Shown here: positions 1 to 64,000 of the stretch, in pieces
Position numbering within the stretch: position 1 is the first letter of the stretch
Layout of the letters: each line of letters starts with the position of its first letter
Source of the DNA: Rhizophagus irregularis
Lineage: Eukaryota; Glomeromycota; Glomeromycetes; Glomerales; Glomeraceae
Length of the DNA stretch: 64,000 nucleotides
Direction: 5' to 3'
Assembly (NCBI RefSeq): GCF_026210795.1
Contig: NC_089442.1
Span: 2,914,001 to 2,978,000, forward strand
The notes under the pieces: generated by a model
What the model was told of the DNA's origin: nothing
What the model saw: only the letters and a program-made list of their open reading frames with translations
Databases searched by the model: none
Program-made: the position numbers and the translations under genes

Positions 1-1690
1 ATAATTTTTCTTAATAAATCAATTCATGTAATATATATTTTAATAATTAAATTTGTATAATGTTTTTTAATAATTACTAAATTTGTATAATGCTTTTTTT
101 AATAAATAAACTCGTATAATGTTTTTTAATGAATAAATTTAATAAATTCGGGTATATATATTAAAATTCAGATATATATATATTTTTGGATATATATATT
201 TTTTATATAATTTGGATATATGTAAAATTTAGACATATTTTTTTTTTATATTTGATCAGGTTCATTTAAGAATGTTATTCGCTTTATATATTTAATTTCC
301 TTCAATTCCTATTATAATTAATCCCAAAAATTAGCCTCCTGAACCATGTATACTGTACGAATAATAAATATTTCCTTGATGTTAATATGTAGTTAGCTCC
401 CAGATTTTTGGCCAGCCAAATTGACAATTCATAATTCCTTGATGTCAATATATGGTTAGCTCTTGATTTTTGATCAACCAATTCGGATCATGCTGCAGAT
501 CATGATTAATTTTTTTTTTTTATATAAACGACCATTGTTCGTAATATTGAACTCAATATCAACTCAATATCAATATCAATATCAATATCAATTCAATATC
601 AATTCAATACAATATCAATATCAATATCAATATCAATAATATCAATAATATAAAAACGTACCCTATACTTAGCGCATAAGAGCTAACCAAATTAGTAAAA
701 TTTTCCTTCCTTTCCAGGATAGCACGATTAGCATAACAACCAATTACAAGGACTATCACTATTAAAATGAAGATCACCTGATATCGTTAACTATATAGTG
801 TGATCTGTATATAGTGTCAAATATTGGTTTATGTAATAAAATATTTTAAGGTATTTAAAAGTGTCTTTAATTAAAAAACAAAATTGCAGGCAAATTTGGC
901 TGCAAAACAGTTTAAGGGATAAAAATTCATCTCTAAATAATAAATGTATATTGACTGATATATAAGAAATAAATTGAATTATTAACTATCTTAAGTCTAA
1001 TCTAAATTATGTACTGTAAGTCTCATAATACGAAAAACGTCAAAAAGATTTTTTTTTGGAACATACAGTAAGTTGCTACGCCACAATATCAATTCATAAG
1101 TTATATTCTTATTTATTTGTTTTGTGGGAAACTGGGAATATTCCCGTTTCCATATTTAAAAATTAAAAAATTTAACTACATTGTATAATTTATAAAGTTT
1201 TAAAGCAGTGCATTGGTGTTCTTCCTATAATAGATTATTCCTGTGAGTTTCCGTATCATATTTATGATTTGAATGATAGGAAGTTTGATTTTCGTATTAA
1301 AAAAATTAAACAGCACTTTTTTTTAGGCGACATAATGTTAAAAAATTGGTTTTCGTTTTATAGATTCAAAATTCTGAGGTCGGCGGTCGGTTTTATATAT
1401 TTTTTGTAAGGTAAAATGATAGTCCCAAATTTTTAAGATTTTTTTTTTTTTTAATCTGCAAATTTTCATAAAACTAGGTCGGTGATTATGAGAACCAATT
1501 ATTTAACGTTGTATCGCTTTATATAAATTAAAAATAAAAGTGAAAACCAGCGAATCATTTCTCTAAGATTTGTAACACACACATATTTGTATTAGGTGAC
1601 ACCCGAGCGTCAAAGAAAACATGTCTAAAATTAGAAGTCATTAACGCCACCAGAATTTATAATAAATGTTACACTGTCGCAAATATACGC
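1..1690. other. AT-rich 5' flank, no gene seen
   Basis: No open frame, exon chain or RNA gene that I can support. The stretch is AT-rich with many T and A runs. A microsatellite is listed separately. The last 40 bases carry a TATA-like site for the following gene. Confidence 0.6.
552..650. repeat. (ATCAAT)n microsatellite
   Basis: About 100 bases built from irregular ATCAAT / ATCAATTCA units, ending in AATATCAATA units. It is seen directly. The units are 5-9 bases with no spacers, so this is a simple repeat and not an array of another kind. Confidence 0.9.
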
Positions 1691-1698
1691 TATATATA
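1691..1698 (+). promoter_or_regulatory. TATA-like box of the kinase-fusion gene
   Basis: TATATATA lies about 41 bases before the ATG at 1732. Its spacing is consistent with a short 5' UTR. In such AT-rich DNA this string is common, so support is positional only. Confidence 0.35.
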
Positions 1699-1731
1699 AC
1701 CGTCTAGTTTTCCAAGTTTTTTTCGTCAAAA

Positions 1732-4700
1732 ATGTCAAAAATCAGCAACAATTTAGAAACATTAATTTCTGAAGGATGTATCGAATATTATGAATATTCT
1801 GATTTTAAAAATATACAACTGATAGGAAAAGGTGCGTCTGGAAGCGTGACTCGTGCTACTTGGAAAGATACTACTACTCGTTTTTTCGCCTTGAAATCTT
1901 TTAATAATGATAAACAAACTCATAAAGAAATTGTTAAAGAGGTATAGTAATATTCAATATTTGAATTATTTTTAAAGTATATGTGAAATTAAAATAATTT
2001 TTATACAATAATCTTGACTGTGTAAAGTTAACACTTCATCGGAAAGTTGATATTCATGAAAATATTTTACGATTCTACGGAATCTCAAGCGTTGAACCCG
2101 GTAAGTATTTAAAATATAGTATAACATTTTGACAAATAATTTAATTACCGTTCCTTTTTTTTAATCCAACATTTTATTTTATTTTATTTTTTTCAGACGA
2201 AATGAATCAGATGAAAAAATACTATTTAGTTTTAGAATATGCAGATAGCGACACATTAAACACGTATTTAAATAATCATTTTGATGAACTTAATTGGAAT
2301 GATAAACTGCGTTTGGCATTTCAATTGACAAGTGCCGTGGAATGTATTCATTGTTGTGGTATTATTCACCGTGACCTAGTAATAACATTTTTTTAATGAA
2401 TTTGAAATTATTTATTTTATTTGCTCAATTTTAACAAAAATTTTTTTTTAATATAATATATAGCATGCCAAAAATATACTTATACATCAGAAAAGTATTA
2501 AATTGGCAGATTTTGGTTTATCAAAAAAAATTTCTGAAGAATCAAGTAACGCGAAAAAAGTATTCGGGGTAGTACCTTATATAGATCCAAAAAGTCTCGA
2601 TGACCAAAAATATAAATTAAATGAAAAATCTGATATATATGGTATTGGTGTTCTAATGTGGCAAATCTCAAGTGGTCGCCAACCATTTAAAGATAAGGGT
2701 TTTGATTATGATGTGCAATTATCTATTGCTATAATTAATGGATTAAGAGAAGAAATTATTGATAAAACTCCCGTCGAATATAGTAATTTATATAAAGGTA
2801 ATTAATAATCTTTTGTTGATATTTAATTGATTTGTATTTTTCAAAAGAACGAATTAAAAAAAATTATTCAATAAATAGAATGTTGGAAAAACGAACCAAA
2901 TAATCGTCCAAATATACAGAAAGTTGTTTTAACTCTTAAAGCAATAATTTCTCCTAAACAAGACAATACAATTAATGAAAATTTTTCAGAAGAGAGTGTA
3001 ATCGATTCATCAGAAAAATATCAAACTATAAGCGATATAATTCCAGATATTAATGAAGATTTATCAATTGACTCAAATATTGGCGTTAATTCCTCAAATG
3101 ATTTCTCAAATGATAAACCAGATATAAGCACACAAAGAAATTCCGCTCAATTAATAAATATAGTCGATTCTAAAAAATCTGAAAGTAGTTCATCAAATGC
3201 ACTAAATAAACGGATAAACCCCTCATGTAGAAATGCGATTGAGTTAGCATTAGAAGAAGATGGATTCACCACACTCGACGAAAAAGCAAAAGAACTTATT
3301 AAAAAATTGACTGAAACTAAATATTTGCAAGCTTTAAAATTACTTATTGAAAACTTGCAAAATGAATTTACACCTCAAATTCTTCGAGATACTTTAGTTG
3401 CTTTAGCAGATCCAACGTCATTTGATTATTACGCAAAACAAAGCGTAGCTAGATTAGAGCTACATTTACGTACATGGGCGGAAGTCCTAGAGAGGGTATG
3501 TTTTTCACCAATGTGTCTTAGTAAAGAACTTCAAGATAAAATTCATAATTCTTTGACAAAATTTGCAGAAATATATCACAAAACAACACAAATAATGGAA
3601 GAAGGATTTGAGAATAATAATTTTAATCTTAATTTTGACCAACAAAATGATGATGACTGTGAAACAATCACCAAAAATCGAAATTATAATATTGAATTTT
3701 TATTAATTCACCTAAGGGATACATTAAATAGCCTGCGTGATGATGAAACTTGGTTTCAAGAAATTATACGAAAAACTAGAGAATTACTTAAGGTTGTCGT
3801 GAATATTGTACCCGGAATTCTAACAGCAACTTCTGAGAATACTACTCTAAATAATAGTTGCTCGATATTATCTATGCTTACTCAATTACGCCAAGGTTTA
3901 AGTTTTAAATATCCAGTAGCAACATATTATATAGATTGGAGAATCATGTTAATCATACAGTATAATCTTCTTAATTGGACTGATAGTTCTGAAAAAATAT
4001 TTAATAAAAAATTTGGAGAAATGTTATTAATGGAATATATCTGGGGCTTTTTAGAAAAAGAATGGATTAATACTGCCGAAAAATCTATTTTAAGTTCTCA
4101 GATGAAATTTGATGAATTATCAAATAAACTTGTTAAATCTTTTAAAAATACTGGTAGTTTCTCAAATAAACCATTTTCACTGCCACATACTTTATGGTTT
4201 GGAATATTGGATATTGCACAAAATCTTATCTTAAGATCCACTCATACAGCAATACATGGACTTGGTTATTACTTAGCAATTGAATCACTTAATAAAGCTC
4301 CAAGTAGTTTCATTCAATTTAAAGCAGTAGAAATATTATTACATCTATATAATATTAACAATGAATTATTTTCAATAATAGAAATTGATTTTGATCAATA
4401 TGTTCAAAAATTAAAAAAAAATAATTTAGAAACAGATCATTTTCAAAATTTGTTATTATTTATGAAAGAAATATGCCTTGAAGATTTTGATATATTAAAT
4501 AAAAGTGCTAAAATCAATAAAGAAAAAGAAGAAAAAGGAAAAGAGAAAGAAAAAATCTTGGATCAAAATTTATATTTAAAAAAAGATCAATTGTCAAATT
4601 ATACCATTTTAGAAACTATAGCAGATGAAATGACTTGTCCAGTTAGTAGTGAACCAACAGATCAACTCTGTATTTTAAAATGTCAACATATATTATCTCT

Positions 4701-6886
4701 GGATAATTTCAAAAAATTAAAACAAAAAAATTGTCCTAAATGTCGAGAAAAAATTGATGATATTGATATCAGATATATTCCACAAAGCACTATTTATAAA
4801 AACTTATATTCTTATCTTTTTGAAGCTGGATATATTTTACCTTTAATTGAATCAGAAGATACACATAATCAATGCAATAGTGATTCAGATAATTCAGAGT
4901 TTGATACTATGTTGATCAAAAAGAAAAGATTTAGATTAAATTCAAGTATATCGTTGCAATCATTCTTTCCAAAAATTTCAAAAAAGCAACATCCAATGTA
5001 TCAGAATGCTATAAAAGAATTAAATGAAAATAATTATGAAAAAACTGAATATTATTGTAAAGAATTTTTGAAAATCTTTCCTACAAATTATATTATAAGA
5101 TGTATTTTAGCTTATACTTATAGGTGTCTTAATAACTATGAACTAGCACATTTATATTTAAAAGAAGCTATTCGTCTAAAAAAAAAGAAACCAATTGCTT
5201 ATTTTATTTGCGGAGAATTATTCTTTAGACAAAGTAATTATGATAAAGCAATATATAATTTGAACAAATCACTGGAATATAAGACAAAAATAAGTAATTT
5301 ATATATAATACTTGGGAATAGTTATATTTATAAAGCAGAATCTTGCAATTATAATAATTATAATAATTATTATTATTATTTATCAGAAGCTTTAAAAAAT
5401 TATAATACCGCTTTACAAAACAATCCATATAATTATTTATGTCTTAAAACTAGTGCATTCATTTATGAAAAGCAAGAATATTATTCTAATGCTTTAAAAA
5501 TGTTAGATAAATTACTAAGTATTAACAAAAATAATTCATTAATGTTATGTTATTATGGAGAAATTTTAAGTTGTATGAATAAGTTATGGTAAGGCTATAT
5601 CATACTTTACAAAAGCAAATATTATTGATCCAAATAACGTTCACTATCTAAATAAGAGAAGTATGGCATATTTTGCTTTTCAAGATGACGATAAATATTT
5701 ATTGGACTTTAAAAAGACCATACAATTAGATCCATTAAATAGTATTGCATACTATTATAAGATATTAATATATATGATAAGATTGAATAATATATATTAT
5801 GACGGACAATCATTTTTAACAAACTATAGTATAGAAAAAAAGGAAAATATTACTGAAACTATTGTAAAATTTGAAAAATGCATAGAATTAGATCATGATT
5901 TTTGGTTGAAATTATGTAAAATTTATGAGATGGAAGAATACAATTTTAATTATCTTGGAATCATTAATAAAATTAATGAATACATGTATAAAGGTAAAAG
6001 AGATTTATATTTTTTTTAATAATAATTAACTTTCTAATTTAATAAATTTACAGTACATAGGGTTTATTTTATATCAAACCTTGTAAATTTGGATGATACA
6101 TATCATCAATTTGAAGAAAGTAATTCAAATAGGTAAGTTATTTATTTTTATTTATTAAATAATCTTTAAATACATTAACATTAATTGATTACTTGTATTA
6201 TTTAATTTAATAAGTCTAACAGGATATGTATTATCTTTTAAAAATGAGGAGAGTTTGAGTTTGGGTTTGCCAAAATTTTCAACGATTTTTGAAAGTTTTA
6301 AATGTTATTGGATCATTTGGAAAATAAATATTAACAAATTATCAGCCAATTGTTTTATAAATTTTGTAATTAAAAAATTTGATTATTTAGATATGGTAAG
6401 TTTTGCTAACTATTAAATTCTTTTTTTAGTTCTTATTTAATTATATGATAATGTTTAAAAAATCAATTTCTACACTCAATAGATGCACAAGCAAAAATTG
6501 GTTCTTACTTATAATGATTTGTCAAAATATGAGAAGTTAGGTTGGGTTGAATTTAAGCTTCCATATGAATTAGATAACATATGGATTAATGGTATACAAG
6601 TTTCGATTGAAATAGAGGGTCTTGTTGACATGGTATATATTATACTTTAATTACCTGTTCAATTATTGTTATATATGTGTCATATATAATTAAAACTTGC
6701 ATTATTATTATTCATTGAATACAGCAAATAGATTATATTAGATTCATCCCATATAAACAGACTAAAACAAGTAATATACTATCAGGTCATAAAGTTTATT
6801 TAAATGTTCCTGAAATTTTCAAGGATAAGTATTTTTCAAGAAAGGAAATGGAGAATTTGCTTGAATTGAAAGACATTATCGGGTAA
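1732..6886 (+). CDS. Protein kinase fused to helical / RING-like / TPR / beta-tail core (frameshifted)
   Basis: My model joins 1732-1941, 2028-2100, 2197-2378, 2464-2797, 2879-5993, 6054-6132, 6215-6395, 6483-6632 and 6725-6886, giving about 1494 residues once one extra base is ignored. Residues 1 to about 290 are a kinase: glycine loop [11 protein letters not shown] lysine, catalytic HRDLHAKN, DFG, and [11 protein letters not shown]; it looks catalytically complete. After a Ser/Asn-rich linker (about 290-385) comes the family core: helical region, RING/U-box-like module near 850, TPRs from about 970, and a beta-rich tail in the last four exons. An extra T at 5584 breaks the frame inside a TPR; removing it restores alignment of the same length to the paralogues. 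The break is either a real lesion or an assembly error. Splice phases in the tail match the paralogues. Kinase family resembles fungal TKL-type kinases; substrate unknown. Confidence 0.85.
5584..5584 (+). other. 1-nt frame disruption in TPR region
   Basis: The frame stops at 5592 just after this base, while the +1 frame continues without a stop from 5585 to the splice donor at 5994 and matches the paralogous TPRs. MNK then [12 protein letters not shown] gives exactly the paralogue spacing if one T of the TT is removed. Confidence 0.85.
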
Positions 6887-8018
6887 CTTATAAGAAACAA
6901 CATATTTATTATAATATTTTTTCTTTTTTGCTTTTTTCTTTTTAATTGCCTAGAATTATAAATTTATTTTTCTTATAATATACCTTATATGTTTATAGAG
7001 TTGTATTTTATTACTTTGCAATATGTTACAAACATTTAGACCTTTTTAGCATAAAGCTTTATAATAAGCATACAAAAGTTTATCAGGAAGAATTTATGAG
7101 ATAAAATTTATATAATAATAATTTTCACTTTTATGAATAATCCATAGAATTTAATAAAAATTTTCATTAAATATACTATTTATACATTATGAATAAGACT
7201 GACTTCATTTTTGTAATATAAAAATCCAACATTAAAAGTATAGTAAGCCAGAAGTACATTGTAAATTTGATTTACTTACTGTAGTATTTCAATTCAGGTG
7301 AAATTCGTCATCCGAATTTAATTTGGATGAAAATCTTGATAAAAAAAATATTTTAAAAATTTAGCTCTATCATTATATTTACAACATTAAATATGATTAA
7401 ACAGGCAAAATCTGATTACTAGTTCCAGAAATATTTAAAGTTATTTGAAACTTGATATTTTGATGAATCAATTCAAAACTGTGAATTTTCATCTAGATTT
7501 TGGTTTAATCCGATCAATATGTATGGATACATGGATTGAAACACTAACTTGCAAAAATATGATCATTACCTTATATGTTTTTAAAAATTTATATGTATTT
7601 TTTAAAAAAATTTCTAATGAAATATTCTAACATTATAAAGTTACTATATTCTTAGAAGAATAAATAATCTAAATACAATCTAAAAAGCGTGACTTGTTAA
7701 AATTGAAAATTTCAGTTGTTATTGAATAGAAAATAAGCTTTATTAATTTGAAAATAAATATCTACTAAATATTACAAATTACTCAATGAAGAATAGCTTC
7801 TTAATACTTTTGATAAAGAATATATTGAGACTTTTCATATGGGCTGATTTGTCTACCTTTAATTAAAATATTGATTTTATTACATTTTTATTATACAAAA
7901 TACTATATAATATACAGTAAATTGGAGTGAATATTAAAAAATTTTTATTTAATGTTATTATACTATAATTTGGTAAATATTTCTTTTAAATTGATATAAT
8001 TCTTAGCACTTACTATAT
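6887..8018. other. AT-rich intergenic, no gene seen
   Basis: Follows the stop of the kinase-fusion gene. It contains AATAAA-like strings and short chance frames only (for example 7445-7630, with no homology or splice support). Confidence 0.55.
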
Positions 8019-8345
8019 ATGTTAAAAATTTGTATCTCAACTTTAAACGCAGATCCAATGATCCAATCGGCAAGCTCTTTTTTCGCTCATATAGACCTGA
8101 TCAAAGGCTTTCCAAAGAGCCTAAATTTATAAAAAATGGATCAGTGGATCCCAAGATATTTGCATTTAAGCATGTTAAAAAGTTCGTACTTAACTTTAAA
8201 CGTAAATATCTCCGGATCTAATGATTCAATCAGAGAGCTCTTTTTTCACCTATAAAGTCTGGAACGAGCCTAAAGTTATAGAAAATGGATCAGTGAATCT
8301 TGATATATTTGCGTCTAAAGATGGTAATACAAACTCTTAAAGCTA
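8019..8345. repeat. Two-copy tandem repeat, period about 153 bp
   Basis: The segment beginning ATGTTAAAAATTTG near 8020 and the one beginning ATGTTAAAAAGTTCG near 8171 are diverged direct copies. Shared landmarks are CTTTAAACG (8041 and 8194), AGAGCTCTTTTTTC or AAGCTCTTTTTTC, and AATGGATCAGTG. A third copy may begin near 8325. The open frame at 8030-8221 lies on repeat DNA and is not convincing as a gene. Confidence 0.75.
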
Positions 8346-10856
8346 CTAAGACTATATAAATTTTTATTTTACTTTATATTTTATTAAAACATACTTACTT
8401 TTTAACAATATATGTTAAAAATTCTATATATATGAGAAATGGGTTTTTTATTAGTGAAATAGGTTTTTTATACATCTCTTACATCTCTTTTACATTTAAT
8501 AATTTAAGTTTTGCAAATGTAAATTTTTGTTCAACTTATTATTTAGTCAAGTGATCATCAATCAGATGATTTTTTGGTATTACAAAACAATTTTGAGTAA
8601 CGAAAATTGTGAAATCAATTCAATAACTCTTTTTAATGCAGAGTAAACAAATCAGCCCATATGTCTTGATTCAGATTAAGAGCATCAAAAATCTTTTTTT
8701 TTACAGGATGCCAAAAAATAATATATAAATACTATATAAATACATAAATACATTTTATATTCAACCTGTTTTAACTTATCCATCTGTTATTGTCAATCTC
8801 AGCAAGCCATTCAGGATTGATTGATTAATTATATAAGAATAATAACAGTCTCTAGTTGTCTTAGCCAGGGTAAAATGTGCTGAAAATCCATTATCCCGAA
8901 TATTTTTTTTGAGGAACTTAAGAACTGGACATCACATCTCCACCCCTTTTATATTCTGCAGACTGACTTGGTTGGCAAAATGATTCTTCCCTTTTATAAT
9001 ACATATTAAGTATGTTGGTTGATATATATATTTAATTAGAATTAATATATTAAATTTACCATTTGTAACACATTCAGAGATCCCTTTTTAATCCTTTTAC
9101 AATGTAAAATTATACTTTAAGAATAAAGTCCATTTCAGTGTAATTTTCATCAACTAGTAAATTTTCACACTATTGTTAACTTCAAAAAGACTATATTAAT
9201 AAATAAAAGTATTCAGAATAGAACATAATAAACAATAATACAACCAATTTTAATACATACAAGTCACTATAAATTTTACTAATTTTGTAAAATCATGGTA
9301 TTAGCTGACAATACAAAATTTATAGTATTATTTTCTTGTAATACAGTCTGAAAAACAAAGATTATACATATATGCACACACATATTTTGCTTACCTTCTA
9401 TATTTTTATAATAAATTTATTTACTTTTTGGTCCATTTCAGGAATCTTAAGAATTTTTTTGTGGTTTTTGTCTTCTCTCACATATATTGATGATCTTCCA
9501 TAAAGAACCATTCATTCATGTGTTCTAAAAAATCACTAATTTTAAACATACTGTGTTTTAAAGTTTCCTTTTCACATTTCTTTTTGTTGAACCCATCATT
9601 GTTCTTCATTTTCTTAAATTTATGAAAAAAAAAAACAGATTGTGAACAAGCTAGCCAAAAAAGTAAGGAACTAACAATGAAATTAAAAATGTTGTATATA
9701 GACATACTAACTTCTTATCCTCTGGTATACATGATCATTTCAGATTTATCACAACCTTCATCTGTTTTGCATTATTTTGAAATATGAAATATGTAAGCAT
9801 ATAAATTAGCATAAACATACTACTAAAATAATTATGAAGAGTTACCTTTTCTTTCTTAGAAAAAAGTTCTTGACCATTTGATATCTTATTCTGTAGTGAT
9901 TAATCCTGTATTCATGATTGAACCTGCTTGTACAAGTATTCACTTTTTTACCAATTTTACTATCCTAATAAGATTTAGAAAATTAGCAATATTTTCAAAT
10001 AATATACCCCTAATACCCATCCCATCAAAACATCATCATCTGTGTCCCAACACTGGTTTTGTGGCTTGGCAAGCTTGAATGACAAGAAACTAAGAAGGTC
10101 TCTGTCACATCACTTAGGCTGTTATAGAGAGAGCTTTTATGAAAGTAGAAGAGTAGCAGTATACAAATAAAATGAGGGATTTTAAGAGTCCTCATTTTCC
10201 ACCATCAATAAATTTGAAGTAAATTTCAACCATGGATGGTTAATATGTCTATTTTTTTAAATATGAAATATGGTAAAAATTTTCCATAATTATTATAGTA
10301 AATTATAATAAACTTAATTTTTCTTAATTTCTCAGTAAACATTGAATTACAATATTTTCAGAGTATAAACTAGCTAAATTTTGTTATAAATAAATTCAGT
10401 AAACAAAAAAGATAAGATTTGTTATATAATGATAATATGAAAAAGAAAAAAATTTTGGATCATAAATATATTAAAGATCACATGTCCATCATATCTACTT
10501 TCTCGTCACTTTCTATTTTTCGTGCTCAACAATTGTTTTAAGATCTTTAATATACTTATTTATCTTTTTTTAGGAATGGTTCTTAATTTTATTCCTCTAT
10601 AAAACTGAGAATACTCCATTTACTATCAAAATATTTTTCATTTCAGCACTATTCTTAGGTTTACAGTAGTTGACAGGTTTAAGTTTGACCGTTATCACTA
10701 TCATTATTCTTTTAGAATTTCTAATAAATAATTCTTGATGTTGTAGCTTTCTTCTTTACATTAAACATAACAAACAATATCAAACAATATAAAGATTTTG
10801 ATCGACTATATAAAAGAATTATTAATGATCACATGATAACTCCTGAGAACTCTAAA
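8346..10856. other. Gene-poor AT-rich stretch
   Basis: I see no supported exon chain. Frames at 9478-9705 (-) and 9878-10078 (+) are short, low in complexity or lack any recognisable motif. The base composition is a little richer in GC near 8860-9000 and 10000-10140, perhaps old repeat DNA. Confidence 0.5.
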
Positions 10857-10859
10857 AAT

Positions 10860-11185
10860 TATATTTAAGGATATAAATAAGTTATATTTAAGACCGAAAA
10901 TAAAAATAAATTATATTTAAGACTAAAATAAAATCATTTAAGACTGAAAATAAAATAAAAATAAATTATATTTAAGACCGAAAATAAAATAAAAATAAAA
11001 ATAATTTATATTTAAGACTGAAAATAAAAGAAAATAAAAATAAAAATAAATTATATTTATGACCGAAAATAAAAGAAAATAAAAATAAAAATAAATTATA
11101 TTTAAGAACTGAAATATAATTAAGTTATATTTAAGACCGAAAATAAAAATAAATTATTTATGACCGAAAATAAAAATCATATTTA
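10860..11185. repeat. Minisatellite of TTATATTTAAGACCGAAAATAAAA-type units
   Basis: About ten imperfect units, each built from a TTATATTTAAGAC(C/T)G block followed by a variable run of AAAATAAA blocks. Unit length varies from about 25 to 55 bases because the A-rich tail expands and contracts. Confidence 0.85.
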
Positions 11186-11877
11186 TGGCTGAGGGTTTCA
11201 GTTAGTGTCATAGCGGTTGCAAATTAGAATTCTGTGTACGTTGTGATTACTGAATGATTATAATTACAGGACGATTACAGGACGAACATTGTTCGATTTT
11301 TGTTCGGTAATCGTCCCGTAATCTAATAATATTTTTTTTATCAGATGATCTATAGGCGGGTAGGACAGTTTTGAAAAGCGCAATAATAAAGTCTCTCATT
11401 TGAACCCTTTAGGTCCTTCCACCGAACATAAGGTCATTTGTCATTTAAGTGATTTATGATATAATCCTTATTTAAGCAGACAGCAAAGTTAAAGTATGTT
11501 ATTGAGTTCGGGAAGTAACATTATAAAGAGCATGAAAAACAAGAAAATGAGTTACAATATAAAAAATCTTCCAACACGTAATGCTAGCACATTGTCATAA
11601 AAGAGCACGTGTAACAACCTTTGGATACACGACTGTCCAAAAAATAAATGGGGAGGGGCAACCGATCGAGACGACTAAAAAAAACCTAAGACTAAACACT
11701 ATCCTACAAAAGGGGGAAATGTGAAGGAAAAAAGAAGTTGTGTATTATCCTCTCAGTACATAACCTATAAATAGAAAATCAAAAAAAAAAAACCATTAAT
11801 ATGGAGATTAATATGTATATTACAGATTTTATCCTCCTGCGTCTCTAATCGTTTAAGTAACTTTATTAACGATTTGA
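11186..11877. other. Intergenic, no gene seen
   Basis: Contains a near-palindromic ATTACAGGACGA / CGTCCCGTAATC pair around 11265-11320, which may be the end of a small inverted-repeat element. No coding signal was recognised. Confidence 0.45.
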
Positions 11878-12660
11878 CCACAGCTCGCGTATCTTTAGAG
11901 CCTGACGGCTTTTCGGAGTTGTTGCGTTATTGCGGTCCTTTTTAGATTTCGAGGATTTCATCTTCTTATCTCTTTTGGTCTTAAGAACGAAGATTTGGGA
12001 TCAGACGAATGACGAATCTGATTTCTTTGAATTATCCTTCTTTTTCGAAGGTTTGGATGCGTTAGGGGCCCATATCTTGATTGGTTGTTCACGTTCGAGG
12101 ACTTATTTAAGAGGTTCATGTGAATCAAAATAGAGTATTCCCATTCGTATACCTTAGTCTGGTTGTAATTAATGAATGATATTTGCCTGAATAGGGTGCC
12201 AATAAGTCCGACTCAGACTTGCCCTCCGGAAATTCAAATCTTGCTTGATAACGCGTATGTTCCTTTCGTCCTTGAATTTTCAATGTACTGGGTACCAAAG
12301 TTGAAGTATGTCGGAAGCAATGTAGTAGTATTGACCAGGATCGTAAGGTCACATGATATAATTCTCAGAATATTTGTAAATAACTCGTGCCATCATTATT
12401 ATTATTTTAACAGACTCTTGCGATGGAGCTGATGGAGGTGCTGAAACGGTATGTTTATAATACGACAAGCTCTAGAGTACATATGGTTTCTCCCAGTTAG
12501 GGGGAATGTTGTTAGAAGGAAGTAACTTTTTACTAACAGTGCATGAATAAGTCCGCGGATGGTGAATTAGTTCTTGGTTTTTTAGAGTATGATAATTTTC
12601 ATTGTACACCGGTAGCCGGTAGGGAGACAGTCTACCTAACCCTTGCCCGTTCAACTAAAT
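11878..12660 (-). pseudogene. Decayed coding relic, perhaps a retroelement ORF
   Basis: The stretch is distinctly richer in GC than its surroundings and has open frames on the minus strand that change frame several times: 12472-12654, then 12125-12352, then a lysine/serine-rich end (KTKRDKKMKSSKSKKDR) read from about 12010 down to a stop at 11878. Codon-like composition across frame changes suggests a once-continuous protein of about 250 residues. A basic, Ser/Lys-rich C-terminus would suit a gag- or ORF1-type protein of a retroelement, but I recognise no diagnostic domain. The opposite-strand frame 12172-12432 is its shadow. Confidence 0.35.
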
Positions 12661-12889
12661 AAAATTCTAATATAGCTTATACTGTCGGTGATTGTTCTGA
12701 CAAGGGAGCTTGCAAACTGATTTCGAAGTTAACGTTAATAGTACAAAATTGTTAACTAAGCCAATTTGGGCATTGATTTTATAATATGCTAATTATACTT
12801 TTATTATTCTTACGTGAGAATTCGAGCCATCGGCAGCCATACTTATGCGCTTAGCTGGTAATATAATTAAAGAGTAATTAAAGGCACAT

Positions 12890-13205
12890 AATTTTAAGCG
12901 AGCGTAATGAGCGTGTTAAAGTGATTAAATAAAATCAAAATTTTTAATAAAGATGATAATGTTGATGCAGCCAACAAAATAATATTATACGCTCAGTGAT
13001 ATAAATCGAGGTAGCGCAATAGGCGCAGCGTACAGCACTTCCTATAATTATTTTACTCTTACATATAGTGCCCATAGTTTTTACATTTTGCGCGTACAAA
13101 CATTTTTTGAATTTATTATCGTGACCGCAACGTATAGTGCCTATATTGCGCATATGACATTTGCGCGTACAAAAATTTTAAATATTCCCGAACGCGGGAA
13201 GCGCA
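12890..13205. repeat. GC-richer repeat patch with duplicated TATAGTGCC ... GCGCGTACAAA unit
   Basis: Two direct copies of a roughly 75-bp unit: TATAGTGCCCATA ... TTGCGCGTACAAA near 13063-13105 and TATAGTGCCTATA ... TTGCGCGTACAAA near 13133-13175. A CCCGAACGCGGG palindrome follows near 13187. GCG-rich words stand out against the AT-rich background, so this is probably an inserted dispersed repeat. The minus-strand frame 12944-13153 overlies it. Confidence 0.55.
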
Positions 13206-15230
13206 GCTAAAAGATTTTCGGCTGGAGTTAATTATCATTGAAATTTTTGGCCAAAATTAAAGAAATAACTTACGAAACCCAAAAAAGGGAAGGGATGAGC
13301 TTATCTTTATCGGGTGAACAAGGTATCATACCATAATTATTTTGAAAATCATTTCTTTTATTAGTCAGGCTATTAAGACTAAATATTATCAATTTATGAA
13401 CCTAAACCATTTTTATGTTGGTTATTGAAACGCCCTTATTCAAATAATTACATAATAGTAAAAAATTTGTTATTTACATTATTCTATTTTTAATTTTTTT
13501 GTTTAAAAAGTTAACTTTCCTAAAATGATTCCTAAAAAAAACAAAACAAATAACAACATAAAAGATTATTTTTATTTTTTTAAAGTTATCATCATTCAAA
13601 TTATATATATATATATTATTATACAGTATACATAATCAGTGAACAATATATAAAAAATTTTCTTTTTTTTTTTGGGATTGGGCGAAATTTCAGTTAACCA
13701 TTAAAAATATGTGTAACTCCTTTTTTTGTTTTTTTTGTAACCACAATAAATAAACCAAAAATGAAATTTTAATTATCACAAGGGCCGTAAGATTTTCTAA
13801 TTTTGGCCTAAATTATGCTTTCATGTATCTTTTTCGGATCGGGGTCGGAAAAAACTTTTTTTGGTGTTATTGTACATCATGACTTCAATTGCTTTAATTG
13901 GGATATTCATTTTAAAAAATTTCCTGATATAATGTTATTATAATTTTTTTTAATGTCTTTTTAAAGTTCTATTTTATGACCAAAATGTATTTTAATAAAA
14001 GGGATATAAAAAATTATGAAATGTTGATATAAATAAATAACATTTGATATCCAAGCCCATTTTTTCTTATTATTAATATTATAATTTTCCGATAAAAAAG
14101 AAAAAAGGGATAAATTTCCAAAAAAAAACAAATAAAAAAAAATAAAAAAAAAGGCGTTTGTAACATATATCATCGGATTTGGTCATATAATGATGCAAGA
14201 CTATTTTATGCATGATTTTTTCTCCCTTCTGCAATTTCTGCAGCAATTTTTTAAAGTAAATAAATATTTTTAAATGCTTTTTCATTATCACTATCAATTT
14301 GAGTTATTTGAGTTATTTATAATTATAAATATACCCAACTTTATATTTAGCATCTAAATAACTTTGATCTGATTATATGATTATTATATATGTATGTACA
14401 TGATATATTAATATCATTATTACCGATCATCGAAATTTATATAGAAAAATGTTAAAAATGCGGATTAACTATTACAGAAATTTTTAAATATGTTTAGTAA
14501 ATTATTATCAGCCTCGTTTAAATCAAATTTTTAATTAAAGGTAAAGTATAATCCGTGGATCATCAGTATCATGGTATCGACAATCGCACTTTTTAACGCT
14601 AAATCTTTCGACAAATATAATTGGTTTTTTACGTCTTATTACTGATAATTACTGAATAATTACTGAAAGTATTTACGAATAAAATATATAGGATTGTAAC
14701 AAATATATCAAAGGAATGGAGATTATAAAAATGGAAGACGGTGCATAATTTTCATACTTTAGTAAAAAAAATTAACCGAAACTTCTTCAAGTATCGTAAG
14801 AAATGATGATGATAAAGAATTACTAGAGAATTATAAAATAAATTTAAAATTAAAATACAATCCAAAAGTTCGTCCATCGAACAAGAACAAGTTGAGTATC
14901 AATTGAAACTGTAAGAAATGGTATATATTCAACAAATTATCTCTCATCTTTTGTAATACTATACTTTCTATACATACAGTACCTTCAATACTAATAAACA
15001 AAATCATTAGTTGACTATTTAATATTATCAACCATTCATATATTTATTTGATTTTAATCTATAATTAAAAATAAATTACATGGGGATTTTCGATGTAGCG
15101 GCGCCGCAATTAAATTGTACCGCTCGTATGATCTCGATTGCACTTACAAATGATCCAAATGATCCTGTTAATAAAGGATCAGGCTCGTTTACAAATTGAT
15201 CTTTGTTTATAAACATTGCATATTCCGAAG
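13206..15230. other. Gene-poor AT-rich stretch
   Basis: Long T and A runs and short chance frames on the minus strand (13961-14297, 14831-15031) rich in Phe, Ile and Lys, as expected from composition alone. Nothing else recognised. Confidence 0.5.
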
Positions 15231-15410
15231 TTTGGAATTCTTACAAAAAATTATAGAATATAGCGGAAATACTCTAATAAATTTTTTATAGGATTTTTTA
15301 TAGGGGTATTATTATTTTAATATAAATATCGTTAATATCGTTGGAATTCCTACAAAAAATTATAGAAATAGCGGAAATATTTGGATAAAATTTTCTATAG
15401 GGGTATGAAA
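15231..15410. repeat. Direct duplication, period about 118 bp
   Basis: TTGGAATTCTTACAAAAAAT near 15231 and TTGGAATTCCTACAAAAAAT near 15350 begin two similar blocks that continue with TATAGCGGAAATA and end with TTTATAGG / TCTATAGGGG. They are diverged by scattered substitutions. Confidence 0.7.
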
Positions 15411-15872
15411 TTCATAGGGATAGCGTTAACGTAAGTTCGTACGTAAATAAACATATTAAAAGGTTCATTATTTAAAATCCTAAAAAATGAGGAATAATTA
15501 AGGGTACGACATCTTTAATACGACATTACCTCTAGAGATCTTATACTTTTTTTACACAACTTATACAACTTAATTCACTTCATATTTTAAAAATCCTAAA
15601 AAAAATGAGGAATATATTATAACAAATCAGTTGCTGCGGTAATAAAGCAATAATAAAATTCGCGCACATTCTTGCAAATGCGGGACAAATTTGTGACACG
15701 TGACTGCATAAAATTGTGACAGTTAAAATGTTTCACACATTTAAATAATATGTTATATATTTTTGTTAAAATATGTTGTGCATTTGTAAATCCTTTCATT
15801 GTAAAGAATTCATTTTAGAATACTTTTTGGTTCGGAAGAAATCGTCCGAAAAAGATCATCTGACCAGAATGA

Positions 15873-15880
15873 TATAAATA
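15873..15880 (+). promoter_or_regulatory. TATA-like box of the F-box gene
   Basis: TATAAATA, about 127 bases before the ATG at 16007, followed by a long T run and then an A-rich leader. The T run fits a fungal core promoter, but this is positional evidence only. Confidence 0.4.
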
Positions 15881-16006
15881 CAACGGCAACCTTTTTTTTT
15901 TTTTTTTTTTTCTTACTAATTAAAAGATCTTCCTATTGTCCACTTTGTGTGAATAATTTTTTTTAAAAAAAAAATAAAAAAAAAAAATATTAAAATAATT
16001 TAAAAA

Positions 16007-18094
16007 ATGAGTAAAAAAAATTCACAACATTCACAACATTCAGTTATATTAAATGTTGACATTCTTCCTTTAATATTAACATATTTTTCAGATGATGTTA
16101 AAAATCAGTATGATATTAGAGACCAATATGAAATATATAATTGTTTATTTATACATTCAACTTGGACTAAAGTAAGTTTTTTATATTATTAAAAAAAAAA
16201 CGGTTTTTTTTTTAAGAAAAAAAAAAAAAAAATTCCCACAAAAAAAAAAATCCACAAAATTAACGAAAAATTAAATTTTTTTTTTAGATATTTACAAAAA
16301 TCTTATGGAGTTCTCCAATATGGAAGTCCCCACGGTCATACAAAAAATTCTTGAATACATTAAGAGAGGAAAATACATTATATAATTACAGTCAGATGAT
16401 AAGACATCTTACATTCGCACCATATAGAAACCGACCTCAACCTTCATTTTCACTTCCTGATATACATTTACTCTCACAAAAATGTTTCAATATAACAAAT
16501 CTCACATTTGGACATAGGGAAGGTGATATAATTCCACCAGAAGGAATTTTATTATTATTAAAAAAAAATCATAATATACATTCAATAAAATTTTTAACAT
16601 TACATTTTGATGAAAAATGGTTGAATAAAGCATTAATACCAATAATTAATGGACATTGTTTAAAATTAGAAGAACTTATATTTTACGATCCTCAACAAAA
16701 AGATGTTCAACAACAACAACAACAACCAACAACATCAAAAGATTTAAGTTTTAATTTCCTTTATTCTATTGGAAGAAAATGTAAATCAATAAATTCTTTA
16801 GAAATTAGACCAAAAATATCAAATACAAACGCTTTAATGATAATAAAATTTTTTCCTAATTTAACCTCGTTAAGTGTAAAAACAATAGAACCCGAGGCTC
16901 TTAAAACTCTTTTACAAGGGTTTCCAAATTTAGAATCTTTCTCATTTTCTTTTCCTAAATCAATTTCAAAAGAAATGACAATAGAAATAGCAAAAGAATT
17001 CCCTCCTTTAGAAAATTTTTCTACTTCTTTAGATTTAGATACAACTTCAACTTTTATTAGTACCTTTGTTACTACTCAATCGAAACTTAAAAAATTAGAA
17101 TTATTTAAATGTTCAAATTTATTCGATTCGGATTTAAATTTATTATCCGAATTTTGTAATCAATTAGAATCTATTAATTTAAGTTTTTGTAATAATTTAT
17201 CTGATGTTTCGATATCTTCCCTAACTCAAAAAAATCGTCAACTTAAAAAAATTCATCTTACAAATATACCAAAATTAACGAACAAAGGTATTTTATCTTT
17301 AGTAAATAATTGTCCTAATTTAATATCATTCATATTTAATATTTATTATGAAAGCGATAATAATGGAGGAATGATTGGAGGCGGAGGCGGAGGTGGTAAT
17401 GGTGGTGATGTTGGTGATGTTGCTAATCGTCGACGAAGTTTTATTCAAAATCAAATAACTTCTATGGCTTTCATTCATCTATTACAAAATTGTAAAAAAT
17501 TAATGGAATTTTCTGGTCATTTCTCCGATAATACCGCTTCAAAAATTTTATTTGAATTATCTAAAAAAAGACTTTACGGTAGAGGTTCTTATTATAAGAA
17601 TCTTGAAATTTTAAAAATTCTTCCAAATGGACGTGCTTGTTTATTTAAAACTCAATTAGAATTAAAACCGGAACAAAATTCTGAATCTGAATTATTAGGA
17701 AATTTAGCGGAAAATTGTAAAAATTTAAGGATTTTGGTATTAAAATGTAATTTTTCAAAATTAAATAGGAATGTAAGTATAAAAAAAATTTATTTTTTGT
17801 TTTTATTTATTTATTTATTTTTTTTTAAGAAAATGATATTAACTTTTTTTTCTTTCTTTCTTTCTTTCAAAAAAAAAACAGTCCTTTATTAAGAGTATAC
17901 TTAAATTTAAAAATCTTGAGGAATTATCGGTTAAATTAAAATCAAATCAATCTTTATCGGATAGTCATTTAAAAAGATTATTATCACATCCAAAATTAAG
18001 AGAATGTGAATTAGGTGATTCTCTTACTAAAGATGCTAAATTATTTATTAAAAATTATAATAATAATTCTCGAGGTGGTCCTTATTTTTATTAA
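16007..18094 (+). CDS. F-box / leucine-rich-repeat protein
   Basis: Three exons, 16007-16171, 16288-17772 and 17882-18094, give about 620 residues. Introns are GT-AG with T-rich ends and phase 0. The N-terminus has an F-box-like stretch (VDILPLILTYF at about 17-27, then CLFIHSTWTK and W..PIWKSP). From about residue 90 onward repeated leucine-rich units of about 25 residues occur (LTSLSVKT, LESFSFSF, LKKLELFKCSNL, LESINLSFCNNL, LKKIHLTNIPKL), as in FBXL/AMN1-type proteins. Low-complexity inserts are a poly-Gln run and a Gly-rich loop. F-box proteins serve as substrate receptors of SCF ubiquitin ligases; the target here is unknown. The second exon alone looks like a complete frame, but its first codon is TTG and the true start is in exon 1. 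Reading past 17772 enters an intron. Confidence 0.85.
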
Positions 18095-21059
18095 TTAATT
18101 TATTTTTATTTTTAAGTTGTATTTTTAGTAAAAATTTTTAAATTTTAAAATTTTTCGTTAGATTTTTTTTTTTTTCCGTTCTTTTTAATTTTAATAAAAA
18201 AAAAAAGAAAAAAACCAAAATTTTTTTTAATTATAATTTTTTGTGGCGTCAAGTGGTCAAGTGTATGATATTTTAAATCAATTAACCTGATAAGTCCGTA
18301 TATATTGCACTGCGGCGGATAATAAATACTTAATTAAATTATGAACTAACAGGGCGTCAAATTTTTATTTTTGGTTTGTTGATCGAATTTATTACTATGC
18401 CAATTACAGTTAACCTGATGCAACTGTAATATAAATAATAATAATTCCCACTTAAAATACAATGGATCACATGATATAGTATTGTTATGCAAATAAATGT
18501 ATTATGACAATTACTCAATAAGAAATTGATCGTTTAGTTAATGTTGGTCAGGCATTACTGTTAATTTTGAACCAGCCATCATTCTGTTGGATGATCGGCA
18601 CTTGGCACTTTTTGATGCGCAATAAACTTAAAAATTTTTCCGACTTGATTGTTAAATGTAATGTATTTTTGATTATTCAGTAAAAAATTCAATTATCACA
18701 TGATACAATTGACGTAACATTTTTTAATATTCGGTTAGTTTTTTTTTAAAAATCTTTTTACTTGATTATTTTACGACCTCCTTCACTCCGTCTTAATAAT
18801 ATTTAGAAAAAAAATTTATAAATTTATGAAAAAAGTTGGTGTGAAATAAAAATGTAGAAATCACGAACAAGTAAAAATGTATAAATAATCGTCAAAGGAT
18901 TTTTTCCGGATATAGCTAGCCTTCTCTCGAATATATCACCAATACGTGAAATGACTTCATCGTGGGTACAAATAAATCGGTTGGATCTTTTAGAAAGGCA
19001 ATTCTGTCCGATCCTGGTCCACAAAAGTCCGGTTTTTTTGATCGGATTGATCGACTGATTCAAAGACTGTTATGAATAGATCAATCCATAAATGTATAAA
19101 GCTTTTCTCCATAACAAAAAAAAAAAGCTTTTAATTAATAAATGGGTAAAATTATCTGCCGAAGCTTTGTCTCTTTATCTCTTTTAAGGAATTGTACCTT
19201 ACCATCTGTTGAAATTTATTCCAAAACCATCCAAGTAACTCTTTAACAAGGTTAATTAACATTTTCATCGGGATTACCCCACCTATACTGTATATATTGT
19301 ATCTATTGTAATAGCCAACAAACCGTAATAAAGTTGATAAATAAATGTTATAATATCAACAAATACATAATTGATAAATAAAAACGAATACATAATTAAT
19401 AAATAATTGTTGAGAAGTATTTGTTAAGAGATAAAAATGCGTAAAAACGAAAAATAATATAAATACGAACTAATAAACAAATAGAAATCAATAATAAATA
19501 ATTGTACCATAATAAATAAAAAATAAAATAATAAATTAATTAATTAAATGAATTAAATGAAAATTAAATGAATGTTACGGAAATTATCAAATAAAATAGT
19601 GTGAAAAAAAAAAATACTAATTTACTTGATATACAGAAAATCTCTTACAAATAAAATTTTCGGTCTAATCCAATCCTGGAAAGGTTTCCGAAGAAAAAGA
19701 TAAATAGTAGATATTCCAATCAATCTTTAATCGAGTAAATACTAGACTGAGCCTTTTTTCCATAGAGGTTGTGTAGTCTAATACGATATTATATTTTTAG
19801 CATAAAATCATATGAACCGAAATGTGTTCACGAAATTATGGGGAAAATCATCCTGTATATGATGTATATGATGGATATGATATCATCATCCTTGTTCAAC
19901 ATACCCCGTCCGGCTCCTGAATAATCCATAAAAAGTATGTAGAATAAACTTGAACATGAAATATATCCGTAAAAATTATTACTTGAAAGTTGAAAGAGAC
20001 AGAAATAACAGCATAGTAAATTTGTGCCGATCTCTTTTTTATATATACAGTATATATATAGTGTAGTGTGTATTGATATCAGGTCATAAATTGCAGAGAA
20101 AACTAGTCTAAAATAACATTACAAATTAGACTATGGTCCGACAGAAAAAAACACTTTCCCAGGCACTACCCACATATATAGACTAGTAGACGGGATTTGT
20201 GTCGATCTCCTTGACCATTAAATTCATTATAAAAACCATGTGACTGTTCATCATGTCTTTTTTTAAAGTACAAAAGCCTAAGTATACTACTAACCTTTAC
20301 CGCAATTTCAACAAAGCATTGGAATAAGTTTTTTTAAAAAAAGATTATATTATTACACAATACAAAACTAATTATGTAGTATTTTTTTTTAAAAAAAAAA
20401 TGTATTTAATATTTTAAATCAAGAAACGAGGAATACATAAGAATTCGACTGATCCTAAAAATATATATAAACGTGGAATATAATTTATAAATATGTTAAA
20501 CTTACTTTAAATAAGCGAATTAATCTCTTTTTAAGCCTATATGATAAATAAATTTCGATTAAATTTACGCTAAAATGTTTTTTAACGCTACCTACAATTT
20601 GCAATTTAGAGCAATAAAATATACTGTATATATGTACTTTTTTATCAAAGTTACCTAAACCAATTACTATTAGTGAACGATTTCTTTAAATACAGTAATA
20701 CACGTGTAGCTTAGAATACAATAATGGAAAGTGACAAATGAGCTTCTTAATGACTTTCGAATGACGTCATGTAAATTTACAATATCAGCAAAATTTCGAA
20801 AGTTGCCCAGAATTAGGGATATGAAATTAAAATGATTGTCGATAGTTTTGACCAGAATTACAAGTAAATATCATGTGACGACGTGATGTTCATATTTTAC
20901 TAAGACGCATCAACGAAATTTTTAAAATTATTGATGTTATTAATGTGAAAATTTTACCCTCATTATTTGAATAAGCGATACATACAATATTTGCAACGGT
21001 GTAATAATTTTATTGCTAGTTACTTTATTATAAGTTATTATAAGAAATGAGTTGTATTC
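18095..21059. other. Gene-poor AT-rich stretch
   Basis: A poly-T and poly-A zone follows the F-box gene and probably holds its 3' end. Beyond that only short chance frames occur (for example 18824-19063 on minus). 19370-19600 is especially A-rich with repeated AATAAATAA words. No gene recognised. Confidence 0.5.
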
Positions 21060-21669
21060 TTGTATACATTATTGATAGAATAAGCATTTTTATGTTTTTC
21101 TGATTCGTTATTGTAACATAATAATTGAGCTAACAGTATTTAGAAATTGATCGTACGCTTGATTTGTTGACATAAAATGAAATTATTTACGTATTGGAAA
21201 ATAATTTCCATACGCAGCAATTAACATGCGCAGTTTGCGCAGTGTGCGCAGTAATGATTAAATAACGTACGATGAGTCATATCGTTTATCAAATATAATT
21301 AATTACTCATGGACAACAAATTACAACTTTACAAATATTAATATTTTTAATATTATTAATCGGATTTAATAGTATTATTGCTCATATTAAGTCAATCATG
21401 ATGTAATATGTATCACTTTATTAATAATGACTATTGATTTAAAAACGATAATCACGCTGACTAAATGAAATGATGTATTGTTTATTTATTTAAATTGCTT
21501 TTTCTTTAGGTCTCCCTAAGCGATTTCTCCTTTGACAACAACTCCTCCTTTGGCAAACGAGTAGCAGCAAAGAGAATATCAAGTTAACTGTGGATTATGC
21601 GCAACAACTTTTGATTTTGGAGACGCCCCAACATTACAAACTGCGAAAAATTTCTTTTGCTACATTGCG

Positions 21670-21692
21670 GTAAGTTGTTTCTAACAACTTAC
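21670..21692 (+). repeat. Perfect hairpin, 10-bp stem
   Basis: GTAAGTTGTT, three-base loop TCT, AACAACTTAC. The inverted copy of the repeat keeps both arms intact at 60301-60323, but its loop (read in the same sense) is CCT. It sits 35 bases before the conserved core. Confidence 0.8.
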
Positions 21693-21726
21693 AGATCTTT
21701 GATAATTGTCATTCCATAGTTCCATC

Positions 21727-21840
21727 ATGCCGTACGTAGAAGGAAATAACGGATGGAGTTTCTTTTTCGTCCGGCTTGTCCATGTAAGCCCAGATACGTC
21801 GGTCCGCCTGCGTACTGTGGTTGCCCGGATAGGTAGTTGA
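21727..21840 (+). CDS. Conserved 37-codon open frame in the dispersed repeat (uncertain)
   Basis: An ATG-to-TGA frame beginning MPYVEGNNGWSF and ending RTVVARIGS. The second copy (60153-60266, minus) has the same length and start and stop, with only two differences seen, both amino-acid changing (E/G and F/L). The opposite strand is also open over much of this block, so which strand, if any, is translated is unclear. No family recognised. It may be a conserved terminal or structural part of a mobile element rather than a gene. Confidence 0.35.
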   Translation: MPYVEGNNGWSFFFVRLVHVSPDTSVRLRTVVARIGS

Positions 21841-22165
21841 GCATATATAGATTAGAAAAATATTTACTGTAATTTTCTTTATTTCTTTTTGTTGCTTTTC
21901 TTTTTATCTTATTTTCATTTTTATTTTTTGTCTTCTTGTTTTCATTATTTTTTTCGATATATGTATATATTTTTTGATGTATTTATACTATTTTGTAATA
22001 GAATAGAATTAGTTTAGCAAGGGTAACGTACGGAGGAATTATAGAAGTCATTAAGGAGAAACTGGCTTTCCTGGAGGAGGGTTAGCCTATGCACCTGGCT
22101 CCTATCATAGAATAATTAGTATTTTTTTTTTTTTAAAAAAAATAATACTAAGATTTTCTTTATTA

Positions 22166-22559
22166 TAGAAACGGATCACATCTGACGTATGCCGAATTGA
22201 AGTGTTGGAATAAATTTTAATAAAAATATTTAATGGTATGAATAATAATAACAAAATGATCTCCTGGTGAAATTTTCGATTTGTTGGATCACTTGGGTGG
22301 GTAGAAATGAAAAAATTAAGGAAAAGGAATCTGTAAAAAGTTTATCTTCGATTTAACCATAATTTAAGTAAAATGTTATTTTATTTTTTTGTTAGATAAT
22401 TTTACATTGAACTATTTTTTTTAAAAAAAATGCAACAGCTAATTTGTTGATTAAATAGCTTAATTTAAATAATGATTCAAATCGGTTTTTTTAATTTAAT
22501 ACTTGTTATACTTGTTATGAACTTTTATGAAAAGTACTAAATTTATTTATTAAATAAAA
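22166..22559. other. AT-rich spacer, no gene seen
   Basis: Lies between the dispersed repeat and the MITE-like element. No coding or structural signal recognised. Confidence 0.5.
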
Positions 22560-22990
22560 TTTATTGCCGTTTTCAGAAATGTTGACATTAGAATGTCGAT
22601 CATTTCTATAAATCGAACACACCGAACACACACCGAACACAGCAATTAAAATTAAAAAAAAACAAATTTTCCTTTAAAAAAAGCAAAATTAAAACTTTAA
22701 TAATATTTTTTAGGTAGTGTGCATAAAAAAATGTATAAAAATTATATTATTTGCATATATGTATTCACTTGTATTTGCTTGTATTTGTGTTCGATGTGTG
22801 TTCGGTACAAATTTTCATATTTTCAATTTTATTCATATCTAAAAAGTGACAAAAATAGTTTTTATATAAAGTTATGCATGAATACTTCAAGTTTGCATAA
22901 TTTTTTGTATGTGTTCACGGTGTGTTCGGTGTGTTCGGTATAAAATGGTCAAAATTTCAGATTGTCAACATTTCTGAAAACGGCAATAAA
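22560..22990. mobile_element. MITE-like element with 28-bp perfect terminal inverted repeats
   Basis: The first 28 bases (TTTATTGCCGTTTTCAGAAA...) and the last 28 (22963-22990) are perfect reverse complements. Just inside, the left arm has repeated ACCGAACACA words near 22614-22642 and the right arm has matching GTGTGTTCGGT words near 22918-22940, extending the symmetry. Total length 431 bp with no transposase frame; the 22719-22943 frame is Cys/Tyr-rich chance translation. I could not define a clear target-site duplication. Confidence 0.85.
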
Positions 22991-23389
22991 CTTTGACGGA
23001 ATTTTCCATTTTCCATAAATATACCTTTTTATTAATTCTTTGCTTTAACGTGGAAAAAAGTTACCAAGTAAACATTCTTACTAATGGAGAGTTCAAATTA
23101 ATCGTGCTGTTGGATATCTTGAAGTACAACGTACGATGAAAATCTTTTCTCTTGTCCAACCACTGGAAATTTTGTATTCCGAATACTACTTTCGCAGTTA
23201 TTTTCTATTATCTGGTGTATTACTATGTAAAATTGTATTCGCTTAAATTTCAATGACAGTACGAATATATGTTTATAGACTTACTGGAGTTTGAGTTTTA
23301 CCTGCCGATATTTTCTATATAGTATAAATAATAAATGAATAATTGATGAGTTATTCAAAGCAAAATCTTCTTAGTAAAATAAAAATATA
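22991..23389. other. Spacer next to truncated relic
   Basis: No gene seen. From about 23320 to 23389 weak similarity to the fifth intron of the family relic at 25270-25340 is visible, so the relic breaks off inside that intron. Confidence 0.4.
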
Positions 23390-24350
23390 CCATGCTAATA
23401 GGACCATTTAATTCGGTTGAAAGTTGACATGCAATTATTGAAAGCTGATACTCAATCCAACCTAATTCTTCAAGTTTTACCATATATTTATATCAGAATC
23501 CTATAATTAAAATCATATATTACTAATTTAAAAGTAACATTTTTAATAGTAAAAAGAGATTTTAGCAATTAATAAAACTTACATTATTTTTAACTATAAA
23601 TTTTAGTGTAATATTTTTTTTAATATTTATTTTCCAATTCATAACATAATCATACTTATTACCATTTAGTATGGGAAAGTCTAAATAAAGTTCTTCATTT
23701 TTAGAATATATCATCTTTCCTGATAAGATTGGATTTATTAATTTAATTATTTTATTACGTATTAAATTCAAAATATAAACTTACCTATTTGTATCATTTT
23801 CTTGAAATTGATAAAGCTTATTATTTAAATTTACTAAATTTGTATAAAGTAAACTTGTGGTTCTAAAATAATTCATTATTAATTAATGTATATTAATTAT
23901 TATTCACTTTAAGAAATTAATGAATTAAATAAATTAAATAGTTTTCTTCTACTTTCATACATGTGTTTACTAAATTTATAAGTTTAGAAAAATCATTACT
24001 ATCATTAACATTCAAAATCCACATATTCCTTTAATAGATAAATATATGAGATATATGAAGTAATATAAATCCTATATGGTATATATGTGTATAACAATCA
24101 TTGTACATTTTTAATTCTATATATATTTTAAATCTAATTAAAAGTAGTAATTTGCTAATTTTAATATTTGAAATATGTTTAATTCGGTAGAATTATTTTT
24201 ATTCGGTAAATATTCTAAATTAAATAGTTGATTTTTTACTAATATATCATCAGATAATCAATGGTTCCAATTGTATAACTTTATTAAGATCAAACAAAAC
24301 ATTATCATATTCTTGAAAAATATAATACGCAATAGCTCTTTGTTTAAATA
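23390..24350 (-). pseudogene. Decayed 3' fragment of the TPR/beta-tail family (relic 1)
   Basis: Reading on the minus strand from 24350, a TPR piece (RAIAYYIFQEYD, VIQLEP) is followed by family-like but frame-broken sequence, then the MYES end of the large exon near 23960, then pieces matching the small C-terminal exons: QFQENDTNR near 23800, a LDFPILNGNKYD strand near 23680, and LGWIEYQLS near 23430. The last exon is missing, and an in-frame TAA sits at the start of the fifth exon. The piece is truncated at both ends and has several stops. Strand and order match relic 2 and the gene at 27631-31463, so it is probably a decayed tandem copy. Confidence 0.8.
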
Positions 24351-24354
24351 ATGA

Positions 24355-24940
24355 ATTTTCTTTCTTTTTTCAGTTTGGTCTCTGAAATTTTTTTCGAATT
24401 TATTTTTTCGAGTTTTTTTAACCATTCTTTTCTCCTTTTTTTTTTCATTTTTTCGGTTTATTTTTAAAACCGAAATTTTTTTTTCAATTTCTATTTTGGT
24501 TTTTTTCTAGCTGATTTTTTTTAACTTCCTTTTTCAGTTTTAATTTTTCCTTTCGATTTTGTTTTTTTAAACCAATTTTTTTTTGATTTTTTTACTTTAT
24601 AACCTATATTATTTTTTTTATATAGTTTTTTCATTTAATTATATATATTTTTTTATTATTGTTATATAAGTACATTATTAAAATTATTCTTTTTTTTTAG
24701 ACTAGTTGTTGCGGTGTTATAGTAAGCACTTTTTTTTCAATCCTCATTGTCAATAATAATTTTTTTTCTTATCTATTTTTTTGCTAATTTTTTTTTCATT
24801 CTTGATTTGGATCCGGATTCTATGGCAAGTACCTTTTTTTGCTGATTTATCTTAATAATATTTTTTTTTCCCAATTATTTTTTTACTAAATTTTTTTCTT
24901 CCTATTTCTTTCGTTTTTGGCTTGAATCAAGGTCAGTGCT
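24355..24940. repeat. T-rich tract with reiterated TTTTTTACTAATTTTTTTC modules
   Basis: About 600 bases with more than half T, in loose units that end in short GC-bearing words (GATCCGGATTCTATGGCAAG near 24810, GGCTTGAATCAAGGTCAGTGCTG near 24918). A related module occurs at about 35455-35600 (TTTTTTACTAATATTTTCTTC ... GGGGCCAGTGCTG). Probably a dispersed low-complexity repeat. Confidence 0.55.
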
Positions 24941-25081
24941 GTCTAAAGTTTTAAAATATTAGTTTAATTATTTTTAAATTAAAGTTTTTTTATAATAAAT
25001 AAAATGAATTTATTAATTTTAAAATATTACAAATAAAAGCAAATGAAAAAAATGAAACAGTATTAATTTAAAAAAAAACAG

Positions 25082-26260
25082 TCATGGGTGATTAATTATA
25101 TCTTTCAGCTCAAGCAAGTTTTCCATTTCTTTTCTTGAAAAATATTTATATTTAAATATTTCTGGAACATTTGGACAAATTTTATGAAAATTTGGTAATA
25201 AATCACCTATGTTAGGAATACAAGTTATCTCTCCTTCATTACTCCTACGTCGAACATAATCTATTTGCTATGTGAATAATAATGAGTTACTTAAATCAAT
25301 TTTCTTTTAAAATAAAAAGTTCCAAGTAAAATTGAAATATACCATATTGATAGAACCATTTATTTCAATTGAAGGTTGTACATAAAGTTCACCTACATCT
25401 TTTGGAAGTTGATATTCAATCCAACCTAATCCCTCAAGTTTTAACACATCTTCATATTTTAACACATGTTCATAATGTTTTAGTTCAGAATCCTTATACT
25501 GTTCAGAATTCTATAATAAATCTATATATTAATTAAAAATAACATTTTAATAGTGAAAAAGAGATTTAAGCAATTAATAAAACTTACAGTGCTTTTAATT
25601 ATAAATTTTATAAAGCAATCTTTATTATGTATTTCTTTAACATTTATTTTCCAAATAATTTTAATATACCACGGAAAATTTAGCATGGGCAAATTCAAAT
25701 AAAGCTCTTCATTTTTTGAACTTATTATCTTTTCTGATAAACTAAGAAATTCAAACTGAAGTTAAAAAATTTACCCAAATTTATTGAAATTTTAAAATAC
25801 ATAATAAATACATCCATTTACCTATTTATGTCATTTTCTTGAAGTTGATGAAGTTCGCTATTTAAATTTACCAGATTTGATATAAAATAAACTTGTGATT
25901 CTAAATAATTTATTAATCAATATATTAATTATTAAACATTATAAGAAATTAATAAATTAAACATTCTCTTACTTTCATACATGTGTTTATTAAATTCATT
26001 AACAATTCCAAGTTCGGAAAGATCATTATCATTATTGTTATTAACATTTAAATATAACCAAAAATCTGTGTATTCTCGTAATAAATAAATAAAATATAAC
26101 TAGAATGATTAGCCCTTTTAACATATAACAAGTTCAAGTCTAACATTGCTTCATGATACATTTTTATATACTTTGCATCTAACTAAGAGTAGTAATTCAC
26201 TATATTTAATAATATTAGAAATTTGATTAATTTTTGTTAATATATTATTTATTACATTTT
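25082..26260 (-). pseudogene. 3' half of a family gene with intact beta-tail exons (relic 2)
   Basis: On the minus strand, family similarity starts near 26260 and is frame-broken through the end of the TPR region, where DNA words shared with the 38138 gene persist. From about 26080 it becomes open (LLREYTDFWLYL, LGIVNEFNKHMYES). All four tail exons then read cleanly with canonical splice sites, ending with exon 25082-25267, which begins QIDYVR and stops after KDIINHP. The N-terminal 1,000 residues are absent. This may be a 5'-truncated pseudogene, or the tail may still be expressed from another start. Confidence 0.8.
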
Positions 26261-27356
26261 ATCTGTCATACTTTACAGTATTTGTATTTTATAAATTAAA
26301 TAAATTGTTCCATGCTGAAATCGGATTTGAATAAATACAAAAAGACTTTACTAAGCCACATCACATATTTACTTTTTGATAACATTATATTATCGTACAA
26401 AAAATAAAGAAAAAAAACTAAATATCAAAAAAAAAAGAAAAAAAAATTGTAAAATAAACACAAAACCAAAAACAAAATGTAAGAAAATTGATTGATCGTA
26501 TTACTTTCGTACAGCAATGCAATTTACATTTAGTAAGAATTAATATGTATATGAAATATTTATAATAAAATTCTAAATAATGTGCTATACAGTATTCTTT
26601 GTTGATCATCAGGAAATTTTTTTATACTGTAAAAAATATGCAATATTTTGTGCATGAAAAAACTGATTTGCACACCCTGAAAATGCACATTAATTGCATA
26701 TTTAATATATATAATGTATTTTCCATACAATATATTGTAAAAAAATGGGTTAATTTTTATATAAATTTATACAAAGAATTATACATATAATATTGTTAGT
26801 TATATTGCATAAATTTCGAGAAATTTAACTATTTGTGCAATATTGAATACCCCGAAAATTTTGTGATGACATATAATCAAACTTAATAATAATTCAAAAT
26901 CATTTTAAATAATATAAATGCAATACCAAGTTATAGGAACACAATTTTAATATATTTTCATTTTGATAATATTACAATTTACAATCACCGACGTCATATT
27001 TATTTTGATGTGCAGAATTACTATACTATAAATATAAATACAGCAGTTATCCTAACCTCTAATTTATTGATTTCTGTATGATTTTTTCAATGGAAAACTT
27101 ATAAGATTTATAACTCTAGAAGTATCAGTGTAAAATAGCCAATCTTGAATTTTTATAATTGACAAAATTTTTACTAATTGATAGTAAAATTAATTAGTAT
27201 GATATTATGGTTATTAGAATCAAATATTAATTTTGCTATTTTATTATCAAATAAGTAAATAGTAAAATTCTGTAGGAATAAAATTTTTTATGCAAAATTT
27301 CAAAAAAATTTCATGAAGTGAATATTAGAACTCTTAAAAGTTGAGTACTAGTAATT
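26261..27356. other. AT-rich spacer, no gene seen
   Basis: Chance frames 26418-26609 (-) and 26599-26790 (+) are Phe/Ile/Lys-rich and overlap one another. The words GTGAATATTAGAACTCTTAAAAG near 27318 recur as GCGAATATTAAAACTCTTTAAAAG near 32685, a small dispersed repeat. Confidence 0.45.
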
Positions 27357-27502
27357 TTGAGCATTGCTAAATCTCACCGCAGGTGATTCCTACCGCATCA
27401 GCATTAGCAAATATTAACGGGCAGCGTTTTATGATATTTTTAATTCTGCCCAACATTCAACCTAATTTTGGTTCACCAGCGGTAATATTTAGCAATACTC
27501 AA
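27357..27502. mobile_element. 146-bp MITE-like element
   Basis: The left end TTGAGCATTGCTAAATCTCA and the reverse complement of the right end, TTGAGTATTGCTAAATATTA, match over about 30 bases with a few substitutions, continuing into ACCGC(A/T)GGTGA. TAATT occurs directly outside both ends (27352-27356 and 27503-27507), a candidate 5-bp target-site duplication. No coding capacity. Confidence 0.75.
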
Positions 27503-27630
27503 TAATTTTTTATAATCATGCAACATATTGTAAACTGAACAATTCCTTTATTAGATCAAGAGATAAAATACAAAATAAATAATAAATTCTTACTGATTGA
27601 TTTTTCTCCGTCTTACCTAGTAATTATAAG

Positions 27631-30600
27631 TCATCCTGTAATATCTTTTAATTCAAGCAAATTTTCCATTTCTTTTCTTGAAAAAAACTTATCCCTGAAA
27701 ACTTCTGGGACATTTTTATAATTTGACGATAGCATATTATCTATTTTAGTTTTTTCTTCATTATATTGTTCTTTATATTTGAATTGATGAAATCGAACAT
27801 AATCTATTTGCTAAACAAAGAGAGTAATGATATAAATAATAATACTTATTATATATAGAAACAATAAACTAAACAAGTAATTATAATATAAAGTATACCA
27901 TCTCAGTAAGATTATCCAATTCAACAGAAAGTTGTACCGAATAATTGTATTTCCACTTTATATATGGAAATCTATATTCAATCCAACCTAATGAATTAAA
28001 TTTTAACAGATCTTCATATATAAGGATATGTTCCAAATTTTTATTGCAATCCTCCTATTAATTACAATAATTGGCTTTCAGTTTAATATATGATATACAG
28101 TATTATAAAATAAGAGAATATTAAACTTACATCATCAATTATTACAAATTTTATGAAACATTTATTGGATGATAAGTTTTTAATATTTATTTTTAAATAA
28201 AAGTAATAGTATGCATCGTTTTTAAAAACTCCTGAAATTTTGGGCAAACTCAAATTAAATGTTTGATTTTTAAAGTTTAATATATATCCTGTTAAGCTTT
28301 AATTTTTAAATTGTTAATTAATATAATTAATTTGAAATTAGTACTTAATGTTAAATATGCATAAATAATTAACTTACCTATTTGGATCACTTTCTTTAAA
28401 TTTTAAATATACACTATCCAAATTTATAAGGTTTGAAAGAAAATAAATCCTATGTACTGTAACATTATTAATAATCAAGTTAATTACTGGTGAATAATAA
28501 AGAATTAATATTTTCTTTACCTGTATACATGTATTTATTAAATTTATTAATAATTCCAAGATCATTAAAACTGTTTTCATATAAGTGTGACCAAAAATCT
28601 AGATCTAAACCCATAAAATCTTTCATTATATCATTTATATATAAGTGTGACCAAAAATCTAAATCTAAACCCATAAAATCTATCATTATATCATTTTTTG
28701 TTTTTATCTTATAATATGTCATATTTTCATAAACATTATTTAATTCCATAATATATATTAATGCTTTATAACAATATGCTATACTATTTAATGGATTCAA
28801 TTGTATAATCTTATTAAAATCAAATAAAGACCTATCATATTCTTGAAGTTTGAAATATGCAATAGCTCTCTTACTCAAATTATGAATATTTTCTGGATCA
28901 ATAGTGTTTGCTTTTGTAAAAAAATGTATAGCATTATGATATCGTGTCATATTATATAAGATTTCTCCATAATAACATAACATTAATGAATCATCATCAT
29001 TAATACCAAGCAATTTATCTAACATATCTAAAGTATTTGAATAAGTTTCCCGCTTTTCGTAAATATATGCGCTATTCTTTAAACATAAATAGTTATTTGG
29101 GTTATTTTGTAAAGCAATATAATAATTTTTTAAAGCATCTGATAGATAATATTCATCATAATTATAAAATTCTGCCTCAAAAAGATTACTATTTCCAAGT
29201 ATTATGTATAGATTATTTATTTTTGCCTTACATTCTAACGACTTATTTAAATAATATATAGCCTCATCATAATTACTTTGCTTGAACAATATTTCTCCAC
29301 AAATAAAATAAGCAATTGGCTTTTTTTCATTTAAATTAATAGCTTCCTTTAAATATAGATGTGCTTGCTCATAATTATATAGACATCTATATGTATAAGC
29401 TAAAATACATCTTATAGTATAACTTTTAGGAAAAATTTTCAGAAATCCCTTACAAAAGTACTCAGCTTTTCCATAATTTTTTTCACTTAATTCTTTTATG
29501 GCATTTTGATACACTGGATGTTGCTTTTTTGAAATTCTTGGAAAGATTGATTGTAATGATAAATTCGAATTCAGCTTGATTGAATTCATAAATTTCTTTT
29601 TTTTAGATAATATAAGATCGAATTCTGAGTTATCCGAATTATCACTCTCATACTGATTATCAATTATTTGACTCGAATCTTCCAATTTAATAGAAGGGAA
29701 AATGTACCCAGATTCAAAAAATTTTGAATATAAATTTTTATAAATAGAATTTTGTGGCAAATATCTAATATCATTATTTTCAATTCTTTTTCTACATTCA
29801 GGACATTTTTTTTGTTTTAATTTTTTTAAATTACTTAATGATAATGCATGTTGGCACTTTAAAATACATAGTTGATCTGTTGGTTCACTACTAATTGGGC
29901 AAGTCATTTCACCTGCTATAACATCTAAAATATTAGAAGTTGATTTTTGTTCCTTCATAAAATTAGAATTTGAATTTGTAATTTTTCCTTTTCCCTTTAT
30001 CTCCTTTCCAATATCATCATCATCTATAATTTTTAAATCTTCAAAATATTTTTCTTTAACAAATATTAACATATTTTGAAATTTTTCTGAAAAATCTGCT
30101 AGTTTATTTTCATTTAATTTTTGAGCATAATGATCAAAATCAATTTCAACCATTGAAAACTCTTGACTTTCAATATTTTGTAAATGTAATAATATCTCAA
30201 TTGCCTTAAATTGAATGAAACTGCTTGGAGCTCTATTAAGTGATTCAATCGCTAAATAATAACAAAGACCATATGTAGCTATTCTAGTAGATTTCTGGAT
30301 AAGTTTTTGTGCAAGATCCAGTATTCCAAACCATAAGGTATGTGGTAGGACAAGAGGTTCATTTCCAGCGAGATCATTTATAACACTTCCGGTATTTTTC
30401 AAAGCTTTAATGACTTTATTTGATACTTCATCAAATTTGGTTTGAGAATCTAAAATTGATTTATTATCAACATTAATCCATTCTCTTTCCAAAAAGCTCC
30501 ATATATATTCCATCAATACCAATTCTCCAAATTTCTTACTAATAATCATTTCAGAACTTTCAGACCAGGAGAAAATATTGTGTTGAACTATCAACATAAT

Positions 30601-31463
30601 TCTCCAATCTACATAATAGGATGCTACGGGATACTTAAAGCTTAAGGATTGATGTACTTGAGCAAGCATTGACAGGATTGAACAATTATCATTTGGAAGG
30701 GCAATCCCTGTTGTTGATAAAATCCCTGGTGCAATATTCAATAAAACCTTAAGCAAATCTTTAGTCCTTCGTAGAATTTCTTGGAACCAAGTCTCGTCAT
30801 CACGTAAACAATGTAATGTGTCCCGCAAGTGAATTAGTAAGAAATCAATGTTATAATTTCGCTTCTTAATTATAGTATCATCTTTTCTAACTTGGAGTTG
30901 ATTAAATTGATTAAAATTAGATGCATATTTGTTATCAATACCTTCTTGCATGACCTGAGTTGTTTTTCTATGAATTTCAGCAAATTTTGGCAAAGAATTA
31001 TAAATTTTATCTCGAAGTTCTTTACTTAAACGTATTTGTGTAAAACAAACTTTTTCTAAAACCGCTACCCATGCACGTAAATGTAGCTCTAATCTAGCTA
31101 TACTTTGTTTTGCATAATAGTCAAATGGTGTTGGATCAGCTAAAGCGACCAAAGTATCTCGAAGAACTTGAGGTGAAAATTCATTTTGAGAGTTTTCAAA
31201 AAGTAATTTAAGAGCGTATAAATAATTTGGTTTTGTCAGATTTTTCAATAATTCTTCTACCTTCTCATCTAGAGTATACTGTTCTAACTTGAGAAGGATA
31301 CGATTATTGAACATGTTTTCATGTAAATCCGTTTTATTAGTGTTTATAGAACTTCCGCTCTAAAATAAATAAATAAATTGCAAAAACAATTTAAATTTTT
31401 AATTATTTAAAATGCAAAATGTTTCCTAAAATTATAACCTACCTGAATTGAGCTTCCATCCAT
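27631..31463 (-). CDS. Helical / RING-like / TPR / beta-tail family protein
   Basis: Model: complement of join 27631-27810, 27899-28054, 28131-28296, 28378-28456, 28521-31359, 31443-31463, about 1146 residues with no frame break. Exon 1 encodes MDGSSIQ; the large exon has an apparent start MFNNRILLKL at 31314, but the upstream exon is conserved in the paralogues. Residues about 25-480 are helical with [13 protein letters not shown] and [17 protein letters not shown] blocks. A Lys/Gly hinge precedes a RING/U-box-like module near 490-540 ([18 protein letters not shown], then CPECRKRI). TPRs follow from about 610. The beta-rich tail ends [14 protein letters not shown]. Compared with the plus-strand paralogues it lacks about 100 residues after the last TPR and has instead a 20-residue tandem duplication. 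Likely intracellular; function not known. Confidence 0.88.
28581..28700 (-). repeat. In-frame 60-bp tandem duplication inside the family gene
   Basis: Units 28581-28640 and 28641-28700 differ at only a few positions and encode two copies of a 20-residue block around DFMGLDLDFWSHLY. The paralogues have a single equivalent FWSHL-type segment. The period of 60 keeps the frame, and near identity suggests a recent event. Confidence 0.9.
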
Positions 31464-31587
31464 ATTTTATTATTTCTTTTTTTTTTTCAAAGAAAAGAAA
31501 AATATTAAATTTTTAGCGGGTGTACAATTTTTTTAAAACTTATTGTTAACTACATTAGGAAAATGTCTGAATAGTAGCGTATTAATC

Positions 31588-31679
31588 CGAAAATAAGCAC
31601 CCTTTACAAAATTATAGCTTAAATTATGATGATCCTGGATGGCGTAATGGCGTTATATACAAAGGGGTGCTTATTTTCG
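31588..31679. mobile_element. Short inverted-repeat element upstream of the minus-strand family gene
   Basis: CGAAAATAAGCACCCTTTAC at the left is mirrored by the reverse complement of the right end, CGAAAATAAGCACCCCTTTG. The 92-bp element lies about 125 bases upstream of that gene's start codon, so it could fall in its promoter. Confidence 0.75.
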
Positions 31680-31737
31680 AGACTTTACGGTTGCGTTGAA
31701 AATTTGTAAATCATTTCTTTTTTGGATCATGCATGTA

Positions 31738-31919
31738 GGCTATACTAATTTTCGTCCCAGGTTCCCATTGGATCCGTTGTGAAATTAGTTCGTATTCCAT
31801 GGCAGATAGAAGACATGGGTCCGGATGATTACTAATGATTACAAATCAAAAAATTCCAGATGTTGATCAATCGGATCTGGTTTACCAGCATGGAACTGGG
31901 GGCAAAAATTAGTATAGCC
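31738..31919. mobile_element. 182-bp MITE-like element
   Basis: The left end GGCTATACTAATTTTCGTCC and the reverse complement of the right end GGCTATACTAATTTTTGCCC match over about 28 bases and continue with (A/C)GGTTCC-type words. It is GC-richer than its flanks and has no coding capacity. A second element lies 58 bases away. Confidence 0.8.
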
Positions 31920-33796
31920 AGAAGTATCTAATGAGATAGTAGTGTGAGACAACGTTTGTAAATAAATTGCTTGGATTATTTATTAATTATTTACTTCAAT
32001 ACAAAATTTTGTATTACTAAATTTATTATAAATAATTAGAAAATAAACTTGATTGTAATTAATTTGTTTAATCTTTTTGGATACATTTTTTAAATATGAC
32101 GTAACGTGAGACGATTGAGACGTCAAAATGATCGTACCACATAGTGATCTAAAACAAAAAAGGACTTGACTGTGAATTATCATATTTTTATTTTTGGATA
32201 TACTAATTAATTTTTTTATTATTAATTTAATTATTTTTATCTTAATTAAAATAATCAAATTATCAAAATAATAGTATATTTAATTAAAAAGTATGAAAAT
32301 TTTATTATTAGGAAATGCTAGAATTACTATATTGTGAAATAATCTTTGGTATTTGGGAATTATATAAAGGCTTTTATATTTAATATTCTAATTAAATTAA
32401 TTTAATTCATTATTTTAATATTATTATTAATAAATTTATTCATTATCAAAAAAATTACATAATAATTAAGATTTCTGTTAATTATTATATTTAACATTAT
32501 ATTAAAATTAAAATTAATAAAGAAGAAAAATATGTAATATAAAAAAAAAACTTTTTTTATTTACTAATTATTATCATTTCTTTTTTTGAAAAAAAATATC
32601 AATTTTAATTTTGAAAATGTAAAAAAACAAAAGAACCAATTTTATTTATTTGAAATAAAAAAAATTGACGTGACAAACTTCGTGAAGCGAATATTAAAAC
32701 TCTTTAAAAGTTTTATATCTCACAACGGGTTCAGTTTATTTCACTAACAAACAGTCAACTTACCAGTAAGAGTATAAAAATTTATACATGATCAATTATT
32801 TGATCATATGTTATGTTTGTGATTATTAATACGATTAAATGTGCGGAGTAATCATAAAATGAAACAATTCCTAATTTTAGACTGTCGAGTTACGTAATAA
32901 TTAATACAAAAAGGATAATAAATCGGTATATTAATAACTCTCAAGATAAAGGTTGGAAATATTTAATATTTTCGCTTTTTAATTTATAATATAAGAAACT
33001 TTATAATTAGAAATTTAGAACATTATTGATAGAATTGTTAGACAGAGTTGATTCTACTCATACGGAAGAAATTTGATAATAATCTTTGGCCAAGTTCAAA
33101 AAATATGATATGTATGAACAATTTCGGAATTATTCGATTAAAATATAAAACTTAAAAACGATGTTTTCACTATTCTTGGATATCATTTTATTAAAATTAT
33201 TCTTATTTGTTTCATGTTCAAAAAATTGAATATTATTTGTACTTATATATATGTATTATTATCTGCTATATCCTTAACATAAGGAAATAACATCTTTTTA
33301 AAGGGTATAAACAATACAGGTACAAGGCCTTTTTAGTTGGATTAGAACTAAATCAAAAAATGTACAACATTTACACATGCAAGCAAAAAGAGTAAAGAAT
33401 TTTTTATTTTATAAAGATTAAAAAGATGGTGAGAGTAAAAAATGTCTTAAGAGCCATCGTTCTCAGACAGGAGGTGTTCATACAGTAGGTCTAAGGACCA
33501 AGGGAACCTACGTCGACCAAATTGTAATTTTTTTTAAAAAAATTCGATTATACACAAAAATTCGCCAATAGAAACCCACAAAAAAATATACTTTACATCA
33601 ATCATGTTAAAACGTCCTTATTTACTCATTTTACTTTCAATAATCCCATACAATAATATTAAAATCATTAAAATTTTGTTTAATAAATTTATGTAAGAAT
33701 TAAATAACTAATATGATTCATTTATAAAATCATGAAATTTAATATTTAACTATTATTAAACATAACTTGAATACCAACCATAAAATTTAAACACTT
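31920..33796. other. AT-rich spacer, no gene seen
   Basis: The frame 31983-32258 (-) is Ile/Lys-rich chance translation. Between 33420 and 33520 the sequence is slightly GC-richer (AGCCATCGTTCTCAGACAGG) and may be part of an old repeat. No exon chain was supported. Confidence 0.45.
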
Positions 33797-35195
33797 CTAC
33801 TTCATTTTTAATTTAGACAGACTCTTTCTTTCTTTATTAGCAACAGAAACATTTTCCATAGCTAAATATGAGACTATTTTTTCTTTCATAATATATTTCT
33901 TAATATAAGGCAAAATATCTTTACTATCTGAATACAACATATTTTTGATTAATAATTTCTTAATGAAAATATTTTGAGAATGATTAAAAAAATATTTCTA
34001 AATCATTTATATTGAATTTAAGAGATAAATTCAAATATTCTAATCTATAAGGAAAAATTTGTCCTAAATTTTGTAAAATAATTGAACAAAGTTTATCATC
34101 ATAACTTGGTTGTATATAACTAAATTGTGAGAAATTGATAGAAAGGTAATTAAGATTTTGTTGAACATTTTTAATTAAATCAAATGCTGAAAAAAATATT
34201 ATGGTCATCAAATCCAAATAATTCTAGAAATTTGATATTAACACAATAAATTTAAATAATTGTAGTTTTAATTTATGATCAATTAATGATGTCAATATTT
34301 TTCATATTTCATACTTTCGCAATAATAATTTAAAACGAATCAATTTGTAATATAAAACCTTTAATTATAAATAAAGATCATGGTTTAGTTAAATTAATAA
34401 TTTGTTGAATAATGGTAAAAATAAAGGACAACAATAAAGAATATAAAACATTTAATTTATGGATGTTTTGAAATATAATTATTTTTAAGGTATTTAAACA
34501 ATTAGAATTTTTTAAACATTTTTAAAGGATCATTAATATAACTATTATAACTAAAATATATTTTTTGAAGAATTTTTTTGTGAATTAATTATTTCGTATA
34601 AATCTTCTTTTTCTGTATATTAATGAACATAAAGTGATAAAATTGAATTACAATTCAAATAAAAACATTTTGAAAATATTAAAAAATAACTAGTTAATCC
34701 GTTATAATCAATTTTTAACATCACAAATAAATTTTGGATTTTTTAGGATTAATTGTAAAACAGATTCATTAATAAACTCTAAAGTAAATATAACGTCAAA
34801 GGTATGTAAATTAGCTTCATTTTCGATAAATATTTTGATTAAATGACAGGAAAATAAAATTCACCAATTTTGTATTTCCGTAAAGATTTAAAACTCCCAT
34901 GTAGTTAAGAATAGAAGTATTAAACGTTTACTCGAAGGAAATATTATTCCATATTCTTTTAATTTTATTTAGTCATTTTCATTTAACTTATCTAAGTTAA
35001 TGTCAATAAAGTGATAGTTTTTAGGAAAATACTTCGAAAATGGGTCCTCCCACAATAATGGAATTGATAAACAACACCATAATCTATTAACCAGAATATA
35101 TGAATATAACGTTGAAAAATTATTCTGAAATATTGTATTATTTTACTTATTAATTCAGCAGGGAAATCTCCTAAAAATATTTTTGAGCATACCAA
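33797..35195 (-). pseudogene. Decayed F-box protein gene
   Basis: Read on the minus strand from 35195. The start is CSKIFLGDFPAELISKIIQY, an F-box, then after a one-base loss STLYSYILVNRLWC and PLLWEDPF in another frame, typical of the very large Glomeromycotina F-box family. Further stretches (FIENEANLHTFDV, LQLILKNPKF, FPYRLEYLNLSLKFNINDLE, DILPYIKKYIMKEKIVSYL) follow in order to a stop at 33797. The lesions seen are a start codon read as TTG, frame changes near 35120 and 33990 in T runs, and several nonsense codons. The original product would have been about 450 residues. Confidence 0.82.
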
Positions 35196-35454
35196 AAAGA
35201 GAAAAGGGGAAAGAGGAATATCCAGTGTAACATTTCAAACAATTTATAAAGTTTTCTGCTAATTCTGATTAATGATTACAAGTATTATATTATCGCATCA
35301 TAACACAAACAAAAAATTCATGCACGTAGCTTTGATTTGTAATCGCTTTCAAATTCCATATCGCATACCCAAAATTAAAAATCATTAGGACCTTGGTTGA
35401 CGTTAAGTGCAAAAAGGTGATTATTTAATTTATTGACGTTTAATAAATAAAAAT

Positions 35455-36180
35455 AAATGAGTTTTCATACACCTTTTTTAATTTTTTTTTTGGTTATTTT
35501 TTTACTAATATTTTCTTCTTTCCTAATTTCTTTGCACAGAAATGATAATCAAGAGGACATTTTTTGTTCTTATGCCATTTGGGGCCAGTGCTGCGATGAG
35601 TAAATATATTATAATTTTTTTTAGTTTGAATAAATATATTTTTATAAAATATTCAACAAAGAATATGGTATATTCCTTGAAAAAAATTAAAAAATGAGCA
35701 GAAAAAAATGTTCTTATCGCTAACTTTGTTGGCAAGGATCATATGGACAAGGCGATAGAGAAAGGAAAAGAAATAAATCTCCGTAAGGTGAATGGGCAAT
35801 ATAACCAAGCTGATTAAAGTTTCACAACTGGCCAGTGTGGACAATAATAAAAATATTTCATCTAGTGAGGTTTTAAATGATAAGATGAATATAGGAGAAG
35901 AAGGAAAGGCCAAAGGAGCTTCCAGTCGAGGATCTAACGTTTTACATGTAGGAACAAGTTGAAGATGATGTGTAATCATCATCCGATGTGGTAGTAAACA
36001 TAGTCAACAAATTTTATCTATGGATTCTGGAAGATTCTTTGACATCTAACTTGATGGTAACGAAAAATCTGAAGAATTGTGTCACCAAAGAAGGTAGTAG
36101 AAGTGATCAAAGATTATATAAAAGAAGATGCGAGGGAAAGATCTGAAACCAAAGAAATTTATATGATATAAATTATTATT
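35455..36180 (+). pseudogene. Low-complexity repeat followed by possible coding relic
   Basis: 35455-35600 resembles the T-rich module at 24880-24935. 35789-35962 is an ATG-initiated frame of 57 codons (MGNITKLIKVSQLASV...), followed after a stop by another open stretch to about 36140 (NKFYLWILEDSL). The composition is less AT-rich than the spacer, which hints at a decayed gene, but I recognise no domain. Confidence 0.25.
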
Positions 36181-37449
36181 ACTGTAAGCAATAACCCTTG
36201 CCTAAGAGATTTGACTGTTGTTGCTTATCACGTGCGGCTAATTATGAGCATTGTTAATATAGTATTATAAATTAAGATCTTCTGCTGACGTTCATTATCT
36301 GGGCAAAGTTGCATTTATTTAAACGCCTGTCTAGCGTTTAAGTCACAGCTTTAAAAGATTATTTGAACGTTTAATTGTAATTTTTAACGTTTATTCTTGT
36401 CTGTTTTAAATTTCCATATATATTTTAATAACTTTTATTTAACGTATATAAAAAAAAAAATTGAACATATTTATTACCAATTTGAATTTGTCGATCATCA
36501 GTTATGTGGCGCAGTACTGATTAAAAATCGATCAAAACCGTTCCCACGTAAGAAAAAATAAGTTAAAAATATATAAAAAAAACTTTTAAGGCCTCTTCCA
36601 AAAAATTTACCACTTTAACCCGAAACCAGTAGAAGGAGTTTCTAGAAAAAAAAAGAAAAAAAATATTATAAAGTTAGTTTATTAAAAAAAAATAAAAAAA
36701 CTTTACAAAAAATCCAGAATATTTAATGATCTAACAAAAAAAAAATCAACTGAAAAATAGTAAATATCAAATAGATTTTAATTAAACAACTAATCAATAC
36801 ATAATTTAAATTCACTAAAACATCGTTATCAACATTTAGAGTTATTTAGATTTTTTTTGAATAATTTTGCTTTCTAAATAAATTTTTTTTATAAATTATA
36901 AAAATAAAAATAAAAAAACAGCTCCGAGTTGTATATAATGTAAAATAAAAATAATTACTAATATACTTGCAAAAATTCTCAACTTACTTGATGTAAAAAC
37001 TAGTTGAAAAGTTGATGGGGGAGTTGATGGGAATTTAATAGGGAGTTTACGAAAGAAAAAAATTTTTTAACGCTACTTTGTCGTTGAAGTAATTTCTTGA
37101 TATCTGTCATATGATCATGTAGCACAAGTGTGATCATTTTGCGAAACTTAATTAACCTGATTTTATTAAATTGTTGTCAAATTCCGAATTTGTTAATTCC
37201 GCAAATCGACGGATATGCATTTTCAAATTTTGTACTACAAACAAATAAACAATTTTATACAGAAATCTATTTTTAGAAATCCAAAATTTATTTATAAACG
37301 TTTAAAGTTTTAAATATGTAATGAATGAAAATAATCGCTGCCTAGGCGTGTTGTAAGAGCTGACGTATCACGCTTTTTTTGTAGGTTTTTATAATTATTA
37401 TTGACTTGTGATGTCATAATCAACTTACTGTATGAAGAAGCAATATTTT
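36181..37449. other. AT-rich spacer, no gene seen
   Basis: Long A runs between 36630 and 36930. No exon chain or element ends recognised. Confidence 0.45.
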
Positions 37450-38137
37450 CAATTGCATCGTTACATTAAATTACATATAATTTTTGTAATCTAATATAGT
37501 TAGAGCAATTATTAATTCATGAAATTAATTATTAACTGGCGGAGATTCTTACTTCTCCTATAAATAACGAACGAAATAAAGTTCTGGATCCCATTTTATT
37601 CCCTTTTTCTGAAAGTCGGCGTTCTTGTACTATGCCATAATAAAAACATTTTCTGTAATACGTTATATAAAATATTATGAATGTTACGATAACGTTAAAT
37701 ATCACGCGTATACCATACAGATCTACATTGTTTATTACCAAATAAGGAAAGTCCCGGACAGATCTATTGTGTACACGTATGGTCACGTGACTTGTTTATA
37801 TGTGATGTTTAACCATACACTACATGTTTACTATATACTTTTATGAGGTATATTATTGGGTTAAATGATGTTAATTATGTGCTTGAATGTTTGAAAGCCA
37901 TATACGTTATTGCGTCACATACCTTACCATTGTATTTTACTTAATTTGGTCAGTAAATAAAATTCAAATAAAATTGTAGCCTACAAAATTAGAAATATTA
38001 TATAAGGTTATTTTAATACGTGATATAATAATTATTTTTTAAATTTAATATCATAATATTTATTTTACAACAAATAAGTTGAAATTAACAAAAAAAAACT
38101 CAAATACTTTAAGAATCTAAATTGACAGAGATAAATA
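37450..38137 (+). promoter_or_regulatory. Upstream region shared with the 54256 gene
   Basis: Similar over most of its length to 53740-54255: ATCGTTACATTAAATT, AATTCATGAAATTAAT, TCTTGTACTA(T/C)GCCATA, GTGCTTGAATG, TACGTTATTGCG(T/C)CACATACC and TTAGAAATATTAT occur in the same order. This copy carries about 170 extra bases (around 37670-37840). The shared block includes the likely promoter and reaches the start codon. Confidence 0.75.
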
Positions 38138-41100
38138 ATGAATGAAAATTCAAATCAGGTAAATTCAGTTACAAAAGATAATTATTTTAGTTAGCTTAAA
38201 AATTGATTAACTCACTTATATTATATATAGAGCGAAAGTCATTCCCAAAATACTGTATCTGCTCTTGAAAATTTAGAAATTGACAATTCGATTTCGTGTA
38301 AACAGGCTTTGCATGTAAAAACGTCAAGACATAGTATCCTTCTCAAATTAGAAGTGGATGGATTTATTACGCCTGACAAAAAAGTGAAAGAACTTATCAA
38401 GGAATTAACAGGAATAAAATATTTATTTAACTTAAAATTACTTTTTGAAGATTTGCAAAATGAATTTTCAAATCAAGTATTAATAGATTCATTGGTCGCT
38501 TTAGCAGATCCTGCTCCATTTAATTTATATTATTCGAAAGAAGGTGCGACTAGATTAGAAGTGCATTTACGTACATTGATAGCGGTATTAGAAAGGATAT
38601 GTTTCTCCCCAATACGTCTTACTAAGAACTTTCGAGATAAAATTTATGATTCTTTGACAAAATTTGCTGAAATACATCGTAAAACTACTCAAGTAATTGA
38701 AGAAGGACTTGAAAATAACTTTAGATCTAACTTTAACCAATTTAATCAACAAAAAGATGATAAATCTGATGAAAAAATTGCTAAAAAACGAAATTATAAT
38801 ATTGATTTTTTATTAATTCATCTGAGGGATACCTTACATAGTCTTCGTGACGATGAAACCTCGTTTCAAGAATTCATACGAAGAAGTAGAGATTTACTTA
38901 AAACTGCATTGAATATTACACCAGGAATTTTAACAATAACAGGAGTTAATCTTCCAAATGATAATTGTTCAATCTTATCAATGCTTAATCAACTACGTCA
39001 AAGTTTAAGTTTTAAGTATCCAGTAGCTTCTTATTATGTAGACTGGAGAATTTTATTGATAATTCAACACAATCTTTTCATTTGGTCTGAATGTTCTGAA
39101 AAGATAATTAGTAAAAAATTTGGAGAAATATTATTGATGGAATTTATATGGAGCTTTTTGGAAAGAGAATGGATTAATATTACTAATAAATCCATTTTGG
39201 ATTCTCAACCCAAATTTGATGAAGTATCAAACAAAGTTATTAAGGCATTGAAAAGTGCTGGAAGTTTTTTGAGCGATCTTTCTGGAAATGAACCACTTGC
39301 ATTACCATATGCTTTATGGTTTGGATTATTGGATCTTGCACATAGTCTTATCCAAAAATCTACCATAAGAGCGATACATGGCCTTTGTTACTATTTGGCA
39401 ATTGAATCACTTAATAAAGCTCCAAGTAGCTTCATTCAATTTAAAGCTATTGAAATATTATTATATTTACATAATAATGATAGTCAAATGTTTTCAATGA
39501 TTAATGACGATTTTGATCACTACATACAAATGTTAAGTAAAAATAATTCTGTAGATTCTTCAGAGAAATTTCAAAAATTATTAAAATTTGTTAAAGACAA
39601 ATATCTCGAAGATCTAAAAATTCTAAATGATGATATTGGAAAAGAAAAAAAAGGAAAAGGAAAAGAAAAAGGTTCAAATCAAAATACATATATAGTAAAT
39701 GAACAAACATCAAATTCTAATATATTAGATGCTATAGCAGATGAAATGACTTGTCTAATTAGTATGGAACCAATTGATCAAATATGTATTTTAATATGTC
39801 AACATACATTATCATTAAATAATTTAAAATTATTAAAACAAAAAATATGTCCTAAATGTCGAGAAAAGATTGAAGAAAATGACATCAGATATTTACCACA
39901 ACATTCAATTTATAAAAATTTATACACCAAATTTTCTGAATCTGGATATATTTCACCTCCAATTGAATTAGAAAATTCCAATCAAATATATAATAGTGAT
40001 GATTCAGGTAATTCAGAAGCTGAACTTATACTAAATAAAAAGGAGAAAATTTTAAATATTAAACTAAATTCAAATATATCACTATCATCAATACTTTCAA
40101 GATTTTCAAAAAAACAACATCCAAAATATCAAAGTATTATTAAAGAATTAAATGAGAAACACTATAAAAAGGCTGAAACTTTATGTAAAGAGTTGTTGAA
40201 TTTTTATCCTAAAAGTTATTCTTTAAGGTGTATATTGGGTTATATTTATAGATGTCTAAATAATTATGATCAAGCGCATTTATATTTGAAAGAGGCTATT
40301 GATTTAAAACAAAAAGAACCAATTGCTTATTTTATTTGTGGAGAAATATTTTTTCAACAAAATGAATATAGTAAAGCAATAAATAATTTAGAAAGGTCAT
40401 TATTCTATAATGTTAAAATAAATAATTCGTATATAGTACTTGGAAATAGTAATTTTTTTGAGGCGGAATCCTATAATTATGATGAACATTATTTATTAGA
40501 TGCTTTAAAAAATTATGAGATTGCATTAAAAAATGATCCAAATAATTATTTATGTCTTAAGAGTTGTGCATATATTTATGACAAAAATAAAGATTATTTT
40601 AAAGTACTAATAATATTAGATAGGTTACTAAATATTAATAATGAGGACTCCCTGATTTTATGTTATTATGGAGAAGTATTGTGTAAGATAGGTCTATTTA
40701 GTGATACAATATCATATTTTACAAAAGCAAATGATATAGATCCAGAAAATATCCATAATTTAAATAAGAAAGCTATTGCATATTATACTCTTCAAGATTA
40801 TGGTAAAGCTTTATTTGAACTTGATAAAGTTATACAATTAGATCCATTAAATAGTTTAGTATATTATCTCAAGTGTCTAATTTATTATACGAAAAAAGAT
40901 ATTGATAATGCTATAATGGTATTTGAAAAGTGTAAAAAATCATTAGATCTTAATGATATATTAGCAAAAACTCTACTATTTCATCTGGAATATTTACTGA
41001 ATAGAAATAATTCTACAGAATTAAATAATATATTAACAAGAATTACTAATCAAATTTCTAATATTGATAATATTGAAAATAGTCGATCACTACTTTTTAT

Positions 41101-42189
41101 TAGATGCAAAATATATATAGATTTAAAAATGTACCATGAAGCAAAATCAGATTTAGATATGTTATATCATACTAATAGAGGTTATTTTTCTGAATACATC
41201 CCATATATATATTTATTACAAGAACATGAGAAGTTTTGGTCACATCTAAATAATTATAATAACATTGATCTTTCCAAATTTGGAATTGTTAATGATTTTA
41301 GCAAATACATGTATAAAAGTAAGAAGAAATTTAATTTATTAATTTCTTATATTAAATAATGATTAATGTACTAATCAATAATGAATTATTTTAGAAACGC
41401 AAGTTTTTTAATGACAAACTTAGTAAATTTGGATAATAAGCTTGGTCAATTTCAAGAAAGTGATACAAATAGGTAAGTTCCATCTATTTGTATATTATTT
41501 ATAAGTTTTAATATAAAGCTAATCTAATTTGTTATTTTAAAATCCAAGTTTATCTGAGAAAGTAATTGACTCTAAAAATGAAAAACTTTATTTGGATTTA
41601 CCTACACTAAATAATAATAAGTTTGCATATGTTATTTGGAAAATAAATATTAAGAAAATATTACCTGGAAATTGCTTTATAAAATTTAATGTCGAAAAAA
41701 TTGTAAGTTAATTAATTTTAAAATCCCTTTTATTACTATCAAAAAATGTTACTTTTAATTAATGAATAAATTTAATTATAGGATAATACTCATTACGAAC
41801 ATATTTTAAAACATGAAGATATATTGAAACTTGAAGGATTAGGTTGGATTGAATATCAGCTTCCAAAATGTGAAACGAATCTTCATATTTCAATTGAAGT
41901 AAATGGTCCTATTAATGTGGTATATTTCTACTTTACTTAGGACTTCTATTCTTTAAAAAGGAATTAATCTAAATAACTCATCATTATTCATTGATTTATA
42001 TAGCAAATAGATTATGTTCGGTTTGGATATAACAATGAAATAATAACTTACATTCCTAATATGGGCGATTTGTTACCAAACTATCATAAAGTTTGTCCAA
42101 ATGTTCCAGAAATTTTCAAAGATAAATACTTTTCAAGAAAAGAAATGGAAAACTTGCTTGAATTGAAAGATATAATAAACCACTTATAA
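38138..42189 (+). CDS. Helical / RING-like / TPR / beta-tail family protein (frame break before the tail)
   Basis: Model: 38138-38158, 38231-41318, 41395-41472, 41549-41702, 41782-41919, 42004-42189. Exon 1 encodes MNENSNQ. The frame that seems to begin at 38309 starts with TTG and is only part of exon 2. The helical region covers about 35-450, a GKEKKGKGKEKGS hinge near 480, and a RING/U-box-like module near 510-560 in which the usual CP is CL and LKCQH is LICQH. TPRs follow from about 635 to 1000. The third exon is 78 nt where the paralogues have 79 or 82, missing one T in the T run at 41404-41409, so the tail goes out of frame; without splicing the product ends at 41359 with about 1049 residues. 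The later tail exons are intact ([24 protein letters not shown]). Confidence 0.85.
41395..41472 (+). other. Exon with probable 1-nt deletion
   Basis: Aligned with the same exon in the kinase-fusion, minus-strand and 54256 genes (79 nt each), this one is 78 nt. The frame before the T run reads KTQV and the frame after it reads TNLVNLDNKL; one added T would join them. Confidence 0.8.
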
Positions 42190-45100
42190 CGACTAATTCA
42201 TTTTTTTCACATTTATAGCTTTCTTTTACGTACTTCACAGTGATATCATCAAGCTGATTATTCAGCATATATACAGTTTTATAAGTGATCTAAGAGAAAT
42301 TTAAACAAAAATAACACTGACATATGAATAAAAAGATTATGTGTATGATATTTAGTACAGTACCGTACTGAATATCCTCTTATCTGCAAAAAAAGTTGTT
42401 AACGTTGATTATTTTCATAAAAATATCAATTTATAATTTACACAAATAAATTACTACCTGTATACGTTTTTATTATATCTAATTCAATAGAATGTCTAAT
42501 CTCGGATTTCTTGTTGCTTCATAATTTTTTTTTAAATATTTAATTTTCTTTATACCAGGAATTGTAACAATGTTATCACCCCTATAAAATTATAGAGGTT
42601 TATTAGAATATTTACACAAAATTCTTAAGAATTATATCAAAATTCACTTGAGCTGTAATGCTAGACAACAGTTGACCTGAAGACCCGTCTTTCTTATGCG
42701 CAAAATCACCAAATTTATGTAAGTTCCAAATTTTTAACGAAATTTCACATTGGAAATGTACATCTAAGTTTCTAAAATAAATCGGTTGGTCAAAAATCAT
42801 TTAAGATTTACATCATCCCTAAAAAACAAAAAAAAAAGCCGTGTTATGGTTAAATTTATAAAATATAGAAAAGATAAAAAGACATGTACGGTGTCATTTT
42901 ATTTTTTATTTGGTTGAAAATAACTAGAATATTTTTTAGAACAGGTTAGGTTCTTGTTGTACTACGTAATACATATAATGATTCGGGATAAACCGATTTC
43001 GGCTCATAACGAACTTTTTTCTTAAACAAAAACCAACTATATTACATAATGAAGTTAATCATAGACCAGTCATACTTATTTACTAGCGATGAACCGAATT
43101 CAGCAAGAATTAACTTATTCTCAGCCGGTACTGCGGATATCTCCGAGTCAATTTCGGTGCAAACTTCTGTTGATTGATATTATAAACGTGATAAAATATG
43201 ATTTTATATCGATATATTTTTTAAATATGCTAATTTTTATGCTTTTTAATATATAAATCAGTATAATAGAAATATTTGATTTATCGAATATTCGATACAA
43301 CGATCCAAAATAGCTTGAACGGAGGGTTCGTTATATCGACGGAGTTCTGACTGTACCAAAATTTGTCAAAATATTTTCGCTTAGGGGCTGTCTCTAATTC
43401 ACGGAAAGCTTCCATTATTCCATTTGTTACATTACTGAGAGTTCAAGGATTATGCTCCACCTTAAAAATATAACCTTGAAAATTATTGTTAGAACTTTTG
43501 AACTGCGGCAATAGGATGAACCTTATAGGCACATCGAAGAGTTTCTGCAGAACATTCAGAGAGACCAATATTATTTGACATTTCCTTTTGAACAAGTTCT
43601 GCTAAAGCAACGGTATCTTCAGTAAGCTAATCAAGATAATAATACATTATCACAATTCAAAAAACAAAAAAAAAAAAAATATTTTATTTACACTTGATAT
43701 TGATAATAAAGATCGATATAATCTATCCCCAAAGAGGTTTTGCAAACTTGACAGTTGGCGAATGTATTTTTAAAATCAAATAAGATTAACTATAATTCTA
43801 TAAATAATTTGCTATAAAAAAAAAAATCTTATCCCACGAGATTTTAGGTCAACCATTGTAAGTCCGAAGTCCCATTACCAACATGGGATCACTGGACTTA
43901 AGAATCATGTGAATCTTATATGACTTAACGCAGCAATTTACGCATAAGCAGATAAATTAAATACGATACTTCATATTTTTCCGAAGTATTACTTTTTTTA
44001 AAAAAATTAAATTTTTAATCTAAAAAAATTTCCAGCATCAAACTAAAGTTAAACTAGTACAAAACTATTACGTTCAAATAATACCATGCCGTTTAATAAA
44101 ATTTCATTATATAAACCTGATTTAACTAAATATTTTTTTTTTTTGACCTACTGTATTGAACTTTCTCCCATAATTTAAAATTCGCTCATTTATTAATAAA
44201 CTTTATTGAAAACTTTACCACATTTGATATGAAAAAATTTTCTGAATGAGATTAAATGAGAGATTTTTGAAACACTTAAATTTTTGTTATTAAATGAATG
44301 AATCATATGGAATTATAATATCGGATTCTCAAGAATAAATCTGGCATGTACCTAAATAAGGAAGTTATTGGTGTAACTATGAACAATAATGAAAATACAT
44401 AGAAAGATTATTACCGTTATAATATGATAAAAAAAATTATCATATAAAATATTGGTGTAACTATGAGTAAGTAAATACACGCGTAATAATAATTTTGAAC
44501 AATTATTGCCAAGTGACAATATTAACCTTAAAAAACTTCAAATAAGAAAAACATTTCAAAAAGTTAAACTTCAAATGGGAAAAACATTCAATTCTCTCCG
44601 ATAGAAAAAAAATATTAGGGAAATGTTAAAAAGTTTCATAATTTTTATAATTTTTTTATATGATATAACATTTTGAAAAGTATTGATACGTAATTTGAAT
44701 TTTTTTTTTAGTAAAAAAATTTCTCGTTATGAAAACAAAGTTTAATAGAAAAAATTTACTTAAAATAGTCTAAAAACACAAGTTAATAAAAAATTTTTTT
44801 TTTTGGCGATTAAAAAGTTAAAAGTTAACCCGTACAAAAATTATATTCATGAAAAAAAATTGTTTATTATACCACGTTTACAAAATGATGTTTAAAAAAA
44901 ATTTTTTTTTCTTTTACGATTATTTTTAGTTTAAAAGGAGATTATTATACCTATATTTTTATATTCATTCGGATTTTTTTTTAGAAACATTGCAAGGGAA
45001 ATATACAAATGTTTCAAATCATCACCTACAGAAACTTAGAATTTTTGGTATCCTTTATTAAACAAAAAATTTTACAAAATAAATATATGTAATACACACA

Positions 45101-45200
45101 GTTTTGCGTTATTAGAAATTTTATATTTAGAAGTAGAAAACATAAACTATTGCCGATCTTTATAAGAAAGAAATTAAACAAATAATACAATACTCACTAA
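42190..45200. other. Gene-poor spacer
   Basis: No supported gene. GCTTGAACGGAGGGTTCGTTATATCGACGG ends in TTCTGACTGTA near 43356; the reverse complement, TACAGTCAGAACTCCGTCGA, looks like the terminus of a pogo/Tc1-type small element, but I did not find a matching opposite end. The frame 42612-42800 (-) has no recognisable motif. Confidence 0.4.
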
Positions 45201-45212
45201 TACTCTGAATTA

Positions 45213-45507
45213 GAGGCCTGCAAACGGGACCCGGAACCAGAAAACCCTAACCCGGCCCGGACCGGATCCGGGTTTGGGCCGGCAAACTTTCTTTAAAATT
45301 CACTCGGGCCGGTCCGGGCCGGTACATGATTTTTCGTTAAACCCGGATTTTCGTAATTCTGGCCAAAATCGTCTTGATTCCGGCCGAAGTTTAAACTGGC
45401 AAAATTAAGTTGACCGATTTTTTTTGTTTTTACAACAAAATGATATAATAATATAGTAATAGTCCGGGTCCGGGCCGGGTTGTAAAATAGGGGTAAATTC
45501 AGACCTT
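45213..45507. mobile_element. GC-rich 295-bp insertion with 12-bp target-site duplication
   Basis: TACTCTGAATTA occurs at 45201-45212 and again at 45508-45519, directly flanking the element. The termini are short imperfect inverted repeats (GAGGCCTG and, reverse complemented, AAGGTCTG). The interior is rich in CCGGGCC / GGACCGGATCC words, strikingly GC-rich for this window, and strongly self-complementary. There is no open frame. Confidence 0.8.
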
Positions 45508-45519
45508 TACTCTGAATTA

Positions 45520-46034
45520 CGATTTAAAATAAAAAAAGTATTTTTTAATTAAAAATTCGAATAAAAGAAAATCAAAAAGCCTGCATTTGAAAAATTAATA
45601 AGTTTTGAAGACAAAGGAATCAAAAGATTAAGTAATAATAATAAAAACAAGATCAATGTTCATTATGATAATGAACACACAAGAATTAATAAGAATAAAA
45701 AATGAAAGATAAAGAAAATTTCATTTTCAGACTATTTCTTGAATGCCATTTTCCGAATATATCTTTTACTGAAGTCAATTATCCGAATAATAATTTCCTG
45801 AACTGGATTCTTTCCTGAAACATATAATTTCCCGAATCCCAATATCCCAAATTCCAATATTCCACATAAATAGAAAAAGCAATGATAGATGAAGGCGAGT
45901 TAAAGTACTGAGAATTCGCATCTTAAAATCGAAGTCACGTGATTTCGCGTAAAAAATTTACCGAAAAAAAATTTACTTAGATGCGATTAAGATTAGTTAA
46001 TGTATAGAATAGGTTTTATGTTTACTAACTTTTA
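45520..46034. other. Spacer, no gene seen
   Basis: Contains repeated short words of the type TTTCC(T/C)GAA and CCCGAATCCCAATATCCC near 45740-45860, a degenerate tandem pattern. No coding signal. Confidence 0.45.
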
Positions 46035-46480
46035 ATTTTGTAGGGGAGACACCGTGGAGGGAAAGCTTGGGATATCAACTAGAAGTAGAGCCGTTGGGCA
46101 CTATCTCCTTTGAAGTTTAATTTCAGTTTATCATCGAATTCTCTCCGGAGACGGATAAATTTTCTTTATAATAACTATATTTTTCTTTTTTTAGGTTTAG
46201 TCTTCTTTAGTTAGGGTTTGTTTATTTTTTATTTTTTCTTATTTTTGCAACGGATGAGAGGATTTTGGAGATTTATTTGTTGGGACCTGAGATCAAATCA
46301 TTGCACGATAGTACATATTAGATTAATTAGCACTCTGTATTTAGACTAGATTAAACTTTGCTATAGAGTCGTATGATCCTTGAGGTCTGCGGTTCTAGGT
46401 ATTTCGAAATTAATATGTACAAGTACAGAATTTAATAAAGAAATGCAGTGCAATTTAAAAAAAATAAATAAATAAATTAA
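46035..46480 (+). mobile_element. Possible 5'-truncated retroelement 3' end
   Basis: A less AT-rich block starts abruptly near 46045 (GGGGAGACACCGTGGAGGGA) and ends in an AATAAAG-type signal followed by an A-rich tail (AAAAAAAATAAATAAATAAA) at 46455-46480. That layout suits the 3' end of a non-LTR element or a processed transcript. No ORF and no clear target-site duplication were found. Confidence 0.3.
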
Positions 46481-46921
46481 ATTATATTGTTGATTATTCT
46501 TTCTTTATATATTATCTGATTTATAAATTTTTTTTTAATAAATTAAAAATTTTAATTCTAACTAAATACTCAAATCAAATTGTAAAATTTATAATTAAAT
46601 GTAACGTGTTGCAACGATTTATACTAAATTTAAAAATTTTTTAAATATTATGTTTAAAAAAAAATTAAATTGTAAGTCGCTTGTAACGAAATGAAATGTT
46701 AAAATTTTTAATGACGAAAAATCTACTTATAAGTTCATTTTTGAGATGAAACAAATGTTTTTTTGCATAACTTGAAAACACCTAATTTTATACTTTCTCA
46801 TTTTTGGAATATCTAAGTAGAATATAACTTTTATAGTATCCCAGAGTAAAGTTCTATTTTTTCCTGATAAAAATTTATCCTTAAATACATTTTGAACTTT
46901 TGAAACTAAGTTATGGCTAAA

Positions 46922-47297
46922 GATGGTGCTCGGTCCTAAAGACCGTGATACTACCGTCTTACACCTTAAAAAGACCGTCTTGTGTACTAGGACTGTGGTC
47001 TTTCGTTCCTGTATTACATACTGTACAATAAGACCGTCGGTCTTTTTAGGGACCGCAGTCTTTTTAAGACCGATCGGTCTTTTTTCTTTTTTTTCTGCAA
47101 ATGAAAAAACTTTTCTAGCTTTAAATTTGAATAATTTAAATTTAATATAAGAATCATTTATTATATGAAGACCGGTCAGTCGTCGATTTACTTTGTGGAA
47201 GCGATCTACTCATTCTAAGCAAATAACCAGGACCTGACCTTTCTATGTATAGCTCGGGGACCGACCGGTCTAGGATTGAGTAGGACCGATGACCATC
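46922..47297. mobile_element. Inverted-repeat element rich in AGACCG/CGGTCT words
   Basis: The left end GATGGTGCTCGGTCCTA and the reverse complement of the right end GATGGTCATCGGTCCTA match at 15 of 17 positions. The interior repeats AAGACCG, CGGTCTTT and GACCGGTC many times and would fold on itself. TA dinucleotides lie a few bases outside both ends, which would suit a TA target, but this is weak. The frame 46923-47150 is a by-product of the repeats. Confidence 0.7.
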
Positions 47298-47734
47298 CTT
47301 ATTACCGTCTATATAGATAAAATACACAATAATTTTAGGGTAATTATAAATATATTTCTTCTATTCAAATGGAATAAAACTCGGATTTATTTTATTAATT
47401 ACTGCGCCAAAAGATTTTTTTTGTGACACGTTACGTCTCTACGATCGTTGCATCGTATCCGAAACATTGCACATCATTGCGTCACTATGCATTTCTATTG
47501 TAAATTTACCAAATTCGGTTTTCTTATCAATTTCCAAAGACGGCTAAAAAAAAACTTTATAAAAATAAAAAAATTAACTTCGAATAAGTATCAAATCTTA
47601 ATACCCTCAGTAGGCAAAGAAAAATATTTTTTGTTTTTAAAATATTAACAATTAATAATAGATTTAAAATATATATATATATATATATCTACGCCAGTAG
47701 AAACTAGATATTTTTTCATAATAAGAAAAAAATA
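47298..47734. other. Upstream spacer of the 47735 gene
   Basis: An (AT)n run at about 47671-47688 could act as a TATA region. Unlike the other two plus-strand genes, this upstream region shows no similarity to 37450-38137 or 53740-54255. Confidence 0.45.
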
Positions 47735-50700
47735 ATGGATGGAAGCTCAAGCCAGGTAAATTATACTTTAAGTAGAAATTTAGGCATGTTAATCAATAAA
47801 CCTAGTTTATAACATTATTTATTATAGAGTGGAAGTACTTTTAGCAATGCTTTCTCCTCTCCTATAGAAATTAATAATTCTGTTTCATATAAACCGGCAA
47901 GAAATAGTATCCTTCTCAAATTGGAGGAGGATGGATTTATTACGCCTGACGAAAAAGCAAAAGAACTTATCAAAAAATTAACTGGAATAAAATATTTATT
48001 TATTTTAAAATTACTTTTTGAAGATTTACAAAACGAATTTTCAAATCAAGTATTAATAGATTCATTAATCGTTTTAGCGGATCCTGCTCCTTTTAATTTA
48101 TTTTATTCAGAAGAAAGCGTGGCTAGGTTAGAATTGCATTTACGTACATTGATAGCGATATTAGAGAGGGTTTGTTTCTCCCCAATACGTCTTACTAAGT
48201 ACCTTCGAGATAAAATTTATAATTCTTTGGCAAAATTTGCTGAAATCCATCGTAAAACTACTCAAGTAATTGAAGAAGGACTTGAGAATAACTTTAGATT
48301 TAACTTTGATCAATTCAATCAACAAAAAGATGATAAATCTGATGAAAAAATTGCTAAAAAACGAAATTATAATATTGATTTTTTATTAATTCATCTGAGG
48401 GATACTTTACACAGCCTTCGTGATGATGAAACCAGATTTCAAGAATTTAGACGAAGAATTAAAGATTTGCTTAAGACTGCATTGAATATTACACCAGGAA
48501 TTTTAACAATAACAGGAGTTAATCTTCCAAATGATAATTGTTCAATCTTATCAATGCTTAATCAAGTACGTCAAAGTTTAAGTTTTAAGTATCCAGTAGC
48601 TTCTTATTATATAGATTGGAGAATCATGTTAATAATCCAACACAATCTTTTCATTTGGACTGAATGTTCTGAAAAGATAATTAATAAAAAGCTTGGTGAA
48701 ATGGTATTAATGGAATTTATATGGAGCTTTTTAGAAATAGAATGGATTAACATTACCAATAAATCTATTTCGGAATCTCAACCCAAATTTGATGAAGTAT
48801 CAAACAAAGTTATTAAGGCTTTGAAAAATACTGGAAATTATTTAAACGATCTTTCTGGAAATGAGCCTATTGCATTACCATATACTTTATGGTTTGGATT
48901 ATTGGATCTTGCATATAACCTTATCCAAAAATCCACTCGAAAAGCAACACATGGTCTTTGTTATTATTTGGCAATTGAATCACTAAATAAAGCACCGAGT
49001 AGTTTCATTCAATTTAAAGCTATTGAAATATTATTACATTTACATAATATTAATAGTCAAATGTTTTTAATGATTGATGATGATTTTGATCACTACATAA
49101 AAATGTTAAATAAAAATAATTTAGTAGGTTCTTCACAAAAATTTCAAATATTATTAAAATTTGTTAAAGACAAATATCTTGAGGATTTAAAAATTTTAAA
49201 TGATAATATTGGAAAAGAAAAAAAAGGAAAAGGAAAAGAAAAAAATTCAAATCAAAATTCATGTATAATGAAAGAACAAAAAGCAAATTATATTATATTA
49301 GATGCTATAGCAAATGAAATGACTTGTCCAATTAGTAAGGAACCAATTGATCAATTATGTATTTTAAAATGTCAACACTTATTATCATTAAGTAATTTAA
49401 AAATGTTAAAACAAAAAATATGCCCTCAATGTCGAAAAAAAATTGATGATAATGATATCAGATATTTACCACAGACTTCTATTTATAACAATTTATATTC
49501 AAAATTTTCCAATTTTGGATATATTTCACCTACTATTGAAATAGAAAATTCAGGTCAAATGCAATATGATAGTGATGATTCAGATAATTCAGAAATTAAT
49601 CATATATTAACTAAAGAAAAGAGATTTAAGAATCCATTTATTAAATTAAATTCAAACATGTCATTATCATCAATAGTTCCGAGATTTACAAAAAAACAAC
49701 ATCCAACATATCAAAATATTATAAAAGAATTAAATGAGAAACACTATGAAAAAGCCGAAACTTTATGCAAGGAATTTTTAAATTTTTTTCCTAAAAGTTA
49801 TTCTTTAAGATGTATCTTGGGTTATATTTACAAATGTCTAAATAATTATGAACAAGCGCATTTATATTTAAAAGAGGCTATTAAATTAAAACTAAAAGAG
49901 CCAATCGCTTATTTTATTTGTGGAGAAGTATTTTTTTGGCAAAATAATTATGATGAAGCTATATATTATTTAAACAAATCATTAGAATATAAGACAAAAA
50001 TAAATAATTTACATATAATACTTGGAAATAGTAATCTTTTTGAGGCGGTATCCTATAATTATGATGAATATTATTTATTAGATGCTTTAAAAAATTATGA
50101 GACTGCATTAAAAAATGACCCAAATAATTATTTATGTCTTAAGAATTGTGCATATATTTATGAAAGAAAAAAAGATTATAAAAATGCTTTAATATTTTTA
50201 GATAAATTAATAAGTGTTAATGAGAAGGATTCATTGATTTTATGTTATTATGGAGAAATTTTGTGTAATATTAAACAATATAATAACGCCATTTCATATT
50301 TTACAAAAGCAAATATTATAGATCCAGAAAATGTTTATAATTTGAAAAAGAGAGCTATTGCATATTATTATCTTCAAGAATATGATAAAGTTTTATCAGA
50401 TCTTGATAAAATTATTCAATTGGATCCATTAAATAATACAGCATATTATCTCAAAAGTATAACATATTTTACAAAAAATGATATTAGTAATGCCAAAATA
50501 GCTTTCAATAAGCTTACAGAATTATTAAATTCTAATGATACAATTATAGAAAAGGAACAATTATTTTATTTAGAATATTTGTTGAATAAAAATAAATTTA
50601 CAGAATTAGATAACATATTGACAAAACTTAATCAAATTTCAAATATTAAAATTAGCAAGACACTGCTTTTTATAAGATGTATTATATATATTGAATCAGA

Positions 50701-51747
50701 AATATACCATAAAGCAAAATCAGATTTTAATATGTTATGTGAATCAATATCTATTAATAATTGTATTTCATATATTTATTTTTTACAAAAATATTTAAAT
50801 TTTTGGTCATATTTAGTTAATGGTTATAATATAACTTATATTGGAATTATTGATTTTTATGGTGCATACTTGTATAATGGTAAGTGGACACTTAATATAC
50901 TGTTTTTGCCATTAAAATTAATTAAAATTGACATATTTGATTATAAATTTATTTTAGAAAAAAGGGTTTATTTAATTTCAAACTTAATAAATTATAATAA
51001 GATATATTATAGTCAATTTCAGGAAAGTGATCAAAATAGGTAAGTCCTATTTATAGTATTGTTAATTTAAAATTCTATTCATTATTAATTATGTTTTTAA
51101 AAATCTAAGTTTATCAGGTCAAGTATTTTATTCCAAAAATAAAGAACTTCATTTAAATTTTCCTATACTAAGAAATAGTGGCAGATGTATTTGGAAAATA
51201 GATGTTAAAAAGATAATATCCGAAGATTGCTTTATAAAATTTACAGAAGGGAATGTAAGTTTTTTTATTGAAATCTACTGTCTTGTTTTTACGAAATTAT
51301 ATTTTCAAATTAATGTCTAAATTTAATTATAATTCCTTGATAATTTTGGAAGAATGAACATACTTTAAAATATAATGATGTGTTAAAATTTGAAGGATTA
51401 GGTTGGATTGAATGTAGCATTCCAATCAAAAATAGTTCATCGATTCCAAAACTTTCAATTGAAATAAATGCTATCAATATGGTATATTTACTTCTTTATT
51501 TATTCAAGATTCATTTTCTGATAACTTTAGCTTATTATTTGTTATTTTTTGATTTATTTAGAAAATAGATTATATTCGATTTGGACATAATGAAGAAGAG
51601 ATAACTTACATTTCTAATATGAATTATTTGTTGCCAGATTATCATGAACTTTACCCGGGCATTCCAAAAGCCTTCAAAGATAAATACTTTTCAAAAAAAA
51701 AGATGGAAAACTTGTTTGAATTAAAAGATATCCTTGACAGCTTATAA
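47735..51747 (+). CDS. Helical / RING-like / TPR / beta-tail family protein
   Basis: Model: 47735-47755, 47828-50879, 50958-51039, 51110-51254, 51353-51481, 51562-51747, about 1204 residues without a frame break. Exon 1 encodes MDGSSSQ. Helical region about 35-450 with ADPAPFNLFYSEE and RDTLHSLRDDETRFQE; RING/U-box-like module near 505-555 ([26 protein letters not shown]); SDDSDNSE acidic spacer near 590; TPRs from about 630. The intron after 50879 happens to be open in frame, so a retained-intron form would read on to 51043 and stop. The fifth exon appears to use a shifted acceptor (GGAAG at 51352), since the usual TATAG site is mutated to TATAA. The tail ends MENLFELKDILDSL. Confidence 0.87.
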
Positions 51748-53739
51748 TTATACATTGTACATTTGTTGTTATTTTATTTATGTTTTATTTGTCATTTTAT
51801 AGTTTTTACTTTGTGTTTTTCATGTTATGAGAATTTGGTACTTTTTTTATTGTTTAAATCGATGTTTAGTAAAATCAAAAAATAATTCTTTCATTTCTCG
51901 TAATTTAAATTTTTTATAGCGTTGTATCGTATATTTGAAATCCAACAATAACATTGACATTATACTTTCGCTATGAGCGAGAATGACATTGTATAAATAA
52001 AAGTTAGAGATAATACAGATAATTTTTTATAAAGATTTTATTTTCATATTTATATAACGTGAACATAATGAAATTGTAAAGAAGCTTAGTCCAAAATTAA
52101 GAAAAATTAATCTAAATCACCCTACAATTTTAAATCTTTAATTACAGAGTAAGAAAATTTTATATAAACATTCAGAATTTATTACTAATAGCTAAGACGT
52201 TAGCCGATTAGAAATTAATGACGAATACCAGTCAGTTTAAATAATTATAAAAGAAAAAAAAGGTTCATATGAATATGGATAGAATCTAATTAATTAATTA
52301 AAAATAAGAAGCTTTATTGGATATGTAGGACAATTTTAAATAACGGAAGATAAATTTCCGGTATCTTAGTTAATTTTTCGAGATGAACAATTTAAACTTC
52401 AAATTCATATAATTATGAATAAGATTTAGAATCTAACGTAACTATTTTATAAGTTGAATTTGTTTTTTCTTTTTTAAATTTTATAAAAAGACTGTAATAT
52501 TTGGATTAAATAGAAAATAAATATACAAAGGAAGACTAATGCATGTCAGATATTGTCTGAAGTATATTAAATTTGAAGTATTTAAACTTAATAAACCTTT
52601 TCAAAATTTTTATAAAAAAAGTTTCAACGTTAAAGTTAAAATTGATTGACTTAAAGTTTTTCGAATCAAATGAATTCAGCACATCTGCGGATTTGAATCT
52701 GAAAGATTTTCATGATTTCCATTGCCCAAAATTGTGTATATCATTTTGACTAAATTATGAGTAAAAACTCCTCTCAATTTTAGTGTGTATTATTAGAAAG
52801 TAATTATGCTTTAATAAAACAATATGTAAAGTAGAAATTTATACAGTCACAGCTATGAATATTTTAAAAGTATTTTAAAACTCAATGAATATTGTTTGAA
52901 AAATTTTTTTAATAATAATTTTTATAAAATTGTCTATTTTCTATATTTTTCAATAATTCACATTTATTTTATTGTACACATTATAGGAAATTGGCACTCA
53001 AACTGATTGTATACTTTTAATTTTACAAAATAAAAATTCCAGAAATTATTGCGCAAAATGAGATCCCATAAATTATCAATATTATCAGAATCTTAAAAGA
53101 AGTATTTATCAAATTATTGTATAAGTGTAACAAAAGTATCAAAAAATTAACACGTTGATTATAGGGTAATCAAATCCGCCGATATGATCTCGTTATCATT
53201 TTCTTTCTTTTTTTATAGTTGATTTATTTGATATATTGAAATTGATTATAAGAAATCTGTCCTTGCGTGCCGTAAAAATTGACTGTATTATTGTAAATTT
53301 TCATTATCACACTAACGTATGATACCGTTTGTTAACTTGTACAATGTAGGCACCTTATTTATTACAAAAGTTATTAGTAGTAAAATATATTTCCCAAGTT
53401 CAAAAGATAACACAAATTTCATTTTTAAGTAAATACTTCCAAAACAAATTCTAATGGAACCAATCAAATCATAAATTTCCTTTTCTAAGATTAATTAAAA
53501 ATCAAATGAGCAAATAAATAAAAATTCCCCAAAATTATTAAAGTTTTCAAAATTAGCCCTTTCGTACACATGTGATCTACGGACACAAATACCATAAGTA
53601 AATTGCCCAATAGTTTAGGGTCATTTCGGTTATCCACTTATTAAAATTAAATATAATACTGCGCCCAAGATTAATAACCTATACAAATTGCTGTTACACA
53701 GAGAAAGAGTTATATTTTCATTTGCGTTACGTTGCAATC
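51748..53739. other. AT-rich spacer, no gene seen
   Basis: The first 100 bases resemble the 3' flank of the 54256 gene (58313-58410), including TTTTGTCATTTTATA-type words and ATGTTATGAGAATTTG. The rest shows only chance frames. Confidence 0.5.
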
Positions 53740-54255
53740 GTTACATTAAATTGATGCATTGTAATCGAATATAGTTAAAACAATCATTTAATTCATGAAA
53801 TTAATAGAAATTTAATATTTCTCTTAATTCTCTTATAAAAAACAAAAGTCCTGGATCTTATTTTATTTCCTCTTTCTGAAAGTAACATTTTATCACTTTC
53901 GGAGTTCTTGTACTACGCCATATTAATAATATTTTCTGTAACACGTTACATTCGTTACAATAGTTACATTAAATTTAATGATGTGCTTGAATGACATGTG
54001 ACATGTACGTTATTGCGCCACATACCTTTTGATTGTAATTTTACTTAATTCGGTTAGAAAATAAACTTATTTAAATAATTGTAGACCTCCTACAAGATTA
54101 GAAATATTATTCAAGGTTGGGTTTCTTAATATTTTAATACCTGACGAGATAATAATTATTTTATATTTTGATATTATTATATTTATTTTGCGACAAAAAA
54201 AAAAAAGAAAAAAGCTCAAATATTTACCAAAAATATACATTGACAGAGATAAATA
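53740..54255 (+). promoter_or_regulatory. Upstream region shared with the 38138 gene
   Basis: Second copy of the upstream block described at 37450-38137, without its roughly 170-base extra segment. It runs right up to the shared GACAGAGATAAATAATG around the start codon. Confidence 0.75.
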
Positions 54256-57200
54256 ATGGATGGAAGTTCAAGTCAGGTAAATTCAGTTATAAATTTAAAG
54301 CAGAATTTATTTATTTTAATCAGGTTAGAAAAATTGTTTAACTCATTTATATTATATATAGAGTGGAAGTTCTTCCTATAATACCGTTTTTGCACTTGGT
54401 AATTTAGAGATCGACAATTCTGTTTCGTATAAACAGGCTTTGCATGTAAAAACGTCAAGACATAGTATCCTTCTCAAATTAGAAGAGAATGGATTTATCA
54501 CGCCTGACGAAAAAGCAAAAGAACTTATCAAGGAATTAACTGGAATAAAATATTTATTTAACTTGAAGTTACTTTTTGAAAATTTACAGAACGAATTTTC
54601 AAATCAAATATTAATAGATGCATTAGTCGCTTTAGCGGATCCTGCTCCATTTAATTTATTTTATTCAAAAGAAAGTGCGGCTAGATTAGAATTGCATTTA
54701 CGCACATTGATAGCGGTATTAGAGAGGATATGTTTCTCTCCAATACGTCTCACTAAAGACCTTCGAGATAAAATTTATAATTCTTTAACAAGATTTGCTG
54801 AAATTCATCGTAAAACTACTCAAGTGATTGAAGAAGGACTTGAAAATAACTTTAGATCTAACTATGATCAATTTAAGCAGCAAAAGGATGATAAATCTGA
54901 TGAAAAAATTGCTAAAAAACGAAATTATAATATTGATTTTTTATTAATTCATTTGAGAGATACTTTACATAGTCTTCGTGATGATGAAACTTGGTTTCAA
55001 GAAATTATACGAAGAATTAGAGACTTGCTTAAAACTGCATTGAATATTACGCCAGGAATTTTATCAGCAATAACAGGAGCTAATCTTCCAAATGATTGTT
55101 CAATCTTATCAATGCTCAATCAGGTTCGTCAAAGTTTAAGTTTTAAATATCCAGTAGCTTCTTATTATATAGATTGGCGAATTATGTTGATTGTACAACA
55201 CAATCTTGTCATCTGGTCTGAATGTTCTGAAATGATTATTAGTAAAAAATTCGGAGAATTAATATTGATGGAATATCTGTGGAGCTTTTTGGAAAGAGAA
55301 TGGATTAACATTACTAATAAATCTATTTTAGACTCTCAAACCAAATTTGATGAAGTATCAAACAAAGTTATTAAGGCTTTGAAAAATACTGGAAGTTTTT
55401 TGAATGATCTTTCTGGAAATGAACCTCTTGCATTACCATATACTTTATGGTTTGGAATATTGGATCTTGCGCATAACCTTATTCAAAAGTCTACTCGAAA
55501 ATCCATACATGGTCTTTGTTATTATTTGGCAATTGAATCACTTAATAAAGCTCCAAGTAGCTTCATTCAATTTAAGGCTATTGAAATATTATTACATTTA
55601 CATAAAATTGATAATCAAGTATTTTCAATGATAGATGATGATTTCGATCACTATATACAAATATTGAATAAAAATAATTCTTTAGATTCAGAAAAATTTC
55701 AAAAATTATTGGAATTTGTTAAAAACAAATATCTTGAAGATTTAAATATTATATATGATAATACTGAAAAAGAAAAAAAAGGAAAAGGAAAAGAATTAAG
55801 TACCAATCAAAATTCATGTATAATAAGAGAACAAACACCAAATTCTATTATATTAGATGCTATAGCAAATGAAATGACTTGTCCAATTAGTAGTGAACCT
55901 ACGGATCAATTATGTATTTTAAAATGTAAACATGCATTATCATTAAATAATTTAAAAAAGTTAAAACAAAAAATATGCCCTCAATGTCGAAAAAAAATTG
56001 TTGATGATGATATCAGATATTTACCACAGTCTTCTATTTATAATAATTTATATTCAAAATTTTCTAAATCTGGATATATTTCACCTTCTATTGAATTGAA
56101 AAATTCAGATCAAGTTCAACGTGATAGTGATGATTCAGATAATTCAGAAATTGATCTTATACTAACTAAAAAGAAATTTAAGAATCCATTTATTAAATTA
56201 AATTCATCAAACAAATCATTATCATCAATAGTTCCAAGATTTACAAAAAAACAACATCCATTATATCAAAATATTATAAAAGAATTAAATGAGAAACACT
56301 ATGAAAAAGCTAAAACTTTATGTAAAGAATTTTTAAATTTTTTTCCTAAAAGTTATTCTTCAAGATGTATTTTGGGTTATATTTATAGATGTCTAAATAA
56401 TTATGAACAAGCACATTTATATTTAGAAGAGGCTATTAATTTAAAGCCAAAAAAACCAATTGCTTATTTTATTTGTGGAGAAGTATTTTATTGTCAAAGT
56501 AATTATGATGAAGCAATATATCATTTAAATAAATCATTAGAATATAAGACAAAAATAAATAATTTATATATAATACTTGGAAATAGTAATCTTTTTGAGG
56601 CAGAATCTTTTAATTTTGATAAATATTATTTATTTGATGCTTTAAGAAATTATGAAACTGCATTAAAAAATGACCCAAATAATTATTTGTGTCTTAAGAA
56701 TTGTGCATATATATATGAGAGAAAAAAATATTATCAAAATGCTTTAATATTTTTAGACAAATTACTAAGTATGAATGAGAATGATTCATTGATTTTATGT
56801 TATTATGGAGAAATTTTATTTAAAATGGGAAAATATAATAACGCCATATCATATTTTACAAAAGCAAATATAATAGATCCAGAAAATATTCATAATTTGA
56901 AAAAGAGAGCCATTACATATTATGATCTTCAAGAGTATGATGAAGTTTTATCAGATATTGATAAAGTTATCCAATTTGATCCATTAAATATTTTGGCATA
57001 TTATCTTAAAATTCTAGCATATTATACAAAAGGAGATATTAATAATGCTAAAATAGAAATAAAAAAGTGTATAGAATTAATATTAAATTCCAATTATAAT
57101 ATTTTAGAGAAGACACAATTTTTTTATTTAAAATATTTACTGGAAAAGCATGAATTCACAGAATTGATGTATATAAAATTAAATCAAATTTCAAATACTA

Positions 57201-58312
57201 AAAGTAGGGAGACACTGCTTTTTATAAGATGTAGTATACATATTAAATTAAGAATGTACCATACAGCAAAATCAGATTTTAATATGTTATGTGAATCAAT
57301 ATCTATTTATAGTTGCATTTCATATATTCACTTATTACAAAAATATTTAAATTTTTGGTCATATTTTGCTGATGAATATGGAGCTTTATTAAGTAATATT
57401 GGAATTATTGATTATTATAGTGCATACTTGTATATAGGTGAGTGAACACTTAAATATACTACTTTTGCTATTAAAATTAATTATTATTGACATATTTGGT
57501 TAAAATTTATTTAGAAAAAGAGATTTATTTAATTTCAAACTTAATAAATTATAATAAGATATATTGTCAATTTCAAGAAAGTGATCCAAATAGGTGAGAA
57601 CTATTTATAGAATTGTTTAATTTAAAAAATTCTAAGCATTAATAATTGTGTTTTATAATTCAAGTTTATCAGGTCAAGTACTTTGTTGCAAAAATGGAGG
57701 AATTCGTTTAATTTTTCCTGTACTAGATTTTTATGACGGGTGTATTATTTGGAAAATAAATGTCAAAAAGATAATATCTGAATCTTGCTTTATAAAATTT
57801 GGAGAAAAAAATGTAAGTTTTTATTAAAATCTATTTTATTTGCAATAATATCTTTTTAAATTGATGTTTATATTTAATTATAGTCCCATAACTCCAGTTA
57901 TATTGGATGGAATGTGCACATATTAAAATATAGAGATGTGTTAAAATTTAAGGGATTAGGTTGGATTGAATGTAAGATTCCAATTGAACTTGATTTCCGG
58001 AATTCACATCTTATAATTGAAATGAATGCTATTGATATGGTATATTTTGTTATTCATTTATTCAGGTTCCAGATTGAAGTAGCTTTAACTCATTATCATT
58101 ATTTTTGATTTAAATAGAAAATAGATTATATTCGATTTGGGTATAATGAGGAAGAGATAACTTGCACTCCTAATATGAGTTGTTTGTTACCAGATAGTCT
58201 AGATTATCATGAATTTTACCCGAGCATACCAGAAGCCTTCAAAGACAAATACTTTTCAAAAAAAGAAACGGAAAATTTTTTTGAGTTAAAAGATATCCTT
58301 GACAATTTATAA
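54256..58312 (+). CDS. Helical / RING-like / TPR / beta-tail family protein
   Basis: Model: 54256-54276, 54362-57437, 57515-57593, 57665-57812, 57884-58039, 58118-58312, about 1224 residues without a frame break. Exon 1 encodes MDGSSSQ; the frame seeming to begin at 54440 starts with TTG inside exon 2. Order: helical region about 35-460, hinge KEKKGKGKE near 485, RING/U-box-like module about 510-560 ([26 protein letters not shown]), acidic SDDSDNSE spacer near 600, TPRs about 637-1000, beta-rich tail about 1033-1224 with LGWIECKIP and KIDYIRFGYN. N-terminus and 5' flank resemble the 38138 gene, whereas TPR end, tail and 3' flank resemble the 47735 gene. RING/U-box plus TPR would suit a chaperone-linked ubiquitin ligase, but zinc ligands are incomplete and this is inference. 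Confidence 0.88.
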
Positions 58313-59799
58313 TTATACATAGTTACATACTATATTCGTTGTTATTTGTTTTATTTATTTATTTTTATTCGTCATTTTATACTTTGTATTTTTAATGTTA
58401 TGAGAATTTGCTACAGAAGTTAAATGCATATTGTATGGAAATCTAATCTAAGAAATTACGACGAATTAACGCCCATACTATATATTGAATTTTAAATTTT
58501 TTATTAGGAAATGTAATATTCAAGAAGATTTCCTTTACATCTTTAATAATTGGGCCTAAATATCCAAAAATTAAAATAATGATAATAAGGAAAAAGAAAA
58601 AAAAAATGTTTTTTTATCTAAATTCTAATAGGTGTTTAAGAAGAAGACAGTTTTAAATGCTTTACTGATTAATTTGATTTTGTTTTCAAAATATTCAAAA
58701 TGTTAAAATTAATAAAACAAAAAGTTTTTTAAAAAAAATGGTTTATTTAATTGATAATTTGGTAAGCACAGTTCTTATCATTATTGACATAAATTAATAA
58801 TCTTGCAAATGTGTATTGTAATATTGATGACAAAATTTTACTGATTTTCAACAAGTCCATTATACTTTCTTTTTATATTCAGTTGATATTTATTCGTTAG
58901 CCTCAATTTATCTTTTTCTTGCATTCTTTGTTTTTTTAGATCAATTGTTAAAAAAATGAAATCGAGGAAGTTAAAAATTTTTACAATTACATTGAACGTT
59001 TGGATTTATATAATTCACTGTGTATTCACTGTGTACATATATTAAAAAGAATTATACCATTTTTCTTGATCATTATTAATTATAGTTGGAAAATTCTCAA
59101 AAATGATTTCCCATACTAATGATATAAATATTAAATATTAAAATATTCGTTCCTTTTATTTTGTGTAAAACAACGCAACGGTGTTGAAATTTCTGGTGAT
59201 AACCGTTACATTTAGGGATGCTAGATTACTCAAACAGTCGGTTCGGTTCCAAACAAATTTTTTTTTAAAAACATGCTTTAAAACTATGTTTATATGTATA
59301 TTAACAAATTTGGTTACTCAAGCAATTTAATTTAAATCCGATTATGTTAATGTAACATATTTTGTGAAAAAAACTTCACATTTTATTATAAAATTATGCT
59401 GAAAAACTGATTTAGAGTTAAATATTATTAGTGAAATCACATGATCGTACAACCGGTTTCAACTAAACTCGATTAAAATTGGTTTACTGAAACCGACAAA
59501 AAGCATTTAAATTATTAATTAATTTAAATTAAAGTGCGAAATATTTATTTAATTTAACAAATTAGTTACCACATTTAAAAAAAATAATAATCAAACGTAA
59601 AATGATATCCAATGACAAAAATAAAATAATACTTTGATCGTAATTATTGTATTTTCACTCCTATTCAACAAATCGAAATTTCACCAGGATGCCATTCTAT
59701 TATTAATCATGCATTCATATTATTGTCAAGATTTTTCCAGTTCTTTGAATTCTAAAGAAACATGGGAGAAACTATAAAATAAAGATGATCTTAGTATTG
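58313..59799. other. AT-rich spacer, no gene seen
   Basis: Begins with a 3' flank shared with the 47735 gene. Further on only chance frames. Near 59230-59490 the words CGGTTCGGTTCC and ACCGGTTTCAAC could mark a decayed repeat. Confidence 0.45.
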
Positions 59800-60915
59800 A
59801 TTTAATAAAAAAAAAATACTAATTATTCTATGATAGGAGCCAGGTACATAGGCTAACCCTCCTCCAGGAAAGCCAGTTTCTCCTTAATGACTTCCATAAT
59901 TCCTCCGTACATTTTCCTTGCTAAGCTAACTCTATTCTACTACAAAATAGTAAAAATATATCGAAGAACATATACATATATACATATATTGAAAAAATAG
60001 TGCAAACAAGATAAAAAAAACAATAAAAATGAAATAAACAAAATTGAGAAATTAACAAAAATATAACAAAAAAAAATAAGAAAACAAAAAAAAGTAATAA
60101 TATGAATTAACAAAATAAAACAGTAGTACGAATCTATACACGTTCAAGTCGTTCAACTACCTATCCGGGCAACCACAGTACGCAGGCGGACCGACGTATC
60201 TGGGCTTACATGGACAAGCCGGACGAAAAGGAAACTCCATCCGTTATTTCCTCCTACGTACGGCATGATGGAACTATGGAAAGACAATTATCATAGATCT
60301 GTAAGTTGTTAGGAACAACTTACCACAATGTAACAAAGAAATTCAAGAACAGCTCTTTCGCAGTTTGTGACATTATTCAAATTAAATATATCCCAAAGGC
60401 CGCTCCAAAATCAAAAGTTGTTGCGCACAATCCACAATGATATTCTCTTTGCTGTTATTCATTTACCAAAGGAAGAGTTGTTGCCAAAGAAGAAATCGCC
60501 TGGAGGAGACCTAAAAAAAAGCAAAGAGAAATAGCAAAAAAGCAACAAAAAGTAATTTAATAAATAAATAATATATTAGTCAGCATGATTATCGTTTTAA
60601 ATCAATAGAGTCATTATTTTTTCAGATAAGTGACACATATTACACATATTACGTTAATGCTGACTTACTAATTACTATGAACAATGCAAAATCGACATAA
60701 TATTATTAATTCTGATTAATAGTTGCCAAACATGGCTTAATTTTTTTGTATATTATTATATTTGTAAATTGCAATTGTTGTTCATGAATAATTCGTAATT
60801 ACTGAGCGTACGGTCAAATTTCTAAATACCGTTAGCTTAGCTTGCCATACTCAATTTGGCTAACTTATTATGTTACAATAACAAACATAAAAAACTTATT
60901 CTATCAAATTTTTTT
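59800..60915 (-). repeat. 1.1-kb dispersed repeat, right (inverted) copy
   Basis: Reverse-complement match of 21060-22165, starting with the AATACTAATTATTCTATGATAG end block at about 59816 and running to TTGATAGAATAAG (read on minus) at about 60907. It contains an extra segment near 60365-60400 relative to the left copy. The hairpin lies at 60301-60323. Confidence 0.85.
60153..60266 (-). CDS. Conserved 37-codon open frame in the dispersed repeat, second copy (uncertain)
   Basis: Starts MPYVGGNNGWSF and ends RTVVARIGS, the same length as the frame at 21727-21840. The two differ at two codons while the surrounding repeat has diverged much more. The opposite strand is also largely open. No family recognised. 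Confidence 0.35.
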   Translation of the reverse strand: MPYVGGNNGWSFLFVRLVHVSPDTSVRLRTVVARIGS

Positions 60916-61366
60916 TTAATTAGTAACGCATTTTTTATTAATTATGTTATAACCAAAAGATTACATAATTGTATAATTGTAAAAAACCCTGGAGGTATTG
61001 ATAAAAAATATCAATAACCCTATGACTAACTGACCTAAACTAAAAGGATTACAACAAACTAATAAAATAAAATTCTAATTGTGTAATGCTTTGTTTAAAC
61101 AATTTTTATTAAATTTTTTTGATTTTTCTAATATTTTCACCTGTGAGTTATACTATTTTCTATCTATTGAATATTGCGAACACAAATAAACTAAATACAA
61201 AATTTCTTAAAAATTGTAAAATCAGAAAAGTAAAACATTGGAAAATAAGATCTAATTGATTCTCGTTTAACGGAAACGTATTCGAATACTAAACAAAAAT
61301 TCTCCACTTGTCTAATTAATCTGCAACCATTTCCAACGAAAAAAAAACAACCCTACTCAGAATTGC

Positions 61367-62240
61367 TTACTCTAATGAATGGTAAATCGCTATCAGAGTC
61401 GTCTCTACTTCCTGAACTGTCACTATGCGTTTTTTGTTTCCATTCAATTCTGATTCCACAACCTTACCTTTACCTTTTGATGCGTCTAATAACGTTAATT
61501 CTGCTACTAAATACCGAATCCAATGTAAAAAAGTTTCCACCAATTCTGTCTTCGAAGCCGTTAAACCCGTTAAGTTGTCTGTTGCTTCGAAAAATTGCTC
61601 GTCTTCCGAAGAAGAGTCAACGTTATTGTTAGACGCCTTTTGAATTCCCAGCTTTTAAAGCCTCCGTCGGTATAATTTCATCTTGATCTTTAATTTGAAG
61701 TCCATTGCCCAATTCCTCTTTCATCGAGAATCATATACCGCCTTCATCATGCTCTTTTCATTGCTAAAATACATCAAAATATATTTAATTTTGTTTACTT
61801 TAATGATTTTTGCGAAATGTCCACCAAAATCTCTTATACTATCCTTGATAATTTTATAATCCGGTATATCTTCTTTTTAATTACGGGATAATAACTTAGC
61901 GTCAAACATTCTAAAAAATAAATCTGTTCTTTCTTCGTTATCGTTATATTCGATCCTCCCTTCATTAAATTTACTTCCATATCTTTTGTTAGGCGAATTT
62001 TGGTTCGAACGGTTTTATATTTGTAGTCGTTTGACCGATAACCTTTCCACGTATCCCACTTGTGTCAGACTTTCATAAATCTCTTCGCCCTTCCAGTACC
62101 AAGCAAAATCGTAAAAGACCAGATCACGTGAGGTCTCATCTATCAATTAATGTAATATGATCCTGCTTAGATGCGGTCATGGGTGGTGGGTTTCCATTGA
62201 AGTCTGGGTAAGCGTCCACGATGGCTCACTTAATTAAAAG
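61367..62240 (-). pseudogene. Decayed retroelement ORF1/gag-like gene
   Basis: Read on minus from about 62220: AIVDAYPDFNGNPPPMTASK, then after a one-base change DLVFYDFAWYWKGEEIYESL and VGYVERLSVKR, then in shifting frames TKIRLTKDMEVNLMKGG and YKIIKDSIRDFGGHFAKI, then MKEELGNGLQIKDQDE, and finally SSSEDEQFFEATDNL to a stop at 61367. The order resembles a repeated gag/ORF1-type protein that I recall from Glomeromycotina retroelement copies; that link is from memory. At least four frame changes and stops show it is dead. The plus-strand frames 61363-61643 are its shadow. Confidence 0.55.
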
Positions 62241-62560
62241 ATGTAGTTGGTTATAATTTATGAAACTGGACTAACCTGTAATTACTGTGTATTATAACTT
62301 TTATCTTATAGTAAGTTTTACATATTTGATATGATGTTGATAATGTGGAATGTACACTAAAGAACACCGAACACGTGTGGGCTGCACGTGGTTTGGGTTA
62401 AGCGTCTCTGTTACTACGAAGAGAGTAACTTTTTCCTTTATAATAACTTTTTTCTTTCGTTGACTGTACTAAATTTTTTTCCTTTATTTTTGTAAAATAG
62501 AACGTATACTCTGAGATAAGACGGACGGTTATTCTTCATCAGAAGGTACGTTTGTGACCA
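62241..62560. other. Spacer with GC-richer patch
   Basis: GAACACCGAACACGTGTGGGCTGCACGTGG near 62365 stands out by composition and carries CACGTG palindromes. No gene recognised. Confidence 0.4.
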
Positions 62561-62569
62561 GATCCTCTC

Positions 62570-62985
62570 ACAGAAGACAGTATAACTACTGAGTGTTCTG
62601 AGGAACTACTGCCATAAGCTCTCGAGTTGTGGCTCACACTTGATTGTCAAGAGTTATACTGTGAGCGCGAACCCAGAAATGCAAGTTTTCCTTTTGGTGC
62701 CTTGTAAGTATTTTAAAATAAAGTCCTAATTATACTACCTAACCTTGTGCTGATGCTTGCTTTTGTTATTGAATATTCCAGCAAAAGGATTACTTGACCC
62801 CATATGTTAGGTCACGGGCAGGGTTAGTCAAAAACCTATTCCTATAGGGCACCTCCGTGACTTGCGTAATGGAAGACGATGCGCTGACCGATTATCCTGA
62901 AGAACTACTGTTATCCCATAAGATTCTTCAAGAGTTGTGGTTCATGATCGGTTGCCAAGAGTGTGTATCGTGCGATCACTTGTCG
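62570..62985 (+). repeat. Diverged direct repeat with coding-like character
   Basis: About 62590-62670 (TCTGAGGAACTACTGCCATA ... CGAGTTGTGG) and about 62896-62975 (CCTGAAGAACTACTGTTATC ... AGAGTTGTGG, GGTTGCCAAGAGTGT) are related in the same order. Differences fall partly in codon third positions, suggesting old copies of a coding segment. Confidence 0.5.
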
Positions 62986-63051
62986 ACAAGCTATCATATC
63001 ATTTGCGGACTTATTTTACTAAAGATAATTATTTTCACCAAACAGGTTTAA
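62869..63051 (+). pseudogene. Small open frame, possible exon or repeat-coded fragment
   Basis: An ATG frame of 60 codons beginning MEDDALTDYPEELLLSHK with a Cys-rich middle (IGCQECVSCDH). It is GC-richer than its flanks and overlaps the second copy of the direct repeat, whose first copy has stops in the same frame. I do not recognise the family; it may belong to a mobile element. Confidence 0.3.
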
Positions 63052-63060
63052 GTCTGACGA

Positions 63061-63730
63061 GCATTTAATTTCACAGAATAATTTACAGTTAATATTTTCG
63101 CCATAACCAATATCATTTATTACATCTCTCTTTGCGATTTTAGTGATAGAATGGTCGACCTCCACTGTTAAAAATATTAAGATGGATCAAGTTGGATACG
63201 ATTAAGAAATCTCGACTAGAGTTGTATTACTAAGGTCAGATGTACGAGTTTTATAATAAATAAGCTAGACCATACATAAGACATTATTTGTAGTATTTTA
63301 TTTTACTATATAAAAGATAAAAATATACGTAATTTTAATAAAAAAAATAAAAAAATAACAAAAAAAAAATCTAAAATTAAACCGCTAGATCAATGCTGTA
63401 ATAGCATCATCGATGCTACTGTAGCAGCGGAGCAATTTATGACGTAATTTGCAATTTACCACGCGAAACAGAGAAAATATGCTGATATTAGTTAGGACAA
63501 CTACCGGGTCATTCATTTTCCATTCACCTTATGACTTACAAACGAAAGAATTCACGAAATTATAATTATACCGTAATAAATAGGAATGACAATTCGTAAA
63601 GACATCAAATTATTTTATTTCATGGGCAATAAAAAAATAAAATTTATATTTATAATAATACCCATAACAATATATTTACAAAATATTTTATCAGTATATT
63701 ATATAATATCATGATAAAATGTTCAATTTT
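63061..63730. other. AT-rich spacer
   Basis: Includes an A-rich tract (63330-63370) and a GC-bearing patch with ATCGATGCTACTGTAGCAGC near 63409, which has partial dyad symmetry. It probably contains the 3' UTR of the next minus-strand gene near its right end. Confidence 0.4.
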
Positions 63731-63912
63731 TTATTCAGAAACACTTTCAGTAAGAGAATTTTCTTGTTTAATCTCAGTAGACGGGATTTTAGTACCAGTT
63801 TCAGGATCATTTATTTCTGGTGTTTCTTCTTGTGTAATTGATCCTAAATTATAGAAAATTCCTTCATTTCTTATAAATACAATAACATTACAAAGTCCTC
63901 CAATTGCAATTG
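63731..63912 (-). CDS. Last exon of a membrane protein gene running off the window
   Basis: Read on minus, an acceptor TTTTAAG before 63912 is followed by an open frame AIAIGGLCNVIVFIRNEGIF, a hydrophobic stretch that could be the end of a transmembrane helix, then a polar Thr/Glu/Ser-rich tail (TQEETPEINDPETGTKIP ... ESVSE) and a TAA at 63731. A helix followed by a cytosolic Ser/Thr-rich tail would suit a polytopic membrane protein or receptor. The remaining exons lie beyond the window or upstream in the last 88 bases, so the family cannot be named. Confidence 0.6.
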
Positions 63913-64000
63913 CTTAAAATAAGAAAAAAAATTTGATTAATAAAGATATTTAATAAAGAATTATTATCAATAAATAATTTTTGTTTATATATATGACTTA

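Follow-up and report, generated by a model that had tools for sequence, protein, structure and literature searches.

A clustered Rhizophagus irregularis gene family with a helical platform, a predicted single-zinc RING, TPRs and, in some copies, a kinase: candidate E3-ligase-like proteins

The window analysed here, 64,000 nucleotides of the Rhizophagus irregularis genome, carries five long exons and two relics with a common domain order, namely a helical platform, a RING-like module, TPRs and a tail. The five long frames are 59-79% identical over their shared part, and every block named by the original prediction, which had been made from the letters of the window, is present, hence the shared architecture is real. 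Copy 1 (forward strand) is the only copy in the window with kinase exons ahead of it (1732-1941, 2028-2100, 2197-2378 and 2464-2797, splice boundaries placed by eye), and these run on at 2880 into a big exon (2880-5592, in an open frame of 2875-5592) encoding the end of the kinase, a linker, the platform, the half-RING and the first TPRs. This frame stops at 5592 inside the TPR array and the remainder lies in another frame (5579-6016), within an out-of-frame TPR continuation and tail at 5579-6883 that has tail exon frames at 6189-6413, 6483-6647 and 6719-6883. Five long genes had been proposed; five long open frames are indeed found, but copy 1 is frameshifted and thus not an intact long gene. 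Likewise, the kinase that had been placed at the front of the architecture stands ahead of copy 1, while the other four copies begin with a 21-nt starter exon.

Copy 2 lies on the minus strand and consists of the starter micro-exon MDGSSIQ (31443-31463), a big exon (28480-31359) with platform, half-RING and TPRs that is shortened after the TPRs, and tail exons (27634-28298). The two predicted relics are confirmed on the same strand as tail relics running from 26182 to 25085 and from 24192 to 23358, the first (relic A) with post-TPR fragments and tail exons, the second (relic B) with two tail exons and a post-TPR-like fragment at 24192-24034 that was recognised by eye. The remaining copies are on the forward strand. 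Copy 3 has the starter MNENSNQ (38138-38158, added by eye), a big exon (38231-41359) and tail exon frames at 41541-41708, 41782-41937 and 42004-42189, preceded by an extra short exon near 41395-41473 (by eye), and copy 4 has the starter MDGSSSQ (47735-47755), a big exon (47828-51043) and tail exon frames within 51066-51747. In copy 5, the starter MDGSSSQ (54256-54276) is spliced in phase 0 to 54362, the beginning of a long open frame (54362-57445) that contains the helical platform (54461-55801, residues 34-480 of the big exon), the half-RING module (55844-56086, with ligands C522, H524, C539 and C542 and the unpaired first cysteine C507) and the TPR array (56246-57091, Pfam TPR_2 4e-22, with TPR matches in the PDB); its tail exon frames (57636-58312) end in a FELKDI block.

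Small tail exons follow each long frame of the window, and the last of them ends in the kind of ten-letter block that had been described for the tail, to which one more short exon, seen by eye, has to be added ahead of the three originally noted. One spliced tail had 0 PDB matches and nothing in Pfam, and a second had one sub-threshold Pfam match (0.026). The label "beta-rich" for the tail is a by-eye reading. Three orphan tails that were read (L042-L044) lie in relics or fragments.

In the assembly searched (146.7 Mb, 32 contigs), 88 platform matches were found and merged into 67 loci, which excludes chance as the source of the shared architecture. Another family locus lies within 50 kb for 30 of the 67 loci, compared with a mean of 3.1 and a maximum of 12 in 500 random placements, and the proposal of a clustered, locally duplicated family is supported. 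By a rough count, 45 of the 67 loci have an open frame of at least 900 aa and no stop within the match, a figure that includes copy 1 of the window despite the frameshift following its initial 905 codons, and omits L006, which has 1016 aa of open frame but was merged with adjoining fragments; the other 22 loci, about a third, are broken or short by the same rough merge. Of the approximately 67 loci, 46 copies were read in detail, among them three divergent paralogues (28% identity) that have the same platform-RING-TPR order and no kinase found upstream. As originally suggested, no named family with this order over the whole length was found among the Pfam, NCBIfam and PDB matches listed or in the literature searched, and NCBIfam gave, for three proteins and weak matches aside, only TPR-type models. 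Taken by its sequences, the family is most likely a recently duplicated, ubiquitin-ligase-like one of several dozen copies.

The platform comprises about 450 residues directly before the RING and matches no Pfam family among the matches listed. Against the PDB (best 60 of 95 matches), nothing was hit outside the RING except one phosphoenolpyruvate carboxylase (E 1.1), and no relative was confirmed in bacterial/archaeal or viral contigs, where two short peptide patterns were searched for in each. Structure prediction of the five window proteins gave a mean pLDDT of 45, with an all-helical but low-confidence platform, and a Foldseek search with the first model (best 50 of 1403) returned mostly TPR or other helical-repeat proteins. 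The RING, modelled from one sequence without an alignment, reached a mean pLDDT of 43. Since the structure models are of low confidence, we rely on the sequence profile for the RING and on Pfam for the TPRs.

The C-x-H...C-x2-C ligands of the RING-like module are invariant in all 46 copies read, including the three 28%-identity paralogues, while the second cysteine of site 1 is present in none (0/46). The position of C507 holds a cysteine in 45/46 copies (Asp in L036), it is followed two residues later by Ile or Val in 46/46, and the arginine of the CPxCR motif is kept in 44/46, with Gln in the other two; we take this Ile/Val and this Arg to be positions that touch the E2 or ubiquitin. A profile of seven diverse copies matched RING E3 chains in the PDB (hmmsearch, best 60 of 149), led by TRIM5 (7.4e-6), TRIM21 (9.4e-6) and TRIM25 (3.2e-5), followed by RNF8 and then by RMND5A (0.0036) and yeast RMD5 (0.0044). 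The RING-like block of single proteins stayed below every Pfam RING cut-off (for L001, 25 of 32 families). A U-box has no zinc. The original "RING/U-box-like" designation is therefore retained in its RING half, with a distal zinc site, while U-box identity is contradicted by the four invariant ligands. Only the distal (second) site is present, rather than the full two-site RING pattern, and by its ligand layout the module reads as a single-zinc RING of the kind seen in Gid2/RMND5 or SP-RING.

The same layout agrees with the distal-zinc-only arrangement of SP-RINGs, which are said to keep this site (excerpts of PMC10873205), and yeast MMS21 appears among the PDB matches listed (E 0.22), both of which would suit a SUMO-type, SP-RING-like ligase family instead of a ubiquitin ligase. 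However, the best profile matches listed are ubiquitin RINGs (TRIM, RNF8, then RMND5A), and PINIT, SAP and SP-RING families are absent among the Pfam matches listed, hence we regard a SUMO-type family as quite improbable.

Pooled over 12 hand-chosen pairs, dN/dS rises from 0.27 in the platform and 0.31 in the RING to 0.52 in the acidic linker, 0.59 in the TPRs and 0.81 in the post-TPR part, with single-pair values of up to 1.6 in the TPRs and 3.7 in the post-TPR part. Platform and RING are thus constrained, whereas the TPRs and the C-terminal part are looser and the post-TPR part evolves fastest. The low value of the RING also bears on whether these proteins are dead as ligases, i.e., adaptors held by platform and TPRs in which the half-RING is structural. 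The loss of one zinc site in all copies read and the third of loci that are broken or short fit such a scaffold, as does the linchpin position of the RMND5A type, which, aligned by eye, is mostly Ser, with Lys or Arg in 3/46 copies and no basic residue in 43/46. Against it stand the constraint on the RING and the near-complete retention of the Ile/Val and CPxCR Arg positions. Furthermore, excerpts of PMC9180843 describe Gid2 as active as an E3 with a single zinc, R340 as the linchpin of RMND5A, and I338/L339, which match the Ile/Val position of the family, as E2-binding. A scaffold function is therefore considered unlikely.

The TPRs, also claimed originally, pass the Pfam cut-offs in all five window copies (TPR_2, 3e-8 to 4e-22), and TPR matches were likewise returned by the PDB search. 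A receptor-like role had been proposed as well, and a polymorphic intracellular receptor of the NLR or allorecognition type, whose copies vary the binding surface while RING or kinase signals, would be in line with the local clusters, the looser TPR and post-TPR dN/dS and the kinase in some copies. However, at the positions that we take to form the TPR ligand groove, entropy was 0.93 versus 1.21 at other non-consensus positions (p 0.977 for an excess, six repeats), so that the groove is less variable rather than hypervariable, which argues against the receptor-like claim. The TPR region varies most in a block of 20 residues (741-760) that lies outside the six repeats tested, as does the post-TPR part, and there a receptor could still vary. 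A significant nonsynonymous excess in the TPRs or the post-TPR part was found in 0 of 10 pairs, each realigned separately, the lowest p values being 0.069 and 0.098, both post-TPR, and NACHT, NB-ARC or similar nucleotide-binding STAND domains are absent among the Pfam matches listed. We consider a receptor of this type doubtful.

The 5' end is the part of the architecture that differs in kind between copies. A kinase is present in 6 of the 46 copies read, and the seven-residue starter micro-exon in 33 of 37 kinase-less ones (32/46 by a pattern scan, with copy 3, recognised by eye, making the 33rd), while it was not found in four kinase-less young copies (L028, L029, L034 and L038). In copy 1, the kinase exon at 2464-2797 matches Pfam Pkinase (2.2e-15), and the joined exon pieces retain the Lys of ALKSF, HRDLH and DFG. 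The nearest exon outside the family is 73% identical to the fused kinase, which is of the PF07714 kind. The idea that the kinase was fused once and then simply inherited was rejected, as the six kinase-bearing bodies do not form one clade (p-AU 0.023; p-AU 0.034 for five of them) in a quick body tree with SH-aLRT support only, in which the row of L040 is partial. Since the bodies are not one clade, the 5' module has either been swapped between copies or been lost more than once. One clade of the six kinases was not rejected (p-AU 0.212), and the captures may hence number one or two. It is conceivable, if rather less than probable, that the platform and single-zinc RING ligase gains and loses kinase control when paralogues recombine at a single splice junction. 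Such a swappable front would, if true, yield signal-gated ubiquitin- or SUMO-ligases on an undescribed platform fold, and two alternative 5' ends scattered over recent paralogues make a good case for the study of domain shuffling.

From sequence, we somewhat favor an E3-ligase-like family built on one chassis of platform, single-zinc RING and TPRs with an optional kinase. The single-zinc RING would recruit a charged E2, carrying ubiquitin or possibly SUMO, while the TPR array may bind a partner or a class of substrates via its conserved groove and the C-terminal part may supply a second, looser contact. The seven-residue starter exon opens the protein in most copies read, and in a minority it is replaced by a kinase drawn from the very large kinase set of the genome; this kinase could have the ligase itself or the client of the ligase as its substrate. 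In the unmatched platform, a single-zinc RING would have a helical partner of a new type, and the kinase expansions of Rhizophagus would gain a testable output from a second large family that joins a kinase to a ligase module.

Among known systems, Gid2/RMND5A, a subunit of the GID/CTLH E3, carries its single-zinc RING immediately behind a helical region, and its zinc ligands are of the same C-x-H...C-x2-C kind. This ligand likeness is drawn partly from excerpts of PMC9180843, and among the PDB matches listed the profile match to RMND5A and RMD5 covers the RING only. In contrast to Gid2/RMND5, the family lacks LisH, CTLH and CRA among the Pfam matches listed for eight of its proteins, and Gid2/RMND5A is a core subunit, whereas the present family has about 67 loci. 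The Rtf2 RING finger (PF04641), a reduced RING that to our knowledge occurs without platform or TPRs, gave the best single Pfam E-value (0.00031), in three of seven RING segments, and 0.0069 for copy 2, and stays below the Pfam cut-off. CHIP/STUB1 has the opposite domain order and a zinc-less U-box. In the excerpted literature it resembles the family in combining TPRs with an E2-recruiting module in one protein, yet the family TPRs show no carboxylate-clamp pattern by eye at the positions listed for the groove test. Plant U-box kinase proteins have a true U-box and another order and origin, but likewise unite a kinase and an E2-recruiting module in one chain, an excerpted Medicago source naming kinase domains. 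The RING of Gid2 is C-terminal (excerpts of PMC9180843), whereas TPRs follow it in the present family. SP-RING proteins (Siz/PIAS, MMS21) have likewise lost the proximal zinc site and kept the distal one (excerpts of PMC10873205), but differ by the domains absent from the Pfam matches listed (SP-RING, PINIT, SAP) and by the weak PDB match. In the hemiRING-UZI module of UBR4, a helical domain likewise packs with a RING that has a single zinc (excerpts of PMC10873205), yet the hemiRING keeps the proximal zinc, whereas the present family keeps the distal one. The expansions reported for Rhizophagus comprise kinase, Sel1, BTB, Kelch, orphan and other families and are listed, in the excerpts of these papers, without the present domain order (PMC8647823; PMC6123716), and it is to the expanded kinases (PF07714) among them that the fused kinase is alike.

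Five long open frames of the window, with big exons beginning at 2880 (+), 31359 (-), 38231 (+), 47828 (+) and 54362 (+) (copies 1-5), can be aligned with one another over a platform, a RING-like block and TPRs, and each is then trailed by small tail exons, with two tail relics lying between copies 1 and 2. Kinase exons are located directly 5' of copy 1 and read into its big exon; their ATG and the stop codon of the final tail exon delimit the span 1732-58312. The five long genes originally predicted stand as aligned open frames, but copy 1 is broken, as its frame stops at 5592, with the TPR array continuing in a different frame from 5579. The window (G000:C14:2914001-2978000; GC content 21-31% per 4-kb block) also contains a single open frame of 534 aa at 16288-17892 (+), with leucine-rich-repeat character and only a sub-threshold Pfam match (0.066), as well as short repeats at 21684-22014 and 59924-60309, an inverted pair with frames 74-95% identical that is perhaps a mobile element.

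Across the assembly (146,748,485 bases, 32 contigs), a search with the copy 5 big exon found at least 46 matches after scoring 45 of its 161 candidates; the platform alone gave 88 (91/91 scored), the RING block 60 and the last tail exon 74. The platform matches merged into 67 loci, 21 of them on the window's contig, C14, and 30 within 50 kb of another locus (random placement on one line: mean 3.1, maximum 12 in 500 placements). At 45 loci, the match is free of stops and there is an open frame of 900 aa or more, a count that takes in the frameshifted copy 1 and omits L006, which is open over 1016 aa and was merged with fragments. The family is thus genuine and large, and the mutual alignment and genome-wide numbers bear out the predicted cluster with a shared architecture. 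Decayed copies also occur: G000:C13:602414-603952 is an old dead member with matches full of stops, and L043 (C26:2863300-2867200) is a relic in which post-TPR-like and tail fragments survive, adjoined by a seemingly unrelated 161-aa open frame at 1566-2051.

The 46 loci that were read (five in the window, 41 fetched) were picked mostly as long and open, so the following fractions are biased towards intact copies. In copy 5 numbering, C522, H524, C539 and C542 are invariant (46/46) and C507 is a cysteine in 45, while the second-ligand position of a RING, three residues after C507, is never a cysteine (0/46); the ligands retained are those of the second (distal) zinc site. Ile or Val is found two residues after C507 in all copies, and Arg follows the last Cys in 44/46. 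The one exception at C507, L036 (C28:2958321-2962969), has Asp at this position and retains the four zinc ligands, making it a natural test of the importance of C507 for zinc. A RING profile from seven diverse copies matched 149 PDB sequences (E-value threshold 10), including TRIM5 (7.4e-6) and RMND5A (0.0036), and the best 60 of these are nearly all named RING proteins or E3 ligases. Single copies fell below the cut-off of the Pfam RING models among the matches listed, the best Pfam E-value for the segment being that of Rtf2 (0.00031).

At the 5' end, most copies carry either a kinase or a starter exon of 21 nt, lengthened to 27 nt in L007 and L027, with the consensus MEGSSSQ. Requiring at least four of the seven residues to be alike, the starter was found 49-94 bases upstream of the big open frame in 32/46 copies, to which copy 3 (MNENSNQ) adds a 33rd; it is present in 33/37 young kinase-less copies, 0/6 kinase carriers and 0/3 divergent members. 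Three starters of the window fit one 24-base pattern, derived from themselves, which had no match in 100 shuffles. All six kinases (6/46 copies) have HRDLH and DFG, and five have the A-L/I-K lysine, the region of which was not recovered in one piece in L037.

Explaining kinase presence on the body tree takes four changes, and a single body clade is rejected for the six carriers (p-AU 0.023) and for five of them (p-AU 0.034). The kinase tree comprised 34 loci, namely the six family kinases and 28 others selected by hand, not taking every entry, from the upper part of a similarity list; five of the family's kinases group in a clade (96/92) with that of copy 1 outside, although a clade of all six is not rejected (p-AU 0.212). 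Given both trees, the history would be one or two kinase captures, followed by transfer or, with the starter form persisting in parallel, by repeated loss. Transfer is the preferred reading, since similar starters occur in lineages throughout the young part of the body tree. L037 pairs with L030 on the kinase tree (99/98) and with L040 on the body tree (97). The three copies are no more than about 30 kb apart on C14, and the discord fits recombination between neighbors, with the reservation that L040 is partial. Three divergent paralogues on other contigs, L001-L003, share 28% aligned identity with copy 5 and keep the platform - RING - TPR order, the TPR arrays of L001 and L003 being longer, hence this chassis predates the recent expansion. 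The upstream stretch fetched for each showed no kinase, and none of the last-tail-exon matches adjoins them, although a diverged tail could escape that search; judged from this one genome, both tail and kinase were apparently added later.

Pooled dN/dS over twelve hand-picked pairs, mostly sister copies and two sharing copy 5, was 0.27 for the platform, 0.31 for the RING, 0.52 for the acidic linker, 0.59 for the TPRs and 0.81 for the post-TPR part, with single-pair maxima of 1.6 (TPR) and 3.7 (post-TPR) on small counts. Among ten pairs realigned one by one, no nonsynonymous excess in either region was significant, the lowest p-values being 0.069 and 0.098, both post-TPR. At the positions that we take to form the TPR groove, mean entropy was 0.93, compared with 1.21 at other non-consensus and 0.68 at consensus positions (excess in six repeats of copy 5, p 0.977), arguing against the groove as a diversifying surface and leaving the predicted receptor-like role without support. 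That the groove is conserved while the outer face is relaxed suggests a partner shared by the copies. The groove test left out two repeats, one of which contains residues 741-760, the block in which the TPR region varies most (mean entropy 2.06), and a variable site may lie elsewhere than in the tested groove.

As a working model, a ligase is most likely: platform and half-RING would recruit an E2, the TPR groove would hold a shared partner or class of clients, further contacts would come from the C-terminal part and, in kinase-bearing copies, phosphorylation control would be added. As predicted, no named family with this domain order appeared in any title or abstract surfaced from open-licence papers; the family may nevertheless be listed without a name in some table of orthogroups. 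Reported expansions include kinase, Sel1, BTB, Kelch, BED zinc finger and orphan families, among others (PMC8647823; PMC6123716), 2,533 kinases have been counted (PMC10234402), and a Glomeromycotina family combines MLKL likeness with Sel1 repeats (PMC8778642).

The family is of a known kind, a single-zinc RING ligase-like protein with TPRs; new are one undescribed domain and the unusual way in which kinase and starter ends are scattered over the copies. Like the half-RING, SP-RING retains the distal zinc site, whereas the UBR4 hemiRING retains the proximal one (PMC10873205). Gid2 likewise has a single zinc, and loss of a zinc ligand abolishes activity (PMC9180843). In human RMND5A, I338/L339 bind the E2 and R340 is the linchpin (PMC9180843), whereas Lys or Arg occupies the latter position in only 3/46 copies of the family.
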